Shown: in pieces, positions 1-64,000 of the stretch | How the letters are laid out: the number at the start of each line of letters is the position of its first letter | Position numbering within the stretch: position 1 is the first letter of the stretch | Origin: Symbiodinium natans | Taxonomy: Eukaryota; Sar; Dinophyceae; Suessiales; Symbiodiniaceae | Direction of reading: 5' to 3' | NCBI GenBank assembly: GCA_905221605.1 | Contig: CAJNDS010001779.1 | Coordinates: 301,146 to 365,145, forward strand | Length of the DNA: 64,000 nucleotides | Program-made: the position numbers and the translations under genes | The notes under the pieces: generated by a model | Told to the model about the DNA's origin: nothing | The model's database searches: none | Seen by the model: the letters and a program-made list of their open reading frames with translations, nothing else

Positions 1-920
1 TACGGGCACCCGAAAGAACCCTAAACCCTGAAAAGGCCCAAGGAGTTAAGGTTGGGGATTGCAGGGTTTGGGTGTTCAGAATTCAACGATACTTCGGTAT
101 AGGAGCAGGTACCGGTACCAACTTAGACAGCAGATTACACACAGAGCGATCTCAACTAAGGTACGTGCCCAACCCTAAACCCTTAACCCTAAACCCTAAA
201 CCCTAAACCCTAGACCCTAGACCCTAGACCCTAGACCCTAGACCCTAGACCCTAGACCCTAGACCCTAAACCCTAAACCCTAAACCCCAAACCCCAAACC
301 CCAAACCCTACCCGACTTGTCGCCCCTTGTTGCGCTTCCTGGGGCCTCAAATTAAACCTAAACCCGAAACTCTCCCTAGCTACTCGGAAGCCAATCCGTA
401 CTCCAGCTGAAAGGCCGCTCAAAAACGGGGATCGCCTGTGAAAGTTGTGGTGTGGGGCTTTCTTTCGGCAACCCTAGACCCGAAACCCCAAAACCCTTAA
501 ACCCTAAACCCTTAAACCCTGAAACCCTAAACCCTAAACCCTAAACCCTAAACTGTTTACTAAGGGATTCCTCACATAAGGGAGAGCAGCTCAAACGCAT
601 CCCTAAGGGCCTACCACTGCGGTAGGTCCCAACTCTTACCTGCTCGAAGGATGGTATGCTTAGAATATGCGAAATGCTGCCACCCTGAACCCTGAACCCT
701 GAACCCTAAATCCTAAACCCTACACCTTAAAGCCTAAACCCTAAACCTTAAACCCTAAACCCTACATGGCTTTTGAGTGTACCGGAATCGAACACCTACA
801 AACCCTACATCCCAAAACCTCAAAGAAAAAAGCTTAAACCCGAAACCTTCTAAGCCCAAACCCTCAAACCCCACAAGCCCTGAGCCTCAAAACACCTGCA
901 ACATCCCCCCAAAGGCGCCA
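1..920. other. Repeat-dominated left end, no secure gene
   Basis: C-strand telomere-type tracts at about 170-303, 477-552 and 683-765 are separated by short unique pieces. The only coding hint is a possible 37-base minus-strand exon (640-676) with an AG before it and a GTAAGA donor after it. Its translation (HFAYSKHTIL or ISHILSIPSFEQ, depending on frame) matches nothing I recognise. Confidence 0.5.
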
Positions 921-1061
921 CTTGGAGGTTCATGGTACAGTAGCCACTTAGAACTGTACCTACAACCCACTTATAAGCCCTTTAAGTGCCCTAATATGGA
1001 TATAAGTACGGTTATAAGTACAGTTATACTTGGTTACTAAGTACCACGAACCTCCAAGCAG
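921..1061. mobile_element. MITE family A (TIR CTTGGAGGTTCATGG)
   Basis: The element starts CTTGGAGGTTCATGGTAC and ends GTACCACGAACCTCCAAG, an imperfect inverted repeat, with an AT-richer core of TTATAAGTAC-like words. The same ends recur near 1258, 9340, 13613, 20609, 21897, 23559, 24326, 31439, 55382, 56305 and 59752. No coding capacity, so non-autonomous. Confidence 0.85.
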
Positions 1062-1257
1062 GAACGGGATGGACCTGGAGTTTACGCAAGTCCGTACTTG
1101 GCGAGCTGGGAAATCTTAGGCACGAGGTCACGCCCGACCTTTCGCCGCGCTGCGCGGTGAAAGACCCTAAGCTCCCTAAACCCTAAACCCTAAACCCTAA
1201 ATTTACAAACCCTAAACCCTAAACCCTAAACCCTGAACCCTAAACCCTATAGTGCCC

Positions 1258-1996
1258 TACTTGGAGGTTCATGGGTAGTTGTAAGTAGTGTTCTAAGTAC
1301 AGCAAGGTTATAGCCAGAGTTACCCTACTTATGAAACTACTTGTAAGTACAGTGACAGCACTGACTAAGAAATCATTGGATTAAGAAACGAGCATGCTCG
1401 CGGCTGGATCCCGAAAAAAATGCGAAAATTGAGAACAAGACTAAATTAAGAAATCGAGGGTATCCTCATCCTGGGCCCTAAATTTCTTAAATTTGGTTGT
1501 TTTTTGGCAACCGCCCCTCAGTTTCTAGACATAAAACAATTCAAGAAGTCCAGCCCCTGTATCTGGATGCTTCCCCCCCTTGAATGACAAGTCCCCCCCC
1601 CCTCAAATAAGAGACTCAGCCCCTCGATTTCTTTCATTTGGGGGGTCCCTACCCCGCGCCGCCCTTTCGAATAAGAAATCCAGCCCAAAATTTCTTAATT
1701 TGAGGGGTTTTGGGGTCCTCTACCCCTCAAATCAGAAATCCGGGTTTTGCCACCCCCCCCCCCCCCCCCAAAAAAAAAAAAAAACTCCTAATTTAGTTGG
1801 TTTTGGTCCTTCCGGACTGCCCCCCCCACCCCACCAAAATAAGAAATCCAGCCCCTCAAATTCTTAAATTTAAGAAATCCAGCCCCTCGATAGGAAATTG
1901 AGTGGGCTTCATAATTAAGAAATCGAGGGTACCCTCGCCAAAACTTAGAGGTTTCTTATCCAGCGCTGTCACTGCACTCATGAACCTCCAAGTAGC
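1258..1996. mobile_element. Family A element split by a degenerate tandem array
   Basis: The left end (CTACTTGGAGGTTCATGGGT) is at 1258 and a matching right end (CATGAACCTCCAAGTAG) at 1979-1996. The roughly 600 bases between them are an array of about ten degenerate units built on AAGAAATCCAGCCCCTC and its complement, with poly-C and poly-A runs near 1752-1785. The array probably expanded inside or inserted into the element. It could also be two separate half elements. Confidence 0.6.
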
Positions 1997-2896
1997 CCCT
2001 GACCAAAAAACACTAGATCGCCCTGCAAATCCCCTAAATGAACCCTAAACCCCTAACCCCTAGACCCCTAAACCCGAAGCCCTCCAAACCCTGAGAAGCC
2101 CCAACGAAGCCAAAACATTTCTTTTACTGGAGTACCCATGCCCTTTAACAAGTGAAGGACTTCTGGGCTTAGGGTTTGGGGTTTGGGGTTTGGGGTTTGA
2201 AGTCTAGGGTTTTAGGGATGTTCGCTAGACTCATAACCCGACGACTTCATTCCAAAGCTCCACGCCGCAGGTCCTAAAGCCCCCTTTTGATTTCGTCCTA
2301 GGTCAGGAAAGGACAGGACCCCTAAACCCTAAACCCTAAACCCTAAACCCTAAACCCTAAACCCTAACCCCTACACCCTTAAACCCTTTGGGGCTTCAGG
2401 GTAGCTCAGGGCAGGACAGGCACCTGGCCAGAATCTCATTCAGGTCTGACACTGCCCTGGGCTCCTGGGGTCACAAGCCAGTTGAGGGCTAACCCTAAAC
2501 CCTAAACCCTAAACCCTAAACCCTAAACCCTAGACCCTAGACCCTAGACCCTAAACCCTAAACCCTAAACCCTAAACCCTAGACCCTAAACCCTGAACCC
2601 TAAACCCTGAACCCTAAACCCTGAAACCCAAGAGCCTACCCCAAGTAAAGGTCCGTGACCTGTGCAGTAGTGTTTAGAGGGGTTAGGGCTTCGAAAAAAA
2701 AAACAGGTGTTGGATTCGTATTCGGCGTTGGCATTGATGAGGGGACACTTGACAGTCACACATGACACTCCCCTAAACCCTAAACCCCAAACCGTGTTGA
2801 GATGCGCCTGGCTTGCGGCAGGATTTCGGGGTGCAGCTGGTAAGAGGGTACCAACAGCTTATGTGGCGTGGCATCAGTCACGTCTTGTGTACCTTG

Positions 2897-3033
2897 CAGC
2901 ACTATCTAAGAAATATTCAACATACCCCTTGGGCATACCCTTAAATGAAACTAAGGGGTATGGTAAAATCCTTCCTTATTTCCTTTTATAAGTCGCCGGG
3001 GTCTGGGGTATGTTGAATTATTCTTAGATACTA
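2897..3033. mobile_element. MITE family H (TIR TATCTAAGAATATTCAACAT)
   Basis: Near-perfect terminal inverted repeats: TATCTAAGAAATATTCAACA on the left and the complement ending ATTCTTAGATA on the right, about 25 bases each with a GGGGTATG core, around a roughly 85-base AT-rich interior. Single copy in the window. Confidence 0.8.
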
Positions 3034-3299
3034 CAGCTCCCTGAAGTCTATATACTTCAAACCAAATCCATCTGGTTTCATGTGCCAAGAGCTTGGTATA
3101 GAGCCTCAAGGAACTACACTCCCCTTAGAACCTAACAAAAAGCTCATATTTCCCTTGGGTGTTCCATAAATACAGAATTATTCCTAAGGAGGCCTAGGGA
3201 AAGCGCGCTCCAGGAAGCTCAGCAAAAAAAATGAAGCAGACCTAAACAAGAAACTCCGCACGTGGTACGCTAAACTCCCGAACCTAAAAAGGCCAGGCC

Positions 3300-3482
3300 C
3301 TGAACCCCTAAAACCCCAAAACCCTAAGACCTCAAAACCCTAAAACCCTAAAGCCCCAAAACCCTAAAACCCTAAAACCCTAAAACCCTAAAACCCTAAA
3401 ACCCTAAAACCCTAAAACCCTAAAGCCCTAGAGCCCTAGAGCCCTAAAGCCCTAAAACCCTAAACCCCTAAAACCCTAAACC
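3300..3482. repeat. Long variant telomere-type tract (C strand, octamer-rich)
   Basis: About 22 consecutive units, mostly the octamer CCCTAAAA with CCCTAAAG and CCCTAGAG variants. An octamer register over so many units differs from the canonical heptamer and suggests amplification by unequal exchange or slippage rather than fresh telomerase addition. Confidence 0.9.
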
Positions 3483-3554
3483 CAAGACCCCAAGGCCCAG
3501 CAGGGCTGTGCCTCACCGAAGGCTCTCTCGTAAATTCGACCTCAGAGCTGTGCA

Positions 3555-3670
3555 GGGTTTAGGGTTTGGGGTTTGGGGTTTGGGGTTTGGGGTTTGGGGT
3601 TTGGGGTTTGGGGTTTGGGGTTTGGGGTTTGGGGTTTGGGGTTTGGGGTTTGGGGTTTGGGGTTTGGGGC
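3555..3670. repeat. TTTGGGG variant telomere-type tract (G strand)
   Basis: A homogeneous run of about 16 TTTGGGG units following one TTTAGGG. The uniform variant implies local expansion of one mutated unit. It creates meaningless open frames of repeated GFGVWGL on the plus strand. Confidence 0.92.
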
Positions 3671-3821
3671 TTTGGTGTTGGGGGGTTTGGGGCTTCTTCA
3701 GGCTAGGGCCTTAATGAGCAATGGGGTTTTGGGGGGTTCATATGCTGTAATTATGCAGGGACAATAAGGGAATACTACTAGTAATGCTTCCAACCCCCAG
3801 ATTATGGGGTTTCAGGTTCTG

Positions 3822-3955
3822 GGTTTAGGGTAGACAAGAATGGGTCCAGCAGCATCTCTCCTCTTCGGAACCCTTGCCTGTGATGAAGCAACGAAGCCAC
3901 CAACACAACTAGAAAGTACGCTGTCCAAAGTACGATCCGGAGAATCATGAACCCC
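3822..3955 (-). CDS. Candidate exon with a membrane segment
   Basis: The minus strand is open through a hydrophobic run (about ILRIVLWTAYFLVVLVASLL) followed by a basic stretch (HHRQGFRRGEM), the usual pattern of one transmembrane helix with a positive cytosolic side. It has no ATG context of its own and is flanked by telomere-type tracts, as are the tubulin exons. It lies downstream of the last recognised exon of the beta-like tubulin gene and need not belong to it. Family not recognised. Confidence 0.45.
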
Positions 3956-4119
3956 AAGTCCTAAACCCTAAACCCTAAGCGCAAAACCGAGGCATCAATC
4001 AGGCCACGCCGCTGAGCGCCCTATTGTCGGCCAGAAAAACCTGCACCACCCGACGAGGAAACAGGCACCAGGCACCAGGTTGGGGTCTTGGGAAGGGGTA
4101 CGGGGGGGGGCGGGGGGTT

Positions 4120-4252
4120 TAGGGTTTAGGGGTTTAGGGGTTTAGGGGTTTAGGGGTTTAGGGGTTTAGGGGTTTAGGGGTTTAGGGGTTTAGGGGTTTA
4201 GGGGTTTAGGGTTTAGGGTTTAGGGTTTAGGGTTTAGGGTTTAGGGTTTAGG
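4120..4252. repeat. Telomere-type tract with octamer block (G strand)
   Basis: About ten TTTAGGGG octamers followed by seven TTTAGGG heptamers, a clean switch of unit length inside one tract. Confidence 0.92.
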
Positions 4253-4739
4253 GGTGGAGGCTGTGGGCTGTGGGGGCGAGGGGGGGGGTGTACGGACGCA
4301 CTGGGAGCACGGGAGCACTGACTTATTTCAAGCTCAGCCGTGGAAGAGCCGCATGATACCCCCTAGAAATCAATACTAAACCCTAGGCCCTAGTAGACAC
4401 AAGAGTAGACTATAAACAAGGGCATCCTCTTGGTTTTACACGGGCTTGTAAGGGCTAGGGCCTAGTCTGGGTCCTAGCCTAACAGCCTAAACCCCACTAA
4501 GGCCACAAGGGCTGGCGCGTTGGCGCAAGATTCACAAGCTACCAGGTACGAGACAACTCTCTCAATTCTGGTCCTCTTGGGATTGGAGGTCCTTGGAAGT
4601 ATTGGCTAGGATGGCCCTTAAAACCCTCTGGAAAACATTCCTGAATATGACCCTCTTAAACCCAATAAGGGAAAAATATGTAATGTCCCAAGGGCCTACC
4701 TAGTTGGGTACGGTAGGACCAAGCCAAAGTGTTAAAGCG

Positions 4740-4806
4740 ATGGAATTTGAGATTAGTCTTCCCGTCCTGGTCCAGGTACTCCAGCTGGCCCTGAAGGGCC
4801 AAACAC
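4740..4806 (-). CDS. Beta-like tubulin exon (CLALQGQLEY)
   Basis: Acceptor TTGACAG|G, then CLALQGQLEYLDQD, which aligns with CLRFPGQLNADLRK. Its phase joins directly to the exon at 5222-5268, but that splice would skip about 50 conserved residues (the DNEALYDIC region). Right edge uncertain. Confidence 0.55.
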
Positions 4807-7201
4807 CTGTCAACAAGTGTGCTCGCTACGCCCCCCCCCCCCCCCCCCCCGCCCCCCCCAACCCGCCCTTCTGCCCAAACCCCGCCTCCTGAATGCCTAA
4901 ACCCTGTTGGCTAACCCCAAAACTCAAACCCCCTCCACCTAAACCATCCCAAACCCATCACCTTAAACCCAGAAACCCCTGAATCCGAAAACCCTGGGTC
5001 CCAAACACCCCTAAAAACCTAGACCCAAAAGCAACCCAGGAATAAACACAAAGGCACCCTTCTTGTGTTAAAAGGGGCTTATAGGGGAACCCCCCCCCCC
5101 CCAAAAAAAAAAAAAAAAAGGGAATAAGGGCCGACTCTAGGTCCCTAACCCTTCAGCCCTCGAAACCCTGCAGCCCTAGCGCCCATACACTGAAATCCTC
5201 AACCCCTTATGGGGCCCTTGCGCATTGTAGGGCTCGATGACCACGTCCACCATTCCAGGGGCTGGGACCTCTTGCGCAGGACTCAACAGCTTGAAGATTA
5301 GGGCGGTTTTTGGGTTGAGGGTTGAGAGTTCAGGGTTCAGGGGGGTCCAGGGTTTGAGGGCTTTGGGGTGTTGGGCTTAGAGACCCCCGGACGCGGACAC
5401 GGACGCAGACAGAGCGGACACACCTCGGACGCGTGCCCGGACGCGCTACACTGTAGGGTTCATGGCTTGATGTGCCAAATTCAACCAAGCCCGAAATCCA
5501 ACGCCTAAGTGGCTCAGGGGATTGGGATTTCGGGTTCAGAGCTTGAGGGCCTTGAGGGTGTAGGCTCTGCAGCATCCGCGAAACCAACGACAAGCCAAGG
5601 GCTGCGCCAATACAAAGGATTGGTTGACCTTGGCGGAACAAAAAGGCAACAACAGGTGTAGAGGCTTTCTCTACTCCCCTTAGACCCAAACATTTTAAAA
5701 GCCTTCTCCTGGGGGTGTTTGTAGTAGCAGAGGCTTAAACTCTGCGTACTCGAATGGGGAGGCGGGGGTGAGGGCTGATTGAAACCCTGAGCGGTTTAGG
5801 GTTTAAGGGTTAGGGTTTAGGGTTTTAGGGCCTAGGGTTCCCGAAGGCCTAATAGCGCCGAAACCAGTCATCAGAATATACAGCGGGACGCTCGTCGCCA
5901 GGACAAAACCCCCTCTTAGAGTTCCAACCCTGAAGCCCTCCCACTGTACTGTAAGCCCTGTAAGGGTTTATAGTTTATAGGGTTCATTATAGGGTCTGTG
6001 GAGTTTAGGGTAAGCCCTAGCGGAAAAGTCCCATAAACCGTGAGAATCGCATCGACTTTTTCGAGAATAAAGAAGATTCTTTTTTCGGGAGCATGTTCCA
6101 GAACGCATGAGCGCTTCCAGTGGCGTCACGGTCTCGTCGGGTCTACAGTTGTGCTTTTGGTTTTGGAGTGCTTGGGGGTAAGTTGGTGCTTGGGGTGTTG
6201 TGTTGGTACTACAGTATGTCGTGCAAAGAGGCCAGCACCGTCACAACAGTGTCTGCTTGGATCTTTCACCATTGTTATTGTCGGTATTTCTCTTGTTGTC
6301 GATTTCACTAGATTTGTGCGTTTTGTCGATCGGTTTGTCGATGTACCCCGCCAGCACCCAAAGAGCAAGAATCAAAGAAACCGGAATAAGCAAGAACTGG
6401 AGAACACTGAGTAACCAGTAAAGATGAAGAAGCGCTGCGCCGCGAGCGTATGCGAGCATTTCAACCCCACAGTTTTACAAACCATGAAGCCATAAACCCT
6501 ACACAAACCCTGCAAAAGAAGCAAAGTGTGATCCGAAGCCCTCCACCCTCAAATCGGCTTAGGCAGCGGCACAGCTGCTTCTCTTGTCCAGGTAGTCCCT
6601 CAGAGCAACGCTCACAAGGTATGAGAGCCTGGCATCGGCGTGAAAAGACACGTCTGTGAAGGAAAACCCTAAACCCCAAACCAACCCTCGTGAACCCCAA
6701 GGAGGAACCCAGGGCCAACAAGGCTTCAGTGCAGCGGGGCTGCTCCACGGCAACAGTCGCTGAACACTGAAGACAGTGAACACAATCGAGCCCGAAATGA
6801 ACAGTGCCCACCACACCAGCGTCTCATCACAAATAGAGAAGGACCAGCGCATCCTGAACCCCCAGCCCCTTTCTATTGCAGCCTCAACAGCATCCTCTCA
6901 TGATCTCTACATATCTTTCCACGAAATACCCATGCCAGTTCGATAGGCCACTTTCCAAACCCCAAGCCCTAAACTCCAAACCCCAAGCCATAAACCCCAA
7001 ACCGGAAACCTAAACCCCAAACCCTAAACCCCAAACCTCTGTATATCCTTAACCCTTATAGTAGAAGCCAAAAAGTTGGACACTCAATAGCCTCAATCCC
7101 TAAGAGTAAAGTATAGGGAATCCCAGCACTATTTGTCCTTAAAAGGTTTCCAGCCTTTTGGGGTTTAGACTCTTGGCCCACCCCCCCCCCTCACCCCCCC
7201 C

Positions 7202-7258
<57 letters not shown>

Positions 7259-10200
7259 ACCTGCTCTGCCCTTCCTCCCTTCTTTTGCGAAACCCTCTTT
7301 CCTCCTTTCCTGTCCTGGGGCCGGCCCGGCTGCCGAGGCGGCGCGCGCAAGCGTTTACAATTAAAATTTTAGCTGCCTTATTAAGAAACCCAATAAACCC
7401 AAAAAGGATAAGGATCTAAAGTTACAGCAAAGTACCACAAAGTACTTTAGCCCCTGCAATCTGCAGTCGGCGCGCCCTGATCCGGTGCCGCCAGAAACAG
7501 CGTTGCAGAACTGCACCTTAAAGTGCTGTCGGTGGCGGGGGGAGGTATGGGTGCTTCGAGGTCCACATTAGGGTTTAGGGTTTAGGGTTTAGGGTTTAGG
7601 GTTTAGGGTTTAGGGCTACTGCACACTAACCAAGAAGACGGCGGCACTCCTACTTCGAAGGGAGACTCCAAACCACACGGACTTGCTTCTGAGGACATGA
7701 CACAAACTCTAGCCACGAGGTTGGGGTGTATGGGTGCCTAAACCCTAAACCCTAAACCCTAAACCCTAAACCCTAAACCCTAAATGTCAAAACACTACAC
7801 TTCGGATGGAACATGACAGGGTCTATCGGGGTTAGCAGGGTTTAGGGCTTCGGGCAGAAGTAGAGTTTAGGGTTTGGGGTTTATAGGGCTTAGGGAGTAG
7901 ATCGGAGTAGTAGGGTGTAGGGTTGAGGGTTTTCAGTAGAGTTTAGGGTTTGGGGTTCAGCAGGTTTTGACTCTGCATGCAAGATGCACCCTAAACCCTA
8001 AACCCTAAACCCTAAACCCAAAACCCAAACCCTAAACCCTAATCCCTAAACCCTAAACCCGAACTCATGACTTTCCCATAAATATAACCGAGACAAGAAA
8101 AGATGCACCTTGGCTCCCCGGGTGCTTCCAATGCTGGGTGACTGCAGTTTTTTTTTCAGGGTTTAGGGTTTAGGGTTTAGGGTTTAGGGTTTAGGGTTTC
8201 GGGTTGACTGCAGCTTTTCAGGGCTTAGGCGTTTCAGGCTCGAGGTTTACCATGAGGAAGCCTCATTATTCAAGACATCCGCTCACCGGTACCTCACAGG
8301 GTTGGCCTTTAAACCTTTTGAACATATTGATCCATAGGGCCCCTTAAAAACCCACATAACCTAGTGGCTGGGGGAATTCCAGGTTAACCTTTGGGATTAT
8401 AAGGGGATTATACTACCCTAAAAGGTTAAAGGTTACCTACTCTACTACCCTAAACCCTAAACCCTAAACCCTAAACCCCAAACCCCAAACCCAAAAAAAA
8501 TGTCCCAACAGCCAAGCTAACTTACCTTAAGCTCCTGAGCGGCAAATGCGCCCAGCTCACCGCCACCGCAGGGCCCCCAGGCCCAGCATTCTAACCCTAA
8601 ACCCATTAAACCCTAAACCCTAAGCCCTAAACCCTTTCAACCCTAAACCCTAAACCCTAAACCCTCAACCCTAAACCCTAAAGCCTCAACCCTCAACCAA
8701 GCCCCCGCTGTCCTGGGATTCCGCCTTTTTTTCCAGCAGTTGTCGTGGTAAACATCATCCTTCCACCCCTAAGACCGAAGCCCTAAGCCGTAAAACCTCT
8801 AGGGTTTAGTGTTTAGGGTTTAGGGTTTAGGGTGTAGCCTGAAGATGGAGACCTATGAGGCTCAACACCTCAATCCGATTGTGAACCCTACTTGGCTGCG
8901 CTTAGGAGGGTAGTTATACATTAAATGTTTAGGGGGTTGGTTGCATAGGGAGTAATATGGTCCCCCACCTTTGTTCGTGGAAACCCAGCTTTGCTTTGTT
9001 TAACAGGCACCCAATGTCTTTCAGGCCTCAATCGCACTGCTAAAGCTCAGCCCTAACGGGAATTTAATGACCGAAACCAGCGTGCCGAGGGTGGAACTCC
9101 TTGAATGCAGTTGCACTTCTCCACCTTGGGGTTAGGGTTGGGGATTTAGGTTAGATATGACTGAAGTCGATACATTTTCTGTTTTTCGCGAGCTTCTGAG
9201 ACCCCCAAGCGGAAATGAGGGTGGTGGCGGGTATTTCTGCATGGCTTCGGGTACCCTGCGCAAATACGTTGAAATTAAGAATGCAGACAACCCCAATCAT
9301 TCAACGACCGTGGGGAAACCGGCCGACGTAGATTGGGATTTCTTGGAGGTTCATGGGTACTTACATGTAGGGCTATAAGTGCCCTTCATAAGGTAATATA
9401 ACCACAGTTACCCGAGTTATTCCTACTTGGAAAACTCCCAAACACATCCGCCGACCCCGCTGTTGGGTCGAGCGCCGGGGAAGCCTCTTGCATTGAAAGT
9501 GGTGCGCCGACCCGCGCTGCCCCTTCCGCCCGCCCCCCCCCCCCCCCCCCAAACCCTAAACCCTAAACCCTAAACCCCAAACCCTAAACCCTAACCCTTA
9601 ACCCCTCCACCCCAAAAACAAACTGAACCCTCCTGCATCCTGCAAGCCTGTACTTTTCGAGAAATCTACTGGGATCCAACCTCGGAACAAGAGCAGGGCC
9701 GTTTTGGGGTTTTGGGTTAAAGTTTAGGGTTTAGGGTTTAGGGTTACTTATAGACCCTAGTTCTAAGCACCCAAATGAACCTCCAAGTAGTCCTTCTAAG
9801 GAACCCAATGACCCCACGCAAAGAAGGGTCCGCTGAGACACTTAGTCTAATCTCAGCAAGCCCTGCGACCCCCATCAGGCTTGTATTCCCTGATACCCTG
9901 AATATGTACCCCTGGGGGTGCCTTATGTTCCCTCATTCCCTACTCCGAACAAGCAAGTTCAGCCCACTTCCCCCTACACGGCGGAGGAGCTTCTTGTTAG
10001 AGCTGTGGGAAGCCAGACATGTTTTAAAAAGGCAGCGGCGGGCCATTTTTGAAAAAAGTGTGTGGCGAAGCCATTTTTCTTTTGAAGGCTCAAGAAATAG
10101 CGGGGGGGGGGGGGGGGGGGGCTGGTTTTTCTTTACAAGGTGTGGCGGGATTATGTTTAAAAAGATCTGGCCCGGTCTAGCGAGATAAAAGGTGTGGCGG

Positions 10201-13200
10201 GACCCCCCGTTCTGGGACAACCCAGCTGTAAACTCTTGACCCTAAAGCCCCTATATTCCCAGCAGCCCTGAAACGTTCACGGGGTTGCGGCTTTAGGGCT
10301 TGTCAGTTTTGGGCTTGACACTATATCCCTACAACCCGAGAGTCTTGGGGGTTGAGAGGGCTTAGGGGGGGGGGTTCAGGGATTGGGGTCCAAAAAAAAA
10401 TCTTTGAAGCAGCATGGCCTACAACGGGGGGGGTTGGGGGGGGTGCAACCCCCGCCCCCCATTTGCAAACAAAATGCTCCCATGATGGGCTGTTCAATAA
10501 AAACCTTTGAAGCAAGCTTGCATGGCCCAAATTAGCAGGGGGGTTGCGCACCCCCCCCCCCCAACCTTTGAAACAAGCTTGCAAGGCTTACAGTAAACAA
10601 GTGGGGGGTTTTGGGTGGGCGCAGCCACCCCCCCCCCCCCCCCAGTGGCAAACAGAATGCTCGCATGCTATAGCACAAAAAAGTCGCATGGCTTGAAATC
10701 GAAGGGGTTGGTGGGGGAGGGGGGAGAGGGTGTGGGAGGGGGGGGAGAGGGGGGGGAGAGGGAGAGGGGGGGCGGGTGGGGGGCGGGGTCCCGCCAAATT
10801 CGAAAACAACATGTTCTCGACACAGCTTCAAAAAATTAGCCCCGCCTGCAATCCCTCAACCCTAAACCCTAAACCATCCGAAACTCTAACCCCGCCCCCC
10901 TTGCCTCCTTGCGGACCGCCTCGACACACTGGCTCGCCAAGTCGGAGCATTCCGCAACCACCTGGCAGCAGTGTGGGAGAGGATGGGTTCAGAGTTTAGG
11001 AGCGATAAAGTGCAGGGGCTTAGGGTTCGGGGTTTGGGGCTTGGAGTTTTGGGGTTTGGGGGATTTAAAGTTGCACATGGTGGGCTTGTGGATGCCTGGG
11101 CGCCTCTGAAACTCTACATATCATGGTGCTGCTCGTAGGGGTGTGTCTTCTAAATCGGGTTTACAGGGTTTGTCGGGTTTACAGGGTAGGTTTAGGGTTT
11201 AGGGTTTAGGGTTTAGGGTTTAGGGTTTAGGGTTTAGGGTTCAGGGTTGAGGGTTGAGGGTTCAGGGTTGAGGGTTTAGGGCCTTCGGGGATCCACGCCT
11301 GCGCGTAGCTGTTGCCGGAGCATGCCTCCCTGCCAACGACATTCTCGGGTCTGCGCCTGGCGGTCGACAATTGCCAGGCCCCAAACCCAGCCCCAGAACC
11401 ACAAAATCCGCTTAGGGTTTAGGGTTTAGGGTTTAGGGTTTAGGGCTTAGGGTTTAGGGTTTACGGTTTAGGGCTTAGGGCTTAGGGTTTAGGATTTGGG
11501 GCTTAGGGTTTGGGGATTAAACCTTAAAGACGGAACGTTGGCGCGTGGCCATGCTGGGTCTGCTCAGATGAGAACTGGATTTCGGCTTCTGAACCCTAGA
11601 ATACTGCAGACCAATCCTTGGCTGCGCTTAGGAGGGTACTTACTTATCAATTAAACTTTTAGCTGCCTTCTTAAGAAACACCATAAACCCAAAAAGGCTA
11701 AGGATCTAGAGTTACAGTAAAGCACCACAAAGAATCAGTGTCAGATGACGACTGAAGGTCTAGATGAACACCGAACAGATGTGTTCAGCCCAACTACATC
11801 TAAACACTGACCACAGTCATGAGCCGGCCACCCTAAACCCTAAACCCTAAACCCTAAACCCTAAACCCTAAACCCTAAACCCTAAACCCTAAGCAGCTAC
11901 AGAGAGTGCATTGATGATATGCTGGGAACTACTTGGGGATTTGAGATATTGAGGGCATTGACAGGAGCCCCAACCATCAACCAACGGTCGCCCTAAATGT
12001 ACCCCGCGAACACACTCATTAAAACCACAGGAAATATAATACCATTGCGTTCTGCTAGTGCTCTCAAAGAACGTGTGAAGAAAGCACAAGAACCCCCTTT
12101 AAAAGTAGCAAATGACAATGACACGCGTGAATTTACTATGTTAATTGGGTTTGGCGAACGAAACAAAGAACGCAATATGCGGGGCTTCTTTTACAAGCCA
12201 TTTCGCCCGCATCATTAGATTCTTAATGTTAAAATTATTAATACGTTTATTGGGGCACCATTAATAGACTCATTTTCTGCCCCATTAAAAGAATATTAAC
12301 AGACAGAAAAACAGTATTACTAAAACTGTGCTCAGTATGATACTAATAGTGCCGCCCCGCAATACTGCTATTAATATGAACCCGCGCATAGAACTAAAAG
12401 ATGCCTTTTGCGCCCTGAACTACCCTAAACCCACACCCAAGACCCTAAACTGCCCTAGACCCTAAACTACCCTAACCCCTACCCAAAGGCTCCCATGTAG
12501 TATTGCAGAATCCCCTAGAACTAACTCAAAAAGGAGCTAGATCGGAGTCTTTGGGTAAGCAATAGGCACAGCCGCCATACGTCCCGAAAGTATTGGGCCG
12601 CCTGAGGAGATCGCCCAGAGCTGGGTCCTGAGCAATCTTGCATCTCCGGTTTTAGGGTTTAGGGCTTTAGGCTTTAGGCTTTAGGGTTTAGGGTTTAGGG
12701 TTTAGGGTTTAGGGTTGGGTTTAGAGACCGGAGGGGTTTGGGGTTTATAGGTGTTTGGGGATTAGGGGGTTTAGGAATTTGGGTTTAGGGGTTTGGGGTT
12801 TGTAGGAGCTTTGGGAATTGGGGCTTAGGGTTTAGGGATTACGGGCTTGGGCGTAGGGTTTATGGATTCGGGTTGTGGTGGAGTTTGCGCAGTGTAGTCT
12901 TTCGAAACCCGAAACCGGAAACCCGAAACCCTAAACCCTGAACAATGAACCCTAAACCCCCAACGACAAGCCCCAAACCCCTAAACCCTAAACCGTGCTG
13001 GGTGTCAAGCAGGGCAGGACGGTTCACGAAGAGTCACCAAGGCATATCCTTTTTAAATTGAGTTATGGGTTCCCCTATTCCCCCCCTCCCCTCCGTACTA
13101 AACCCCCACTCTCTCCCCATAATTCAGACTAAGGTATAATTTAGGGAACCCATGAGTTTAGTCTTCAAGTTAAAGGGTTTAAGGTTTGAAGCTTGGGTTT

Positions 13201-15174
13201 TAGCGTTCCGGGTGATTTTTAGGGTTTAAGCTTAAGTGCAAACCCCAAGCCCACAAGCCTCTGGCAACATCCAGAGTCGCCAACTCCTGGTTTACGGCAT
13301 ACCGTCTACAGGGCTTACGCTATACTTAGGATACCAGAACCCCAGAAATAGGTCCCTGAAAGGATCGGGTTGGGGAATTGAATCCTGACGCAAACCCGAA
13401 ACCCTAAACCCTGAAGCTTGCGGAATCCTGACACGAAAGCCTGCACCCCACATCCTCACAACAGACCCGTCCTGTGTCGCAGCGGTCAGGTCCGTCATGT
13501 TCGTGTCGACAAGGACTGCTCGGGGAACCTCCGACATCGTTTTGCCAAAGTAGGGTTTAGGGTTTAGGGTTTAGGGTTTAGGGTTTAGGGTTTAGGGTTT
13601 AGGGTTTAGGGCCAACTTGGAGGTTCAGGGTACTTGTAACCCCAAATTATAACCGCACTTATGAGTCCCCGCAAGCCCCCTAAGTCCTCTAAGTAGGTTA
13701 TAAGCAGACATATGGGTGGTTGTCAAAATTATGATCCCTTTTGGGTGTACCCTAAATATTAGGTGCCGTATTATAATAGGGATCCAAAAAGGGACAATGA
13801 TTTTGACAACCACCCATATAATTCGGGTTAGAAGTACCGATGAACCTCCAAGTTTAAACCCTGCCCCTACAACCCCAAATTCTGCGGGCAAAATGAAACC
13901 GAATGACCCTAAACCCTGACCCTGAACCCGCAACGCTAAACCCTAAAACCTCGCCTAGGTTCGAGGCTTTCGAGTTTCGATTCGAGCGGTTCGGACCTTC
14001 GACTTCTTCGGATGAGGGCTTCAAGGCTGGGGGTTTCCTGGCGTCATGGGTTGGGAAGACTTTATTCTGAAGGGAGAGTACAGGTTCGGGTCACGACATG
14101 AGGGGAAGGCAAGGGAGACACCACATTTGGGGGTTTGGGATCTGATCAGCCTGGGTTTAGGATTAAGGGTTTTTGGCTTAGGGTTGAGGGAGCACTCCCT
14201 ACCCTGAGTCCTCATATGGATATACGATAAACTTAAACCCAGAACCGCCAACCGAATAGACCCGGAACCCTACACAGGGCTCACAAGCCCCGCCCGACCA
14301 TGCCCTATGCTTCCAGAGACCTACTACTTGTAGATTCCTAAAGGCCGAATTCGGTACACAATAAACAGTTCGGTCCCTGGAAGTGTACGGGCCAAAACCG
14401 CAGCCACAGGTCTGGGACGTCCCGCGTACTCTGCCGCGGCTTTGCCCGAAGCAACCTCATCGAAGAAGACGTCAACATATCCAGATGGATCCTGGCGAGG
14501 ACAACCAAAGCTATCCGGCCAGGACCGGCAATTTAAGGGTTGTTGACTTTCAGGTTTGAGGTTACGGGGCCAAAGGGATTTTAGGCTGTAGGTCAACTTG
14601 GTAGCCCAGTAACCAGATTATGATGAGGGTCCAGGGTACCTTTTCGGGGTTGCTTACTTCTATAACGGAACCTAACACCCAAAAAGGGCAAAAGGGTACC
14701 TTTTCGGGGTTGCTTACTTCCAGAAAGGAACCTAACACCCCAAAAAGGGCAAAAGCGCACCGCTGCCGAAACCACAGTGTAAGACGCGTGCCCGATCAGA
14801 CTTCCCTTCGTTAGGTTAGGTATGGCCTTGCTTGTTAGGGTTGGAGCTTAGGGTTTGGGATTTAGGGTTTAGGGTTTAGGGTTTAGGGTTTAGGGTTCGT
14901 TGAGCAAGATAAACCTGGGCCCTAAGCCCCAAAGCCTATGAACCCTAGAGCCGATTTTCGAACGAAAACCCGACAGGGATGCGGGTCCAGGGTGTTCATT
15001 GCTGGATGCAACTCGGGGGCACTTTGGATCGAAACAGCTGCAAGCTGAAAGCCCGCTAAACCCTAAACCCTAAACCCTAAACCCTAAACCCTAAACCCTA
15101 AACCCTAAACCACCCTAAACCGGGTGTCGCCAAGTCACACGGCGGCCCTCTGCATCCCGATCCAGCTTGTGCTC
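4740..15174 (-). CDS. Divergent beta-like tubulin gene, at least 9 exons, possibly incomplete
   Basis: Minus-strand pieces in the right order cover a tubulin: EHKLDRDAEGR (15141-15174, cf. EHGIDPTG), YVDVFFDEVASG (14446-14491, cf. INVYYNEATGG), VPRAVLVD (13472-13528), RRPENVVG...SGNSYAQ (11299-11356, cf. FRPDNFVFG...GNNWAK), LASQCVEAVRKE (10905-10961), VQFCNAVSGGTGSG (7476-7516, the nucleotide-binding glycine loop), LSYLVSVALRDYL (6571-6628), VPAPGMVDVVIEPYNA (5222-5268) and CLALQGQLEY (4740-4806, cf. CLRFPGQLNA). Several joins agree in phase. Introns are large and full of telomere-type tracts and MITEs. The first about 25 residues, the stretch between EPYNA and CLALQG (about 50 residues) and the C-terminal third were not found, so it may be a pseudogene, or these parts may lie in unread exons or have been lost at poly-C runs. 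It resembles beta more than alpha or gamma tubulin. Confidence 0.7.
4831..5180. other. Non-coding spacer with poly-C and poly-A runs
   Basis: A 20-base C run near 4831, degenerate CCCTAAA words, then C10/A17 near 5091-5118 and a fragment of MITE family D (5055-5095). This is where the missing tubulin core exons would be expected. I see no coding signal, and the homopolymers could hide an assembly collapse. Confidence 0.6.
5222..5268 (-). CDS. Beta-like tubulin exon (VIEPYNA)
   Basis: Acceptor AAGAG|GTC. VPAPGMVDVVIEPYNA aligns with VPSPKVSDTVVEPYNA of beta-tubulin without a gap. Donor GCAAGG at phase 2. Confidence 0.75.
5535..5662 (-). CDS. Candidate exon with a membrane segment
   Basis: Open minus-strand piece with PILCIGAALGLSLVSRML, enough for one membrane helix. 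Not recognised. It lies inside the intron before the EPYNA tubulin exon, so if it is real it is an exon of another transcript or a chance frame. Confidence 0.25.
6241..6459 (-). CDS. Candidate membrane exon, 72 codons
   Basis: Minus-strand ATG frame with a long hydrophobic stretch (LLSVLQFLLIPVSLILALWV) then a charged tail (KPIDKTHKSSEIDN). Typical of a one-helix membrane segment. The plus strand over the same bases is also open and hydrophobic, so strand is not certain. Lies within an intron of the beta-like tubulin gene. Confidence 0.3.
   Translation of the reverse strand: MLAYARGAALLHLYWLLSVLQFLLIPVSLILALWVLAGYIDKPIDKTHKSSEIDNKRNTDNNNGERSKQTLL
6571..6628 (-). CDS. Beta-like tubulin exon (LSYLVSVALRDYLDKR)
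   Basis: Acceptor GCCAG|G, then the helix following the glycine loop (cf. GTLLISKIREEYPDR). It ends at TGT before a GC donor (GCCGCT) in phase 0, matching the phase-0 start of the next exon at 5268. Confidence 0.6.
6665..6852 (-). CDS. Candidate membrane exon (SGSIVFTVFSV)
   Basis: Minus-strand frame from ATG at 6852: a short charged N terminus (MRWSFSICDET), then WWALFISGSIVFTVFSV as a likely membrane or signal segment, then Pro/Trp-rich sequence running into GGGTTTGGGG repeat. Not recognised. Confidence 0.3.
7189..7259. repeat. Poly-C run of about 55 bases
   Basis: Near-pure C with two interruptions near the left end. It gives open frames of poly-Pro on one strand and poly-Gly on the other that I do not regard as genes. 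A likely sequencing and assembly weak point. Confidence 0.95.
7357..7442 (+). mobile_element. Repeat family E (110-bp, AG-ending), 5'-truncated copy
   Basis: Matches the family core ATTTTAGCTGCCTTATTAAG and the end AGTACCACAAAG, but lacks the first about 25 bases (TTGGCTGCGCTTAGGAGGGT) seen in other copies. 5' truncation with a fixed 3' end is typical of a retroposed short element, although no poly-A tail is visible. Confidence 0.75.
7476..7516 (-). CDS. Beta-like tubulin exon with GGTGSG nucleotide loop
   Basis: Acceptor TTTAAG|GTG. The peptide VQFCNAVSGGTGSG aligns position by position with FQLTHSLGGGTGSG. GGTGSG is the tubulin/FtsZ signature that binds GTP phosphates. The exon ends at phase 2 before a GC donor, which fits the start of the next exon (G CTC at 6628). 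Confidence 0.75.
7561..7614. repeat. Canonical TTTAGGG tract
   Basis: Seven perfect units in G-strand orientation. Confidence 0.95.
8526..8594 (-). CDS. Candidate exon with canonical GTAAGT donor
   Basis: A minus-strand Gly/Glu-rich frame (GGGELGAFAAQELK) ends exactly at AAG|GTAAGT, the only fully canonical donor I see in the first 10 kb. Upstream edge near TTAG at about 8594. It falls in an intron region of the beta-like tubulin gene, but the peptide does not match tubulin. Confidence 0.4.
8716..8750 (-). CDS. Candidate small exon (DDVYHDNCW)
   Basis: Acceptor GGAAG|GAT, then DDVYHDNCW. Its nine residues equal the number missing between AVRKE and VQFCNAV of the beta-like tubulin, where AESCDCLQG is expected, but similarity is minimal and no donor is obvious. 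Confidence 0.25.
8892..8930 (+). mobile_element. Repeat family E, 5' fragment
   Basis: TTGGCTGCGCTTAGGAGGGT and about 18 further bases match the start of the 110-bp family, then similarity stops at GTTTAGGGGG. A telomere-type heptamer at the breakpoint suggests truncation and healing there. Confidence 0.6.
9157..9342 (+). CDS. Plus-strand exon of unknown function
   Basis: A plus-strand frame with an ATG after an AG-rich run (GGTTAG|ATATG) encodes MTEVDTFSVFRELLRP..., a Gly cluster, then YFCMASGTLRKYVEIK and KPADVDWDF. All three opposite frames have stops, so plus is the coding strand. At its end it runs into the terminal repeat of a family A MITE (CTTGGAGGTTCATGGGTA), which then supplies the last codons and the stop, so the true exon probably ends at about 9339. 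It lies inside an intron of the minus-strand beta-like tubulin gene, so it is a nested gene, an intronic ORF or an intruder. Not recognised. Confidence 0.45.
9339..9790. mobile_element. Family A element, interrupted
   Basis: Left end CTTGGAGGTTCATGGGTA at 9342 and a right end ATGAACCTCCAAGTAG at 9775-9790. Between them lie a candidate coding piece (9447-9530), poly-C, a CCCTAAA tract, and a TTTAGGG tract immediately left of the right half. The element seems to have been opened by a telomere-type insertion. Confidence 0.5.
9990..10835. other. G/C homopolymer-rich palindromic repeat region
   Basis: Long G runs (10102-10123, 10361-10374, 10426-10442) and C runs (10549-10562, 10627-10643) are embedded in related units containing GCAAGCTTGCATGGC, AAACAGAATGCTCGCATG and CCATTTTT words. 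G-run and C-run copies face each other (GGGTTGCGCACCC), so the units are partly inverted. No convincing gene. Confidence 0.7.
10905..10961 (-). CDS. Beta-like tubulin exon (helix with AVRKE)
   Basis: Acceptor CTGCCAG|GTG, donor GCAAGG after AAG GAG. The peptide with CSDLASQCVEAVRKE aligns with GAELVDSVLDVVRKEAE of beta-tubulin. A plus-strand frame is open over the same bases but lacks a family match. Confidence 0.65.
11299..11356 (-). CDS. Beta-like tubulin exon (RRPENVVG...GNSYAQ)
   Basis: Acceptor CCAG|GCGCAG. The translation aligns without gaps with FRPDNFVFGQSGAGNNWAK of beta-tubulin: RPE for RPD, GNSYAQ for GNNWAK. Donor GCGTGG after CAG. Confidence 0.7.
11618..11732 (+). mobile_element. 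Repeat family E, full-length copy
   Basis: Starts TTGGCTGCGCTTAGGAGGGT and ends AGCACCACAAAG. Shared with copies near 16470, 30121 and 49691. No terminal inverted repeats and no coding frame. I see no clear tRNA-like A/B boxes, so calling it a SINE is only a possibility. Confidence 0.85.
11985..12425. other. AT-rich island of foreign appearance
   Basis: About 430 bases without any telomere-type heptamer, clearly richer in A and T than the surroundings, and with compact ATG-to-stop frames rather than exon fragments: a 73-codon plus frame (11997-12218) and a small hydrophobic minus frame near 12290-12390. It is bounded by AACGGTCGCCCTAAATG on the left and degenerate CCCTAAAC on the right. It could be organelle, bacterial or virus-like DNA captured at a break, or a chimeric join. 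Confidence 0.5.
11997..12218 (+). CDS. Small ORF in AT-rich island
   Basis: 73 codons from ATG to TAG. A basic middle (SALKERVKKAQEPPLK), then KVANDNDTREF, and a C terminus rich in aromatic and basic residues (RNMRGFFYKPFRPHH). No family recognised. It is intronless, and its codon use prefers A and T at third positions, unlike the exons around it. It lies in an intron of the minus-strand beta-like tubulin gene. Confidence 0.4.
   Translation: MYPANTLIKTTGNIIPLRSASALKERVKKAQEPPLKVANDNDTREFTMLIGFGERNKERNMRGFFYKPFRPHH
12566..12645. CDS. Candidate exon, strand unresolved
   Basis: The plus frame (AIRPESIGPPEEIAQSWVL, AG acceptor at AATAG) and one minus frame (LLRTQLWAISSGG) are both open and protein-like. 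The minus one could align weakly with the FRPDNFVFG region already covered by the exon at 11299, so plus may be right. Not recognised. Confidence 0.35.
13472..13528 (-). CDS. Beta-like tubulin exon (VPRAVLVD)
   Basis: Starts after TCGGAG with GTT CCC CGA, giving VPRAVLVD, identical to the canonical tubulin segment near residue 62-70, then a divergent TNMTDLTAATQ. This is one of the most diagnostic pieces of the gene. Confidence 0.7.
13613..13857. mobile_element. Family A MITE carrying a nested second MITE
   Basis: Outer ends ACTTGGAGGTTCAGGGTAC and ATGAACCTCCAAGT define a family A element. Inside it (13708-13822) lies a perfect-looking inverted repeat, TATGGGTGGTTGTCAAAAT with its complement ATTTTGACAACCACCCATA, enclosing further palindromic AGGGATCC/GGTACC words. 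The inner element must be younger than the outer one. Confidence 0.8.
14446..14491 (-). CDS. Beta-like tubulin exon (GYVDVFFDEVASG)
   Basis: Acceptor CGCCAG|GAT. The peptide aligns with INVYYNEATGGK of beta-tubulin, and the probable donor is GCAAAG after TCG G. The reverse strand is also open, as a Ser/Thr-rich frame, but has no family match. Confidence 0.6.
14598..14765. mobile_element. MITE family D with internally duplicated right half
   Basis: Begins GGTAGCCCAGTAACC, typical of the family. A block of about 63 bases (GGGTACCTTTTCGGGGTTGC ... AAAAAGGGCAAAAG) is repeated in tandem (14634-14696, 14697-14760). The right TIR is lost or replaced. Confidence 0.7.
15141..15174 (-). CDS. Beta-like tubulin exon (EHKLDRDAEGR)
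   Basis: Acceptor GCAAG before GAG, donor GTGTGA after the reading CGC C. It aligns with the EHGIDPTG segment near residue 27 of tubulins. No upstream exon carrying the QCGNQIG signature was recognised. Confidence 0.55.
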
Positions 15175-15439
15175 CTTGCGCGGGGGGTTTAGGGTTTAGG
15201 GCTTAGGGTTTAGGGTTTGTAAGGCTTTAGGGTTTAGGGTTTAGGATGTGGAGGCTGCAGATGACGGGTTTAAGTTTATGGCTTAGGGTTACCCAGCTGT
15301 ATACCCTAGCCCAGAAAAAGGTTAACCGTTTATATACAGTAGGATCCTATATAACCAAAAAGGTTAAACTACCCAGTCCCTAAGGTCAATTGGCCTGAGA
15401 CCCTGACGAGCGGTGCTTCCGTTGTCATGGAGCTGGGCC

Positions 15440-15657
15440 CTTTCGGAATCAGTCAACCTCTATAGGGCCACCCGGGAGCGCAACAGATGTATGTAAACGA
15501 ACTGCCACCAAGCCTGTCCTGCCTGAAACAAAACGATACCCTTTCCAAATTAGGCAACGTAGCCAGGAGAGTTCTTCCATGGTAGGTTGCATGCCGGAGG
15601 ATTTCAACTTAGGCTGCATCGGGTCAAGGAGAAAGCAGCAGAACTTCTCTTGGGGTA
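15440..15657 (-). CDS. Candidate exon ending at a MITE
   Basis: The minus strand is open for about 70 codons, including EKFCCFLLDPMQP, MEELSWLRCLIWKGYRF and VALPGGPIEVD. The composition looks like real protein and the plus strand has stops. In sense direction it starts right at the end of the family I element at 15658-15785, so the MITE fills the intron before it. Family not recognised. Confidence 0.5.
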
Positions 15658-15785
15658 GTTTCATGGTCCCTCAGTATGGGCGCCAGGGGACCCCTTGCAG
15701 ACCCCTTGTATACCCTATAAAACCCAAGGGCCCATACTTCAGAACTCTTTCAAGGAGGTAGGGGACCATAAAAAGGCCCATGAAA
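15658..15785. mobile_element. MITE family I (TIR GTTTCATGG)
   Basis: Starts GTTTCATGGTCCC and ends GGGCCCATGAAAC-like, with an internal GGGCCCATACTTCAGAAC. Close relatives at 52443-52580 and, partially, 48965-49050. Confidence 0.75.
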
Positions 15786-15837
15786 CTACAATCCCCAAAC
15801 CCCAAACCGTAAACCCTGAGCCCTGAACCCTAAACCC

Positions 15838-15922
15838 TACCTGGACCCCCAAAGTATGTAAAAAAAACAGCCCAAGACCCTTAAAAGGGCTATTATTTTA
15901 CATATTTTGGGGGTTGAGGTAA
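15838..15922. mobile_element. MITE family J (85 bp, near-perfect hairpin)
   Basis: TACCTGGACCCCCAAAGTAT at one end and its near complement ATATTTTGGGGGTTGAGGTA at the other, with AGCCC...GGGCT at the loop. An essentially identical copy lies at 30502-30586, including the run of eight A bases, so this family moved recently. Confidence 0.9.
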
Positions 15923-15925
15923 ACC

Positions 15926-16078
15926 CTACGCGCCCCACGAAACTGGCGAACAGCCGAAACGGTGGTCTCTTTGGGCGGTCTCCTGCCGAAGCTTTTGCCA
16001 GAACGCATTCCCAACGCCGTTGCCGGCTTTCCCGACCTGGCCATGGGGTCTCCTTGAAAAGGATGAACTTCGGAATTT
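15926..16078 (-). CDS. Candidate basic exon
   Basis: Minus frame with KFILFKETPWPGRESRQRRW, then ECVLAKASAGD and PPFRLFASFVGR, ending at a GTAGGG donor that touches the family J MITE. The plus strand is also open (Ser/Arg-rich) over the same bases, so strand is probable, not proven. Confidence 0.4.
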   Translation of the reverse strand, partial: KFRSSSFSRRPHGQVGKAGNGVGNAFWQKLRQETAQRDHRFGCSPVSWGA

Positions 16079-16146
16079 TAGGGTCTAGGGTTCTTTGACA
16101 GAGTACGTAGCCCTAAACCCTGAAACCCGAAACCCTGAACCCCAAT

Positions 16147-16282
16147 CCGACTGCACTGCTGCAAAAGGCCTGTATCTGGATGATTTCGCCTCTGCGGACC
16201 TCAGGCATGTGCTGGGCCGCTGGTTAAGGGAGTTATACCATAACAAGGAAACCATCTCATTCAAAAAGTTTTGTCGCAACAT
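16147..16282 (+). CDS. Plus-strand exon of unknown gene, part 1
   Basis: The plus frame reads SDCTAAKGLYLDDFASADLR, then HVLGRWLRELYHNKETISFK and KFCRN, amphipathic and helical, ending at a GTAAGC donor. The opposite strand is much poorer. It could be part of an EF-hand-like or helical repeat protein, but no signature is complete. Confidence 0.55.
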
Positions 16283-16360
16283 GTAAGCATAAGTTCGGAT
16301 TTCCCCCCCCACCCCCGTGTTTTTGTCGCAACATGTAAGCATAAGTTCGGATTTCCGCCC
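16261..16360. repeat. Tandem duplication covering an exon end and its donor
   Basis: TTTTGTCGCAACATGTAAGC with about 15 following bases occurs twice (16268 and 16321), separated by a C-rich link and GTGTT. Each copy carries the coding end KFCRN and the GTAAGC donor. A poly-C of about 26 bases follows the second copy. Confidence 0.9.
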
Positions 16361-16469
16361 CCCCCCCCCCCCCCCCCCCCCCCCCTGCAACTTCCGGTTT
16401 GCTACTCATGTACCGCCTCCGAGGGCCTTGCGATCCGATCATGGCCCTTTGTGGTCCCTCCACTTAGCT

Positions 16470-16581
16470 TGGCTGCGCTTACGAGGGCAGTTGTAAATGA
16501 AAGTTTTTGGCTGCCGTAATTGAGAAACCCAATAAATCCAAAAAGGCTAAGGATCTAAATCTACAGTAAAGCACCACAAAG
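16470..16581 (+). mobile_element. Repeat family E copy directly before an exon
   Basis: Same start (TTGGCTGCGCTTACGAGGGC) and end (GCACCACAAAG) as the family. Seven bases past its end, the AG of ACTATAG is the best acceptor for the exon at 16589. Confidence 0.85.
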
Positions 16582-16588
16582 ACTATAG

Positions 16589-16729
16589 AAGCATACACCA
16601 ATCTGCTTGAAACGTGCGCACAACTACAACGGGTGGGGCTTCCTTGCGAATGACAGGGCTGCAAAGTGGTGCCATCTGCCTAACTGGCTCGTCCAAGGGT
16701 GGCTGGTGCGCCGCAACTGGCCGGACGGC
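16589..16729 (+). CDS. Plus-strand exon of unknown gene, part 2
   Basis: Acceptor CTATAG. The peptide contains CLKRAHNYNGWGFLANDRAA, then KWCHLPNWLVQGWLVRRNW and PDG before an in-frame TAG. Five Trp residues in about 45 codons. Probably the same plus-strand gene as 16147-16282. No family recognised. Confidence 0.55.
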
Positions 16730-16755
16730 TAGAGAATCAAGAATCATGATCGCAG

Positions 16756-16815
16756 TACGACCCCGACTACAAATTTCGACTATGACTACTACACGACTGT
16801 GTATCTGAATGACCC
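16756..16815 (+). CDS. Plus-strand exon of unknown gene, part 3
   Basis: Acceptor CGCAG. The peptide TTNFDYDYYTTVYLNDPT is Tyr/Asp-rich and open only on this strand in this form. It runs into CCCTAAACCC at 16815, the usual tract next to exons here. Confidence 0.4.
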
Positions 16816-16979
16816 AACCCTAAACCCTAAACACTTTGGTAAACCCTAAACTCTAACAAGCTTCAGATTCTCTGATAGAACCAGACCCGGGTCCCCCACT
16901 GCGGACGGCATCTCGGAAAGCCTCCGAGCGCAGTGTTGCCACGCATTTCCGCACACACCGGATTTCTGGGTTTGCATAT

Positions 16980-17640
16980 AGGGTCCACTGGCTTCTCATC
17001 CCTGCCCCCGCAATATTAAAGCCCCACACCCCCTCCCTTGTATACCCCCCCCCAAATCCCCAAAGGTGTTTTTTTATTAATTTTTATTTATTTATTATTA
17101 TTGTTTTTTTTTTGGGGGGGGGTTCTGAGCGTGTACCCTAACAAACAGCCCGTCCTCCGAGCTTGCGGGCTCAGTCGGCACCTAAACCCTAAACCAAAAA
17201 CCCTTGAGGCCCTTGAGTTTTGAAGGTTTCGGGCTTTCAGAGTCGGGGTTTTTGCGAGGGCTGGAGAGATCAGGCTTCCGGTTTCTGCTTCAGGCTTCCG
17301 ACCCCCCCTAAGCCCCATCTAACTCGGTAGAGGTTTTGAAAGGGGCGGCTACGGGATCGGGTTTTGGGGCCAGCGTTTTTTTTTTTAATCCTGGGGAAGG
17401 ATTAATAGTTAGAGTACTATAGGGCTTCGGGTTTAGGGTGAAGGACAAAAAGCAAAGAGAAGAAACGGCTACCAGCATCCGGTGGTTTGGGGATTCTTGC
17501 ACTAAGGAGGTTTAGGGACACAGGTGCTTAATGGCTCTTTATGGCTACTAAAAGGGTTAAAGGCGGTTAAAGGGTTTATAAGGCTTAAGAAACGTGAGTA
17601 GGGGGAGTTGGGGCTTTAGGGTTTGGTGTGTTTTGAGTCG
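16980..17640. other. Spacer without a secure gene
   Basis: Contains T-rich DNA at 17066-17125 (runs of T and ATT with G8), degenerate heptamers and long open frames without protein character. A minus frame over 16875-16955 (VRKCVATLRSEAFRDAVRSG) is the only plausible coding piece. Confidence 0.4.
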
Positions 17641-17647
17641 CTGGACC

Positions 17648-17735
17648 AAGGGAAAAATCAAGCTGCGCCTCTTTCCGCACCATGGCCCACAACTCGCGAT
17701 ACGCGTCCGAGGCCGCGGAAGATGCAGTTCGAGGC
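17648..17735 (-). CDS. Candidate helical exon
   Basis: Minus frame SSAASDAYRELWAMVRKEAQ then LDFSLGPA. Clearly protein-like, while the plus frame is basic and low in information. ELWAMVRKEAQLD could align with KFWEVISDEHGID near the tubulin N terminus, but that segment is already served by the exon at 15141, so I keep it unassigned. Confidence 0.45.
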
Positions 17736-17775
17736 TTTAGGTTTAGGGTTTAGGGTTTAGAGTTTATAGGCTTTG

Positions 17776-17873
17776 GTTGGGATGTTCCCCCTTCTACTAA
17801 CAGTCCTTAATCGGTGTTCTAGTACCCCCGACTGAAATCCGGATTAAGGGTTGTTAGTATAAGGGGGGTGCAT
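17776..17873. mobile_element. MITE family B (TIR GTTGGGATGTTCCCCCTT)
   Basis: GTTGGGATGTTCCCCCTTCT...ACTAACAGTCCTTAAT and the complement TTAAGGGTTGTTAGTATAAG...GGGGG. Other copies at 22727, 35705, 36341, 48364, 49879, 51907 and 62101. Confidence 0.85.
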
Positions 17874-18044
17874 CGCAAGGCTTTAGGGTTCAGGGAAGTT
17901 GCGAAACTTTAGGGTTCTTAGGGAGTCTAGGGTTCGCGCGTCAAGGGTTTAGGGCTTAGGTTGCGCCACTTCATGCTTGGGGTGTTTAAGGCTGCTGGGT
18001 GTCTGCAAAGGCAGGCCTTTCATGGATTCCGAGCCGATAAAATT

Positions 18045-18230
18045 ATGGCGGACCCCTTGGCTTCTGAGATTTCCTCTTCCGAGAAACTACCAGATCCGAA
18101 AACAAATGGGACGGAACAGAAGCAACGGAAAAGCCCACTAGATACCTGCGTCGCGGAACCCAGGAACGTGAAACGCCATGTTACAAAGACTGTCCAGGTG
18201 CACAGTTCCTCTCGACCCAACCTTTTTTGA
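18045..18230 (+). CDS. Candidate plus-strand ORF, hydrophilic
   Basis: From ATG at about 18045: MADPLASEISSSEKLPDPK, a charged middle (GTEQKQRKSPLD) and a TGA at 18230. Open for about 60 codons. The minus strand is also open but Phe/Cys-rich. Could be an N-terminal or single-exon gene. Not recognised. Confidence 0.35.
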   Translation: MADPLASEISSSEKLPDPKTNGTEQKQRKSPLDTCVAEPRNVKRHVTKTVQVHSSSRPNLF

Positions 18231-18680
18231 AGTCATAAACCGGAGCCCGATCAGCCAGAGAAAGTTAAGCATCCATTCTGATAGATTCAAAACCTAACTG
18301 AAACAACACACACACACACGACTTTGCAGGAAAAAACATACGAGCCCACTACTCTGAGATGGGGTGGCGGCGGGAACGCAGGCGACGCCAGCAAAGCACG
18401 ACAGATTTATGTCAAGCTGTTGCCTTAGTAATCCTTCCCCCCTAGTATTAACGCCCCCCCTACCCCCAATATCAAACATTTTTCCATACACTAACAATGT
18501 AACCACGATGCGAGTATTTGATGTTGGGGGGGGTAGGGAGGGTGATTAGGGAGAAAGAACTAACCCCAACAAAGCTAAGCCCATCGGCCATCACAAAAGC
18601 TTGAAGACGCAAACCCCAGACCTTGCACAAAAAGCCTCAAGCCCGTCAGGCACCCTGTAAACCGGAGGCCCTTTCAGCAT

Positions 18681-18845
18681 GTTTCAAGCTGTGAGAGTTC
18701 GTGAGAGTTCCAGGCGCCCAGGGTTGTGTGAAGGGCGATGGCGCGCAAGCGTCTGTGGTGATAGCTGCGTTGGAAGACAGGTTAGCTCGGAGTCGTCATA
18801 GCTCTCGAAGAGGTCGTGCTTAGATCGGCAGAGCCTGCGGGGGGG
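18681..18845 (-). CDS. Candidate C-terminal exon
   Basis: The minus frame begins after CCCCGCAG with LCRSKHDLFESYDDSELTC, continues LPTQLSPQTLARHRPSHNP and ends RLELSRTLTA before TGA. It looks like the last exon of a minus-strand gene whose upstream part would lie between 18.85 and 19.6 kb. Confidence 0.45.
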
Positions 18846-19084
18846 TCTCGGGGACTTCCCAGGGTTTTGTTATCCGACACAATCTACTGGCAGCCCTACA
18901 CCCCAAGGGCTGTGAACCTCAAAAATCTCGAACCCACACCTCCCCCACCTGCCACCCACACATCCTCAGCCCACATACCATAATCCCATAGAGCCTTTAC
19001 CGTGCACACCCTACATATTCTCTCCCCCTAAAAATAATTGAATAAACAAATCAATTCGTTTGTATACCTCTATGCACCCTAAGC

Positions 19085-19215
19085 ATGCCCTATGTACCCC
19101 AGACAGCAGCCCGTCCATGCAAGCAGCTTCGAGGCGTCCGCGAGGGCGTCGGGCCCTCGTTCAAGCAGTGGAGTGTGGTCCAAGGTGCCTAGAGGACAGC
19201 GGTCCTTGGGAGGGG
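19085..19215 (-). CDS. Candidate exon
   Basis: Minus frame KDRCPLGTLDHTPLLERG, then PDALADASKLLAWTGCCLG and YIGHA before TAG. Protein-like, while the plus frame over the same DNA is Arg/Pro-rich. May belong with 18681-18845. Not recognised. Confidence 0.4.
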
Positions 19216-19673
19216 GCTGCTGAGGGGCTTATACAGGTTTTGAAAAAAAAAAGAGAGGTTTTCAAGGTTGTTTTCTATTTCTACCCGAATTTTCAGGATG
19301 TTTTGTGAGGCTCTTAAAGGACTTAACTTGTAGGGCTTCGGGCTTGGGCTGGAAGGACATCGAGTGGAGCTACCTCTTGACTGGCACAGGGCGTCGTAGC
19401 GTCAGATCAGATGGGACTCAGGATGCAGCTCCCATCACAAAGTTGAGGGCCTTGGGGGTTTTAGGGTTTTGGGGGGGGTGAACCCTAACCTCACCCCTAG
19501 GTTTGAGCTTTCCCAAAACTTCCGATTCCCAACTCGTCTGACAAAGCCCGCGAAAGAACCAAAGCTAAACGTATACTTTCCATCCTAAACCCTAAACCCT
19601 AAACCCTGAAGCCTCCCCCCCAAAAAAACGACCCACAACACCAGGGTTCCGTGCGGCCTCCGGTGTGTCAGCG

Positions 19674-19786
19674 TCACTGTCGTGTAGCGCCTTCAAGCAC
19701 AAGCCGTGGCATCTCGAGCTGCTTGTTCTCTTCCTCCACAAAGCCCAGGAGCAGCTCCTTGTCACACTTACCAGGAAGGGCTCTTC
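19674..19786 (-). CDS. Alpha-tubulin-like last exon (C-terminal tail)
   Basis: GKCDKELLLGFVEEENKQLE then MPRLVLEGATRQ and TGA. It is acidic in its middle part but lacks the usual tyrosine end. Assignment to the tubulin rests on position, strand and frame, as no homology is expected in this tail. Confidence 0.5.
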
Positions 19787-22700
19787 GGCCCCATAATCTC
19801 CAGAATCAATCCCGAAAGAGGGCCTTTTCTATGGCTTGGCTACTCTAACAAGGGCACTATAAGGGAACCTTGAAGCAAAAAAAGGGAAAAGGGTACCACG
19901 GGGCTACCCAGATGGGGTTCTATGGTCTCCTAGCCCATGCTGGTACGGGCTGAGACCTGGTTAAACTAAGCTAACCTGTGGGCTATTTTAGGGGGTTTAG
20001 ACATGAACATCTCAAAAGGTTCAGCCATACTCCGAAGATGAGGCGATGGAATCAAGGAGGCAAAAATAACCTCACTACCATCCCTGAACTCGGAGTAGGA
20101 ACTTGAGGAGTTCTAGGCGGTCCTCATAGTGGTTGATTTGAGCCTCCATGGCATCTTTTGCCTCGTAAAAGTCGTCCATGTCCCCGTTCGCTTCAAGAAA
20201 CTTCCACACATAAGCACGGCGGAAGAAAAGCTGCCTGCGCGTTGGGGCGGGGATACACTTGAGGGGTCGGAATAACTGCGAATAGTATTCCCTTATGGTC
20301 TCTTTAGAATTATACTAATATAACCCCCCCGCCCCAAAAAAAAAAACATTAAGGCCCTCGTATTACACTTGAGCGTTTTTGGGGCGTTGGGTTTCATGTC
20401 GGGGGTTTCGGGACTGGGGTGTCGCACAGGCTGTCGTGGACGTATGGCCCTCGAAACCTTAAACCCTGAACCCTAAACCCTAAACCCCAAACCCCAAACC
20501 TTAAACCCTGAACCCTAAACCCCACACCCTAAAGATCTTTCGCCAGGTTAGAACTAGGATGATCCATCTTAGGGCACAATGAACCTACCTATCACCCTAT
20601 TGACGAAGCTCTACTTGGAGGTTCATGGGTACTTAGAAGCCCAAGTACAAGCCTACCCCTAAACCCTAAACCCTGAACCCTAAACTCATAACCTACTTAG
20701 AGGACTTCGGGGACCTTGGGGGGGGGGATAGGTACACTCATAATTGGGGTTACAAGTACCCTGAACCTCCAAGTATGGGCCTCCAAGAAAGCCTACCAGC
20801 ACATCGGCAATAAACAGCTCACGATCCTTTGAAAACCACAGCCCAACACATGTTACTCAAAACATTCCTTGGAGTTTTCCAGAACTCAAAGTAGACAACC
20901 TTCTTACGAGACGGTCGCTACACCCGAACAAGTCTAAACCCTAAACCCTAATCCCTAAACCCTAAACCCTGTAACCCACTCCGAGGTGCAAGAACTTCTG
21001 GAACTGCTGGACCAGGAGCTCTCTCACTGCGGTGGTGTTACCCATCCTCGATGCCAGGCGTAGAATTTAGGCTGTGGGGTGTTAGGGTGTTAGGGTGTTA
21101 GGGTGTTAGGGCTTGGGGTCTAGGATTTTAGGGTTTAGGGTTTAGGGTTTAGGGTTTAGGGTTATAGGGTTTAGGGTTTAGGGTTTAGGGTTTACCAAGG
21201 TTTTACAAGGCCTGAGGTTGCCGTCACACTTTACAACATTCGGGGTACCTTGTGGGGGGGTCCTTATAGGGTGGGGCCCCCTAGTTATAAGTAGAGTTAC
21301 AAGGGCCCTAAATTGTGTTATAAGGACCCTAAGTTAGGAAATAAGTCCCTTAACTACAGTTAGTATAGTAAGGGGGCCCCACCCTGTATGACAATCAGGG
21401 AGTCCTACTCTTTGGGTAGCTCATCTTGGGGGTCCTGTGGTAAACCCCCCCACATGGAGCCGAAGGTTCTCCCGGGATTGCGGTTTAGGGTTTAGGGTTT
21501 AGGGTTTAGGTTTTAGGGTTTAGGGTTTAGGGTTTAGGGTTTAGGGATTCCCTGTGAGCAAACTTGGAGCTTGGCGACGGAGTTCATTTCGAAGAGTGTT
21601 CAGGGCTTAGGGCTTGCCAGAGTTGCGGTTCAGGGTTTGTTTGGGGTTTAGGGGTTTGGGGTTTAGGGTTTAGGGTTTAGGGTTTAGGGTTTAGGGTTTA
21701 GGGTTCAGGGTCTGTCGGGGGTTCATAGGGTTTATAGGCTTCTCTTGGGCTCATTTAGGGCTTTACAGAATTTAGGGATTCGGGTTTAGAAGCAAAGGCG
21801 GGCTCGAAGTCGCCACAAAAGGTAAAGGCTACTGTTTAGGGTTTGGGGTTTAGGGTTTAGGGTTTAGGGTTTGGGGTTTAGGGTTTAGGGTTTCCTACTT
21901 GGAGGTTCATGGGTACTGATAAGTAGGGCTACAAGTAACCACCGTATCTAGTGCACTTATCACCCTACTGAAAACTACCCAAATGAACCTGCAAGTAACC
22001 CTAAACCCCAAACCCTGAACCCCAAGCTCTAAAGCCCAAAATCCTAAACCACAAGCCCTTAACCCTAAACCCCCTTGAGCCCCCAGGGGGCGCGTCAACT
22101 AGACCCATGAGTAACAGAGGAATAGAAAGGGTAACCTTTTTGGTTGAAAGGGCTGAGAAGGGAACCTAAACCGTAAAAAATGGGAATAAGGGCCTACTCC
22201 GGGCCCGAGTCAAGGCCAAGCAGCATCATCCCAAAGATGGGGCTCTGAGCCAAGGCATCATCGGCAGCTCGGCACATTGGCACCCCGACCTGACTTAAGC
22301 CAAAAGAAACACAAACAAACTAGACCCAGAACCCTAAACGCCTGCACACCTTAACCCCAAAATCCCAAAAAGGATAAACCCATAAACCCATACCCCCCCC
22401 CCCCCGAAAAAAAAAAAAAAAAAAAAACATAAACGTACAACCATAAACAGAGAAACGTAAAAATAGCTAAAACTCTAAACCCACAAACCCAGCAACAAAA
22501 AAACAAAACCCTAAACCCCAAAACCGATAAACCCTTTTGTGGTCTGGGGGTTCCAGAGCTGAGGGGCGTGTGGCAGGTCTAGAGAGTTGTTGGGCTTATA
22601 GGTACGGTTTTTGGTTTTAGGGTTTGGGGCTTAGGGCTTAGGGCTGGGGGTTTAGGGTTTAGGGTTTAGGGCTTAGGGTTTAGGGTTTAGGGTTTGGGGC

Positions 22701-25700
22701 TTAGGGCGTGGGGTTTAGGGATTCCAGGATGGGAGGTTCCCCCTTTAGACGAGCAGCTCCTTAATAAGTATTGTAGTATCTGCTGATTGTAATCCCTTTT
22801 GAGGACTGTTAGCATAAGAGGGAACACCCCAACTTGCAGTGTTTGGCGCATTTGTTTTTCTTTTGGAGGGGTGGGGGGGGGTTAGGACTTACAGGTTCTT
22901 CGGGGAACTAAAGGGGTTTGGGCTCGGTTGTTGCGGGTCGTTGGGATGAGGGTTCTGAGGCTTTATTTTGGGCAGGACTCACAACCCTAGACCCTAAACC
23001 CTGCTAAGAGCACGCCAGGCAACGAGCTACGCTCTGAAACTCAAACCGTCAACCCCTGACCCCTGAACCCTCAACAGCAAAGCGACCTAAACCCTAAACC
23101 CTAAACCCTATTTCCTAAAACCCTAAACCCAAAAGTCTAAACCCTAAACCCTAAACCCTCAACCCCAAACCCTAACATATGTCGGAGCACCCGAAGCCCT
23201 CACATCCCAAAACTGTAAACCCTAAACCCGAAACCCTAGATCTTAAATGGGCCCTGTTGAGCACAACAACAGCAGAAACCTTGAAAACAGGGACAGCATT
23301 AGAACAGCCCCTACACGAAGCTGATCTACACATCGGGTTCCCCATCAACAGCGCCATAAACACCACAATGCCCTGTATACTCAAACCCCAAAAACCCTAA
23401 ACATCCTCACAATCCCCGATAAGTGGCCTGTCCCAACGTTAGGTTAAGGGTCCCAAAGCCCGAAAGCCAAGGAGCCACGTCAGCTTTGTAGCCCGGGGAA
23501 ACACCCGGCGCGAACTTCAAGGGTGAAGATGGGCCCTGGTCCACTAACCTTGAGCTTACTTGGGAGGTTCATGGGTGCTTATAACCCGAACTATAGGTCT
23601 ACTTGAATTCTACTTAGAGGACTTAGGCGACTGGGGCTGATAAGTGCAGAGTTGGGGTTATAAGTACCCTGAACCTCCAAGTATGGCCTTATCAAGGGGG
23701 TTTCGAGGGTGCCCAAGGCGGTATTCGAATTCGGTCATTAGTTGCGTGAGGGTTCTGAGGTTTTCCTCGGCTTCCTTTGGCCACCCTGCACCCAAGAGAC
23801 CTCAAGACATCCCCTGAGTGGCCAACATAAAAACCTCAAACCCTTGAAGGACAAAAAAACCACCCAGGGAGCCTACCATTCAGATCTTTGGGATCTTTTG
23901 GGGTTTAGGGTTTTGAGGTTTTAAAAGAGAACTGTCAACCCTGAACCCCCCAGAAGCCTTCAACCCTAAACCCTAAACCCTAAACCCTAAACCCTAGACC
24001 CTAGACCCTAGACCCTAGTAGCCCTAAACCCTAGTAGCCCTAAATCTTAAGAAAGGTTCCAGGAGCCTCTGCAGCGACTGGGCCACATCTTCAGCCTTCA
24101 CGATCTTTTCCTGGCCAAGACTGGCACATGGGTTGAGGCTTGGGGTTTGAGGCCTGGGGTTTGGGGTTTAGGGTTTCGGATTTTAGGGTTTGGGGTTTCG
24201 GGTTTAGGGTTTGGGGTTTAGGGTTTGACGGTTCTGGTTTAGGCGTTGGGGTTTGGGGTTTAGGGTCTAGGGTTTAGAGTTTAGGATTTAGGGTGCTGTT
24301 CGATTTATAGCTTTAGAGAGCACACATGGAGGTTCATCGGAGCGTTCTAAGTGGCGGCAAGAGTACCCCAAATAAGGTTATAACGACACTTTCCCTACTT
24401 ATGTCCCTACTTAGAAGTACCCATGAACCCCCAAGTAACCCCTAAACCCCAAACCCCAAACCCTAAACCCTAAACCCTAAACCCTAAACCCTAAACCCTA
24501 AACCCTAAACCCTAATCCCCAAACCCAGTAGAGTCATCCTACCTGCAACTCTCTGTCTGACTACCCATGAAGCCCTATGGGCTTCGGCGCTTCGGGCCTA
24601 ATCAGGGCTCCGGAGAGCCCTGCAGGCAAGACTCCCTAAACCCTAAACCCTAAACCCTAAACCCTAAACCCTAAACCCTAAACCCTAAACCCTAAACCCT
24701 AAACCCTAAACCCTAAACCCTAAACCAACAATCTACACCCAAAAACCGTAAACGCTAAACCCCGACCTTGTTGTTCTTTCGAACGTATGGGCCTCTGGCT
24801 GTGTGCCGCGCTCGTGCTCCGTGCGCTTCGCACCCTTCCCGCGCAGGAGGAACACCGCGGAGACATAGCGGTTCGTCTGCCTGTACCCTAAACCCTGAAC
24901 CCTGAACCCTGAACCCTAAACCCTGTCCTTCCAGGACCTAATAATTAGGTTACTTGAGCCCCCAAAGAACTTCAGAGTTCGGTCCCAGGATGGGGTAGAC
25001 TTCGGAGACTTGGTAGCCCGGGAACCATAAAACGTGGAGATACTTTGTGGTCCCTCAAGAAAATAGGTCCAACTTCAAAGGCGCTGCTGAAATAAGGTCC
25101 CAGTGTCAGGTGCGTGAGGGAGCAAAGGAGGCTCTTGGGGTGGAGCAGCTCACGGACTGTTTCGGCCACGGCACACGCGTGAGGGTGCCGGATGGGGGCC
25201 AGCGAGGCCACCTGGTATCGCAGCTTTGGCGTGGGTGCAAGGTGCACAGCCATTTCGGCCATGCTCAAGTGCAGTTGAGATGGGAATCTCACAGGGGCCG
25301 TGCACATGGAGATACACTGCGCGATTAACTTGTTCACGTTCTTGAGGTCAAGAGAAGAGACATCCTCTTTCGTCTCGCAAATGTCGTAAATGGCCTGGTT
25401 GTCCAGAATCAGAGACACATCTGTGGATTCTCCCAGGAAAAAACTTGCAAGAACGCAGTTGTATGGCTCCACCATGCTCGAGGGAAACATCGAAGGGTAC
25501 ACCACCTGAGATTGACAACTCTCTAACCCTCAACCCTAAACCCTAAATTCTAAGCTTTTCGAATTCCAAACTCTCAACCCCTAAAGTCCACAAAAACTTT
25601 CGGTTCCAGCTTGGGACCATGGATGATGATCGACAGTCTCTATGGGACCCAAAGATTGGGAAGCAACCGACACCCCCCCCCCCCCCCCCAAAAAAAAAAA

Positions 25701-27843
25701 AAGAAAAAACAACTAATAACCAAATAAACCCAAAACAAGCGAATGACGAAATCTGGGCCCTTGCCAAGCCTCATTAACTATGCCTCAAGCTCAAGGCACC
25801 CTCTTAAACTCCAAGAAGCCTGGAAGCACTCATTAACATACTCGTTTCTCACTCACCAACATACTCTGGTCTTGACCGTCCTGCACTTTCTAAGGCCCTA
25901 AACCCAAAACCCTAAACCCCCAAAATCCTAAACCCCTAAACCCCAAAACCCTAAACCTCCAAAGCAGCCCAAAACCCAAAACCCAAAACCCAAAACCCAA
26001 GACCCAAGACCCTAAACCCCAAGCCCTAAACCCTAAACCCTAAACCCTAAACCCTAAACCCTAAACCCTAAACCTCCAAGGTGGCCAGCACACGGGGTGG
26101 CAGATCACCTTCTTGTCGAAGGCATCACGAAGGCTCTGCAGGAGGTGGGTTCCGATCCCTGCGCCGGTACCTCCACCTTGCTTTAGGGTTTAGGGTTTAG
26201 GGTATAAGCCCCCTAAGTCCCCTAAGTCTTGGAGGTTCAGGGTGGTGGGGGCCCCTTGAAGGATTAGGGTTTAGGGCTCGGGTTTGGGGCTTAGGGTTGA
26301 GGGTTTAGTGCTTAGGGCAGTAAACGCGCCACAGGTGCCGAAGGCTTGGGTGACGATGAAGCCTTGCCTGAGCGATTGGGAATGGACGTCCAAGCTTAAC
26401 CCCCCCCCCTACCCCAAACGCCAAACGCCAAACGTCAAACCCCACACCCTAAACCCTGAACCCTAAACCCTAAACCCAAAACCCTAAGCCCTAAACCCTA
26501 AACCCTAACTTCAAGGAACAGCTTCTAGACTTTGGGCTCTGGATTCTCTCAGCCCCACAATGTCACAAGCCCTGACTTGAGTGTTGGGGCCTTGTAGCAT
26601 CTACCACCCCCCCCCCCCCCCACCCCCACAAAAAAAACAAAACCCTAAACCCTAAACCCTAAACCCTAAACCCTAAACTGAGGCCAAAAGAAACTCATGG
26701 GATTGTGGAGGGCAAAAAGCCGGGCAAAGGGAAGAAACAACCACAGGAGCAGCGGAGCCCAAAGGCTTTGTGGGCTTCCCGAGAACCGCGCTTAGCAACC
26801 ACGAGTAGGGAGGAGATCCCTGGATCCAAGATGAGTTGCGGGTAGGAGCACCGGTCCAACGCCAACCGTACCTGCGGCGGTTGCTCGAATGGTTTCAGGG
26901 CCTTGTTGTTGCGATGGTTTAAGCCTTGACACCTCCCTTTTAACCCGAAAAACCTTACAAAACGCCCAAGCCCTAAACGGGCACGCTTGGGGTGTAGGAC
27001 TGGTTCAGGGTTCTAAAGCCCATATCAATAGCCCGAAACCCGATAACCTTTGCCTGATCCAGGACGTCCTCGGTCACCTTCCCTTCCGTTGCCGCCTCCC
27101 TGCCGCAGAAGAAGTTGTTCTTGCAGTCATGCTTATACCTCGGTGGTTTCTGGGAAAAATGACACACGCCCTATCTTAGAGCCCAAAACCTTTCTTCTTG
27201 TCGCTTCTCGACGACTCCCCATCAAGGTGTTTGTAGCAAAAACCTACAAACATGTCTTGGGCTCTTGAGGTAAGCTTATATTGGGTTGAGGGCTCAGGGG
27301 TTCGGTTAGTGCAGGGTGTACGTAGTAGAGTAGCTTCAAGAGAAGATCCGCTCGCCCACGGATTATACTGGGGTTAACCGTTTAATTAGGGTTCAAGGTG
27401 TCGGGTTTAAGGTTAAAGGCATATGGGCTTCATATACAGGTACGTGGTGTTTCAGGGCTTTGGATCGTATCGGGGTGTAAGATTTTGGGTGTTAATCCTA
27501 AATTAACCCTAAACCCTAAACCCTAAACCCTATTGCTTGCAAAGTGCCCCAGAAGAGACTGCGGCAGGAAGAGTTGCGGATGCTGGGAGAGAAGCTCAGA
27601 GCGCGTTGTGGGGTCTGTGTCGACGAAGATCGCGCGGGGCTGGTGGAGGCCAGCAAAAGACTCGGAGAAGCACGTGTCAGGAGCTAAGTCGATTTCAGCT
27701 CCAGATGCTCTTTCTGCGTTGCGCGTGCCGTCCGGCAGAATACCGTGCTCTTGGCAAAGAAGGCGCCACGTCTCAGAGCCAATCTGGCAGCCAGCTTGGC
27801 CGACGTGGATGCTGATGCATTCGCCGCACGCTCGCGAGGACAT
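19674..27843 (-). CDS. Divergent alpha-tubulin-like gene in about 12 exons
   Basis: Exons by protein alignment and phase: 27541-27843, 27048-27131, 26339-26394, 26094-26176, 25114-25505, 24832-24880, 24060-24110, about 23465-23535, 23280-23310, 20990-21046, 20090-20234 and 19674-19786. The product is about 470 residues (alpha-tubulin about 450): N terminus ECISIHVGQAGCQIG, PRAIFVD, the nucleotide loop GGGTGAGIGT (A for the usual S), VEPYN, LDNQAIYDIC, then RYVSAVFLLRG, PGYKADV, GNTTAV, RRAYVW and a C-terminal tail. It lacks the -EEY end and is clearly diverged from conserved alpha-tubulin, so a specialised paralogue, presumably in microtubules. Donors are mostly GC (GCACCT three times, GCAAGC), plus GT and GA; acceptors are AG, usually AG|G. 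An in-frame TAG just before the ATG fixes the start. The exon 2/3 and 11/12 borders are unresolved. Confidence 0.85.
20090..20234 (-). CDS. Alpha-tubulin-like exon 11
   Basis: Starts G CAG CTT after GCGCAG, restoring phase. QLFFRRAYVWKFLEANGDMD then DFYEAKDAMEAQINHYEDRL align with [20 protein letters not shown] and FSEAREDMAALEKDYEEV, the two C-terminal helices. Confidence 0.82.
20609..20777. mobile_element. Family A MITE with internal telomere-type tract
   Basis: Complete ends (CTACTTGGAGGTTCATGGGT and CCTGAACCTCCAAGTA). Between ACAAGCCTACC and CTCATAACC lie four CCCTAAA/CCCTGAA units that the related copy at 23559 does not have. Located in an intron of the alpha-like tubulin. Confidence 0.85.
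20990..21046 (-). CDS. Alpha-tubulin-like exon 10
   Basis: MGNTTAVRELLVQQFQKFL aligns with [20 protein letters not shown]. Acceptor CGAG|G, GC donor GCACCTC at phase 2. A CCCTAAA tract lies to the left and a long TTTAGGG tract to the right. Confidence 0.75.
21258..21397. mobile_element. MITE family C (TIR TACAGGGTGGGGCCCCC), diverged copy
   Basis: Ends TATAGGGTGGGGCCCCCTAG and AAGGGGGCCCCACCCTGTAT, with internal blocks CTTATAAC and AGGGCCC. Inverted relative to the copies at 35408, 36145 and 60826, with more differences. Confidence 0.85.
21897..21995. mobile_element. MITE family A copy
   Basis: CTACTTGGAGGTTCATGGGT to AATGAACCTGCAAGTA, about 99 bases, in an intron of the alpha-like tubulin between telomere-type tracts. 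Confidence 0.85.
22200..22300 (-). CDS. Candidate small exon in tubulin intron region
   Basis: Minus frame VPMCRAADDALAQSPIFG then MMLLGLDSG. Good protein character, but no match to tubulin. Possibly an exon of a nested transcript or a lost insert. Confidence 0.3.
22727..22833. mobile_element. MITE family B copy
   Basis: GATGGGAGGTTCCCCCTTTA ... GAACACCCC with inner AGCTCCTTAATAAG and its complement. Confidence 0.75.
23280..23310 (-). CDS. Alpha-tubulin-like micro-exon 9
   Basis: 31 bases between TGTAG and GTTTCT, GAVLMLSLFSR, aligned with RAVCMLS. Phase fits the next exon (AG|G ATG GGT). The family segment VVPGGDLAKVQ before it was not found, so another micro-exon may be hidden. Confidence 0.5.
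23465..23535 (-). CDS. Alpha-tubulin-like exon 8
   Basis: GPSSPLKFAPGVSPGYKADV aligns with TIQFVDWCPTGFKVGI, the loop before the taxol-site region in tubulins. Acceptor ACCAG|G. The right (upstream) side abuts a family A MITE at 23559-23685. Donor position unclear. Confidence 0.65.
23559..23686. mobile_element. MITE family A copy beside tubulin exon 8
   Basis: TTGGGAGGTTCATGGGTG to CCTGAACCTCCAAGTA. Only about 25 bases separate its end from the exon 8 acceptor. Confidence 0.85.
24060..24110 (-). CDS. Alpha-tubulin-like exon 7
   Basis: 17 codons, EKIVKAEDVAQSLQRLL, aligned with VVPKDVNAAIATIK. Acceptor GGCCAG|G, apparent GA donor (GAACCT). Confidence 0.65.
24326..24437. mobile_element. MITE family A copy
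   Basis: ACATGGAGGTTCATCGGAGC to ACCCATGAACCCCCAAGT. Lies in the tubulin intron between exons 6 and 7, enclosed by a TTTAGGG tract and a CCCTAAA tract. Confidence 0.8.
24631..24727. repeat. CCCTAAA tract of about 13 units
   Basis: Perfect heptamers in C-strand orientation within the tubulin intron between exons 6 and 7. Confidence 0.95.
24832..24880 (-). CDS. Alpha-tubulin-like exon 6
   Basis: TNRYVSAVFLLRG aligns with HGKYMACCLLYRG. The acceptor is TACAG, and the TTTAGGG tract before it ends only four bases from that AG. Likely GC donor (GCGAAG). Confidence 0.7.
25114..25505 (-). CDS. Alpha-tubulin-like exon 5 (core)
   Basis: 131 codons starting VVYPSMFPSSMVEPYN after CTCAG. Contains LILDNQAIYDIC (cf. 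MVDNEAIYDIC), NVNKLIAQCISMCTAPVRF (cf. NLNRLISQIVSSITASLRF) and VASLAPI (cf. LATYAPV). Ends in CTC AC before a GC donor (GCACCTG). The frame stays open well into the intron, which would mislead a gene finder. Confidence 0.88.
26094..26176 (-). CDS. Alpha-tubulin-like exon 4 (GTP-binding glycine loop)
   Basis: 28 codons with the split first codon. GGGTGAGIGTHLLQSLRDAF then DKKVICHP. GGGTGxG is the tubulin signature, but its Ser is Ala here. Flanked on the left by a long CCCTAAA tract and on the right, six bases away, by TTTAGGG. Donor GTGTGC. Confidence 0.85.
26339..26394 (-). CDS. Alpha-tubulin-like exon 3
   Basis: LDVHSQSLRQGFIVTQAFG matches LADQCTGLQGFLVFHSFG. Ends in TTC G before the GC donor GCACCTG. 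The next exon supplies GT, restoring the Gly codon. The acceptor is uncertain because taking AAG at 26395 leaves one base out of phase. Confidence 0.65.
27048..27131 (-). CDS. Alpha-tubulin-like exon 2
   Basis: 28 codons. HDCKNNFFCGREAATEGKVT then EDVLDQAK, matching [20 protein letters not shown] with the same length. Acceptor TATAAG, likely donor GTTATC (an alternative GC donor lies two codons earlier). Confidence 0.7.
27541..27843 (-). CDS. Alpha-tubulin-like exon 1 (N terminus)
   Basis: 101 codons. MSSRACGECISIHVGQAGCQ aligns with MRECISIHVGQAGVQ of alpha-tubulin, with a five-residue N-terminal extension. It continues through LLCQEHGILPDG, CFSESFAGLHQPRAIFVD and QLFLPQSLLGHF. Ends at TTT before a GC donor (GCAAGC) followed at once by AATAGGGTTTAGGG. 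An in-frame TAG lies two codons before the ATG. Confidence 0.88.
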
Positions 27844-28322
27844 GCGCTACTGCGCAGCAGGTGCTCGGAAATGGGTGGGCTCGAGACAAACGCAACAAAC
27901 TCTGCTAAAGCGGACATGCTCCATGACCTCACCCTTGGGTCCCCCCGGCTTGAAGGTTCTTACGAGATGTGAACAGGGAGTTATAGGTAGCCCCATAAAC
28001 AAGAATAAGCCACTGAGAACAAACCACTCTTCACCGGGCAGGACCGGCGTGCTCCAGGTTTTGAAAATGCTGGCCTCTTGGGGCCGAACTCGTTCTCAGT
28101 AGGGAATTTGGGAATTGGGTTCCCGAAGCCCTAAACCCCAAACCCTAAACCCTAAACCCCAAACCCTAAACCCCAAACCCCAAACCCTAAACCCGATAGA
28201 ACCTCCTGGTAATGGGATTTAGAGTGGGGCGGGGGGCTTGAGCGATGCCTGCTTCCCATCCTTCTGGACGGAAGTCAACCCTAAAATTAGGGTCATACCC
28301 TACACAATTAGGAAGCCCTATT

Positions 28323-28437
28323 CAGCTAGGTAGCCCAAGGGACCAGTTTTTAGTGAGGGCACCCTTTTCGGGTTGGCTACTTTATAAGGGAACCCATTAC
28401 CCAAAAAAGGGTAAAGGGTACCACTGGGCTACCAAGT
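28323..28437. mobile_element. MITE family D (TIR GGTAGCCCAGTGGTACC)
   Basis: AGGTAGCCCAAGGGACC ... GGGTACCACTGGGCTACC with the conserved inner ATAAGGGAACCCATTACCCA. Related copies at 14598, 19870, 29826, 32695, 48138, 53308 and 60345. Confidence 0.85.
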
Positions 28438-28539
28438 CAGGTAATATGTAATATGAAACCCCAAACCCTAACCTTTTTAGGGTTCATTTGGTCCCCAAGG
28501 GATACAAAAGAACTCGCCAGTTGAGAACAAGGCTGCACC

Positions 28540-28690
28540 ATGAAAAATTGGGTCCACCTGCTTCCCAAGACCCCGAAACATGAGATCCCAGATGACCTAG
28601 GGCCACAACACAGAAAACGCAGCTTTAAGCGTCTTCGGTACACAAATCCCATCGGAGCTCTAAACCCTACGTCAACGCCAAAGCACTTGG
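28540..28690. CDS. Candidate coding piece, strand unresolved
   Basis: The plus frame (LLPKTPKHEIPDDLGPQHRK) and minus frames are both open for over 50 codons. Located upstream of the tubulin ATG. Not recognised. Confidence 0.25.
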
Positions 28691-29349
28691 GCAATGGAGC
28701 TGCACAGGCTAGGGTAGACTAGTTTTTGGGGTTTAGGTTTAGGAACTTTAAGGCAACGCACAACGCACAACTCAAATGCACATGCGCACGCACATGCACG
28801 CACATGCATGCATAAATCCCCCCCTCTCTTCTTCACCTCCCTCGAAGGAACAGCTGAAGTGAACACAAGCATGCAACCCAAAACCCAAAACCCAAAACCC
28901 CAAACCCCAAACCCTAAACCCTAAACCTTGCACCCTAAACCCTAAAACGCCTGAGTCATGGTTCACATCACGGGAGAATGACCAACGCCTCTGAGGCACA
29001 TCTGAAAAAACTTCTCGAGCTCGTAGAACACAAGAAAATACCCACTTTGGGTTATAAAGTCTACAACATAAATGCCTATAGCCAACCCAAACAAATAACA
29101 CCTGTGACAAAATCCTAGTAGATACTACGAGTTAACCCTAAATATCGGCTTTTTGGGCGCGTCTTGCTGGTGCTTTGGTCGCGGCGCCAGGCGCCAATGG
29201 TGGAGTCTTAAACCCAACCCAAACAACTCTCAAGCCCTTTAAGGCCCTCAAACCTTGAAACCCTGTAAACCCCTATATACCAGCATAACTTAGCTTCAGA
29301 GCCCTTGGGCAGTCGATCTTCGACGCCCAGAGAAAGTTGTCAGAAAGAG

Positions 29350-29822
29350 TCATGCAAAGAAGGCAAGGCATAGGGTGAACACGCCGGGCAAGACGAGGGA
29401 GACAGGTGTAGCGAACGCTGCTGCCACCTGGGGGTCTGTCGTCCCCTGCACGCTGTAGACGTTGACCCCCCAAGTTGGGTCTGCGTTGGTGTCGCCCACA
29501 CTGCAGCAACCACAGTTGTTGTCACCTCTTGATCCATCTGGTTTGAAGCCGTTGGCGTGCTGAAAGAAAGAATAGCCTTGGTCGTGGCACGTTTGAGCAC
29601 ATTCACTGATGGATCGAGCCCCCAACCAATCCGTATTGCACCAGCAAAGCTCGCAGACTGAGTTGTAGTCCACTCTTCCTGGCACTATTGCTCGAAAGAC
29701 CTTGATTCCCCATCCGGAATCGCCGGCTGTCCACGAGAGGGAGGTGCAACAGGCGCAGTTGTTATCGCCCGAAGACCCGTCGCTTTTTGTACCGCTGGCA
29801 TGTTGGAAGACAGTACTTTTCC
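29350..29822 (-). CDS. Exon 3: Cys-rich repeats and C-terminal anchor signal
   Basis: Begins within a few bases of the MITE end (CACTGGGCTACTAAG). Ends with TGA at 29350-29352 after a 20-residue hydrophobic run. Repeats are spaced about 80 residues apart. Each has the signature DNNCxCC. Confidence 0.8.
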
Positions 29823-30480
29823 TTAGTAGCCCAGTGACTACCAAAAAAAGAGAAGAAGGGCATCTTTTTTTGGGGTTGGCAATTATAAGGGAACCCATAA
29901 CCCACCTAAACCCTAAACCCTAAACCCTAAACCCTAAACCCTAAACCCTAAGCCCTAAGCCCTAAACCCCTAAACCCTAAACCTCCCAAGAAAAAAAAAG
30001 GGTAAAAGGGCACCACTGGAGCTACGAAGTTTCAAGGCGCAGGCATCCCGACAGCTCTCTACCGACTGGAAGCCCAGCCATTCCACCGTGGGACACTCGC
30101 AGGTGCTGCAGATCCTATCATGGCTACACTCAGAAGGGTAGCTAAAAATTAAAATCTTAGCTGCCTTATTAAGAAACCCAATTAACCCAAAAAGGCTAAG
30201 GATCTAAAGTTGCAGTAAAGTACCACAAAGCTATTTTCTCCCCTTAGAACCTTCATAAACAATATTGCAGATCCTATATTCTCCCCTTAGAACCTTAGTA
30301 AACAATATTACTTCTTAATACCCTCTTGGGTTTTATATAAACAAAGATACAAGATAGTTCCCAAGGGGGATAGAGTATCTCTTCCACCTCAAACAACATA
30401 GTGGTGGTTGTGGTCGTGGGGCCGTCGGCCCGCGCCAGGCCGAAGAAGAACATGAGCAAAGCCATTACGTGGCTCTGCAT
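29350..30480 (-). CDS. Secreted, probably GPI-anchored tandem Cys-rich protein, 3 exons
   Basis: Exon 1 (30380-30480) has an N-terminal signal peptide (MQSHVMALLMFFFGLARADG) then a Thr run. Exon 2 (about 30030-30114) encodes ICSTCECPTVEWLGFQSVES and CRDACALK. Exon 3 (29350-about 29822) completes repeat 1 (FQHASGTKSDGSSGDNNCAC...WGIKVFRA) and holds all of repeat 2 (CELCWCNTDWLGARS...CHDQGYSFFQHANGFK...NCGCC...WGVNVYSV). The C terminus is hydrophobic (FATPVSLVLPGVFTLCLAFF) directly before TGA, typical of a GPI-attachment signal. The two repeats align throughout, proving the exon 2/3 join. Intron 1 holds repeat family E and a palindromic element. Intron 2 is a family D MITE itself split by a CCCTAAA tract. 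Intron 1 best fits a GA donor (GATACT) with AG|G. The fold resembles PAN/Apple or a similar surface module; function unknown. Confidence 0.75.
29826..30022. mobile_element. Family D MITE forming an intron, split by a telomere-type tract
   Basis: Ends GTAGCCCAGTGACTAC and CACCACTGGAGCTAC are the family TIRs. Compared with the copy at 28323, the sequence breaks after AACCCATAACCCA, where 29903-29988 is a CCCTAAA tract, and resumes with AAAAAAGGGTAAAAGG. The element fills the intron between exons 2 and 3 of the Cys-rich gene almost exactly. Confidence 0.85.
30030..30114 (-). CDS. Exon 2: first half of Cys-rich repeat 1
   Basis: Starts after GATAG with G ATC TGC. ICSTCECPTVEWLG aligns with VCELCWCNTDWLG of repeat 2, and CRDAC with CAQTC. 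The left edge meets the MITE end GTAGCTCCAGTGG. Confidence 0.75.
30121..30230 (+). mobile_element. Repeat family E, 110-bp copy with flanking duplication
   Basis: TGGCTACACTCAGAAGGGTA to TACCACAAAG, nearly identical to the copy at 49691-49800. GCAGATCCTAT occurs both just left (30109-30119) and at 30267-30277, and CTAT plus about 30 bases (TTCTCCCCTTAGAACCTT...) occur twice after it. It lies antisense in intron 1 of the Cys-rich gene, six bases from the exon 2 acceptor. Confidence 0.85.
30380..30480 (-). CDS. Exon 1: signal peptide
   Basis: MQSHVMALLMFFFGLARADG followed by six Thr and MLFEVEE. ATG at 30480, with AAACCTCAT on the plus strand, that is, just downstream of a CCCTAAACC tract in sense direction. 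Confidence 0.75.
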
Positions 30481-30501
30481 GAGGTTTAGGGTTTAGGGTT
30501 T

Positions 30502-30586
30502 ACCTGGACCCCCAAAGTATGTAAAAAAAACAGCCCAAGACCCTTAAAAGGGCTATTATTTTACATATTTTGGGGGTTGAGGTAGG
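30502..30586. mobile_element. MITE family J, second copy
   Basis: Practically identical to 15838-15922, inserted between TTTAGGG units (GGTTTACC...GGTAGGG). Confidence 0.9.
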
Positions 30587-31289
30587 GTTTAGGGCTTAGG
30601 GTTGGTAATCTCTAAGACCCATAAACCCTCAACCCCACGTCACCCCAATGATGATGGACACCACCGGACAAGCCGTCAGACGTTATGTGCAACACCTCAA
30701 GGCCTTGATGCCTGTCGTCTTCTTCGGATCAACCGTAATCAGAATGATACTCCTAAACCCTGAACCCTGAACCCTAAACCCTAAACCTCTTGCAAAGAAG
30801 TCCTGGCTTGAACCTTCCAGGCACTGCGTGTGCATCCGACACAAACCTTGCCACGCGTAGCAGGATCCTCACCAAATGAAACTGGAACCTACTATTTTCT
30901 GTAGAACCCCAAGAAACTAAAAACACAAAACTCCCCTTATAAGGAAGAATCTTTTGTGTTGCTTTGGAGGGGTTCTTAAAGTCTTTCTGCAAATAGAAGG
31001 AACAGGCAGGGCCCCATACCTGCAGTGGAAAGAAGTGACAGTTTTTTCAAGCTGGGAAGGCAGCTCGGAGACATGCTGGTCGCGAGCGCTGCATGATCCA
31101 ACTAGGGTTTAGGGTTTAGGGTTTAGGGTTTAGGGTTTAGGGTTTAGGGTTTGGGGTTTGGGGTTTGGGGTTTGGGGTTTGGGGTTTGGGTTTGGGGTTT
31201 GGGGTTTATGGTTTAGGGTTTAGGGTTTAGGGTTTCGGGTTTAGGGGTGCGTCGGGCTTACAGGGCTTAACCCCTGCACCCTACGCCAC

Positions 31290-31375
31290 CGCCCTCTAAC
31301 GCGACTTTCTGGGTACAGGAGAGCAGTACCGGGGGTTGCTATCGAAGTTGAGTCCCTCGTGTTGACCCTAAACCC
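31290..31375 (-). CDS. Candidate exon
   Basis: Minus frame GQHEGLNFDSNPRYCSPVPR then KSR and TAG. The spacing EGLxFDxxxxxC recalls the PAN-type exons upstream. Weak on its own. Confidence 0.35.
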
Positions 31376-32145
31376 CAAGATCCGTCTAGAACGAAGCCCG
31401 AAACCCTGTGAACCCATGTTCTGGTATCAAAATAAGCCCTACTTGGAGGTTCATAGGTAATTAAAAGTAGTTCTATAAGTACCCTAAACAACACTCTGTG
31501 AATCCCCAAGTCATGTGAACCCCATAAACCCTAAGACCTAGACCCTAAACCCTGTACTTTCTTCGCGTCTCACAGCATCTTGGGACATCAGCCTGCGAAA
31601 ATCAGCCTGCGAAAATGTCCACGCTGGCCGCCTGCCCGGCCCCGGGGTGGCGAAGAGCCTTCAAGATTAGAGGTTCGGCTTGAGGGTTTAGGGTTGAGAG
31701 TGTATGTGGCCTGCGAATGAGTTAGGATTTAGGGATTATCGGAAGTGAGCGGTGAATCTAAGGAGCGAATACTTGAGCGAGCGATTCACGGAGAGAAAGA
31801 AGTTTGGGTTTTCAAAGGAGCTCTTCTGAGTTTTTTTACTCGCCCCCTTATCGTAAGAATATATACGAGCGGGGTCATTGGGTTAGGGATAAGGGTTTAG
31901 GGCATCTTAGAGTTCAGAAGGTTTAGGGTTTAGGGTTTAGGGTTTAGGGTTTGGGGGGTGCTTAGGGGCTAGGGGGTTCAGGGACCGAGGATGGAACATG
32001 GCCATGCGTTGCGAGGAGCACCTTAAGGCACGACACGTCCCGAAGGTGATCCTCTTAAGGCCGTCAGAGGAATATACCATAGGGTTTAGTTAGGGTTTAG
32101 GGTCAGAATCCTGAAGATGATCCTGTTAAAGCCATCAGAGGGAGA

Positions 32146-32220
32146 TAAATAAATAAATAAATATATATATATATATCTATATATATATCTATATATATCT
32201 CTCTATATATATATATAGAG
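32146..32220. repeat. AAAT and TA/TC microsatellites
   Basis: (AAAT)4 then about 60 bases of TATA/TATC repeats. Confidence 0.95.
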
Positions 32221-32379
32221 GAGCCCTGTTGGACTCTTGGACTCTTGGCACCCTCGACCCTTGACCCGTAACAACCCTGAAGGGTTTTTGAAGAAGCAAT
32301 CCACGATGCTACGGGAGCCTAGAAGGAAGCAAAAAGGAAAGATGGGAGAGCCCCCCACCCCCCACCCCGAATCATCTGC

Positions 32380-32680
32380 AACCCAAGCCTTAAAACCCTC
32401 AAACCCTAATCGAACGAATCTGAGGGTCAGAAATGGGAATCAAAACGAGCAGAGCGCTCAAACATGAAGCTATTTTGTTGGATACGAGCACCCTGGGAGC
32501 CTCGGACCGTCGCGCATGTCGCAAGTATGGCGGCTTACAACTCGCAAGCCCGATAATGTCTACCCATGACTCCTCCCCTGCAGGCATTACAGGAGACACA
32601 CACCCACACACACAAACGTCTCTTTCGTCTATGCTGGAAGCTAGATGTTCACGTCCGAAACGATCGTCTCCTTTGGAGAG
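32380..32680. other. Open frames without assignable gene
   Basis: Both strands are open over about 32399-32690 (plus: ILLDTSTLGASDRRACRKYG; minus: SWVDIIGLASCKPPYLRHAR). The region carries no telomere-type tract, so it could be an exon or a promoter-type spacer. A family D-like MITE starts at 32695. Confidence 0.35.
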
Positions 32681-32796
32681 ACTATTAAAACCTAGGTTGC
32701 CCAGTAATTAACCTGGGAATAAGACGGGTGCCCCTTTCTTGCTTAAAAGGGTTTATAAGAGGGAACCTAAAGCCCCCCAAAACAGGAATAAGGGAA

Positions 32797-33067
32797 CCCT
32801 AAACCCTAAACCCTTTAAACCCTTTAAACCCTTTAAACCCTTAACCCTTTAACCCTTAAACCCTTAAACCCTGAAACCCTTAAACCCTTAAAGCCTTAAA
32901 CCCTTAAACCCTGAAACCCTTAAACCCTTACACCCTTAAACACTTAAACCCTTAAACCCTTAAACCCTTCTCCCTAAACCCTAACCCTAAACCCTGAAAC
33001 CCTTGAACCCTTGAACCCTTAAACCCTTAACCCTAAACCCTAAACCTTAAACCCTAAACCCTAAACT
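32797..33067. repeat. Long CCCTTAAA-rich variant tract
   Basis: About 35 units, mainly the octamer CCCTTAAA with CCCTGAAA and heptamer blocks at both ends. The longest such tract in the window. Confidence 0.95.
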
Positions 33068-33074
33068 ACTGGGC

Positions 33075-33165
33075 ATCCTAGAAACCGCCGTTGTAGGCAG
33101 CACAAGCCATGGACAATGCAGCAAGATCAGCTCCTCAAGCTGTTGCAGCGCCGTCCAAGACCACG
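33075..33165 (-). CDS. Candidate exon
   Basis: Minus frame WSWTALQQLEELILLHCPWL then VLPTTAV, between CCCTAAA on the left and TTTAGGG on the right. Not recognised. Confidence 0.35.
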
Positions 33166-33353
33166 ACAAAATTGGGTTTATGGTTTAGGGTTTAGGGTTT
33201 TCACAAGGGTTTAGGGTTTAGGGTTTAGGGCTACCAATGCAGGCAAATCGCACAAAACCGTTCAACAAACGATAATAACCCCCACATTGCCCTTAGAAGT
33301 AAGAATATGTTTCATGTTGTGGCAGGTTCTTTAAAGCGATTCGCAGGTACAGG

Positions 33354-33470
33354 TCACAGCGGGGAGTCTCTGGATGGGTCGTCGTACGAGCCTGACTCTG
33401 CCAGGGCCGGGCGCAGATAAAAGGCTGTAGGGCTTTTGCCACCCTCCTGGAAGACCATCTCACCCTCCTC
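33354..33470 (-). CDS. YGDR-type domain exon, possible C terminus
   Basis: EEGEMVFQEGGKSPTAFYLR then PALAESGSYDDPSRDSPL and TGA. MVFQEGG...AFYLR matches MKFADGG...AFYIY at 47.3 kb and LQFNRGS...RFYLR at 34.7 kb, so it is a third copy of that domain. A family K MITE ends immediately upstream of the acceptor. Confidence 0.6.
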   Translation of the reverse strand, partial: EEGEMVFQEGGKSPTAFYLRPALAESGSYDDPSRDSPL

Positions 33471-33472
33471 GA

Positions 33473-33592
33473 TTGGGGGTTTCCGAGATTAGGGGTACCC
33501 CGAAGGGTCCTTCTTGAAGGGGATTTTATTCAAACTTGTCGATTCGGGGGTGAAAAGGGATACCCCTATTTTCGTAAACCCCCAATTCCGCT
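33473..33592. mobile_element. MITE family K (TIR GGGGGTTTCCGA)
   Basis: GGGGGTTTCCGAGATTAGGG to CCCCTATTTTCGTAAACCCC. Copies at 43306-43415 and, partial, 50544-50600. In all three the element touches a readable exon. Confidence 0.8.
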
Positions 33593-33633
33593 TGGGGTCA
33601 GGGCCTGTAAGCGTTTAGGGTCTAGATTCTTGG

Positions 33634-33700
33634 GAACGAATGCCACTGATCTGGGGATGAGTTTGGGCATCTGGCGCCCTGGTGCAGCACTCGACCGTGA
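33634..33700 (-). CDS. Candidate Cys-containing exon
   Basis: Minus frame VECCTRAPDAQTHPQISGIR. Probably one of the Cys-rich module exons. Edges unclear. Confidence 0.4.
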
Positions 33701-33789
33701 CTAGCTTCTAGCTGCAGATACCCTGCCTTGCGGGTTCATCCTCGACTTCTGGTTTTAGCTTTTGGGGATTATAAGGTGTATAAGGAACC

Positions 33790-33905
33790 TTGGAGCGGGC
33801 CTGCTAAGGGTGACCTCCAGTGACAACTTGGCTTTCAACCCCAGTTATAGTCCAACCAGCCTGCTCAAGCGTGGCCAGAGTCCCCCGAGCCAGAACCCCT
33901 AAACC
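33790..33905 (-). CDS. Candidate exon before SCRC module
   Basis: Minus frame GTLATLEQAGWTITGVESQV then VTGGHP and a TAG. Pieces like EQAGWTI resemble the start of the PAN-type module at 41.0 kb (AQGWSIVEDSEQC). Confidence 0.4.
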
Positions 33906-33909
33906 CTGA

Positions 33910-33960
33910 ACGCTCCTCGGTGACGTTGGCCACCTTGCACCTGCAGCTGAGTGAGGTTTA
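33910..33960 (-). CDS. PAN-like fragment exon (SCRCKVANVTEE)
   Basis: SCRC followed by K/V residues matches the second half of the PAN-like modules (SCRCVG). About 14 codons readable. Confidence 0.45.
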
Positions 33961-34016
33961 GTTCAGGGCTTAGGGGTTTAGGGTATCTGGGGTTCAGGGG
34001 TTTCAGGCTCTAGGGC

Positions 34017-34024
34017 ATGCATCC

Positions 34025-34056
<32 letters not shown>

Positions 34057-34086
34057 GTATATATAGCACATACATACATACATACA

Positions 34087-34120
<34 letters not shown>

Positions 34121-34260
34121 CATATATCATCTATCTATCCATCCATCCATCCATCCATCGATCTATCTATACATACATACATACATACATACATACATAC
34201 ATACATACTGTATGTCTGTATGTATGCATGTATATATATACATATAACTAATTATAATCA
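34017..34260. repeat. AT and TACA/ATCC microsatellite block
   Basis: (TA)n, (CATA)n of about 12 and 10 units, and (ATCC)5. Gives nonsense Tyr/Ile/His frames. Confidence 0.97.
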
Positions 34261-34296
34261 TGTATAATTATATATCTGGGCCATTCCTCATGGGTT

Positions 34297-34389
34297 CTTA
34301 CCAGCCGGGCACTTTCCAGGGCACTGAGCCCCGCGCCCGTACCAGCCGCAGCCCGTCTCACCTGAATCTGCAGATGCAGCGATGACAAC
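34297..34389 (-). CDS. Cys-rich exon (EGF-like appearance)
   Basis: Acceptor GCCCAG|GTT and a GTAAGA donor frame VVIAASADSGETGCGWYGRG then AQCPGKCPAG. Four Cys in about 14 residues. Both splice sites are canonical, rare here. Confidence 0.6.
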
Positions 34390-34574
34390 CTGGGCGTTTA
34401 GGGTTTGTCCGGGTTTAGGGTTTAGGGTTTGGGGTTTAGGGTTTGGGGTTTAGGGTTTGGGGTTTAGGGTTCTGGGTTGCTCACCTACGAAAAGGGTGCC
34501 CTGTTTTGTTGCAACGGGTTCAAATGGGATCCTTGCCCTGAGAGAAGGAATACGAGAACTATTGGGCATCCTAG

Positions 34575-34832
34575 CAGCTCGGTCGCCAAAGTAGGCGCAG
34601 GTGCCGTCCTTGCTGATCCCCGCCGGTGCCCGCAGGTAGAATCGTGGCTGGAACGAGACATCTGAGCCGCGGTTGAATTGCAGGCAATCGCCGTCATGGC
34701 CGACGCTGCAGCCATGCGCACCGCAGAAGGGCGACAACACATCGTTGAATCTGCACAGCTTGCCTGAGTGTCTTGTGTTGAGGCAAAATACGTTTTTGGC
34801 ATTCCCCGCGGCAAAGCAAACAGCTAAGCAGG
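34575..34832 (-). CDS. YGDR-type domain exon, second copy
   Basis: Starts near CTTAG with VCFAAGNAKNVFCLNTRHSG. Contains SPFCGAHGCSVGHDGDCLQF, FYLRAPAGISKDGTC and AYFGDRA. The order CGxxGC - D...LxF - G - FYxR - GxC - FGD is the same as in the exon at 47231-47518. Cys pattern suggests an extracellular fold. Confidence 0.65.
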
Positions 34833-34914
34833 AGTGCAGGCCGTCAGGCAGTCTCCCCGAGTTCGGGGTTCAATATCTTGAGGAGAAAGATCCCTAAAAA
34901 AACCCTAATCCTAA

Positions 34915-35028
34915 ACCCTAAAGCACCTTAAGCCTTCTCTGCCGCGCTGCGTCTGCCACCTCCTGGCCGTCTTGGCAGTGCTTCTTGGCCCGGGATCACG
35001 CAGCGGCAGCTGTCTTTCTGGGCTTTGC
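34915..35028 (-). CDS. PAN-like fragment exon (KDSCRCVIPG)
   Basis: Minus frame KDSCRCVIPGQEALPRRPGG followed by GRRSAAEKA. KDSCRCV is identical in spacing to the modules at 37.4, 39.4 and 44.3 kb. Confidence 0.55.
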
Positions 35029-35124
35029 AGGGGATGTTGGAGGGGAGGGGTCGGGGTAGAGCATGGGTGCAAGTACACTCAGGGAATCTCTATATGGGCA
35101 AACCCTAAACCCTAAACCCTAAAC

Positions 35125-35238
35125 CATAGTCTTGATAGCTTCGGGTTTCGGCGCCTGTTGAAGTAGAAAGCGCATCTCGGGTGCACCCACGATAGTATAG
35201 ACCGCAAGGAGAAGGGATCATGAAGGCCTGCTCTGTCT
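35125..35238 (-). CDS. Candidate exon
   Basis: Minus frame RAGLHDPFSLRSILSWVHPR then CAFYFNRRRNP. Protein-like, not assigned. Confidence 0.35.
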
Positions 35239-35244
35239 CGCCCC

Positions 35245-35334
35245 CTAAACCCTAAACCCTAAACCCTAAACCCTAAACCCTAAACCCTAAACCCTAAACC
35301 CTAAACCCTAAACCCTAAACCCTAAACCCTAAAC
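35245..35334. repeat. CCCTAAA tract of about 13 units
   Basis: Perfect heptamers, C-strand orientation. Confidence 0.96.
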
Positions 35335-35420
35335 TGTTCGACATCCAATTCTAAGTCTCATAAGCCCGAAGCTGAGGCTCCAAGCCAGAGTCCTAAGCCC
35401 CTAACTCCCAGGGACTCCTA

Positions 35421-35545
35421 CAGGGTGGGGCCCCCTTACTATACTAAGTGTAGTTAAGGGACTTATAACCTAACTTAGGGTCCTTATAACCCAATTTAGG
35501 GCCCTTATAACTCTACTTATAACTAGGGGGCCCCACCCTGTATAA
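35421..35545. mobile_element. MITE family C, near-identical to the 60826 copy
   Basis: TACAGGGTGGGGCCCCCTTA to AGGGGGCCCCACCCTGTA. Differs from 60826-60949 at about two positions over some 124 bases. TA at both flanks is compatible with a TA target duplication. Confidence 0.93.
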
Positions 35546-35704
35546 GCCCTGTTAGTTGGCATCTTCCCCGCAAACTACTAACAGCCTCACTAGGGACTAT
35601 GAGAGGGGTACTATAGTGCCTTTTAAGGAGATGCTAGTATCCAAAGTTACAAAGAGTCCTTTATAAGGAATCCCTACTAAGGACCGCTAGTATAAGCCCT
35701 AGAA

Positions 35705-35791
35705 GGTTGGGATGTTCCACCTTTTCCTAACAGTCCTTAATGGGAATTATAGTAGGGGGTACGATAATCCCTATTAAGGACATCCCAACCT
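35705..35791. mobile_element. MITE family B copy
   Basis: GGTTGGGATGTTCCACCTTT to AGGACATCCCAACC. Confidence 0.85.
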
Positions 35792-36011
35792 AATATAGGG
35801 GCCTCATCAATTAAAATAGGGTATTGAGGGATTAATTATTGTATACAGTATATTTATACAGGGACCATCAGCGAATTATGGTCGTAATTGTTCCGACCCC
35901 TATATTACCGTTTCTAGCCCTAAACCCTAAACCCTAAACCCTAAACCCTGAACCCTAAAGCCTAAAGCCTAAAGCCTAAAGCCTAAAGCCTAAAGCCTAA
36001 ACGTAAACCCT

Positions 36012-36140
36012 AAACCAAGCCCTATGGCAAGTTCGGCGCCCAGCTTCTCGGACTTGAGTGGTGTAGTCAAAGAGCACTCGCCCGGTCTGCGAATCGATGC
36101 CCCCGGCGGCCCAGCAGAACCTGGAAGGGTCATCTTCCCT
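36012..36140 (-). CDS. PAN-like module exon
   Basis: Minus frame EDDPSRFCWAAGGIDSQTGR then VLFDYTTQVREAGRRTC. AAGG...FDYT...C matches TAGGVAFDYTLT...SC of the other modules with an insert. Immediately upstream is a family C MITE (36146), so the MITE lies in the preceding intron. Confidence 0.6.
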
Positions 36141-36145
36141 ACAAC

Positions 36146-36251
36146 TACAGGGCGGGGCCCCCTTACTATACTAACTGTAGTTAAGGGACTTATATAACCC
36201 AATTTAGGGCCCTTATAACTCTACTTATAACTAGGGGGCCCCACCCTGTAA
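36146..36251. mobile_element. MITE family C, internally deleted copy
   Basis: Same ends as 35421-35545, but about 20 bases between CTTATA and CCCAATTTAGG are missing. Confidence 0.93.
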
Positions 36252-36340
36252 GGCTCAAAGTAGCCCAACAAACCTATATATTTCGGGTGTTTAGGTTTTT
36301 ACGGCTTAGGGTTTAGGGTTTAGGGCCCAACAAACCTTCT

Positions 36341-36438
36341 GATGCTCCCCCTTATACTACCAGTCCTTCATAGGGATTCTAAACCCCCCATTTTTATCCC
36401 GTTTAAGGGCTGTTAACTTAAAGGGGAACATCCCAAGC
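36341..36438. mobile_element. MITE family B copy
   Basis: GATGCTCCCCCTTATACTAC to GGGGAACATCCCAAGC. Confidence 0.85.
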
Positions 36439-36863
36439 TTAGGGCTTAGGGTTTATAGGGCCGTGTTTCAGAAGGCGTATCGGAATGAACGAAAACATCA
36501 CTGCAGCCATCCGAAATGGAGCCCGAGCGGCGCGCCGCAGGCGGCCTCATCGGCAAATCTCCCAGAAAAGAGAACCTCGGCTTTTCTGAATCAGTTTAGG
36601 GTTTAGGGTTTAGGGTTGAGGGCTTCAAAAATCATGATCTTAGCAGTCGCATCATAATGACTAAGTATGGTTCGGGCATCGGCATCCCTGCCCAAAGGGT
36701 GCATGTACCTTTATAGTCTATACTTGGGCCTTGCAAGGGTCTTTCTATATATATATATATATGTATATGCATACGTAGTAGGCTGGGCTGGCTTAAAGGA
36801 TATATATATATATATTCAGAGTGTCGCTGTAGGACCCAAGTATGTACCATACAGGTACAAGGA

Positions 36864-36956
36864 CCCTCTACTCCCCCAACAAAAAAAACCTTCTTCCTCA
36901 TAAGGGCAGGATAGGGATGATTACTTTTTGGGGGGTTCTCCAGCACATAGTAGCAG
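36864..36956. mobile_element. MITE family F copy
   Basis: CTCTACTCCCCCAACAAA, inner CCTTCTTCCTCATAAGGGC and the end GGGGTTCTCCAGCACATAGT. Relatives at 40060-40176 and 60950-61056. Confidence 0.7.
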
Positions 36957-37395
36957 AACAAAACCCTAAACCCTAAACCCTGAACCCTAAACCCGAAACC
37001 CTAAACCCCAAACCCGAAACCCTAAACCCTAAACCCTAAACCCTTAGGGTTGTGCAGAACCAAGAGGCCGTCTCCGGAAACTCCGGCACTTCCCCGAGCC
37101 GACAGGAGACGGACTGGGGGAGCGCGCAGAAGCGGCGCTTGTCCCGGCCTCTTATGGGGGTTCTTTAGGGTTTAGGGTTTAGGGTTTAGGGTTTAGGGTT
37201 TAGGGTTCAAGGGGGGGGGTGTAACCTAAAGTTCCCTAGTACTCCCAACCACTCCCTAAGCCTCCCGCAGGTTCCCTGGGCACCTACCCCCCCCCCATAT
37301 GATAAACCCTAAACCCTAAACCCTTAACCCTAAACCCTAAAACCCTAAACCCTAAACCCTAAACCCTAAGAGGACCCTACGAGGCCTGGATTGCT

Positions 37396-37447
37396 CCAGG
37401 GATTCCTGGCGCCCTCGGGGCCGACGCAGCGGCAGCTGTCGGATTTC
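37396..37447 (-). CDS. PAN-like module, second-half exon (KSDSCRCVG)
   Basis: Acceptor CGAG|G, then AAA TCC GAC AGC TGC: KSDSCRCVGPEGARNPW. Joins in phase to the exon at 37732-37794 to give FDYTLTLKSDSCRCVG, equal to FDFTLTPRKDSCRCVG at 44.3 kb. The intron would be GA-AG, with GAAA at both junctions. Confidence 0.7.
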
Positions 37448-37731
37448 CTCGCTGACGTTTTTGGGGGGATTAGGGTCTAGGGTTTAGGGTTTCTATAGGG
37501 TTTAAGGTTTAGGCTTTAAGGTTTAGGGTTTAGGGGGCGTAGGGGAGGGGGGGAAAGGTTTGGAATGAAAGCCTTTGGGGTTTAAAGCGGGGCTTGAAGT
37601 ACCTCCGAACCCGAAACCCTGAACCCTGAGCCCTAAACCCTAAACCCTAAACCCTAAACCCTAAACCCTAAACCCTAAACCCTGAGCCCTAGTGAAGGCT
37701 AAAGGCTACCCCACGCATGAAGCTAAGTTTC

Positions 37732-37794
37732 AGCGTCAGGGTGTAGTCGAAAGCCACGCCCCCGGCTGTGAAGCATGCCTCCGCGCACTGCGAC
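37732..37794 (-). CDS. PAN-like module, first-half exon (CAEACFTAGGVAFDY)
   Basis: Acceptor ACCCAG|G, frame SQCAEACFTAGGVAFDYTLT. CxxxCFxAGGxAFDY is the PAN/Apple-like core that recurs at 39.4 and 44.3-44.6 kb. CCCTAAA tract on the left, TTTAGGG tract on the right. Confidence 0.7.
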
Positions 37795-37802
37795 CTGGGT
37801 GT

Positions 37803-37862
37803 AGGGTTTAGGGTTTAGGGTTTAGGGTTTAGGGTTTAGGGTTTAGGGTTTAGGGTTTAGAG
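37803..37862. repeat. TTTAGGG tract of about 8 units
   Basis: Perfect units starting nine bases from the exon border at 37794. Confidence 0.95.
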
Positions 37863-37934
37863 AGGTTGGTTTCCCGGCCCTCAATAGGGTTGAGGGTTTA
37901 AAGGCTTTAGGGAAAAATTCTGAGTAATGTTGCA

Positions 37935-38440
37935 CCCGCAATATTCTAGGGGGCCGCTATTATGAAAAGTTTTTCGGCTATTCAGGATCTGGACCCTTTG
38001 TTTTGGAGGTCCGCTATAATGAAAAGTTTTCGGGCCGTGACTGTTTTTTTGAGGGTGTCAGGAAGGCATAAGCTTCTCGAGAAGGAGAGATACTTGAAGC
38101 CTGAAGCCTCGACCTGTCCAGGATCTCCGACAATCTTCTTTTTTCAGGGCGCCTTTTCTTTATAAATTCCTTACTTAAAACTAGATGATTCCATAGGCGA
38201 ATCATATCCGGAAAGGGGGTACCTTACGGAGGCCTCCGGACACACTTTAATACCTTTGTTTGGGGGCCCGCTATAATGCAAGTCTCCCGGGGCCCGGGGC
38301 TCAGTCCTTCGGTTTTCAGGAAGGCATAAGCTTTCTCGAGAAGCAGGGATACTTGAAACCTTTCCAGGGTCGGGGGGTAGCTTAGGGAGGCCTCCGGGCT
38401 CCGGACCCCTCCCCTGCCTGACTGTTTGGGGTCTTTTTTT
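37935..38440. repeat. Local segmental duplication
   Basis: GGAAGGCATAAGCTT...CTCGAGAAG...GATACTTGAA occurs at 38061 and 38321, and GCTATAATG or GCTATTATG with GGGGGCCCGC-like context occurs three times (37955, 38012, 38266). A diverged direct duplication of about 250 bases. A hydrophilic minus frame at 38014-38170 is not convincing. Confidence 0.7.
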
Positions 38441-38679
38441 ATTCAGGGTCGCGACTGTTGAGGGGGGAGGGGGGGGGGGTAACTTATTAAAGCAGGTCCA
38501 ACATTAAGGTTTAGGGCTTAGGGTTCATGGGGTTTAGGCTTGGCGATGGCTGTGGGAAAAGACATTAAAGAGTCTGAGTTGCCCCCTTACACTCACTAAG
38601 CGTTTGGGGTTTCTTTTGTGGCCAAACATGATTCCTCCTCAACTCCCCCCAAAAAAGTGCAAAAAGCTCCCAAAGGGCG

Positions 38680-38825
38680 CTGCCGAGTGACTCTTTATTG
38701 AGGTTCCTCTGAAGCAGGTAGGGGCCGGCAGCCTGGCCCGCGTAGCAGACTTGTGGATTGCCTTGCGGTTCCTCCGTTTGAAGAAGCGTCACGTCCGTCT
38801 CAGCATCCGTTTGCAAGAGGGAAGC
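38680..38825 (-). CDS. Candidate exon
   Basis: Minus frame LLQTDAETDVTLLQTEEPQG, NPQVCYAGQAAGPYLLQRNL and NKESLG. Well-formed protein sequence with one Cys. Sits between PAN-like exons, so probably the same gene. Confidence 0.5.
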
Positions 38826-38974
38826 CTCAGTTGCTCAGGATCCCAGAGGAGCTAAAGGCCAACTTTTTGGGATTCTGTAGGGAAAATATCATACCCGGCT
38901 GATTTTTGGGATTCTGTAGGGAGTATAAATACCCAAAAAGGCGGTGAAAGGTTGCCTACTCTACTACCAAGAAG

Positions 38975-39191
38975 CTTTGGGAGGCGCGTCGAAGGTGCAG
39001 AACTGTTTTGTGGAGTGATGGTTCACGGTCGGAGCCCGATGATGAAAACATTGGCAGGAGCTCTGGCTCGCCGTTGAATCGACCTGGAAGGCCAGGAGGC
39101 TTGGCTCGGAAGCTGCGGAGGCAGCGGCCCGGCAAGCGCCAGCACAGACCTCCGCATCAGTCCAGCTCGTTTCCTGAGTTGCTGAGCTCAT
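38975..39191 (-). CDS. PAN/Apple-like module exon
   Basis: Minus frame TSWTDAEVCAGACRAAASAA, FQVDSTASQSSCQCFHH. The order C-AGAC...F-V-D...SCQC fits a PAN/Apple core. A MITE with ends near 39192-39260 (GCTCATAAGCCCCC, TTCTGTAGGGGA) separates it from the next module at 39.4 kb. Confidence 0.65.
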
Positions 39192-39264
39192 AAGCCCCCC
39201 CCAAACAGTGTGTTCTGTAGGGGAATCGAGTATCCCAAATGTAAAGTGTATTCCCTCAGCTACT

Positions 39265-39515
39265 AAGTTTCAAAGAGGAGGTCTTCCGGAGCCACGGTCG
39301 CCTCTCCTGCTTCGCAAGTTGCCTTGGCGGGCTTTGCACAGTACCGCCGCTTCTTGCCTCTGCCCGGGTCGTCTTGCGGGTGCTGCGCGCCCTCGGAACC
39401 CACGCAGCGACAGCTGTCACGAGTGTTCGCGAAGACGACGTCAAAAGCCACCCCGCCACTGGCGAAGCACGCTGCCGCACAGGACATCTCGGCTGCTTCG
39501 GTCTTTCCGAACTTC
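39265..39515 (-). CDS. PAN/Apple-like module exon, complete
   Basis: Minus frame KTEAAEMSCAAACFASGG, VAFDVVFANTRDSCRCVG, then a basic link (GRGKKRRYCAKPAKATCE). Unlike the neighbours, both halves of the module are in one exon with no intron at the FDY/SCRC boundary. Best single example of the family in the window. Confidence 0.72.
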
Positions 39516-39764
39516 CTCCTGCCAGGACGGGGCTATTATGCCCTATTTCCCCTTAAAAAGGCCCTTTGTATAGGACTGATTATGTGGATCATAGGGCCTA
39601 CCTAATAGCCCATCCTCCTGAGGCCGTTCAGAGTATTGACTCGGCAATGAATCTATGTTCAGTTGCATTGACATGCTGCGTGAACAGAAGAAGACGTGCA
39701 TCTGCGGTCTAGGTTATTACGTGGTGAATTCAGGGAGAACAGCTACTAAATGAGCTCAGGTTCT

Positions 39765-39880
39765 GGAAGAGGAAAGTGCTCCCAGCTTGGATTTGGCCTT
39801 CCGCACACACACGGGGAACATCATACTCCTCGCCCTCCATCACTTTCACGCAGACGTAACCTGGCCGCATTCCGAGAGAA
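39765..39880 (-). CDS. Candidate exon (Cys-rich gene)
   Basis: Acceptor GGCCAG|G, frame GYVCVKVMEGEEYDVPRVCA then EGQIQAGSTF. Two Cys, beta-like pattern. Confidence 0.5.
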
Positions 39881-40059
39881 CAAACCTGAAATTTCCCAGT
39901 TCAATTTGTGGGAGTCATGCGGGGTTTACGAAAAAATAGGGGACCCCCTCATATGGACCCCCAAACAGAAGTAGAAGGATCCCCTTATAGTAAGGACCCT
40001 TACTAAAGCACCCCCTGAGATCGCAAACCCCCCCCCCATGTGTGGGTCACTCACTTTAC

Positions 40060-40176
40060 TACTAATTGCTTAAGAACACCGAAAAATAGAAATATTCTTC
40101 CTTGTTAAGAGAAATATAGGGATTACTATTTGTTTTTGTTTTATCCTTTTGGGGTTCTTAAGCACATAGTAGTTTA
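40060..40176. mobile_element. MITE family F (TIR CTACTACTTGCTTAAGAAC)
   Basis: CTACTAATTGCTTAAGAACA to GGGGTTCTTAAGCACATAGT, core AATATAGGGAT. Six bases separate it from the exon at 40182, so in sense direction the exon ends where the element starts. Confidence 0.88.
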
Positions 40177-40181
40177 CGAGA

Positions 40182-40262
40182 GCCCAGCAGCCAACATCTT
40201 GGACACTTTGCACCTGCAACTCGAAATCCGGCTCCACGTACCTGCACCATTCTGGGGGGTAC
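40182..40262 (-). CDS. Candidate exon ending at a MITE
   Basis: Minus frame PPEWCRYVEPDFELQVQSVQ then DVGCWALV. The frame runs on into the family F element without a stop, which shows how an intron MITE can be misread as coding. Confidence 0.55.
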
Positions 40263-40379
40263 GCTTTACAACATGATCCTTTTTTCCTTGGTGGGTTGAA
40301 GTTGAAGTATTTATAAACATGTAAAGTTTTGTGCCTTATTGGGTTGAAGTCTTCGGAAACATGTAAAATGATTTTCAAC

Positions 40380-40578
40380 GATGACCCAGGTGCGGGTTAA
40401 ATCTCAGCCCACGCTCGGCATCTCCATAACAACCTGGCTGGCGCACTGCCATGAAAGTAAATAGCCGCTCAGACCTACTAGCACACTCTTCGAGACTTAA
40501 ATCAGTAGAAAGATTTTCCCGCCGTAATCCCTGTATCACACAGGCAAGCTGTAAATCTGGCTTCGTAGTCTGCAACGA
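40380..40578 (-). CDS. PAN/Apple-like exon
   Basis: Minus frame LQTTKPDLQLACVIQGLRRE, NLSTDLSLEECASRSERLFT, FMAVRQPGCYGDAERGLR. SLEECASRSE...F...CYG resembles the first half of an Apple domain. Confidence 0.6.
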
Positions 40579-40989
40579 GATCTCTTAGTGAACGCACTGA
40601 GTAGGCTTACTGAGACCCACCTTCCGGGAGGTTCGAGTCTGGCGCAGGCTCACTCTCGCACCATGGAGAATTTGGCTCCTCTCAGAGACTCCAAGACCCC
40701 TTAATTCAGGAAATTCCCTTAAATTATAATGGGAACCCTAATATGATTCAAGATGTATTCCTTAATTTAGGGGTTTTGCAGTCTCTGGGCGCTCCCGGGC
40801 CATCAAACCAAACACAAACAAGCGGACATGCGCACGCTAATTTGGGCTTAAGTGCTTTTCCACCAATAGCTACCAGGTTCAAGAGCTAACAGCCACCAGA
40901 ACCCTTAGGGTTTAGACCAGTCTGCCCACCCTAAACCCTAAACCCTAAACCCGAGACCCTAAAACCCTAAAACCCTAAAACCCAGGCTT

Positions 40990-41094
40990 TGAAACGTCCG
41001 CTCCTTGCCGGCACACTGGATGCCCAAGGCGTTGGCAGCCCGAGCGCATTGCTCCGAATCCTCCACGATGCTCCAGCCCTGTGCCTCGGTTTAG
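40990..41094 (-). CDS. PAN/Apple-like exon (GWSIVEDSEQCARAA)
   Basis: Acceptor ACCGAG|G, frame AQGWSIVEDSEQCARAANAL, GIQCAGKERTFQSL. Typical start of an Apple module: aromatic-VxDSxxC. TTTAGGG tract directly on its right, CCCTAAAA units on its left. Confidence 0.62.
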
Positions 41095-41227
41095 AGTTTA
41101 GGGTTTAGGGTTTAGGGTTTAGGGTTTAGGGTTCACAATCTTCAAAGCTCAAGTCAAGGGCTTCGGGTTCCGGGTTGAATCGTGCATGTGAATCCTATTT
41201 GCATACTCAACTACACAGAGAGTACCA

Positions 41228-41340
41228 CAACTCGAAAATCTTGATTGCGAAGAGTTGCCACGCAGGAGGACCCAGAGCCAAATTGCTTGAAGGTCTCCCG
41301 CGCGTTTCGGTAGCACACCTGCCAAGGCACATCTGAAGAG
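41228..41340 (-). CDS. Candidate Cys-containing exon
   Basis: Minus frame SSDVPWQVCYRNARETFKQF, GSGSSCVATLRNQDFR. Two Cys. Adjacent minus frames to 41545 (ECSGLVFKDHPKSGC, SEDECLHQSIKHS) may be a further exon. Confidence 0.5.
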
Positions 41341-41424
41341 GTTTAGTGCCTTAGGGCTTCTGGGGCTTCTCGGACTGCGATGTATAGAGAACTCATGTTC
41401 AAGAACAATTTTCGGAACTCATGA

Positions 41425-41545
41425 ATGCTTAATGCTTTGGTGCAGACACTCGTCCTCTGAGGTGAAGCTTCCGGAAAGCCGTTGCGAACACCCTGACTTG
41501 GGATGGTCTTTGAAAACAAGTCCTGAACATTCCTGAACCCCATCG
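41425..41545 (-). CDS. Candidate Cys-rich exon
   Basis: Minus frame DGVQECSGLVFKDHPKSGCS, GSFTSEDECLHQSIKHS. SEDECLHQ matches SLEECASRSE and EDSEQC in the other modules. An overlapping ATG frame gives a different peptide, so the frame is not certain. Confidence 0.4.
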
Positions 41546-41689
41546 CGTAAAAGCGGATGGGCAAGAAAATGCCCTAAAATGGAAAGCCGAAGCCCTCAAC
41601 CCTAAACCCTGAACCCTGAACCCTGAACCCTGAACCCTAAACCCTAAACCCTAAACCCTAAATCCTTAACCCCACACCCTCACACCCGA

Positions 41690-41768
41690 CTTCGCGGGGC
41701 ACCTGGCTCTGGCCCTGCATGGCGCCAGGGCCCGTGGTCTGCATGTTCCAGGCCAAGCCGTCTGGACA
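41690..41768 (-). CDS. Candidate exon
   Basis: Minus frame DGLAWNMQTTGPGAMQGQSQ then VPREV, resembling the piece LRGLALDFNAEG...AQVPKD at 45.65 kb (GLAxx at the start, QVPxxx at the end). Confidence 0.45.
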
Positions 41769-42317
41769 GCAAGGAGGGTTTTAGCAGTTTGGGGTGCTAA
41801 ACCCTGACTCAACCCTAAACCCTAAACCCTGAACCCAGGGGTATTTAGGGGTAACTCTAGGGCTTAGGGATGTTTGGGGCTTCAAGGGTAGTAGGGGTGT
41901 TTGTTGATAGGGCTTTTTTGGGTGCAGGATGCTTGGGGAGTTTGGGGTTTGAGGGCTAACCCCCTTCCGCCCGGGTACGCTGTAGCGGTTTGGGGCTTTG
42001 GGATGTTTGGGATGAAGGCCTGAACCTTAGGGTCTAGGAACTGCGCAGGGCCATGATACAGGGGATCCCCATATAAATACACTATAAACACGCCCAAAAC
42101 CCCAGTCAAATGATTAAGGCACCCTGAACCCTAAACCCTAAACCCCAAACCCTAACCCCCAAACCCTAAACCCTAAACCCTAAACCCTGAACCCTAACCC
42201 CTCACCCCTAACCCCTAGCCCCTAGCCCCTAACCCCTAACCCCTAAACCCTAAACCCTAAACTACCCTAAACCCTAAACTACCCTAAACCCTAAACCCTA
42301 AACCCTGAACCCTACAC

Positions 42318-42415
42318 GTAGCAGCGGGGCCTTCTTGGGTGCCGAAGCAGCCGGCGGGCCGGGTGCCCTCACCATCAACGGCCTGGCAGTCGTTCTGGCA
42401 CTCCCAGCCTGGGCG
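42318..42415 (-). CDS. Cys-rich exon
   Basis: Minus frame PGWECQNDCQAVDGEGTRPA, GCFGTQEGPAAT. WECQNDCQA is like the cysteine pair at the start of an Apple or similar module. CCCTAAA left, TTTAGGG right. Confidence 0.55.
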
Positions 42416-42789
42416 TGCACAGGGTTTAGGGTTTAGGGTTTAGGGTTTAGGGTCTAGGGTTTAGGGTTTAGGGTTTAGGGAAACTAAGGGGGTTAGGGTT
42501 AGAGGTTTAAGAGTTTAAGGTTTCTGCAGTCATGGGAGGTATGGAAGAGTTGAAGGTTATCATAGGGCGGTTAGCCTAACCCAGTTAGGAGTTTAGGGTT
42601 TAGGGTAACCCGGATAGGGGTTCAAAGCTTCAAGGGTTTCTGGAGTCACATGAAGTATGGAAGAGTTTAGGGCTTAGGGCTTATAGGGTGTAGAGGGGCG
42701 CGCGAGAAAAGACCGGCAGTCGGAAAGAACCGTGATTCTCGCAAGAAAAGAACCACAAGAATCTCCCAAAACCCTAAACCCTAAACCCT

Positions 42790-42880
42790 GCAGAGAAGCC
42801 CACAAATCTCGCAGCTCTTGCGCATTGCGTGGCACTTGTCACCTGAGCAGCGGAGCTTCGGGATTCGTTGCATCCCTCTG
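42790..42880 (-). CDS. Cys-rich exon
   Basis: Minus frame IPKLRCSGDKCHAMRKSCEI then CGLLC, five Cys in about 20 residues, ending at CCCTAAACC. Confidence 0.5.
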
Positions 42881-43089
42881 GTCCGTGAAGCTTTTGACTG
42901 AGGAGCTCAGTGCCTTTTTCCAAGGACATGTTCTGGACCCTTGAGCCTATCTATCCTAGCATCAGGCATCCCCATCCTTGTTTCAAGCTCCTTTGTCCGA
43001 TCTAGCTGCCAAGGAATCACAAGTGAGTCACAAGTGTGGGTGAATGCGCTCAAAAACGGGGCTGCCGGAGGGGTTTGGTCTACAATTAC

Positions 43090-43242
43090 TCCTTTAGTTT
43101 CGCAACTTTGTCTGCCAGAGTGACGACATTCCAGCCGTGGCTGTCGCAGTCGCCGAACTCGAAGGCCTGGAAGATCTCTTGCGCCCGGGTGCAGTAGCGG
43201 CGGCCGAGCACTCCGGCGTCTGGCGAAGCTTCTCCTCGAAGT
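43090..43242 (-). CDS. Candidate exon (Cys-rich gene)
   Basis: Minus frame GVLGRRYCTRAQEIFQAFEF, GDCDSHGWNVVTLADKVAKL. Strong protein character. A family K MITE lies 60 bases upstream in the sense direction. Confidence 0.58.
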
Positions 43243-43305
43243 GTCAGAAGAGGAACCAGATGTTCATGGGAATGGTGTATTTGGCTGATGTATACTATAA
43301 CGATA

Positions 43306-43415
43306 TGGGGGGTTTCCGAAATTGGGGCTGTCTTCTTGGGGTTCTGATTATGAGGGAATCCCCCCATTTGGGGTCTAAATTCGGGGTCCCTCTTTTCGTA
43401 AACTCCCATATGGGG
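43306..43415. mobile_element. MITE family K copy
   Basis: GGGGGGTTTCCGAAATTGGG to CCCTCTTTTCGTAAACTCCC. Confidence 0.82.
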
Positions 43416-44221
43416 ACTAAAGGAGGATCATCATGGCAATGATTTTCGGCTGATGGACCACAGGACGCATGTCAGGGCCGGCTCATACGCGTCCTATAAC
43501 TAGGGGCTAGGATTAGGGGAGACTCTTGGGGATCTAGACCCTCTGGATAAGGTCCCTGTTTCAGAGAGCCAGAAGAGGGTTAAGAAGGGGTTCCCTTTTA
43601 AGGGTCCCCCTTATCCTACCTAGGAATCAGAACCAATTCGGAGGTCCTCTTCTTTGCTGGGAAGGAACCGAAAAAGGGCTTTGCTGGGGAGCTGAAAAGG
43701 TGACAGTTATTGAGAACCCGAAGCCCTCGCCTAAAGCCCAAATTTTAAACCGCGAGTCCAGCACAACGCCACCGATTACAGTGTAGGGATCACGTGGAAG
43801 CACAAAAAAACCCCTACTAGTTCTTTTTCTGGAGGTTGCCGCCTGTAACCTGAGGACAGAAACGGCTTTGGCATAAAGCTGTTTATCACGGGGATCCTAA
43901 CCCTTTAAACCCTAAACCCTAAACGCTAAACCCTAAACCCTAAACCCTAAAACCTTATTATAATAAACCTTAAGCTCGAAACCCTAAACCCTACCAAAAG
44001 GGAATAGGAGTACCTCTGGGCATCCTGGCCTGGTCTTTGGGGTTTTGGTGGTCTCCGAATTTCGAGCGGCTTGATGAAAAGTACGGGTTGTCACAAGACC
44101 TGCACAAAACCCCTGCTCCTCCCCCCACAAAGTATAGAAGACTCCCATGTAAAAAGGACCCCCTGATTTTCGGAAGCCCAAGTTGCAAATCAAAATGCAG
44201 CGTTTGAAAGCCTAAACCGTA

Positions 44222-44331
44222 AACTCCCCGAACCCACTGCTTTGCCGCGCAGATTCCTTTGCCCACGCAGCGGCAGCTGTCTTTTCTCGGTGTCAGTGTG
44301 AAGTCGAAAGCATAACCACCCGCAGTGAAGC
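44222..44331 (-). CDS. PAN-like module, second exon
   Basis: Starts GC TTC ACT after GAAG. FTAGGYAFDFTLTPRKDSCR, CVGKGICAAKQ. The first codon completes the Gly codon left by the exon at 44600-44667 (TCG G), so the join reads CAGACFSGFTAGGYAFDF, a perfect PAN-like core. Confidence 0.72.
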
Positions 44332-44599
44332 CTTCGGTTTAGGGTTTATTGGGCTTTGGGTTTAGGGTTTAAGGTTTAGGGTTGAGGGTTGGTAGCGGGG
44401 CAGTTAGGGTGTTGAGGGCCGCGAGAAACCCGCCTCTTGTAGACTGTCATCTCAGTGCTACTAACCCTAAACCCCAAACCCAAATCCCCAACCCTAAACC
44501 CCAAGCCCCTACACCCCCAATCCTAAATTCTAAACCCTAAACCCTAAACCCTAAACCCTAAACCCTAAACCCTAAACCCTAAACCCCCTGAAACATCAC

Positions 44600-44680
44600 C
44601 CGAGAAGCAGGCGCCGGCGCACGCGGCCTCGGTGAGGTAGCTCCTCTCAAAGATGTAGGGCATCTCCTCGGGTGCCGAAA
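44600..44680 (-). CDS. PAN-like module, first exon
   Basis: PEEMPYIFERSYLTEAACAG then ACFSG, GT donor (GTGATG). CCCTAAA tract at its left edge and TTTAGGG at its right edge, and the intron that follows ends with TTTAGGG on the plus strand, that is, CCCTAAA before the acceptor. Confidence 0.7.
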
Positions 44681-44697
44681 GAACCATTCAGCAGGTT

Positions 44698-44789
44698 TAG
44701 GGTTTAGGGTTTAGGGTTTAGGGTTTAGGGTTTAGGGTTTAGGGTTTAGGGTTTAGGGTTTAGGGTTTAGGGTTTAGGGTTTAGGGCTT
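44698..44789. repeat. TTTAGGG tract of about 13 units
   Basis: Perfect units directly right of the PAN exon. Confidence 0.96.
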
Positions 44790-45165
44790 AGCCATGTGCA
44801 TGTTTAGAGTTTAGGGTTTACAGGGATCAGGCACTCTAAACACCAAAGGCCCTGAATTATGATGAGAACCCGAAAATTAGAACCCCCCCCCCAAAAAAAA
44901 AAACAAACTCCAATGGCAGCCCAGCTTCAGCTTCCCCAGCGATGCCTTACATGTCTGGTCTTTAGAAGGCTATGGACCTAGGGTTTAGGGTTTAGGGTTT
45001 AGGGCTTAGGGCCCCCAAGCTCTGAAGAGCGCGAAAGCCCAAGACAAAAAAACCTGGTCACTTCCGAGACACACTGAACTGCTTGAGCAGGTCGCGTGCA
45101 GAAGCTTGAAGTCCTTAGCTTGCTTCCGAGACGCAGCTCGATCTGGCTGTGTCTGGCTTATTGAA

Positions 45166-45270
<105 letters not shown>

Positions 45271-45611
45271 CTAATTAGTAGTAGTACCTCTTCTCTCTCC
45301 TCTCTGGCAATGCAACGTCCCCCAGACGACAAAAATATCCTGAAGCACTCCGCCCTGCGGAACGAAGCCAAAGTAAGGGCATCCTGCGGAAAGGTTTCCC
45401 GTACCTGCCCTGACCAAGAATATTTGTTCGGGGCATGGTTCTCGGACGGCATTTGGGGGTCCTTCTGAAAAGGGTTCTATACTATGTAGGGGATCCAAAA
45501 AAGACAGACGGACCCTAACCCCAAACCCCAAACCATAAACCCGAAACTCTAAACCCTAATCCGACACCCTAAACCCTAAAATAGTAGAGAACTCCCCAAG
45601 CTATTCGTAAA

Positions 45612-45706
45612 ACCAAGCCTCGAAGAGTCCTTCGGCACCTGGGCATCGCGAGCACATCGGCAGGTGCCCTCCGCATTGAAGTCCAGGGCCAGACCACGCA
45701 GGTCTC
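45612..45706 (-). CDS. PAN-like module exon (LDFNAEGTCRCA)
   Basis: Acceptor CCCAG|GA. GDLRGLALDFNAEGTCRCAR, DAQVPKDSSRL. ALDF...GTCRC matches AFDF...DSCRC. CCCTAAA left, TTTAGGG right. Confidence 0.65.
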
Positions 45707-46094
45707 CTGGGTTTAGGGTTTATATAGGGTTTAGGGTTTAGGGCCTGGGGCTTGGGGCTTAGGGTTTGGGGTTTAGGGCTGGGTGGTAAAGGGAATTAGG
45801 CCCTATTCGCCCCGTTTGTAGCCCCCTTTGAAGGGTTTTTCAGGGGAAGTTAAAGTACATGGCTTCGTGTGGCGAGGAATGGCAAGAGTCGTCGTAGTAC
45901 GTAAGAGGAGTAGGAGGAGGGAGTAGGAGCAGGGGGTAGGAGGAGGGGGTGGCGGTAGCGGTAGCGGTGGCGGTGGCGGCAGTGGTGGTAGCGGTGGCGG
46001 TTGTGGTTGTGTAGTGGGAGTGGGAGTGGCAGTGGTAGTCGCAGTCGCAGCCGTAGTCGTAGTCGCAGTCGCAGCCGCAGCAGCCGCAGCCGCC

Positions 46095-46417
<323 letters not shown>

Positions 46418-46775
46418 TTCACCAGCCGCAACAGGAAGCAAATGTAGGGGGAGTTTTTTCATGGGACCAAGAGTTTCTTGTTGGGGGGATGACAACCTTT
46501 GTGCCATTCTCGTTTTTGGGGAAATACTCGGTTTGTGACTTGGGCTCTTTGCCGAAGCATTCATGTTAGCAGTGCACACGAAAGCCTTCTGAACCCTAAA
46601 CCCTAGCCTAAACCCTAAACTCTAAACCCTAGTACCCTAGTACCCTACTACCCTAATACCCTACTACCCTAATACCCTAATACCATAATACCCTAATATC
46701 CTATTACCCTATTACCCTAAACCCTAAACCCTAAACCCTAAACCCGAAACCCTAAACCCCAAACCCCAAACCTCA

Positions 46776-46848
46776 AACCCTCCCGAGAGTAAACAAAGCC
46801 TGGCCGCCAAAGCAAGCCGTTGCACAAAGAGACCGGCGCTGCGCGAAG
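46776..46848 (-). CDS. PAN-like first-half exon (CATACFGGQALFTLG)
   Basis: Acceptor CGCAG|GAT. DASLTFAQRRSLCATACFGG, QALFTLGR. CxxxCF-GG matches CAAACFASGG and CAEACFTAGG. Confidence 0.6.
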
Positions 46849-46994
46849 GTGAGGCTTGCATCCTGCGTGTGATCCGTCCCCAAAGAACCGGGAAATATCG
46901 GGATTGTTATCTTTTTTTGAAAAGATATAAAGTGTTCTTACTTATAAGGGAAAATGTTGGGATGATTCTCTCATTTTTGTTGAAGGGTCTTGGG

Positions 46995-47140
46995 CTTGGA
47001 GGTCGCATTGCTGACGCAAGGTTCGCTCATGAGAATATCGGGTTCGGGGGACAAGGTTTGCGCGCCGGCATCCTTCATGTTCTCGTTGGAGAAGACGTGG
47101 CAGCTTTCCGGCTCCTTTGTTGCTCTTGCTGCCAAGCTGT
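46995..47140 (-). CDS. Candidate exon (Cys-rich gene)
   Basis: Minus frame ATKEPESCHVFSNENMKDAG, AQTLSPEPDILMSEPCVSNA, TSKPK. Well-formed, two Cys. The plus strand is also open in one frame. Confidence 0.5.
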
Positions 47141-47230
47141 TTCATGTTTCCAATGCCTAATTAGGCCTCACCTTGCAACCCTAAACCTTAAACCCTAAAC
47201 CCTAAAGCTACGAGGCTACAAAGTTTTGCT

Positions 47231-47815
47231 CTAAAGGATCCAGGCATCGCAGTGGGAGAGCTCTCCCGGAATGCAGCCCTCGCTGGAGGCTTCGCTCCAT
47301 GCTATCACTACTTCGTCCCCGAACTTTACGCACTCGCCGGAGTTCGCTGGCTCTGTGCCGTAGATGTAGAATGCATCCGGCTCATCTCCCCCATCCGCGA
47401 ACTTCATTGTTGCGCGGTCGAGCGTGTCAACATAAGCAACTGCACAGCCATACTGCCCGCAGGTGGAATCGTAGATGTCTGGGCTTAATGTGAACACAAT
47501 TCGGTCGCCGTAGTTGATCAACCTGGGTCGTGGTCAGTCTAAGGCACGCAATCAGCTGTCACTGTTGACTGACACTTTCCGTTCCAATGGGCTTGTAACC
47601 CGCAAAGAGATGTCCGCCTGCATCAGCTTCATCGTCGTCACCATCATCCTCATCGTCATTGTTGTCACTGTCTTTGAAGTCGCCATCTCCATCACCATCA
47701 TCACCATCATCACCATCGTCATCATCGTCATCATCGTCATCTCCACCATCGTGATCGCTGCCAGCAAGCCGAAGATGACAAAAGCGCGAGCACAAACGTT
47801 AAGCCAGTCCTTCAT
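47231..47815 (-). CDS. Secreted protein with YGDR-type domain (2 exons readable)
   Basis: ATG at 47815 starts MKDWLNVCARAFVIFGLLAA, a good signal peptide, then a GAT/ATG triplet stretch read as Met/Thr-rich in this frame and as Asp-rich in the next, with a stop near 47552. Exon 2 (47231-47518, acceptor CCCAG|G) reads LINYGDRIVFTLSPDIYDST, CGQYGCAVAYVDTLDRATMK, FADGGDEPDAFYIYGTEPAN, SGECVKFGDEVVIAW and ends CDAWIL before TAG or a further intron. The domain recurs at 34.7 and 33.4 kb. Two Cys pairs and alternating hydrophobics suggest an extracellular beta fold. Donor of exon 1 not determined. Function unknown. Confidence 0.6.
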
Positions 47816-47977
47816 TTTCCTTATATTACATGTCACAGGAAGGCTCCTGGCACATCTTAAAACAACAAAAAAAAACAACTGAACCTCCATCCCGCGATGA
47901 CTTTCCACAATGGTGCACCCCAAACTTGGTGCGAAAGTGGGGAAAATTGAAGAAACCGGGGGATGCAAAGATATGGA

Positions 47978-48052
47978 AACCCTAAACCCTAAACCCTAAA
48001 CCCTAAACCCTAAACCCTAAACCCTAAACCCTAAACCCTAAACCCTAAACCC
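47978..48052. repeat. CCCTAAA tract of about 10 units
   Basis: Perfect units about 160 bases upstream of the ATG at 47815 in sense direction. Confidence 0.95.
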
Positions 48053-48137
48053 TGAGTCTCTTCGGGATAGTTCAAAAAGGGAACCCCTCATATACCCCGT
48101 AAACACCCTGCACAAATTAAGGCTTCAGAACAATTTC

Positions 48138-48250
48138 TAGGCTGCCCAGCAACCAGGGCTTAAAAAGGGTGCCCTTTGTTGCTTAAAGGAGTTTATAAGG
48201 GAACCTAAACCCCCCAAAAAGGGAATAAGGGCACTACTGGGTATCCTAGA
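48138..48250. mobile_element. MITE family D-like element
   Basis: GGCTGCCCAGCAACCAGGG to GGGCACTACTGGGTATCCTA with inner TTATAAGGGAACC. Confidence 0.75.
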
Positions 48251-48263
48251 TTTTAAAGGAGGT

Positions 48264-48352
48264 TAGGTAGTCCAGAGTCCAGGCGCCCTCGGAAGCCGGG
48301 ATTCACCGTGAAGGCCGGCTCATAGACCAGCGTCTCGTAAGACTCCGGCTCC
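48264..48352 (-). CDS. Exon of the beta-rich gene (or next upstream gene)
   Basis: Minus frame VLEPESYETLVYEPAFTVNP then GFRGRLDS, directly beside the family D-like element. YEPA recurs in a short open piece at 43445-43500 (DAYEPALTC). Confidence 0.55.
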
Positions 48353-48363
48353 AAGACCTACAA

Positions 48364-48534
48364 GGTTGGGATCTTCCCCATTATACGAACAGCTCCTTAT
48401 TAGGGTTTAGGGTTTAGGGTTTAGGGTTTGTTCCCCCTTATACGAACAGCTCCTTAACAGGGATTATCATGGAGGGGGGTTAATTACTAGAATCCCTATT
48501 AAGGACTGGTAGCCTAACGGGGAACATCCCAACT
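48364..48534. mobile_element. MITE family B with telomere-type tract and duplicated end
   Basis: Outer ends GGTTGGGATCTTCCCCATTA and GGGGAACATCCCAAC. At 48401-48429 four TTTAGGG units follow CTCCTTATTAGGG, and about 26 bases of the element's left end (TTCCCC-TTATACGAACAGCT...) are repeated on both sides of the tract. Confidence 0.88.
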
Positions 48535-48782
48535 AGAAGGCAACAACAATCACAACGACGAGCTGCGGACTGAACCCTTGACGCCGAACCCAAAACCCCG
48601 ACATCATACCCCAGGGTCACCTTGATTGACGCCTCAACAAAAAGGTGAATGTGCACACTGTATGTCAGTTTTACACACAATAGTCAAGGAACAGCAAACG
48701 TTTGTATCTAGGCAAACCTAAACCCTAAACCCTAAAACCTAAACCCTAAACCCTAAACCCTAAACCCTTCCTCGCCTCAGAG

Positions 48783-48862
48783 GTCTCGAAGGAGGCCACG
48801 CTGGTGGAGGGGCTCGGGTCGCTAGACTGGCCCCCAGCATTGCAGGAGATCCTGAGATCTCG
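48783..48862 (-). CDS. Candidate exon of the beta-rich gene
   Basis: Acceptor ATCTCAG|G, frame ISCNAGGQSSDPSPSTSVAS then FETSE before a GC donor (GCGAGG). A plus frame (EATLVEGLGSLDWPPALQEI) is equally open, so strand is uncertain. Confidence 0.4.
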
Positions 48863-49239
48863 GGCTTAGGGTTCCAAAGTATGGGGCTAAAACCTAACCC
48901 TAAACCCTAAACCCAGACCCTAAACCCTAAACCCTAAACCCTAAACCCTATTATGCAACCCTGATATACGCTGCATATTTTCAGGGCCCATGCTTCAGAT
49001 CCCTATAAACAAGGGTAAGGGACCATACTAAGGGCCCATGGTTCAAACCTTAGATTAGAATTAGGGTTCGGGGGCTTGGGGTTTAGGGCTTAGGGTTTGC
49101 GGCTCAGGGGAGAGTCTTAGAGTTAGGGTTCCGGGGTTTGGGGTTTAGGGTTTGGGGATTAGGGTTCGGGGTTTATAAGGTTACATCGACATAGATTGGA
49201 GGAGATTTAGCACGAGCCAGTCAGTTTGAATGCATTTAC

Positions 49240-49440
49240 GAAGCGAACATGCATGTGTGTGTATATGTATATATGTACCGTCTGTGCATACATATATACA
49301 CCCCTAATAATATGTACATGTTTAGTCCTAGTTTATTCATATTTATATACCAGCGTGCAACTATAAAACTTTCATATGGATGCATATATATATATACATA
49401 CATATATATATATATATGTACACATGCATACATACATGGC
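49240..49440. repeat. TA/GTAT microsatellite block
   Basis: Low-complexity TATATATG/ACATACAT DNA. Confidence 0.9.
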
Positions 49441-49442
49441 AT

Positions 49443-49690
49443 ATAGTCAGGCGCCGCTCGAATCTCAATTTAGAGATGGTGCGCCTAGAGGGCCTGTGCA
49501 AAAAAGGAAACGCGAAAACAAAAAAATAAAAACTGAAAAAACAAAAAAAAAACGCGCGCTTCCGCTAAAGACTGCCAACTTCACCTACCGTCGAAAAGAA
49601 TCCATTCAGGAATGTGTATCGCCGAGGGGAAGCGCGCGCTTCAACAAGAAACAACGTACGGCTCCAGAAGTGCCGGGCTGCTTCATTTCT
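49443..49690 (+). CDS. Candidate basic plus-strand exon
   Basis: Plus frame QAPLESQFRDGAPRGPVQKR, a Lys-rich run (KRKRENKKIKTEKTKKKR), TANFTYRRKESIQECV, then PEVPGCFIS up to the start of repeat family E at 49691. The Lys run could be a nuclear-localisation stretch or a mere effect of A-rich DNA. Confidence 0.3.
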
Positions 49691-49800
49691 TGGCTACACT
49701 CAGAAGGGTAGCTAAAAATTAAAATTTTGGCTGCCTTATTAAGAAACCCAATAAACCAAAAAAGGCTAAGGATCTAAAGTTACAGTAAAGTACCACAAAG
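49691..49800 (+). mobile_element. Repeat family E, 110-bp copy
   Basis: Nearly identical to 30121-30230, with only a few differences over 110 bases. Confidence 0.92.
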
Positions 49801-49878
49801 ATTTGAGGATAAGGCGGCCCCTCTTGGGGGGGGGTTTCTGCGGTATTTCCCTTAAGCCCTCTTATAAACCCTAAACCT

Positions 49879-49954
49879 TGGGGTGCTCCCCCTTATACTA
49901 ACAGTCCAGAATCCCTAACTAAGGACTGTTCGTGCAATGGGGAACATCCCAACC
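49879..49954. mobile_element. MITE family B, short copy
   Basis: GGGGTGCTCCCCCTTATACT to GGGGAACATCCCAACC with the core deleted. Confidence 0.85.
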
Positions 49955-50677
49955 CTAAACCAGCCAACCTGAAGCTCGAAACTACTCAACTCGGTGCGTC
50001 GAAGGGTCCGTTCCTTGCAGGCGTCAGTGGTTCCTTTTGCGCTCTGGGCCACCTTCAGCGCACAAAAACGAAGTGCTGGCCTATAACAGGAGGAGCTATT
50101 AGGCCCCCATATATAACGCGCGTAGTCAACCCTATAAAGGGCCTTTTGAAGGGGTCGTAGGGGAAACAATGGCCCCTATTAGGCCCCATAAATCCTCACA
50201 TTCAACCCTATCAAGGGCCTTTTTGCCCGTCCTGATAGGGCTCAGGGCAGCAACCCAAGAAAGGGGCTCAGGCGCTAGGATTGAAAAGGGCGCACTCTGC
50301 ACAACTTTGCTCCTTAATCGGAGTTCTAACCACGGCCCTCACCCTCAAAAAACAAAAACAAAAACACACATACACACATATATATATATATATACAATGT
50401 TCTATATATATATATGTGTAAACGAAAGAATACAGAAACAAAGAGGGTACTCTTTGAGCGTCCCAAGCTTTGGGAGCTCAGGCTTCCTGTGGCTCAACCG
50501 AAAACTCCCCTTTCGAGCCCCTAAAAACCAGGGAATCAACATGGGGTGTTTCCGAAATTCGGGGTACCTAATTTTGGGGTCTAAACCCTCCGAAAGAGGG
50601 GGTACCTTATTGGGGGTCTATTCCCTCAACCCTAAACCCTAAACCCTAAACCCTAAACCCTAAACCCGCCCCTATGT

Positions 50678-50795
50678 CAAAGCTCCCGCCTCCCAGCACT
50701 GCCGCTGGGTGAGGAAGTCGATGGAGGGTGACTTCCAATCCAAGTTGAGGTCCGGAATGAGCCTTAAGGCGGGCGTTGGATTGAAAGGGAAGGTC
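50678..50795 (-). CDS. Exon of the beta-rich gene
   Basis: Minus frame TFPFNPTPALRLIPDLNLDW then KSPSIDFLTQRQCWEAGA. CCCTAAA tract left, TTTAGGG tract right. Confidence 0.62.
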
Positions 50796-51314
50796 CATCG
50801 GGTTTAGGGTTTAGGGTTTACGGTTTAGGGTTTAGGGTTTAGGGTTTAGGGTTCAGGGCTTAGGTAAGGTTTGGTTGAGCGTTTAGGCTTCGCCTGTAGC
50901 CTAGAGTTACAGACACACAAGAGCCATGCACCTCTAAGTAGTGGCGTCGTCGGTAGCTTACAGGAAATACATCGAGGGGGCTTAGTTCCCTAAACTCTCA
51001 ACTGCAAGCCCTGAAACCCAAAACCCTAAGCCCTAAACCCTAAACCCTAAGCCCTACATCTTAAACGCTAAATACTAAACCTTACCATAAAGCAAGCAAC
51101 CCACTTTGGGGGGCAAAATGAACCCGACAGTTGGGGTCATGTACCCTACACTACTCCAGTCCCTATTAAGGAAGAGGAACCATAAGCCCTGTTTAGGGTT
51201 CCAGGGGTTTAGGGGTTTAGGGGTTTAGGGTCTAGGGCTTGGGGTTTAGGGTTTAGGGTTTAGGGCAGCGTTCCTTCGGCCCCCGAGGCAAAAACCCCAA
51301 GACCCCAAACCCAA

Positions 51315-51370
51315 CTCCTGGGGACAAGTAGCGCATCCCAGGTGTCCAGGGCCAACTGGCAGCCAAAGCG
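51315..51370 (-). CDS. Short exon of the beta-rich gene
   Basis: Minus frame CQLALDTWDALLVP, 14 codons. Confidence 0.42.
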
Positions 51371-51906
51371 TTTAGGGTTCAGGGTATTTAGGAGTTTTCA
51401 GGATTGATAGGGTTCAGGGTATATAGAGTCTTTAGGATTGATAGGGTTCATGAGTATATAGAGTTTTTAGGATTGATAGGGTTCATGAGTATTGATAGGG
51501 TTCATAGGGTTTATAGGGTTCGTATAGGGTTTATAGTGTTTTTTAGGGTTTATAGGGTTGAAAGGATTTCATAGCAGGGTTTAGGGCTTCCGAATATCAG
51601 GGCGGTGGCTTTGGGGCAGACGGGGGAAGGGGGGCCGCGCGGGCGGAGGGGGAAGGTTAGGGTTTGTGGGGCTTAGGTTGAGTTCTGTAGGGTCTAGGAC
51701 CAACTCATGCAGTGTTTCCGAACTGTCTTTGGGGGTATTCGAGCATTTAGATGGAAACTCTCATCTGCGATAGAGACAGAAATCCAGCCGCTACACCCTT
51801 GAGTTAAAGGACCCGGTGGGCCTTTACTTTACCAACGCTGTCTACAAAAATCGCTTCAAATATCCCGGGTCCGAAAATCCTCAAAACCGAAGATGAATCC
51901 TAAACC

Positions 51907-51990
51907 CTGGGATGTTTCCCCTTATACTAGCAGTCCTTAATCGGGATTGTAGTACCCCTCTTAGAATCCTATTATACTAACAAACCACCC
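51907..51990. mobile_element. MITE family B copy, right end diverged
   Basis: GGGATGTTTCCCCTTATACT, AGCAGTCCTTAATCGGGAT, then a decayed right half. Confidence 0.7.
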
Positions 51991-52297
51991 GAGCCCTGAA
52001 ACCCTAACCACCCGAGCCTGGGCTGTGCCAATACGGGTCGGGAGGGTAAATAAAGCAAGGACAACAAGCCCATGGTAACACCCTATAGAGAACTTATGGA
52101 AACCTTACCGAGTAAAACCTTCAAGGCCCACCCACTAAATCACCAAGAAGGCGAACCCCCCAAATCCTGAACCCTGAACCCTAAACCCTTAACCCTAACC
52201 CTAAACCCTAAACCTAAACCCTATACCCTAAACCCTAAACCCTAAACCCTATATAAACCCTAACCCCCCCCTTCGGAGGGGGGGAAAAACACAACAA

Positions 52298-52382
52298 CCG
52301 GCCTCCGTCGCTTCGTCGATGACATCCCCCACAACGTCGCCAGCAACGGAGCTGAAGCAGTCGAGGCCTGCGCCCCCCATCG
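52298..52382 (-). CDS. Exon of the beta-rich gene
   Basis: Minus frame MGGAGLDCFSSVAGDVVGDV then IDEATEA. C tract left, TTTAGGG right. Confidence 0.58.
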
Positions 52383-52442
52383 GGTTCAGGGCTTAGGGTT
52401 TAGGGTTTAGGGTTTCGGGTTTAGGGTTTAGGGCTCAGGGGT

Positions 52443-52580
52443 TCCATGGTCCCTTCTTATGGGCCCCTTGAAAGGGTACCCCTTATATACCCCTAAAACC
52501 CTATGCAAACTCAGCGCCCATACATCAGAACCCTTTGGAGGAGGTAAGGGGCCAGAGTAAGGGCCCATGAAACTACTCTT
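52443..52580. mobile_element. MITE family I copy
   Basis: TCCATGGTCCCTTCTTATGG to TAAGGGCCCATGAAACTAC, inner GCGCCCATACATCAGAACCC. Confidence 0.8.
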
Positions 52581-53307
52581 ACCCGATTGTAAACCCCCAA
52601 GCCCCTTGAAAAAGGGCCTTAATTGATAGAATAGCGTCCTTCCAAAGAAATCTTTGTAGTATACTTGTACGGGGAACGAGGGACTATGATAGTGGTAATG
52701 ATTCCGACCCATGTATGAGACCCCCCCAAACAATCCCCGCCCCCCCAAGCCCCTGAACCCCCAAAAATGCCCTGTAGCCCTGTCAGGCCTGAAACGAGAA
52801 ACCGATTGGCAGCCTCCGCGACGGATCCTTGCTTGTTGTGGAGGGTTTAGGGTCTAAGGTTTAGAGTAAAACCCTAAACCTTTCCTTTCCTGTGCGTACA
52901 GCAGTAAGCTGGTGCTGGCCAAAAACGGGTCAAGACCCGCAGCCAAGAACCTGAACCCTATAAACTCTAAACCCTGACAACCCTAAAAGGGTCTATAGGG
53001 CTTGGGGTCGGTCATGGGGCTTGGGGTTGTTGAGGCTTGGGGTCTCTGAGGATTTGAAGAACGCGTCCCAAAAGCCAGGTGAGCTCCCTGGGGACCAAAT
53101 GAACCCTGAAGGGGTTTACGGCTCATAATTTTCTTAAGAGGGACTATAGTAGGGTTTCGGTTTTAGGGTTTAGGGTCTAGGGGGTTTGTGGTTCATACAC
53201 CTCAAGAAGAATTATAGCCATGTAGTGTATCTGAACCCAATCTAAGGGTTCATGCGGTCCCCAAAGTTCAGGGGACCTCCCCTCGACCTTGAGAGAGTGT
53301 GGTAGCC

Positions 53308-53405
53308 CAGTAGCCATATCATAATAAGGGCACCCCTTTTGGGGTTGGCTACTGTCGAAGGGAACCCATACGCAAAAAAAGGGCAAAGGGCCACCACCGG
53401 GCTAC
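53308..53405. mobile_element. MITE family D copy
   Basis: GGTAGCCCAGTAGCCATATC to GGCCACCACCGGGCTACTA. Confidence 0.85.
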
Positions 53406-53474
53406 TAAGCCTAGACCCTATACCCTAAACCCTGAACCCTAAACCCTAAACCCTTTAAACCCTAAACCCTAAGA

Positions 53475-53546
53475 CCCAGGGGCGGATGGCGTCTGCGATG
53501 GTGTCCTGTAGGAAGCTCGTGTCCAAGGAGACGGCGATCTGGTCCT
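53475..53546 (-). CDS. Exon of the beta-rich gene
   Basis: Acceptor GCTAG|GAC, frame DQIAVSLDTSFLQDTIADAI then RPWV. Confidence 0.6.
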
Positions 53547-54079
53547 AGCGGATAATTTGGTGATGGATTCCCCTACCCCCCCCTTGAATGACCTTATAAG
53601 TAAGCTTAAGTATCCCTAAATAGCCTCTTTTGGTGGGGGGAACATAGGGGGGGGGTAGTATAGAGGGGGGCCAGTAGGGGAACCCATGATTTGAAGGCAA
53701 ACCTGAGTTCTGTGGGCTCTATCGGGTGTAGGGTTTGCACTCTCAAAAACCGAAACCCTATAAGCCCTATAAACCCTATATATATATGTACATACCTAAA
53801 CCCTATCACGCCAGAAACTCTATCAACCCTATATAAACACCAAAAACCCGAAAAGCCGATAACACAAACACAAAAAAAAAGGCTACCCGACCTCTCAAGT
53901 CTATTCCAGACCTTGGGGACCAAATGAACCCTCACATTGGGGTCTTATAACCTACACTGCTGTAATTCCTAATCTTGTACATGAACCATGCTCCCCCTAA
54001 ACCCTGGGCTCTAAACCCCAAGCCCTAAACCTTAAACTCTGACGCCTAAACCTAAACCCTAAACCCTAAACCCTAAACC

Positions 54080-54125
<46 letters not shown>

Positions 54126-54197
54126 ACCCTAAACCCTAAACCCTAAACCCTAAACCCTAAACCCTTTTAGGGTTCCTGTGTGGTCCCCACTTGGGAT

Positions 54198-54292
54198 CAC
54201 TCCGAGGGGCCGGGATGCCCAAAGCGGAGAGGCCGGCCGTGGCGATCAGGTTGAGGCCGACTGCGACGCAGGCGTCCACCTCAGGGGGCAGG
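54198..54292 (-). CDS. Exon of the beta-rich gene
   Basis: Minus frame LPPEVDACVAVGLNLIATAG then LSALGIPAPR. CCCTAAA tract left, long TTTAGGG tract right. Confidence 0.62.
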
Positions 54293-54479
54293 TTAGGGTT
54301 TAGGGTTTAGGGTTTAGGGTTTAGGGCTTAGGGCTTAGGGTTTAGGGTTTAGGGCTTAGAGGGTACAGGGTTTAGGGTTTAGGGCTTAGGGCTTAGGGTT
54401 TAGGGTTTAGGGTTTAGGGGTTTGAGGGTTGAGGTGTCTAGGCCAAGCAAAGCCACGAAACTAAGGTGATGCCAAGCTA

Positions 54480-54597
54480 CAGTGTCAGCACTGCGCGTGC
54501 TGTTCGTGACCAGGGAGATTCCAGATTCAAGCCCGCCACCGGTCTGGATCAGGCTTCCCGATGCAGTGGTCGTCTTGTACGAGATCGTTCCTTTCTC
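54480..54597 (-). CDS. Exon of the beta-rich gene
   Basis: Minus frame KGTISYKTTTASGSLIQTGG then GLESGISLVTNSTRSADT. Gly/Ser/Thr-rich alternating pattern of an extracellular beta structure. Confidence 0.6.
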
Positions 54598-54784
54598 AGA
54601 CTAAGCCCTGCTGCTTCGGTTTAGGGCTTGGGGTTTATGGCTTCGGGCTTGGGGTTTGGGGTTTTGGTTTTCGGGATTATCAGGCCCCCTTCAGAACAAA
54701 ACAGAACACCAATGGTAGTAAGGATTGAAGGGGGGTCTCAGGGCCCATATCCTCCCCCAAAACAGAAGGGCCGTAAAGCCCTAA

Positions 54785-54860
54785 TATTAGGGCCCATACG
54801 CCCCTCCCCCCCCCCCTACCCCCCCCCCCCCCCCCCCCCCCACCACCTTACCCCCCCCCC
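54785..54860. repeat. Poly-C runs
   Basis: C runs of up to about 24 bases with single A or T interruptions. Confidence 0.95.
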
Positions 54861-54884
54861 CCACACGGCCTTCGTAAGCCTTAC

Positions 54885-54987
54885 AACCCCTCAGATATGT
54901 TCGGACACAGATTCCAGCGGCGCGAATCTCGACGCTCACTTGGGGCTTTATGGTCACCGGCACACCAGGTATCAGCCAAATCACCAC
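54885..54987 (-). CDS. Exon of the beta-rich gene
   Basis: Acceptor TGCGCAG|G. VVIWLIPGVPVTIKPQVSVE then IRAAGICVRTYLR. IPGVPVTIKPQVSVEI is the clearest beta-strand pattern in the gene. Confidence 0.66.
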
Positions 54988-55381
54988 CTGCGCAGAGTAG
55001 ACAGCCGAACGAACGCCCGAAGCCTAAACCCTACCAGCAAGGGCGTTGATACCCCATAACCCCTTAGCAAGGCCGTTTATAGGGTTGATTATGGGGATTA
55101 GAATTAGGCTTAAAAGCCCCATCCTGGTAACACCCCAAACCCTTGAAACGCCTAATCCGTCAACTACGGTTTAGGGTCTCGGGACCCTGGAGTAAGAAGT
55201 CGATGCGTGTGTTGCTTGCTTTTTGCAGGGCCCGGGCCGCTGACCGTGAGGCGATCGTCATATATAGATAGTCTAGCATGCTTCTTCTTTGCCCATGCCC
55301 CCTTACGGAAACCTTCTGCAGCCTTGACCTGAAATTACGGGCAGGGAGGGCGCCTGCAAACAAACCCTGAACCCTAAACCC

Positions 55382-55526
55382 TGTACTTGGAGGTCCAGGA
55401 TACTTCTGACCCCCAATTCGAACTGTACCTATACGCCCCCAAAAACACCCCGCAGTCCTCTAAGTAGGTTAGAAGTAGACTTATGATTGGGGTTGTAAGT
55501 ACCCATGAACCTTCAAGTAGGGTTCA
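55382..55526. mobile_element. MITE family A copy
   Basis: GTACTTGGAGGTCCAGGATA to ACCCATGAACCTTCAAGTAG. Confidence 0.85.
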
Positions 55527-55682
55527 GGGTTTGGGGGTTTAGTGTTTGGGATTTGGGGTTTAGGGGTTTAAGGGTTTTAGGGTCCCTAAACCCTAAACCA
55601 TAAACCCTAAACCCTAAAACCTAAACCCTAAACCCTAACCCCTAAACCCTAACCCATGAACCTCTACGTACATTACCCACCT

Positions 55683-55742
55683 CAGGACCCAATCCGAAGC
55701 GGACGATGGCATCCGCGGACAAGGCGACGTCGACGCCCGCCT
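55683..55742 (-). CDS. Exon of the beta-rich gene
   Basis: Acceptor GCAAG|G, GT donor (GTGGGT) after GAG. AGVDVALSADAIVRFGLGPE. Both splice sites are clear. CCCTAAA left, TTTAGGG right. Confidence 0.68.
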
Positions 55743-56304
55743 TGCTCGGGGGTTTAGGGTTTAGGGTTTAGGGTTTAGGGTTTAGGGTTTAGGGTTTAGG
55801 GCCAGCAATGGGTTTTGGGCTTTCCCAACACGAAAACCGAAGCTAAGCAAGACTCCTTGAACCATAAATCAGGGTCCTACTACTATGACAACTATGATGT
55901 ACGGGGGGACATTCCTTACTTGAAGGTTTTTGGAAGTTATTGGATGATTCCATTGGTCCAGGGCAAAGCAAAGCTGCGGATGCAAGAAGCAACTACCCCT
56001 AAGCCCTTCTGAAATCATGGTCGCCCTTATTCAGCCCCATGCCACCACAACACAAATGTTCAAGAAACCCTCCGCCCTTATAAGCCCTATAAGCCTGTTA
56101 ACATGAAACCCTCAGCCCCCCAAATCTTCAGGACTCTTGTTGCATGCCCGATAAGCTCCCCTCTGAGATCCGGTCCCTCCGGGTGAAATCCGCTCCCTTT
56201 GCTGTGCCGGTCACCTGCCAAAGGATCACAGTCCTGCTGGGCTTCGGGCTTGAAAATACCTTTAGTGTAACATCTTTCCAGTCCGGTGAGGAGGCCGTAC
56301 TAGG

Positions 56305-56412
56305 CGGTTCATGGGTACTTATGAGAAGGGTTATAAGTCCATAAATACCAGTTTGACCATAGTTTCCCTACCTCTAACCTTACATAGAAGTACCCAAATG
56401 AACTTGCAAGTA
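56305..56412. mobile_element. MITE family A copy
   Basis: GGCGGTTCATGGGTACTTAT to CCAAATGAACTTGCAAGTA. Confidence 0.75.
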
Positions 56413-56616
56413 TCGGAATCAGTTCATCACTTAAAAGGCTCGGAATTAGCATGGACAAAGTATCACTGCGGCGGGGATAGCATTCGTGATATCGGGGCAA
56501 GGGATATAAACTGTTGCTATAGATCGCCCTAAACCCTAAACCCTAAACCCTAAACCCTAAACCCTAAACCCTAAACCCTAAACCCCAATCCCCCCAATTC
56601 CCCCCAATCTGGATGG

Positions 56617-56690
56617 CCCGGGTTTATCCCCACCTTTCCGGTCTGCGGGTCGACCTTGAAGCTTGCGCCGCTCGTTAAATCTGCCTGGCA
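56617..56690 (-). CDS. Exon of the beta-rich gene
   Basis: Minus frame QADLTSGASFKVDPQTGKVG then INPG. CCCTAAA left, TTTAGGG right. Confidence 0.6.
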
Positions 56691-57659
56691 ACTTAGCTGC
56701 AGGGCTCAGTGTTGCGGGTTTAGGCTCTGGGCTTTATAGGGTTTAGGGTTTAGGGTTTAGGGTTTAGGGTTTAGGATTTTGGGTTGAGTGCAGATTTGGG
56801 AGAGGGGTGGGTTGAGGGGCGGGCCGGGGGGGGTGGGGGGGAAGGATTCTGGTTGCAGTTGCGGGTTTTACGTAGATGTGTACGATACACTGTGTATACA
56901 ATGTGCCTGGCATCTGTGCATGTCGGTTGGCTATGCTCTAACAAATCTGTGCGTATTCATGCCTCTTTGAAGCCGCGTGCTATCAAAGTCTCTGGCCACT
57001 ACAAATACGACTTGTTCGCGCCGCGGTCAAGGTCATTCCAGGAACTTAATGGCTAGGTTGAAAGCCAGGTTGTAAACAGGATAGCTGGGTACTCACGACC
57101 CTACTTCTAACCTACTACTGCTAAGTTCCCTCCGCCTGTAAGGTACTTGGAACACGCTGAACGTGTCCTTAAGCTTGGCTCTGACCAGTAGCCAGCCATG
57201 AACATGTGCGAATGGTTTTTGATGCTCGTACTTGTCACATGCTTCAGCTGGCAAGGCTCTTTCGTTTGTGCCGTGTGCCGTTAAATTGCTAACCTGCGCC
57301 GATGCCGCCCGACGCTCGACAAACCCCAATGGCACGGCTGATTTGCCTCACGCTACCCTAAAGCCTAAAGCCTAAAGCCTAAAGCCCAAAGCCCAAAGTC
57401 CAAAGCCCAAACCCCAACCTACATCCTAAGCCCAGAACACCCTCCCCCCCCGCCCCATTTGGGGGGAGGGCGGGGGGGGTTCAGGCTTCAGGTAGGGTTC
57501 CACTCTAAACCCTAAACCCTAAACCCTAAGCCCGAAACCCGAAACCCTAACCCTAACCCGCCATAGAGGCAGCGTGGCAAACACTAAACACAAGGAGGTG
57601 CGATTTAGGGTTTAGGGTTTAGGGTTTAGGGTTTAGGGTTTAGGGTTTAGGGACAGGAT

Positions 57660-57765
57660 CTGGAGCCGAGACTACCTCTCCTAAGTTTCCTGAATCCTGC
57701 TTTTGCCTCCCTTGACTCCTTCAGTGTACTCCACGGATCGGCGACCCACGGAACAGGAGCTAGAC
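57660..57765 (-). CDS. Candidate exon
   Basis: Minus frame SSCSVGRRSVEYTEGVKGGK then SRIQET and TAG. Might belong to the beta-rich gene. Confidence 0.35.
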
Positions 57766-58075
57766 CCAAAAAACCCTGAAACCCGAAACCCAAACCCTGA
57801 CAATGGGATACAAATGTGTTTTGGTTTAGGATGGAAACTGGAACGTCTCTAAATGTCGCAATCTTTGTGGTCCCTTGTGATCAGTGCCCTAGAGACCCCA
57901 GACACCCTAGAGACCCTTTTGACCCTAGAGACCCTTTTGACCCTGTATTTAGTTCGACCTTATAGACCCTAAACCCTAAACCCTAACTAAACCCTAAACC
58001 CTAAACCCTAAACCCTAGACCCTAGACCCTAAACCCTAAACCCTAAACCCTATAGACCCTAAACCCCAAACCCTG

Positions 58076-58152
58076 CGGGCCTCGAGCTTGGTGGCAACCG
58101 CCCCAGTAAGGGAACCAAAGGCATCCGCCTCTGCAAGGCCCTGGACCATCAC
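58076..58152 (-). CDS. Exon of the beta-rich gene
   Basis: Acceptor GCCCAAG|G, frame VMVQGLAEADAFGSLTGAVA then TKLEAR before GCAGGG (possible GC donor). Several CCCTAAA tracts on both sides. Confidence 0.6.
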
Positions 58153-58426
58153 CTTGGGCACCCTAAACCCTAAACCCTAAACCCTCAACCCTAAACCCTG
58201 AACCCTGAACCCTAAACCCGAAGCTCGTAGGGCTTGCAGGGTTTATGCGGGTTTATGCGGCTCAGGCAGGGCTCGTCCGATGCTCTCTGCAGGCGGTAGG
58301 ACCCTGAAACGCGATGCACCCCGAGAGTATTAAACAGCCCTGAACCCTAAACCCTCAAGAACCAGGCTGGGCTCTGAAACTCCTGCACGGGGAAAGCTGG
58401 GAGGGGTGGTTGGGTTGGGGGGGGGG

Positions 58427-58427
<1 letters not shown>

Positions 58428-58466
<39 letters not shown>
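58428..58466. repeat. (TC)n microsatellite
   Basis: About 19 TC units after a G10 run. Confidence 0.97.
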
Positions 58467-58467
<1 letters not shown>

Positions 58468-58479
58468 ACAAAAACTGCA

Positions 58480-59010
58480 GAGAGCAGATGTCTCGAAAGC
58501 GTTGCCAGTGTGGGATGTGAAAGTAACATGATGTAAGAGCCCATCAGCACGTATGCAAGTATGCATCACCGCCATCATCACCATCATCACCATCCACTCC
58601 TCGCGCTTTTCGGCACGATTCTCAGGCATGCAAAGTACAGTTTTGTTTGTTCCGAAACGCTTCGTGTGCAGGACTAACAGCATGTTCTGTTGCGCCACTT
58701 CTTCTGTCGGTCCTTTCACGAAATCCCTTTGGAACCTTCTTGTGCTCCCACATTCCGGCACCTTCTGTTAAGAAGCGCTTCAATCGGCGTGCAGAGACAA
58801 GGCAAACTCGTACTACCTGGTCGCCGAATCGAGCGCGCACGGCGCGAGCACATTCCCTTACAATCGCCCCCCCCCCCCTACTTTCCGCGAGTGCCATGCC
58901 CGTTGCGAGATTTGCTGCGGGCACAGCACATAGCTCCGCTGTCATACGCTTAAGCCCTACAGTTGGTTGTGGTCGCAAGCATCAAACAATGTATAGCAAG
59001 AGCCCACAAA
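58480..59010. other. Longest stretch without telomere-type tracts, strand unresolved
   Basis: Over 500 bases with open frames on both strands: minus AEKREEWMVMMVMMAVMHTC and ALAESRGGGAIVRECARAVR, plus TARAHSLTIAPPPLLSASAM. None is recognised. It could hold longer exons or an internal promoter region. Confidence 0.35.
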
Positions 59011-59388
59011 AAACGTAGGTTTCGGGCTCGCAAGGTAAACTAAACCCTTAGACCCTAAACCGAAACCCCCTGAACCCTAAACCCTAAACCCCAAAACCCA
59101 ACTCTTAAGGTAAACTAAGCCCTAAACCCTAAACCCTAAACCCTTAAACCCTAAACCCGATAGTTCACACTGCGAAAGAATAAAGCCACAGGCACTATGA
59201 GGCAGCCGTAGGTTCCACAAACCTTGGCTTGCTGAAGGGTTTAGGGTTTAGGGTTTAAGGTTTAGGGGTTTAGGGCTTTAGGGCTTAGGTCTCAGGCTCC
59301 TACCCGTGAGTTTGAGGCGAGTGGACAGCAGAGTCGTGCAACCCCCCGCACTATTCCCTCAGAACTGCCAAGACATGGTTCGTTGATT

Positions 59389-59620
59389 ACGAACCCCCAA
59401 ACCTGCTTTTTATCAGGGGTTTATACTAATTAAGAACCTGCAAAAGAGTAGGTTTTGGGCTCTTAAGGAGCCAAGGCATGGTTCGATGAGTCTCAGCCCA
59501 TCAAAGCTTTAAGAACTCCCAGAGCCTGCCTTTTGTTCAGGGTTTAGGGTTTAGGGTTTAGGGTTTAGGGCTTTATACGAAGAACCCTGCCAAAGAGTAG
59601 GTTTTGGGCTCTTAAGGAGC
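59389..59620. mobile_element. Two adjacent copies of MITE family G, one with a telomere-type tract
   Basis: Copy 1 (59389-59478) reads ...CTGCTTTTTATCAGGGGTTT-ATACTAATTAAGAACC... and ends GGTTTTGGGCTCTTAAGGAG. Copy 2 (59508-59620) has the same left half and right end, but at the GGGTTTAT position it carries five TTTAGGG units (59538-59571). Confidence 0.85.
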
Positions 59621-59956
59621 AGTCCAAGTAGCTGTCTTCGTGTAGGGCTTCTCCGGAAAGCGTCGCGCAGCCGTGAAAGAGCAAGCGCCCTTGCCTGGGA
59701 AAAGACTCTAAAAGTGTGAGGAAACGACCCAGACCCTAATCCCCAAACCCTCCTTGGAGGTTCATGAGGGTACTTATAAGTAGATTTCAAATACCCTGAG
59801 TTAACCATAGTTACCCTGCCTAGAACAATACGGTTCTATCCATAGTACACTCACTTCTAACCTGCTTATAAGTATACCCTAAACCCTAAACCCTAAACCC
59901 TAAACCCTAAACCCTAAAACCAAAACCTACACCCTAAACCCTAAACCCTAAACCCT

Positions 59957-60018
59957 AGTAAGTCCTGGCGGCCACTTTGAGGTCTGCGGTCAAGTTGTTG
60001 CGGGAGGTTGACTTCAAG
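59957..60018 (-). CDS. Exon of the beta-rich gene
   Basis: Minus frame LKSTSRNNLTADLKVAARTY. CCCTAAA tract left, TTTAGGG unit right. Confidence 0.5.
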
Positions 60019-60728
60019 GGTTTAGGGTTGCTTGCAGAAGGTCAGAAGGCAGCGTGAAGGGCAAGAAGCACTTTCACATGGTTTAATCAATCCCCCCCCC
60101 CCCCCCCCCCCCCCAAACCCTAAACCCCAAACCCTAAACCCTAAAGCCTAAAGCCTAAACCCTATACCCTACACCCCAGTACCCATAAACTGCTTAGATT
60201 CTAGAGGAGCACCATAGGAGCCCCAATAAAGATCCAGGGCACCTTCCAGTAGCGCCTCTAACACCAGGCGTGTTGACCTTGCTTGTTCACTATAGGGTCC
60301 TTATACGTTTAGGGTCTAGGGTTTAGGGTTTAGGGTTTAGGGCTACCAGTACCCATATGGCAATAAGGGCACCCTGTTTTTGGCTAGTTACTTTATAATG
60401 GGAACCCAGAACGCTAAAGAAGAGTAAAGGGTACCACTGGGCTACCAAGTATAAGTAGGGTTGAGGGTTTAGGATTTAGGAAGAAGTAGGGTACGTATGG
60501 TTGTGATCTCATTCAGGGTGCCGATAGCCCCACTTACAAGTAAGCGTGAACCTCCAAGCACGATCAAAAGGATCAAGACAAGAAGGCTGTCTGGGATTTA
60601 TCAGTGCGACCCCCCTAAGCCGGAAACCCTAAACCCTAAACCCTAAACCCTAAACCCTAAACCCCAAACCCTAAACCCTAAACCCAATGGCCAAGTTTGG
60701 GATCTTGGAATACCAAACAGACAGTCAA

Positions 60729-60808
60729 CTGCAAAAACTTCGAGAGTGCAATGCAAGCTTCACGCTCACATCCACCGTGGTCTCTCCAGAAAGAAGGTCC
60801 ACGTTGCC
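60729..60808 (-). CDS. Exon of the beta-rich gene, beside a MITE
   Basis: Acceptor AACCAG|G, frame NVDLLSGETTVDVSVKLALH then SRSFC. The family C MITE ends 17 bases upstream of the acceptor. Confidence 0.6.
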
Positions 60809-60825
60809 TGGTTTCAGTTATCTAC

Positions 60826-60949
60826 TACAGGGTGGGGCCCCCTTACTATACTAACTGTAGTTAAGGGACTTATAACCTAACTTAGGGTCCTTATAACCCA
60901 ATTTAGGGCCCTTATAACTCTACTTATAACTAGGGGGCCCAACCCTGTA
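60826..60949. mobile_element. MITE family C, youngest-looking copy
   Basis: TACAGGGTGGGGCCCCCTTA to TAGGGGGCCCAACCCTGTA. TATCTAC or TCTAC on both sides may be the target duplication. A family F element follows directly at 60950. Confidence 0.93.
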
Positions 60950-61056
60950 TCTACTACTTGCTTAAGAACCCCGAGCAAATAAACATATTCTTCCTTACTA
61001 AGGGTAATATAGGGATCATTATGGTTTTTCTTTTGGGGTTCTTAAGCAAATGGTAG
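60950..61056. mobile_element. MITE family F copy
   Basis: TCTACTACTTGCTTAAGAAC to GGGGTTCTTAAGCAAATGGT, core TTACTAAGGGTAATATAGGG. Confidence 0.9.
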
Positions 61057-61837
61057 TTATAGGCTTCTTTAGGGACGGGGGGGTTCAAGGGGGGTAGGTA
61101 CCTAGGGAACCATAGGGAAGCTTGGGGAGCCTTAGGGAGTATTAGGGAACCTTGGGTTACACCCCCGCCCTTGTGACCCTAAACCCTAAACCATAAACCC
61201 TAAACCCTAAACCCTAAACCCTAAACCCTAAACCCTGCACCCTACACCCTAAACCAATCAGAGCCTACCATGCCGAAACCCGGAGAGTAAGACATGACAT
61301 AGACACAATGAGCCATGCAAAAGCTCGACGCGAAGATCCAAACCTTACAGCCCAGCTTGTGAAGAAAGAGCAGTTTAGGGTTTAGGGTTTAGGGTTTAGG
61401 GTTTAGGGTTTAGGGTTTAGGGTTTACTTGCAAAATCTACAAGTGAAGCCTTTCCTGCTATGTACGAGAGGTGCTGCTCGACAGGCCCCCATCTCAAAGC
61501 AAATATAGGACCCTCAAGCAGTAGGCCCCCCTTACATAAAGAGGACCCCAATAACATACCCCGAATATCCTAACCCCCCCCCTCCCCCCCGCCCCCACCC
61601 TACATCTTCTCACGTAGAACTCGTGGGCACGCAAAGCCAGGCCCCTGAACCCAACCCCCATCCGATATCCGATATTGCTTAGTCAGACCATGGGCATGCA
61701 ATGTGTGCTTCATGTTTGGTTCAGTAGGGTTTAGGGTTTAGGGTTTAGGGTTTAGGGTTTAGGGTTTAGGGTTTAGGGTTTAGGGTTAGGGCCTAGGCGC
61801 ACTTAAGTAGAATCCCTTCAAATGAGGATGTGGGGGC

Positions 61838-61920
61838 ATGGGGCCGGGGAGGTGGGCCTTCGACGATGATGCTCGCAATGCCGATCTCTCCATTCAATGC
61901 CAGCCCGGTGCGACCCTCAC
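61838..61920 (-). CDS. Most upstream readable exon of the beta-rich gene
   Basis: Minus frame EGRTGLALNGEIGIASIIVE then GPPPR. Alternating hydrophobics as in the other exons of the series. Confidence 0.5.
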
Positions 61921-61921
61921 A

Positions 61922-62036
61922 CTTGTCCTCTGAGTTGCTCAGTTCATAAGCCCCCAAAAAAACAGAACACTTTCAGTTCTGTAGGGGATTATAGTATCCC
62001 AAAAAAGTGTAAAAGTGTACCTCACTCAACTGCTAA
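61922..62036. mobile_element. MITE family M (TIR AGTTCATAAGCCCCC...)
   Basis: TTGCTCAGTTCATAAGCCCC, inner AGTTCTGTAGGGGATTATAG and the end CTCAACTGCTAAGT. The related copy at 39180-39263 sits between two PAN exons. Two bases from the exon at 61920. Confidence 0.7.
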
Positions 62037-62100
62037 GTCCTCATACTCCGTCGTACCGCTGCCAGAGACTGACGAAATCCTCCGTTTTGAGCTTGGGGGC

Positions 62101-62226
62101 TTGGGGATGCTCCCCCTTAGACCAACAGTCCTTAATAGGGTTTAGGGTTTAGGGTTTAGGGCATGAAAGTAGGGGGTACGATCATCCCCGTTAAGGGCTG
62201 CTAGTAGAAGAGGAAGCATCCCGAGC
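62101..62226. mobile_element. MITE family B interrupted by a telomere-type tract
   Basis: GGGGATGCTCCCCCTTAG... AACAGTCCTTAATAGGG, then three more TTTAGGG units (to 62161), then GTAGGGGGTACGATCATCCC and the right end AAGCATCCCGAGCC. Confidence 0.87.
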
Positions 62227-62268
62227 CTTGGGGCTGTTTAGGGTCGAAGCCCTATCTAAAACTCGTAA

Positions 62269-62437
62269 GCCCTGTAGGAACCTAGACTCTAGACCCTAAA
62301 CCCTAACCCTAAACCCTAAACCCTAAACCCTAAACCCTAAACTCGTAAGCCCTGTAGGAACCTAGACTCTAGACCCTAAACCCTAACCCTAAACCCTAAA
62401 CCCTAAACCCTAAACCCTAAACCCTAAACCCTAAACC
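62269..62437. repeat. Tandem duplication of a unique-plus-telomere unit
   Basis: AACTCGTAAGCCCTGTAGGA...CTAGACTCTAG and the CCCTAAA tract after it are repeated in tandem as a unit of about 68 bases (62273 and 62340), including the same CCCTAACCC irregularity. Confidence 0.92.
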
Positions 62438-62439
62438 CC

Positions 62440-63640
62440 TTAAATGAGCCGTGCTTGGGACTAGGGCAGCGCGAGAAAGCCCAATCACAGTGTACCTTGG
62501 CCTCTTCTAGCTTGGGCCACCAAAACGAAATTTTAAAACAAAACGAACCTGAATCTATGTTGCAAAGAAAAGCATGAACATAAAGACTAACCTTAATCTA
62601 TGTTACACAGCAAAGCATGAAAAAAAAAAACAGTGTAAGACTGCACGGTGGTCGAAGCAGTTGCGGTGCTGCTGCCGCTTCCTCCAGACTCCCGCTGCAC
62701 CTCCTGCGGCTTTTCTGGGGTCTATGCGGCCAGGTTCGGGGTACGAAGCTTTGAAAAACAAATAGGGTTTAGGGTTTAGGGTTTGGGGATTAGGGTTTAG
62801 GGTTTGGGGTTTAGGGTTTAGGGCTTAGGGTTTCGGGTTTGAAAAACCACTACAACCACAAAGCACCTAAACCCTGACCCCGGGAGCAATCCAACCCTCT
62901 GTGGACCAGAGCCCTGGCCCAAAAGCCCAGAATCCAAAGAAGTTTAGGGTTTGGGATTTTGGTTTAGGGTTTAGGGTTTAGGGTTTAGGGCTTAGGGCTT
63001 AGGGTTTAGGGTTGAGGGTTATAGGGTTATCGGGGTTTAGGTTTAGGGTTTACGGTTGTAGGGGTTTAGGGAGTTCGTGGAGGTAGGAGCTTTCCAATCC
63101 TTCTGGCGCCACCCCAAAAACAACACTTGGGGTTTAGGGTCTAGGCTTCAGGGTTTAGGGTTTCGGGTTTGGGGTTCAGGGATTAGGGCACCGAAACTCC
63201 CCCCCTTGTCGGGGGTTCCCGGCTCCTGACTCCGTAGGGAGGAGCGGCCCCCGCTACTTCGAGGGCTCCCTCCGCTTCCGGTCCCGTTGCTCAATTTGCC
63301 TGGCTCGCGGTGCACCCCTTGGAGGATTCAAACTGGTAGAGCCCCTAAATCCTAAACCCTAACCCTAAACCCTGAACCCTAAGTCCTTCTTCTACTTTTG
63401 GGTCATGCTAAGGAAGCCTTGAGGGGATCTGCCTCTCGGATCCTTCCAGAAATCTGGGCTCGTAGGGCTTAGGGCTTCAGGCTCAGGGAAGTGAAGGGTT
63501 GGGTTCAGGATTTCAGGGTTTTCAAGGGCTTAGGGTTGAGGGTTGAGGGTTTAGGGCCGGTGCGCTGGCACCTTGGGAGGAGGACTGTTTAGACCGGGTA
63601 GTGAGGTGTCGCCATTGATTTTATCCCTGCAGCCACCTTT
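62440..63640. other. Spacer rich in TTTAGGG variants, no secure gene
   Basis: TTTAGGG tracts at 62763-62840, 62942-63060 and 63120-63190, and unique islands in between. A minus piece near 63085-63115 (VAPEGLESSYLHEL) is weakly coding-like. Basic plus frame at 62640-62760 not convincing. Confidence 0.5.
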
Positions 63641-63644
63641 CAGG

Positions 63645-63945
63645 CCGTGTATATACATATAAATCATATGCGTACATATATAGATATATATATATATATA
63701 TGTATGTATTATATATGTACACATATATGTATATACGCACATATAAATACAACTATGTATATATATATATATAGATATGCACATACATACGGTCGAACAC
63801 CCCAATGGACGATCCTCGAATCCATCACGCATCATGGAAAAGCATGTGCACGTGTTACGCACAGGCCTTTGTTGATGAGTCCGTAACATACATATATATA
63901 TATATGTATACATATATATATATATATGTATATACATAAATGCAA
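63645..63945. repeat. TA/TATG microsatellite blocks
   Basis: Several (TA)n and TACATATA runs separated by a unique island (63785-63885) that is open on both strands but has no recognised product. Confidence 0.92.
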
Positions 63946-64000
63946 ACAAACCTTCTAACATTGTACTACCCACCTGTGTTATGATAGACCGCTAGATTCT

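Follow-up and report, generated by a model that had tools for sequence, protein, structure and literature searches.

In a 64,000-nucleotide window of the Symbiodinium natans genome, short exons tend to lie between telomere-type repeat tracts that face them from both sides, CCCTAAA on the left and TTTAGGG on the right when the plus strand is read. We confirm that this facing rule (C-exon-G) around short exons is real. It is a tendency, and it is perfect only in a selected list of segments and in one gene. As a genome-wide statistic the orientation rule is firm, while its mechanism is unsettled. The reading we tentatively favour, with a probability of roughly 40%, is that each tract near an exon takes its orientation locally, at its own site, since the splicing information of the repeat differs between its strands.

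The window holds 191 or 192 telomere-type tracts by the rule used; the count of 191 comprises 108 CCCTAAA and 83 TTTAGGG tracts. In the whole assembly (759,417,921 bases, or 759 Mb), a 21-mer spanning three units of the repeat has 2.37 million hits, 1,184,385 on one strand and 1,185,204 on the other, compared with 33 and 41 for a control pattern in which it is read backwards. Dispersed (TTTAGGG)n tracts are very numerous genome-wide, and in the genes studied they often lie no more than 60 nt from an exon. A TTTAGGG repeat in a large genome is as expected of a dinoflagellate nucleus; the repeat is not confined to dinoflagellates. Exact pattern scans gave no match in viral contigs for either arrangement, and none in a genome-contig collection searched for the C-to-G arrangement. 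Scans of the window returned no tRNA and no Rfam match. With stops masked, Pfam searches found no family in the minus frames of 2-20000, 28000-37999 and 57001-64000, in two plus frames of 1-15000, or in stretches L012 (minus) and L013 (plus); the minus frames of L013 had a single match (E 0.00026) that fell under its cut-off. Most kinase matches in the genome lay in long open frames and did not yield a larger exon set.

All recognised genes lie on the minus strand of the window. Gene A (20079..27843), traced by spliced alignments, is a divergent alpha-tubulin-like gene whose joined exons match alpha tubulin in phmmer at 2.8e-56. The exons used are 27548-27843, 27054-27138, 26840-26871, 26339-26367, 26094-26176, 25114-25505, 24839-24880, 24060-24110, 20990-21046 and 20079-20234. 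Nine of the ten were picked by at least one spliced alignment; the exception, the weak 24060-24110, came only from an exon finder and a resemblance to tubulin seen by eye. Gene D (1060..16187), a divergent beta-tubulin-like gene that continues left beyond the window, was likewise traced by spliced alignments, and its joined exons match beta tubulin at 6.5e-40 in phmmer. We used 13 exons within the window, chosen without reference to the tracts, together with a further 5 from the neighbouring stretch L002, of which two are weak; d23 and d24 emerge only when the intron penalty is lowered. This gene is absent from the earlier sequence-only reading of the window, in which the facing rule had been proposed from 14 named segments. 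Gene B (37054..56684) is a cysteine-rich gene with a repeated domain, recognised from internal similarity, open frames and splice sites; no Pfam family matched its pieces. It holds 11 of the 14 segments, and 18 of its exons were used: 5 are backed by internal similarity (E 4.2e-6 to 5.7e-4), 47266-47522 resembles 34537-34763 (E 0.001), 2 show only weak similarity (E 0.05 and 0.2), and 10 are defined by open frame and splice sites. Gene B exons were found partly through the list of named segments and may favour the rule, and exon boundaries are uncertain by about 20 nt. The set supported by sequence comparison excludes 24060-24110 and Gene B exons 44600-44666, 39072-39173 and 47266-47522. A codon-model exon finder, whose reversed-sequence controls outscored the real strands, was too noisy and was therefore kept out of the counts.

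We scored the tracts within 60 nt of an exon edge for 46 exons, 14 listed and 32 unlisted. Each of the 14 named segments does stand between CCCTAAA on the left and TTTAGGG on the right of the plus strand with both tracts within 60 nt (14/14 acceptor sides with sense CCCTAAA and 14/14 donor sides with sense TTTAGGG), in a list that had been selected for fitting the rule. At exon 26094-26176, for example, a G tract at 26182..26203, CCCTAAA in the minus sense, lies upstream of the acceptor, and a C tract at 25896..26074, TTTAGGG in the minus sense, lies downstream of the donor. Sequence comparison backs four of the segments as exons, namely 26094-26176 and 20990-21046 (alpha-tubulin-like) and 37732-37794 and 37396-37447 (a domain repeated in one gene). 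The case is weaker for 44600-44680 (internal similarity, E 0.05) and for the tubulin-like 24060-24110, and the remaining segments are proposed from open frames with AG|G...G[TCA] sites.

Over all 46 exons, sense CCCTAAA was found at 23 of 29 acceptors and sense TTTAGGG at 25 of 27 donors. The 32 unlisted exons, 25 of them from the two tubulin genes, have 28 edges with a tract nearby, and 20 of these kept the rule (9/15 acceptors and 11/13 donors). For the 32 exons backed by sequence comparison the counts were 12/18 acceptors (P=0.047) and 13/15 donors (P=0.012), or 25/33 edges together; the set before four weaker exons were removed fitted at 30/38 edges, so that their removal weakens the exon-based test, and the sequence-comparison set without d23 and d24 fitted at 22/30. 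When only the 28 unlisted exons with such backing were considered, 8/14 acceptors and 9/11 donors fitted (17/25 together, P=0.054). The 18 exons of Gene B followed the rule at 14/14 acceptors and 14/14 donors (4/4 and 3/3 in its 5 best-supported exons), and the 27 best-supported tubulin exons at 8/14 and 10/12. Gene B thus differs from the tubulins (28/28 versus 20/28 edges, P=0.004), with Gene B exons drawn partly from the list of named segments. Tracts point the wrong way downstream of two exons, E4 and d7, and upstream of six, E6, E7, d11, d16, d17 and d19, where they lie at 4-52 nt. Exon E4 (26339-26367, within 26264..26508) has the opposite, G-exon-C arrangement, with tracts at 30 and 78 nt, the latter upstream. 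A scan with a retrained codon model, which does not discriminate, gave 0/1 acceptors and 3/5 donors for 20 minus-strand calls outside the curated list, and 9/11 and 6/6 for 21 plus-strand calls from which curated exons had not been removed.

The proximity of tracts to exons is more general than the orientation rule. A tract lies within 60 nt of 62% of 80 exon edges; 2000 circular shifts gave 21% on average and 38% at most. This proximity is present in each gene separately (P 0.004 or less). In a 28-exon set, the orientation bias is strongest within about 60 nt, where donors have 17 G:1 C and acceptors 16 C:2 G; at 60-250 nt the counts were 4 G:3 C and 4 G:1 C, respectively. Tracts more than 250 nt from both ends of the intron were 13 G:4 C in the donor half and 9 C:8 G in the acceptor half.

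The rule predicts, irrespective of any exon call, that two tracts spaced as if around an exon will come in the order C, G. We counted pairs with gaps of 95-145 bp and took the expectation from shuffled tract labels. The window contains 29 C-to-G pairs where 16.0±3.1 are expected. By region, there are 18 against 7.9 in 30-58 kb and 8 against 6.6 in 1-30 kb (P=0.32), and the combined 1-36.9 and 57-64 kb give 13 against 10.3 (P=0.19). The same count was made in 20 other 10-kb stretches (200 kb, with 14,976 bases masked; 9 of the 20 on the same contig). Here, 48 C-to-G pairs were found against 28.2±4.2 expected, a number reached in none of 1500 shuffles, along with 20 G-to-C (28.0 expected), 13 G-to-G (25.9) and 28 C-to-C pairs (26.9). 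At 251-500 bp it was the reverse order that was in excess (G-to-C 24 versus 13.8, P=0.0013). Same-strand pairs less than 60 bp apart are merged by the tract rule, so the shortest bin is not comparable with same-strand pairs. In the whole genome, CCCTAAACCCTAAA-N{85,115}-TTTAGGGTTTAGGG has 107,320 matches and the opposite arrangement, TTTAGGGTTTAGGG-N{85,115}-CCCTAAACCCTAAA, has 41,057, with long tracts entering each count repeatedly. In the 20 stretches, C-G pieces exceed other same-size pieces in coding score (P=0.003) and have a GC content of 0.585 versus 0.536-0.550 (P=0.0001), as expected if many of them are exons. The C-to-G orientation bias at exon-sized spacing is thereby shown to be genome-wide.

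Seen from the introns, the rule places sense TTTAGGG after the donor and sense CCCTAAA before the acceptor. Among the introns claimed to carry both arms, 56617 to 55742, 45612 to 44680, 44600 to 44331 and 37732 to 37447 have them within 60 nt; in 24832 to 24110 the donor tract sits 76 nt away. Interval 25506-26093, named as an exception, does have the same orientation at both ends. Three short two-armed introns on the minus strand illustrate the arrangement. Intron b19-b20 (37149..37396, 248 nt) has sense TTTAGGG 27 nt from the donor and sense CCCTAAA 15 nt from the acceptor; b18-b19 (37448..37731, 284 nt) shares GAAA between its start and that of the next exon; and b10-b11 (44332..44599, 268 nt) carries a G arm of 124 nt and a C arm of 75 nt. 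We examined 38 intervals that separate consecutive exons on our list, some possibly spanning an unrecognised exon; both arms occur in the expected order in 13 and in the reversed order in none. Complementary sequence at both ends of the same intron would be the mark of hairpin introns of the Amoebophrya type; in these 13 the arms sit inside the intron rather than at its ends.

Such arms suggested hairpins to the sequence-only reading: sense TTTAGGG near the donor would pair with sense CCCTAAA near the acceptor and bring the splice sites together, an idea also proposed for Amoebophrya inverted-repeat introns in the available text of PMC7789003. The consistent order of the arms in the 13 intervals speaks for it, and so does folding in silico, in which the flipping of one arm changed the predicted energy from -127.9 to -22.8 kcal/mol in b10-b11, from -129.2 to -45.8 in b18-b19, from -132.4 to -64.1 in b19-b20, and from -545.3 to -468.7 in the 1245-nt b12-b13. 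The cost is 68-105 kcal/mol in the three short introns and 77 in the long one, but strong folding is a trivial consequence of complementarity. The two ends of an intron are shown to be independent in orientation: 13 of 17 two-ended introns are G..C, where the margins predict 13.2 (Fisher P=1). The two arms of an intron are uncorrelated in length (rho 0.16, P=0.60, 13 introns). The rule also holds for 11 of the 14 one-sided introns. Those with a complementary tract inside follow it in 7/7 cases versus 4/7 without one (P=0.19), as pairing would have it, yet donor tracts point the right way in three one-sided introns that have no partner tract (E1-E2, E10-E11 and b3-b4). Pairing of the arms is possible on folding grounds, and the part of the hairpin claim that concerns complementarity stands, but as the cause of the rule the hairpin is unlikely. 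The independence of the ends and the one-sided introns that follow the rule favour strand-specific signals over an obligatory hairpin, and these two results, with a bias strongest near the exon, indicate a local effect. Tract orientation appears to be set site by site.

The strand-specific reading would work as follows. Upstream of an acceptor, sense CCCTAAA is C-rich, lacks G and would offer CTAAAC as a sequence resembling a branch point; a strand without G presents no AG and no donor. In the same place the opposite strand, sense TTTAGGG, would present TTTAG|G, a false acceptor, in every 7-nt unit. Downstream of a donor, sense TTTAGGG would supply G triplets that could strengthen weak GC or GA donors. 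Tracts in the wrong orientation would then be lost more often, and C-exon-G would remain. In general, CTAAAC is a form that branch points can take, and donors can be aided by G triplets; selection through splicing as the cause, and these roles of CTAAAC and GGG, are what we infer from the pattern. CTAAA or CTAAC occurs 7-50 nt before the AG at 14/18 acceptors of Gene B, 2/9 of Gene A and 4/13 of Gene D. Several results weigh against a splicing filter. Such a filter should hit all genes equally, so the weak acceptor bias of the tubulins (8/14) next to the 28/28 edges of Gene B counts against it. Sense TTTAGGG stands 4-52 nt upstream of six acceptors, donor-half tracts more than 250 nt from the ends are still G-rich (13 G:4 C), and the bias is stronger at donors than at acceptors although the C strand would do no obvious harm at a donor. 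A transcription-coupled strand bias was ruled out, as the orientation switches at each exon.

Donors in 21 introns were 11 GC, 6 GT and 4 GA, and acceptors were AG|G in 21/21, a composition partly built in because the aligner restricted donors to G[TCA] and rewarded AG|G. The claim of non-canonical donors stands with this caveat: 15 of 21 introns have GC or GA, but an unrestricted, preference-free alignment gave G[TCA] donors in only 11 of 23 cases and exons starting with G in 13 of 23. For comparison, the table available in PMC10666404 lists five of seven dinoflagellates with 43.6-58% GC donors, 17.4-23.8% GA donors and 79.7-97.1% AGG acceptors; Amphidinium gibbosum (GC 25.0, GA 0.1, AGG 93.2%) and Amoebophrya ceratii (GC under 0.1, GA 0, AGG 56.5%) differ. 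The splice sites, an intron apparently created by an inverted-repeat element, and the size of the genome point to a dinoflagellate as the probable source; Eimeria, which the CAG and CCCTAAA repeats might have suggested, is disfavoured by the 759-Mb genome and the GC/GA donors. In 9 of our 21 introns the opening nucleotides match the first 3-5 nt of the exon that follows, where 3.14 such introns are expected on re-pairing (P=0.0008); by gene, these are 8/14 in Genes A and B and 1/7 in Gene D. Such direct repeats fit intron gain by insertion, as reported for dinoflagellates.

A rival account is that the tracts arrived as telomere-like terminal inverted repeats of intron-making transposons. A self-comparison of the window with tracts masked gave 92 matching pairs, 26 of them inverted. 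Visual grouping placed these in about 11 families, several of which end in inverted repeats. One family, F11, appears from its sequence to form intron 39174-39271 (minus strand) exactly: the element ends in CTTAGTAGCTGAG and CTCAGCAACTCAG, has GAAA on both sides and carries no telomere tract, and the frame of Gene B is open across the proposed junction. A second copy lies at 61930-62038 with AGGA on both sides, so that inverted-repeat ends, a target-site duplication, coincidence of element and proposed intron, and more than one copy, the marks of an introner, are all present. Exon b16 is proposed from an open frame and weak similarity. This likely introner, the other inverted-repeat families and the direct repeats at 9/21 introns all favour an origin of the tracts in such elements, which we nonetheless regard as a long shot. 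The F11 intron has no telomere tract, arms lie up to 59 nt inside the two-armed introns of Gene B, the DNA between splice site and arm differs among introns by eye, introns share internal stretches of about 26-130 bp rather than their whole length, and the direct repeat is found in only 1/7 Gene D introns. Two-armed introns as one introner family with conserved ends would give whole-intron pairs, and none occurs among the 92 of the masked window; tracts as the ends of one such family were rejected on this basis. Elements at 15840-15919 and 30503-30582 are 100% identical copies that lie within telomere tracts with TA at both ends, so the tracts are also insertion targets. Alternatively, telomerase could have capped broken intron ends that were then rejoined, which would leave exons between outward-growing repeats. 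This account predicts exactly C-exon-G, and G..C introns, for both directions of transcription; short introns such as b10-b11 are almost arm-spacer-arm, and the window has one direct head-to-head junction (55583/55584). In 200 kb, however, gaps under 20 bp are G-to-C in 6 cases and C-to-G in 6, and gaps under 60 bp in 14 and 11, which shows no excess of the TTTAGGG|CCCTAAA arrays under 20 bp that mark interstitial telomere fusion, and many introns have hundreds of bp between their arms. Break and rejoining, the other suggestion of the sequence-only reading, is not supported in its simplest form; it is improbable and, for want of any excess of direct head-to-head junctions, the least supported account.

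For dinoflagellates, both inverted repeats at the ends of introns and hairpin models have already been published (PMC7789003), and dinoflagellate introners are described by Roy et al. 2023, as cited in the accessible text of PMC11453091. The hairpin introner elements of Amoebophrya A25 and A120 (Farhat et al. 2021, PMC7789003, from the text available) resemble the present introns in having inverted repeats between intron ends, predicted to join exon boundaries, 3-5 nt direct repeats and non-canonical splice sites; unlike here, where long telomere-repeat arms occur in unrelated introns, their inverted repeats are 8-20 nt long and fall into families. Introner introns of Prorocentrum cordatum and other dinoflagellates (PMC10666404) share simple inverted repeats at both ends, GT/GC/GA donors and AGG acceptors, but 'telomer' occurs 0 times in the available portion of that source, and the tracts here are telomere repeats. 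Plant telo boxes (Gaspin et al. 2010, PMC3022908, in its accessible part) are also telomere-type motifs placed non-randomly relative to genes; they are short and lie in 5' flanks and 5' UTRs with promoter elements, whereas ours are long tracts at internal exons. In Eimeria tenella (PMC9131526), telomere-like CTAAACC and CAG repeats are enriched over a large part of the genome, but the available text describes no exon-facing orientation, and the present case is a 759-Mb genome with GC/GA donors. Searches of open-licence PMC papers brought up no earlier description of telomere tracts that are oriented by rule about exons.

A wider reading, which we hold to be doubtful, is that telomere repeats have been co-opted genome-wide as a generic, sequence-independent exon marker that offsets weak GC/GA sites; facing tracts would define each short exon through pairing across introns or through the opposite strands shown at acceptor and donor. 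Even without function, a 2.6-fold genome-wide orientation bias at exon-sized pieces is a strong, countable signal, and it can discriminate between models of intron evolution. If splicing reads the strand of a tract, a sequence made by telomerase would have a further coding role at the RNA level, and this would provide a simple means of recognising introns whose donors are weak.

Two copies of one protein domain of gene B, the cysteine-rich repeated-domain gene on the minus strand, differ in structure. The copy at 39266-39518 is a single unbroken exon, whereas that at 37054-37794 is cut by two telomere-armed introns. The two copies form a natural presence/absence pair for introns. Elsewhere in the gene B region, the donors of two candidate exons (52876-52950 and 53466-53544) may be supplied by a telomere tract, as AGG/GTTTAGG or AAAG/GTTTAGG (exon end before the slash), a call made by eye using reading-frame phase. 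Simple repeats are also present between exons of this gene: (GCA)n at 46071-46417, with about 116 units, lies between b8 and b9, and (TAG)n at 45167-45286, with about 40, between b9 and b10.

An 80-bp inverted-repeat element occurs in two copies of 100% identity (15840-15919 and 30503-30582). Each lies within a telomere tract, the two tracts being opposite in orientation, and has TA on either side.

In 20 other 10-kb stretches of the genome, 0-5 telomere tracts were counted in five (L007, L008, L009, L014 and L015) and 13-32 in the other 15, indicating that tract density is patchy. Many protein-kinase matches in the assembly are long stop-free open frames, several of them in tandem on one contig (G000 C1019:16657-35637), in contrast to the short exons of the window.

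Genes A (alpha-tubulin-like, 20079-27843) and D (beta-tubulin-like, ~1060-16187) are adjacent on the minus strand and encode strongly divergent tubulins. Gene D contains a candidate 12-nt exon encoding the peptide EHKL (15163-15174), with the direct repeats GAG and GATC expected at its two flanking introns. Together, the alpha-like and beta-like genes may represent a non-standard tubulin pair.
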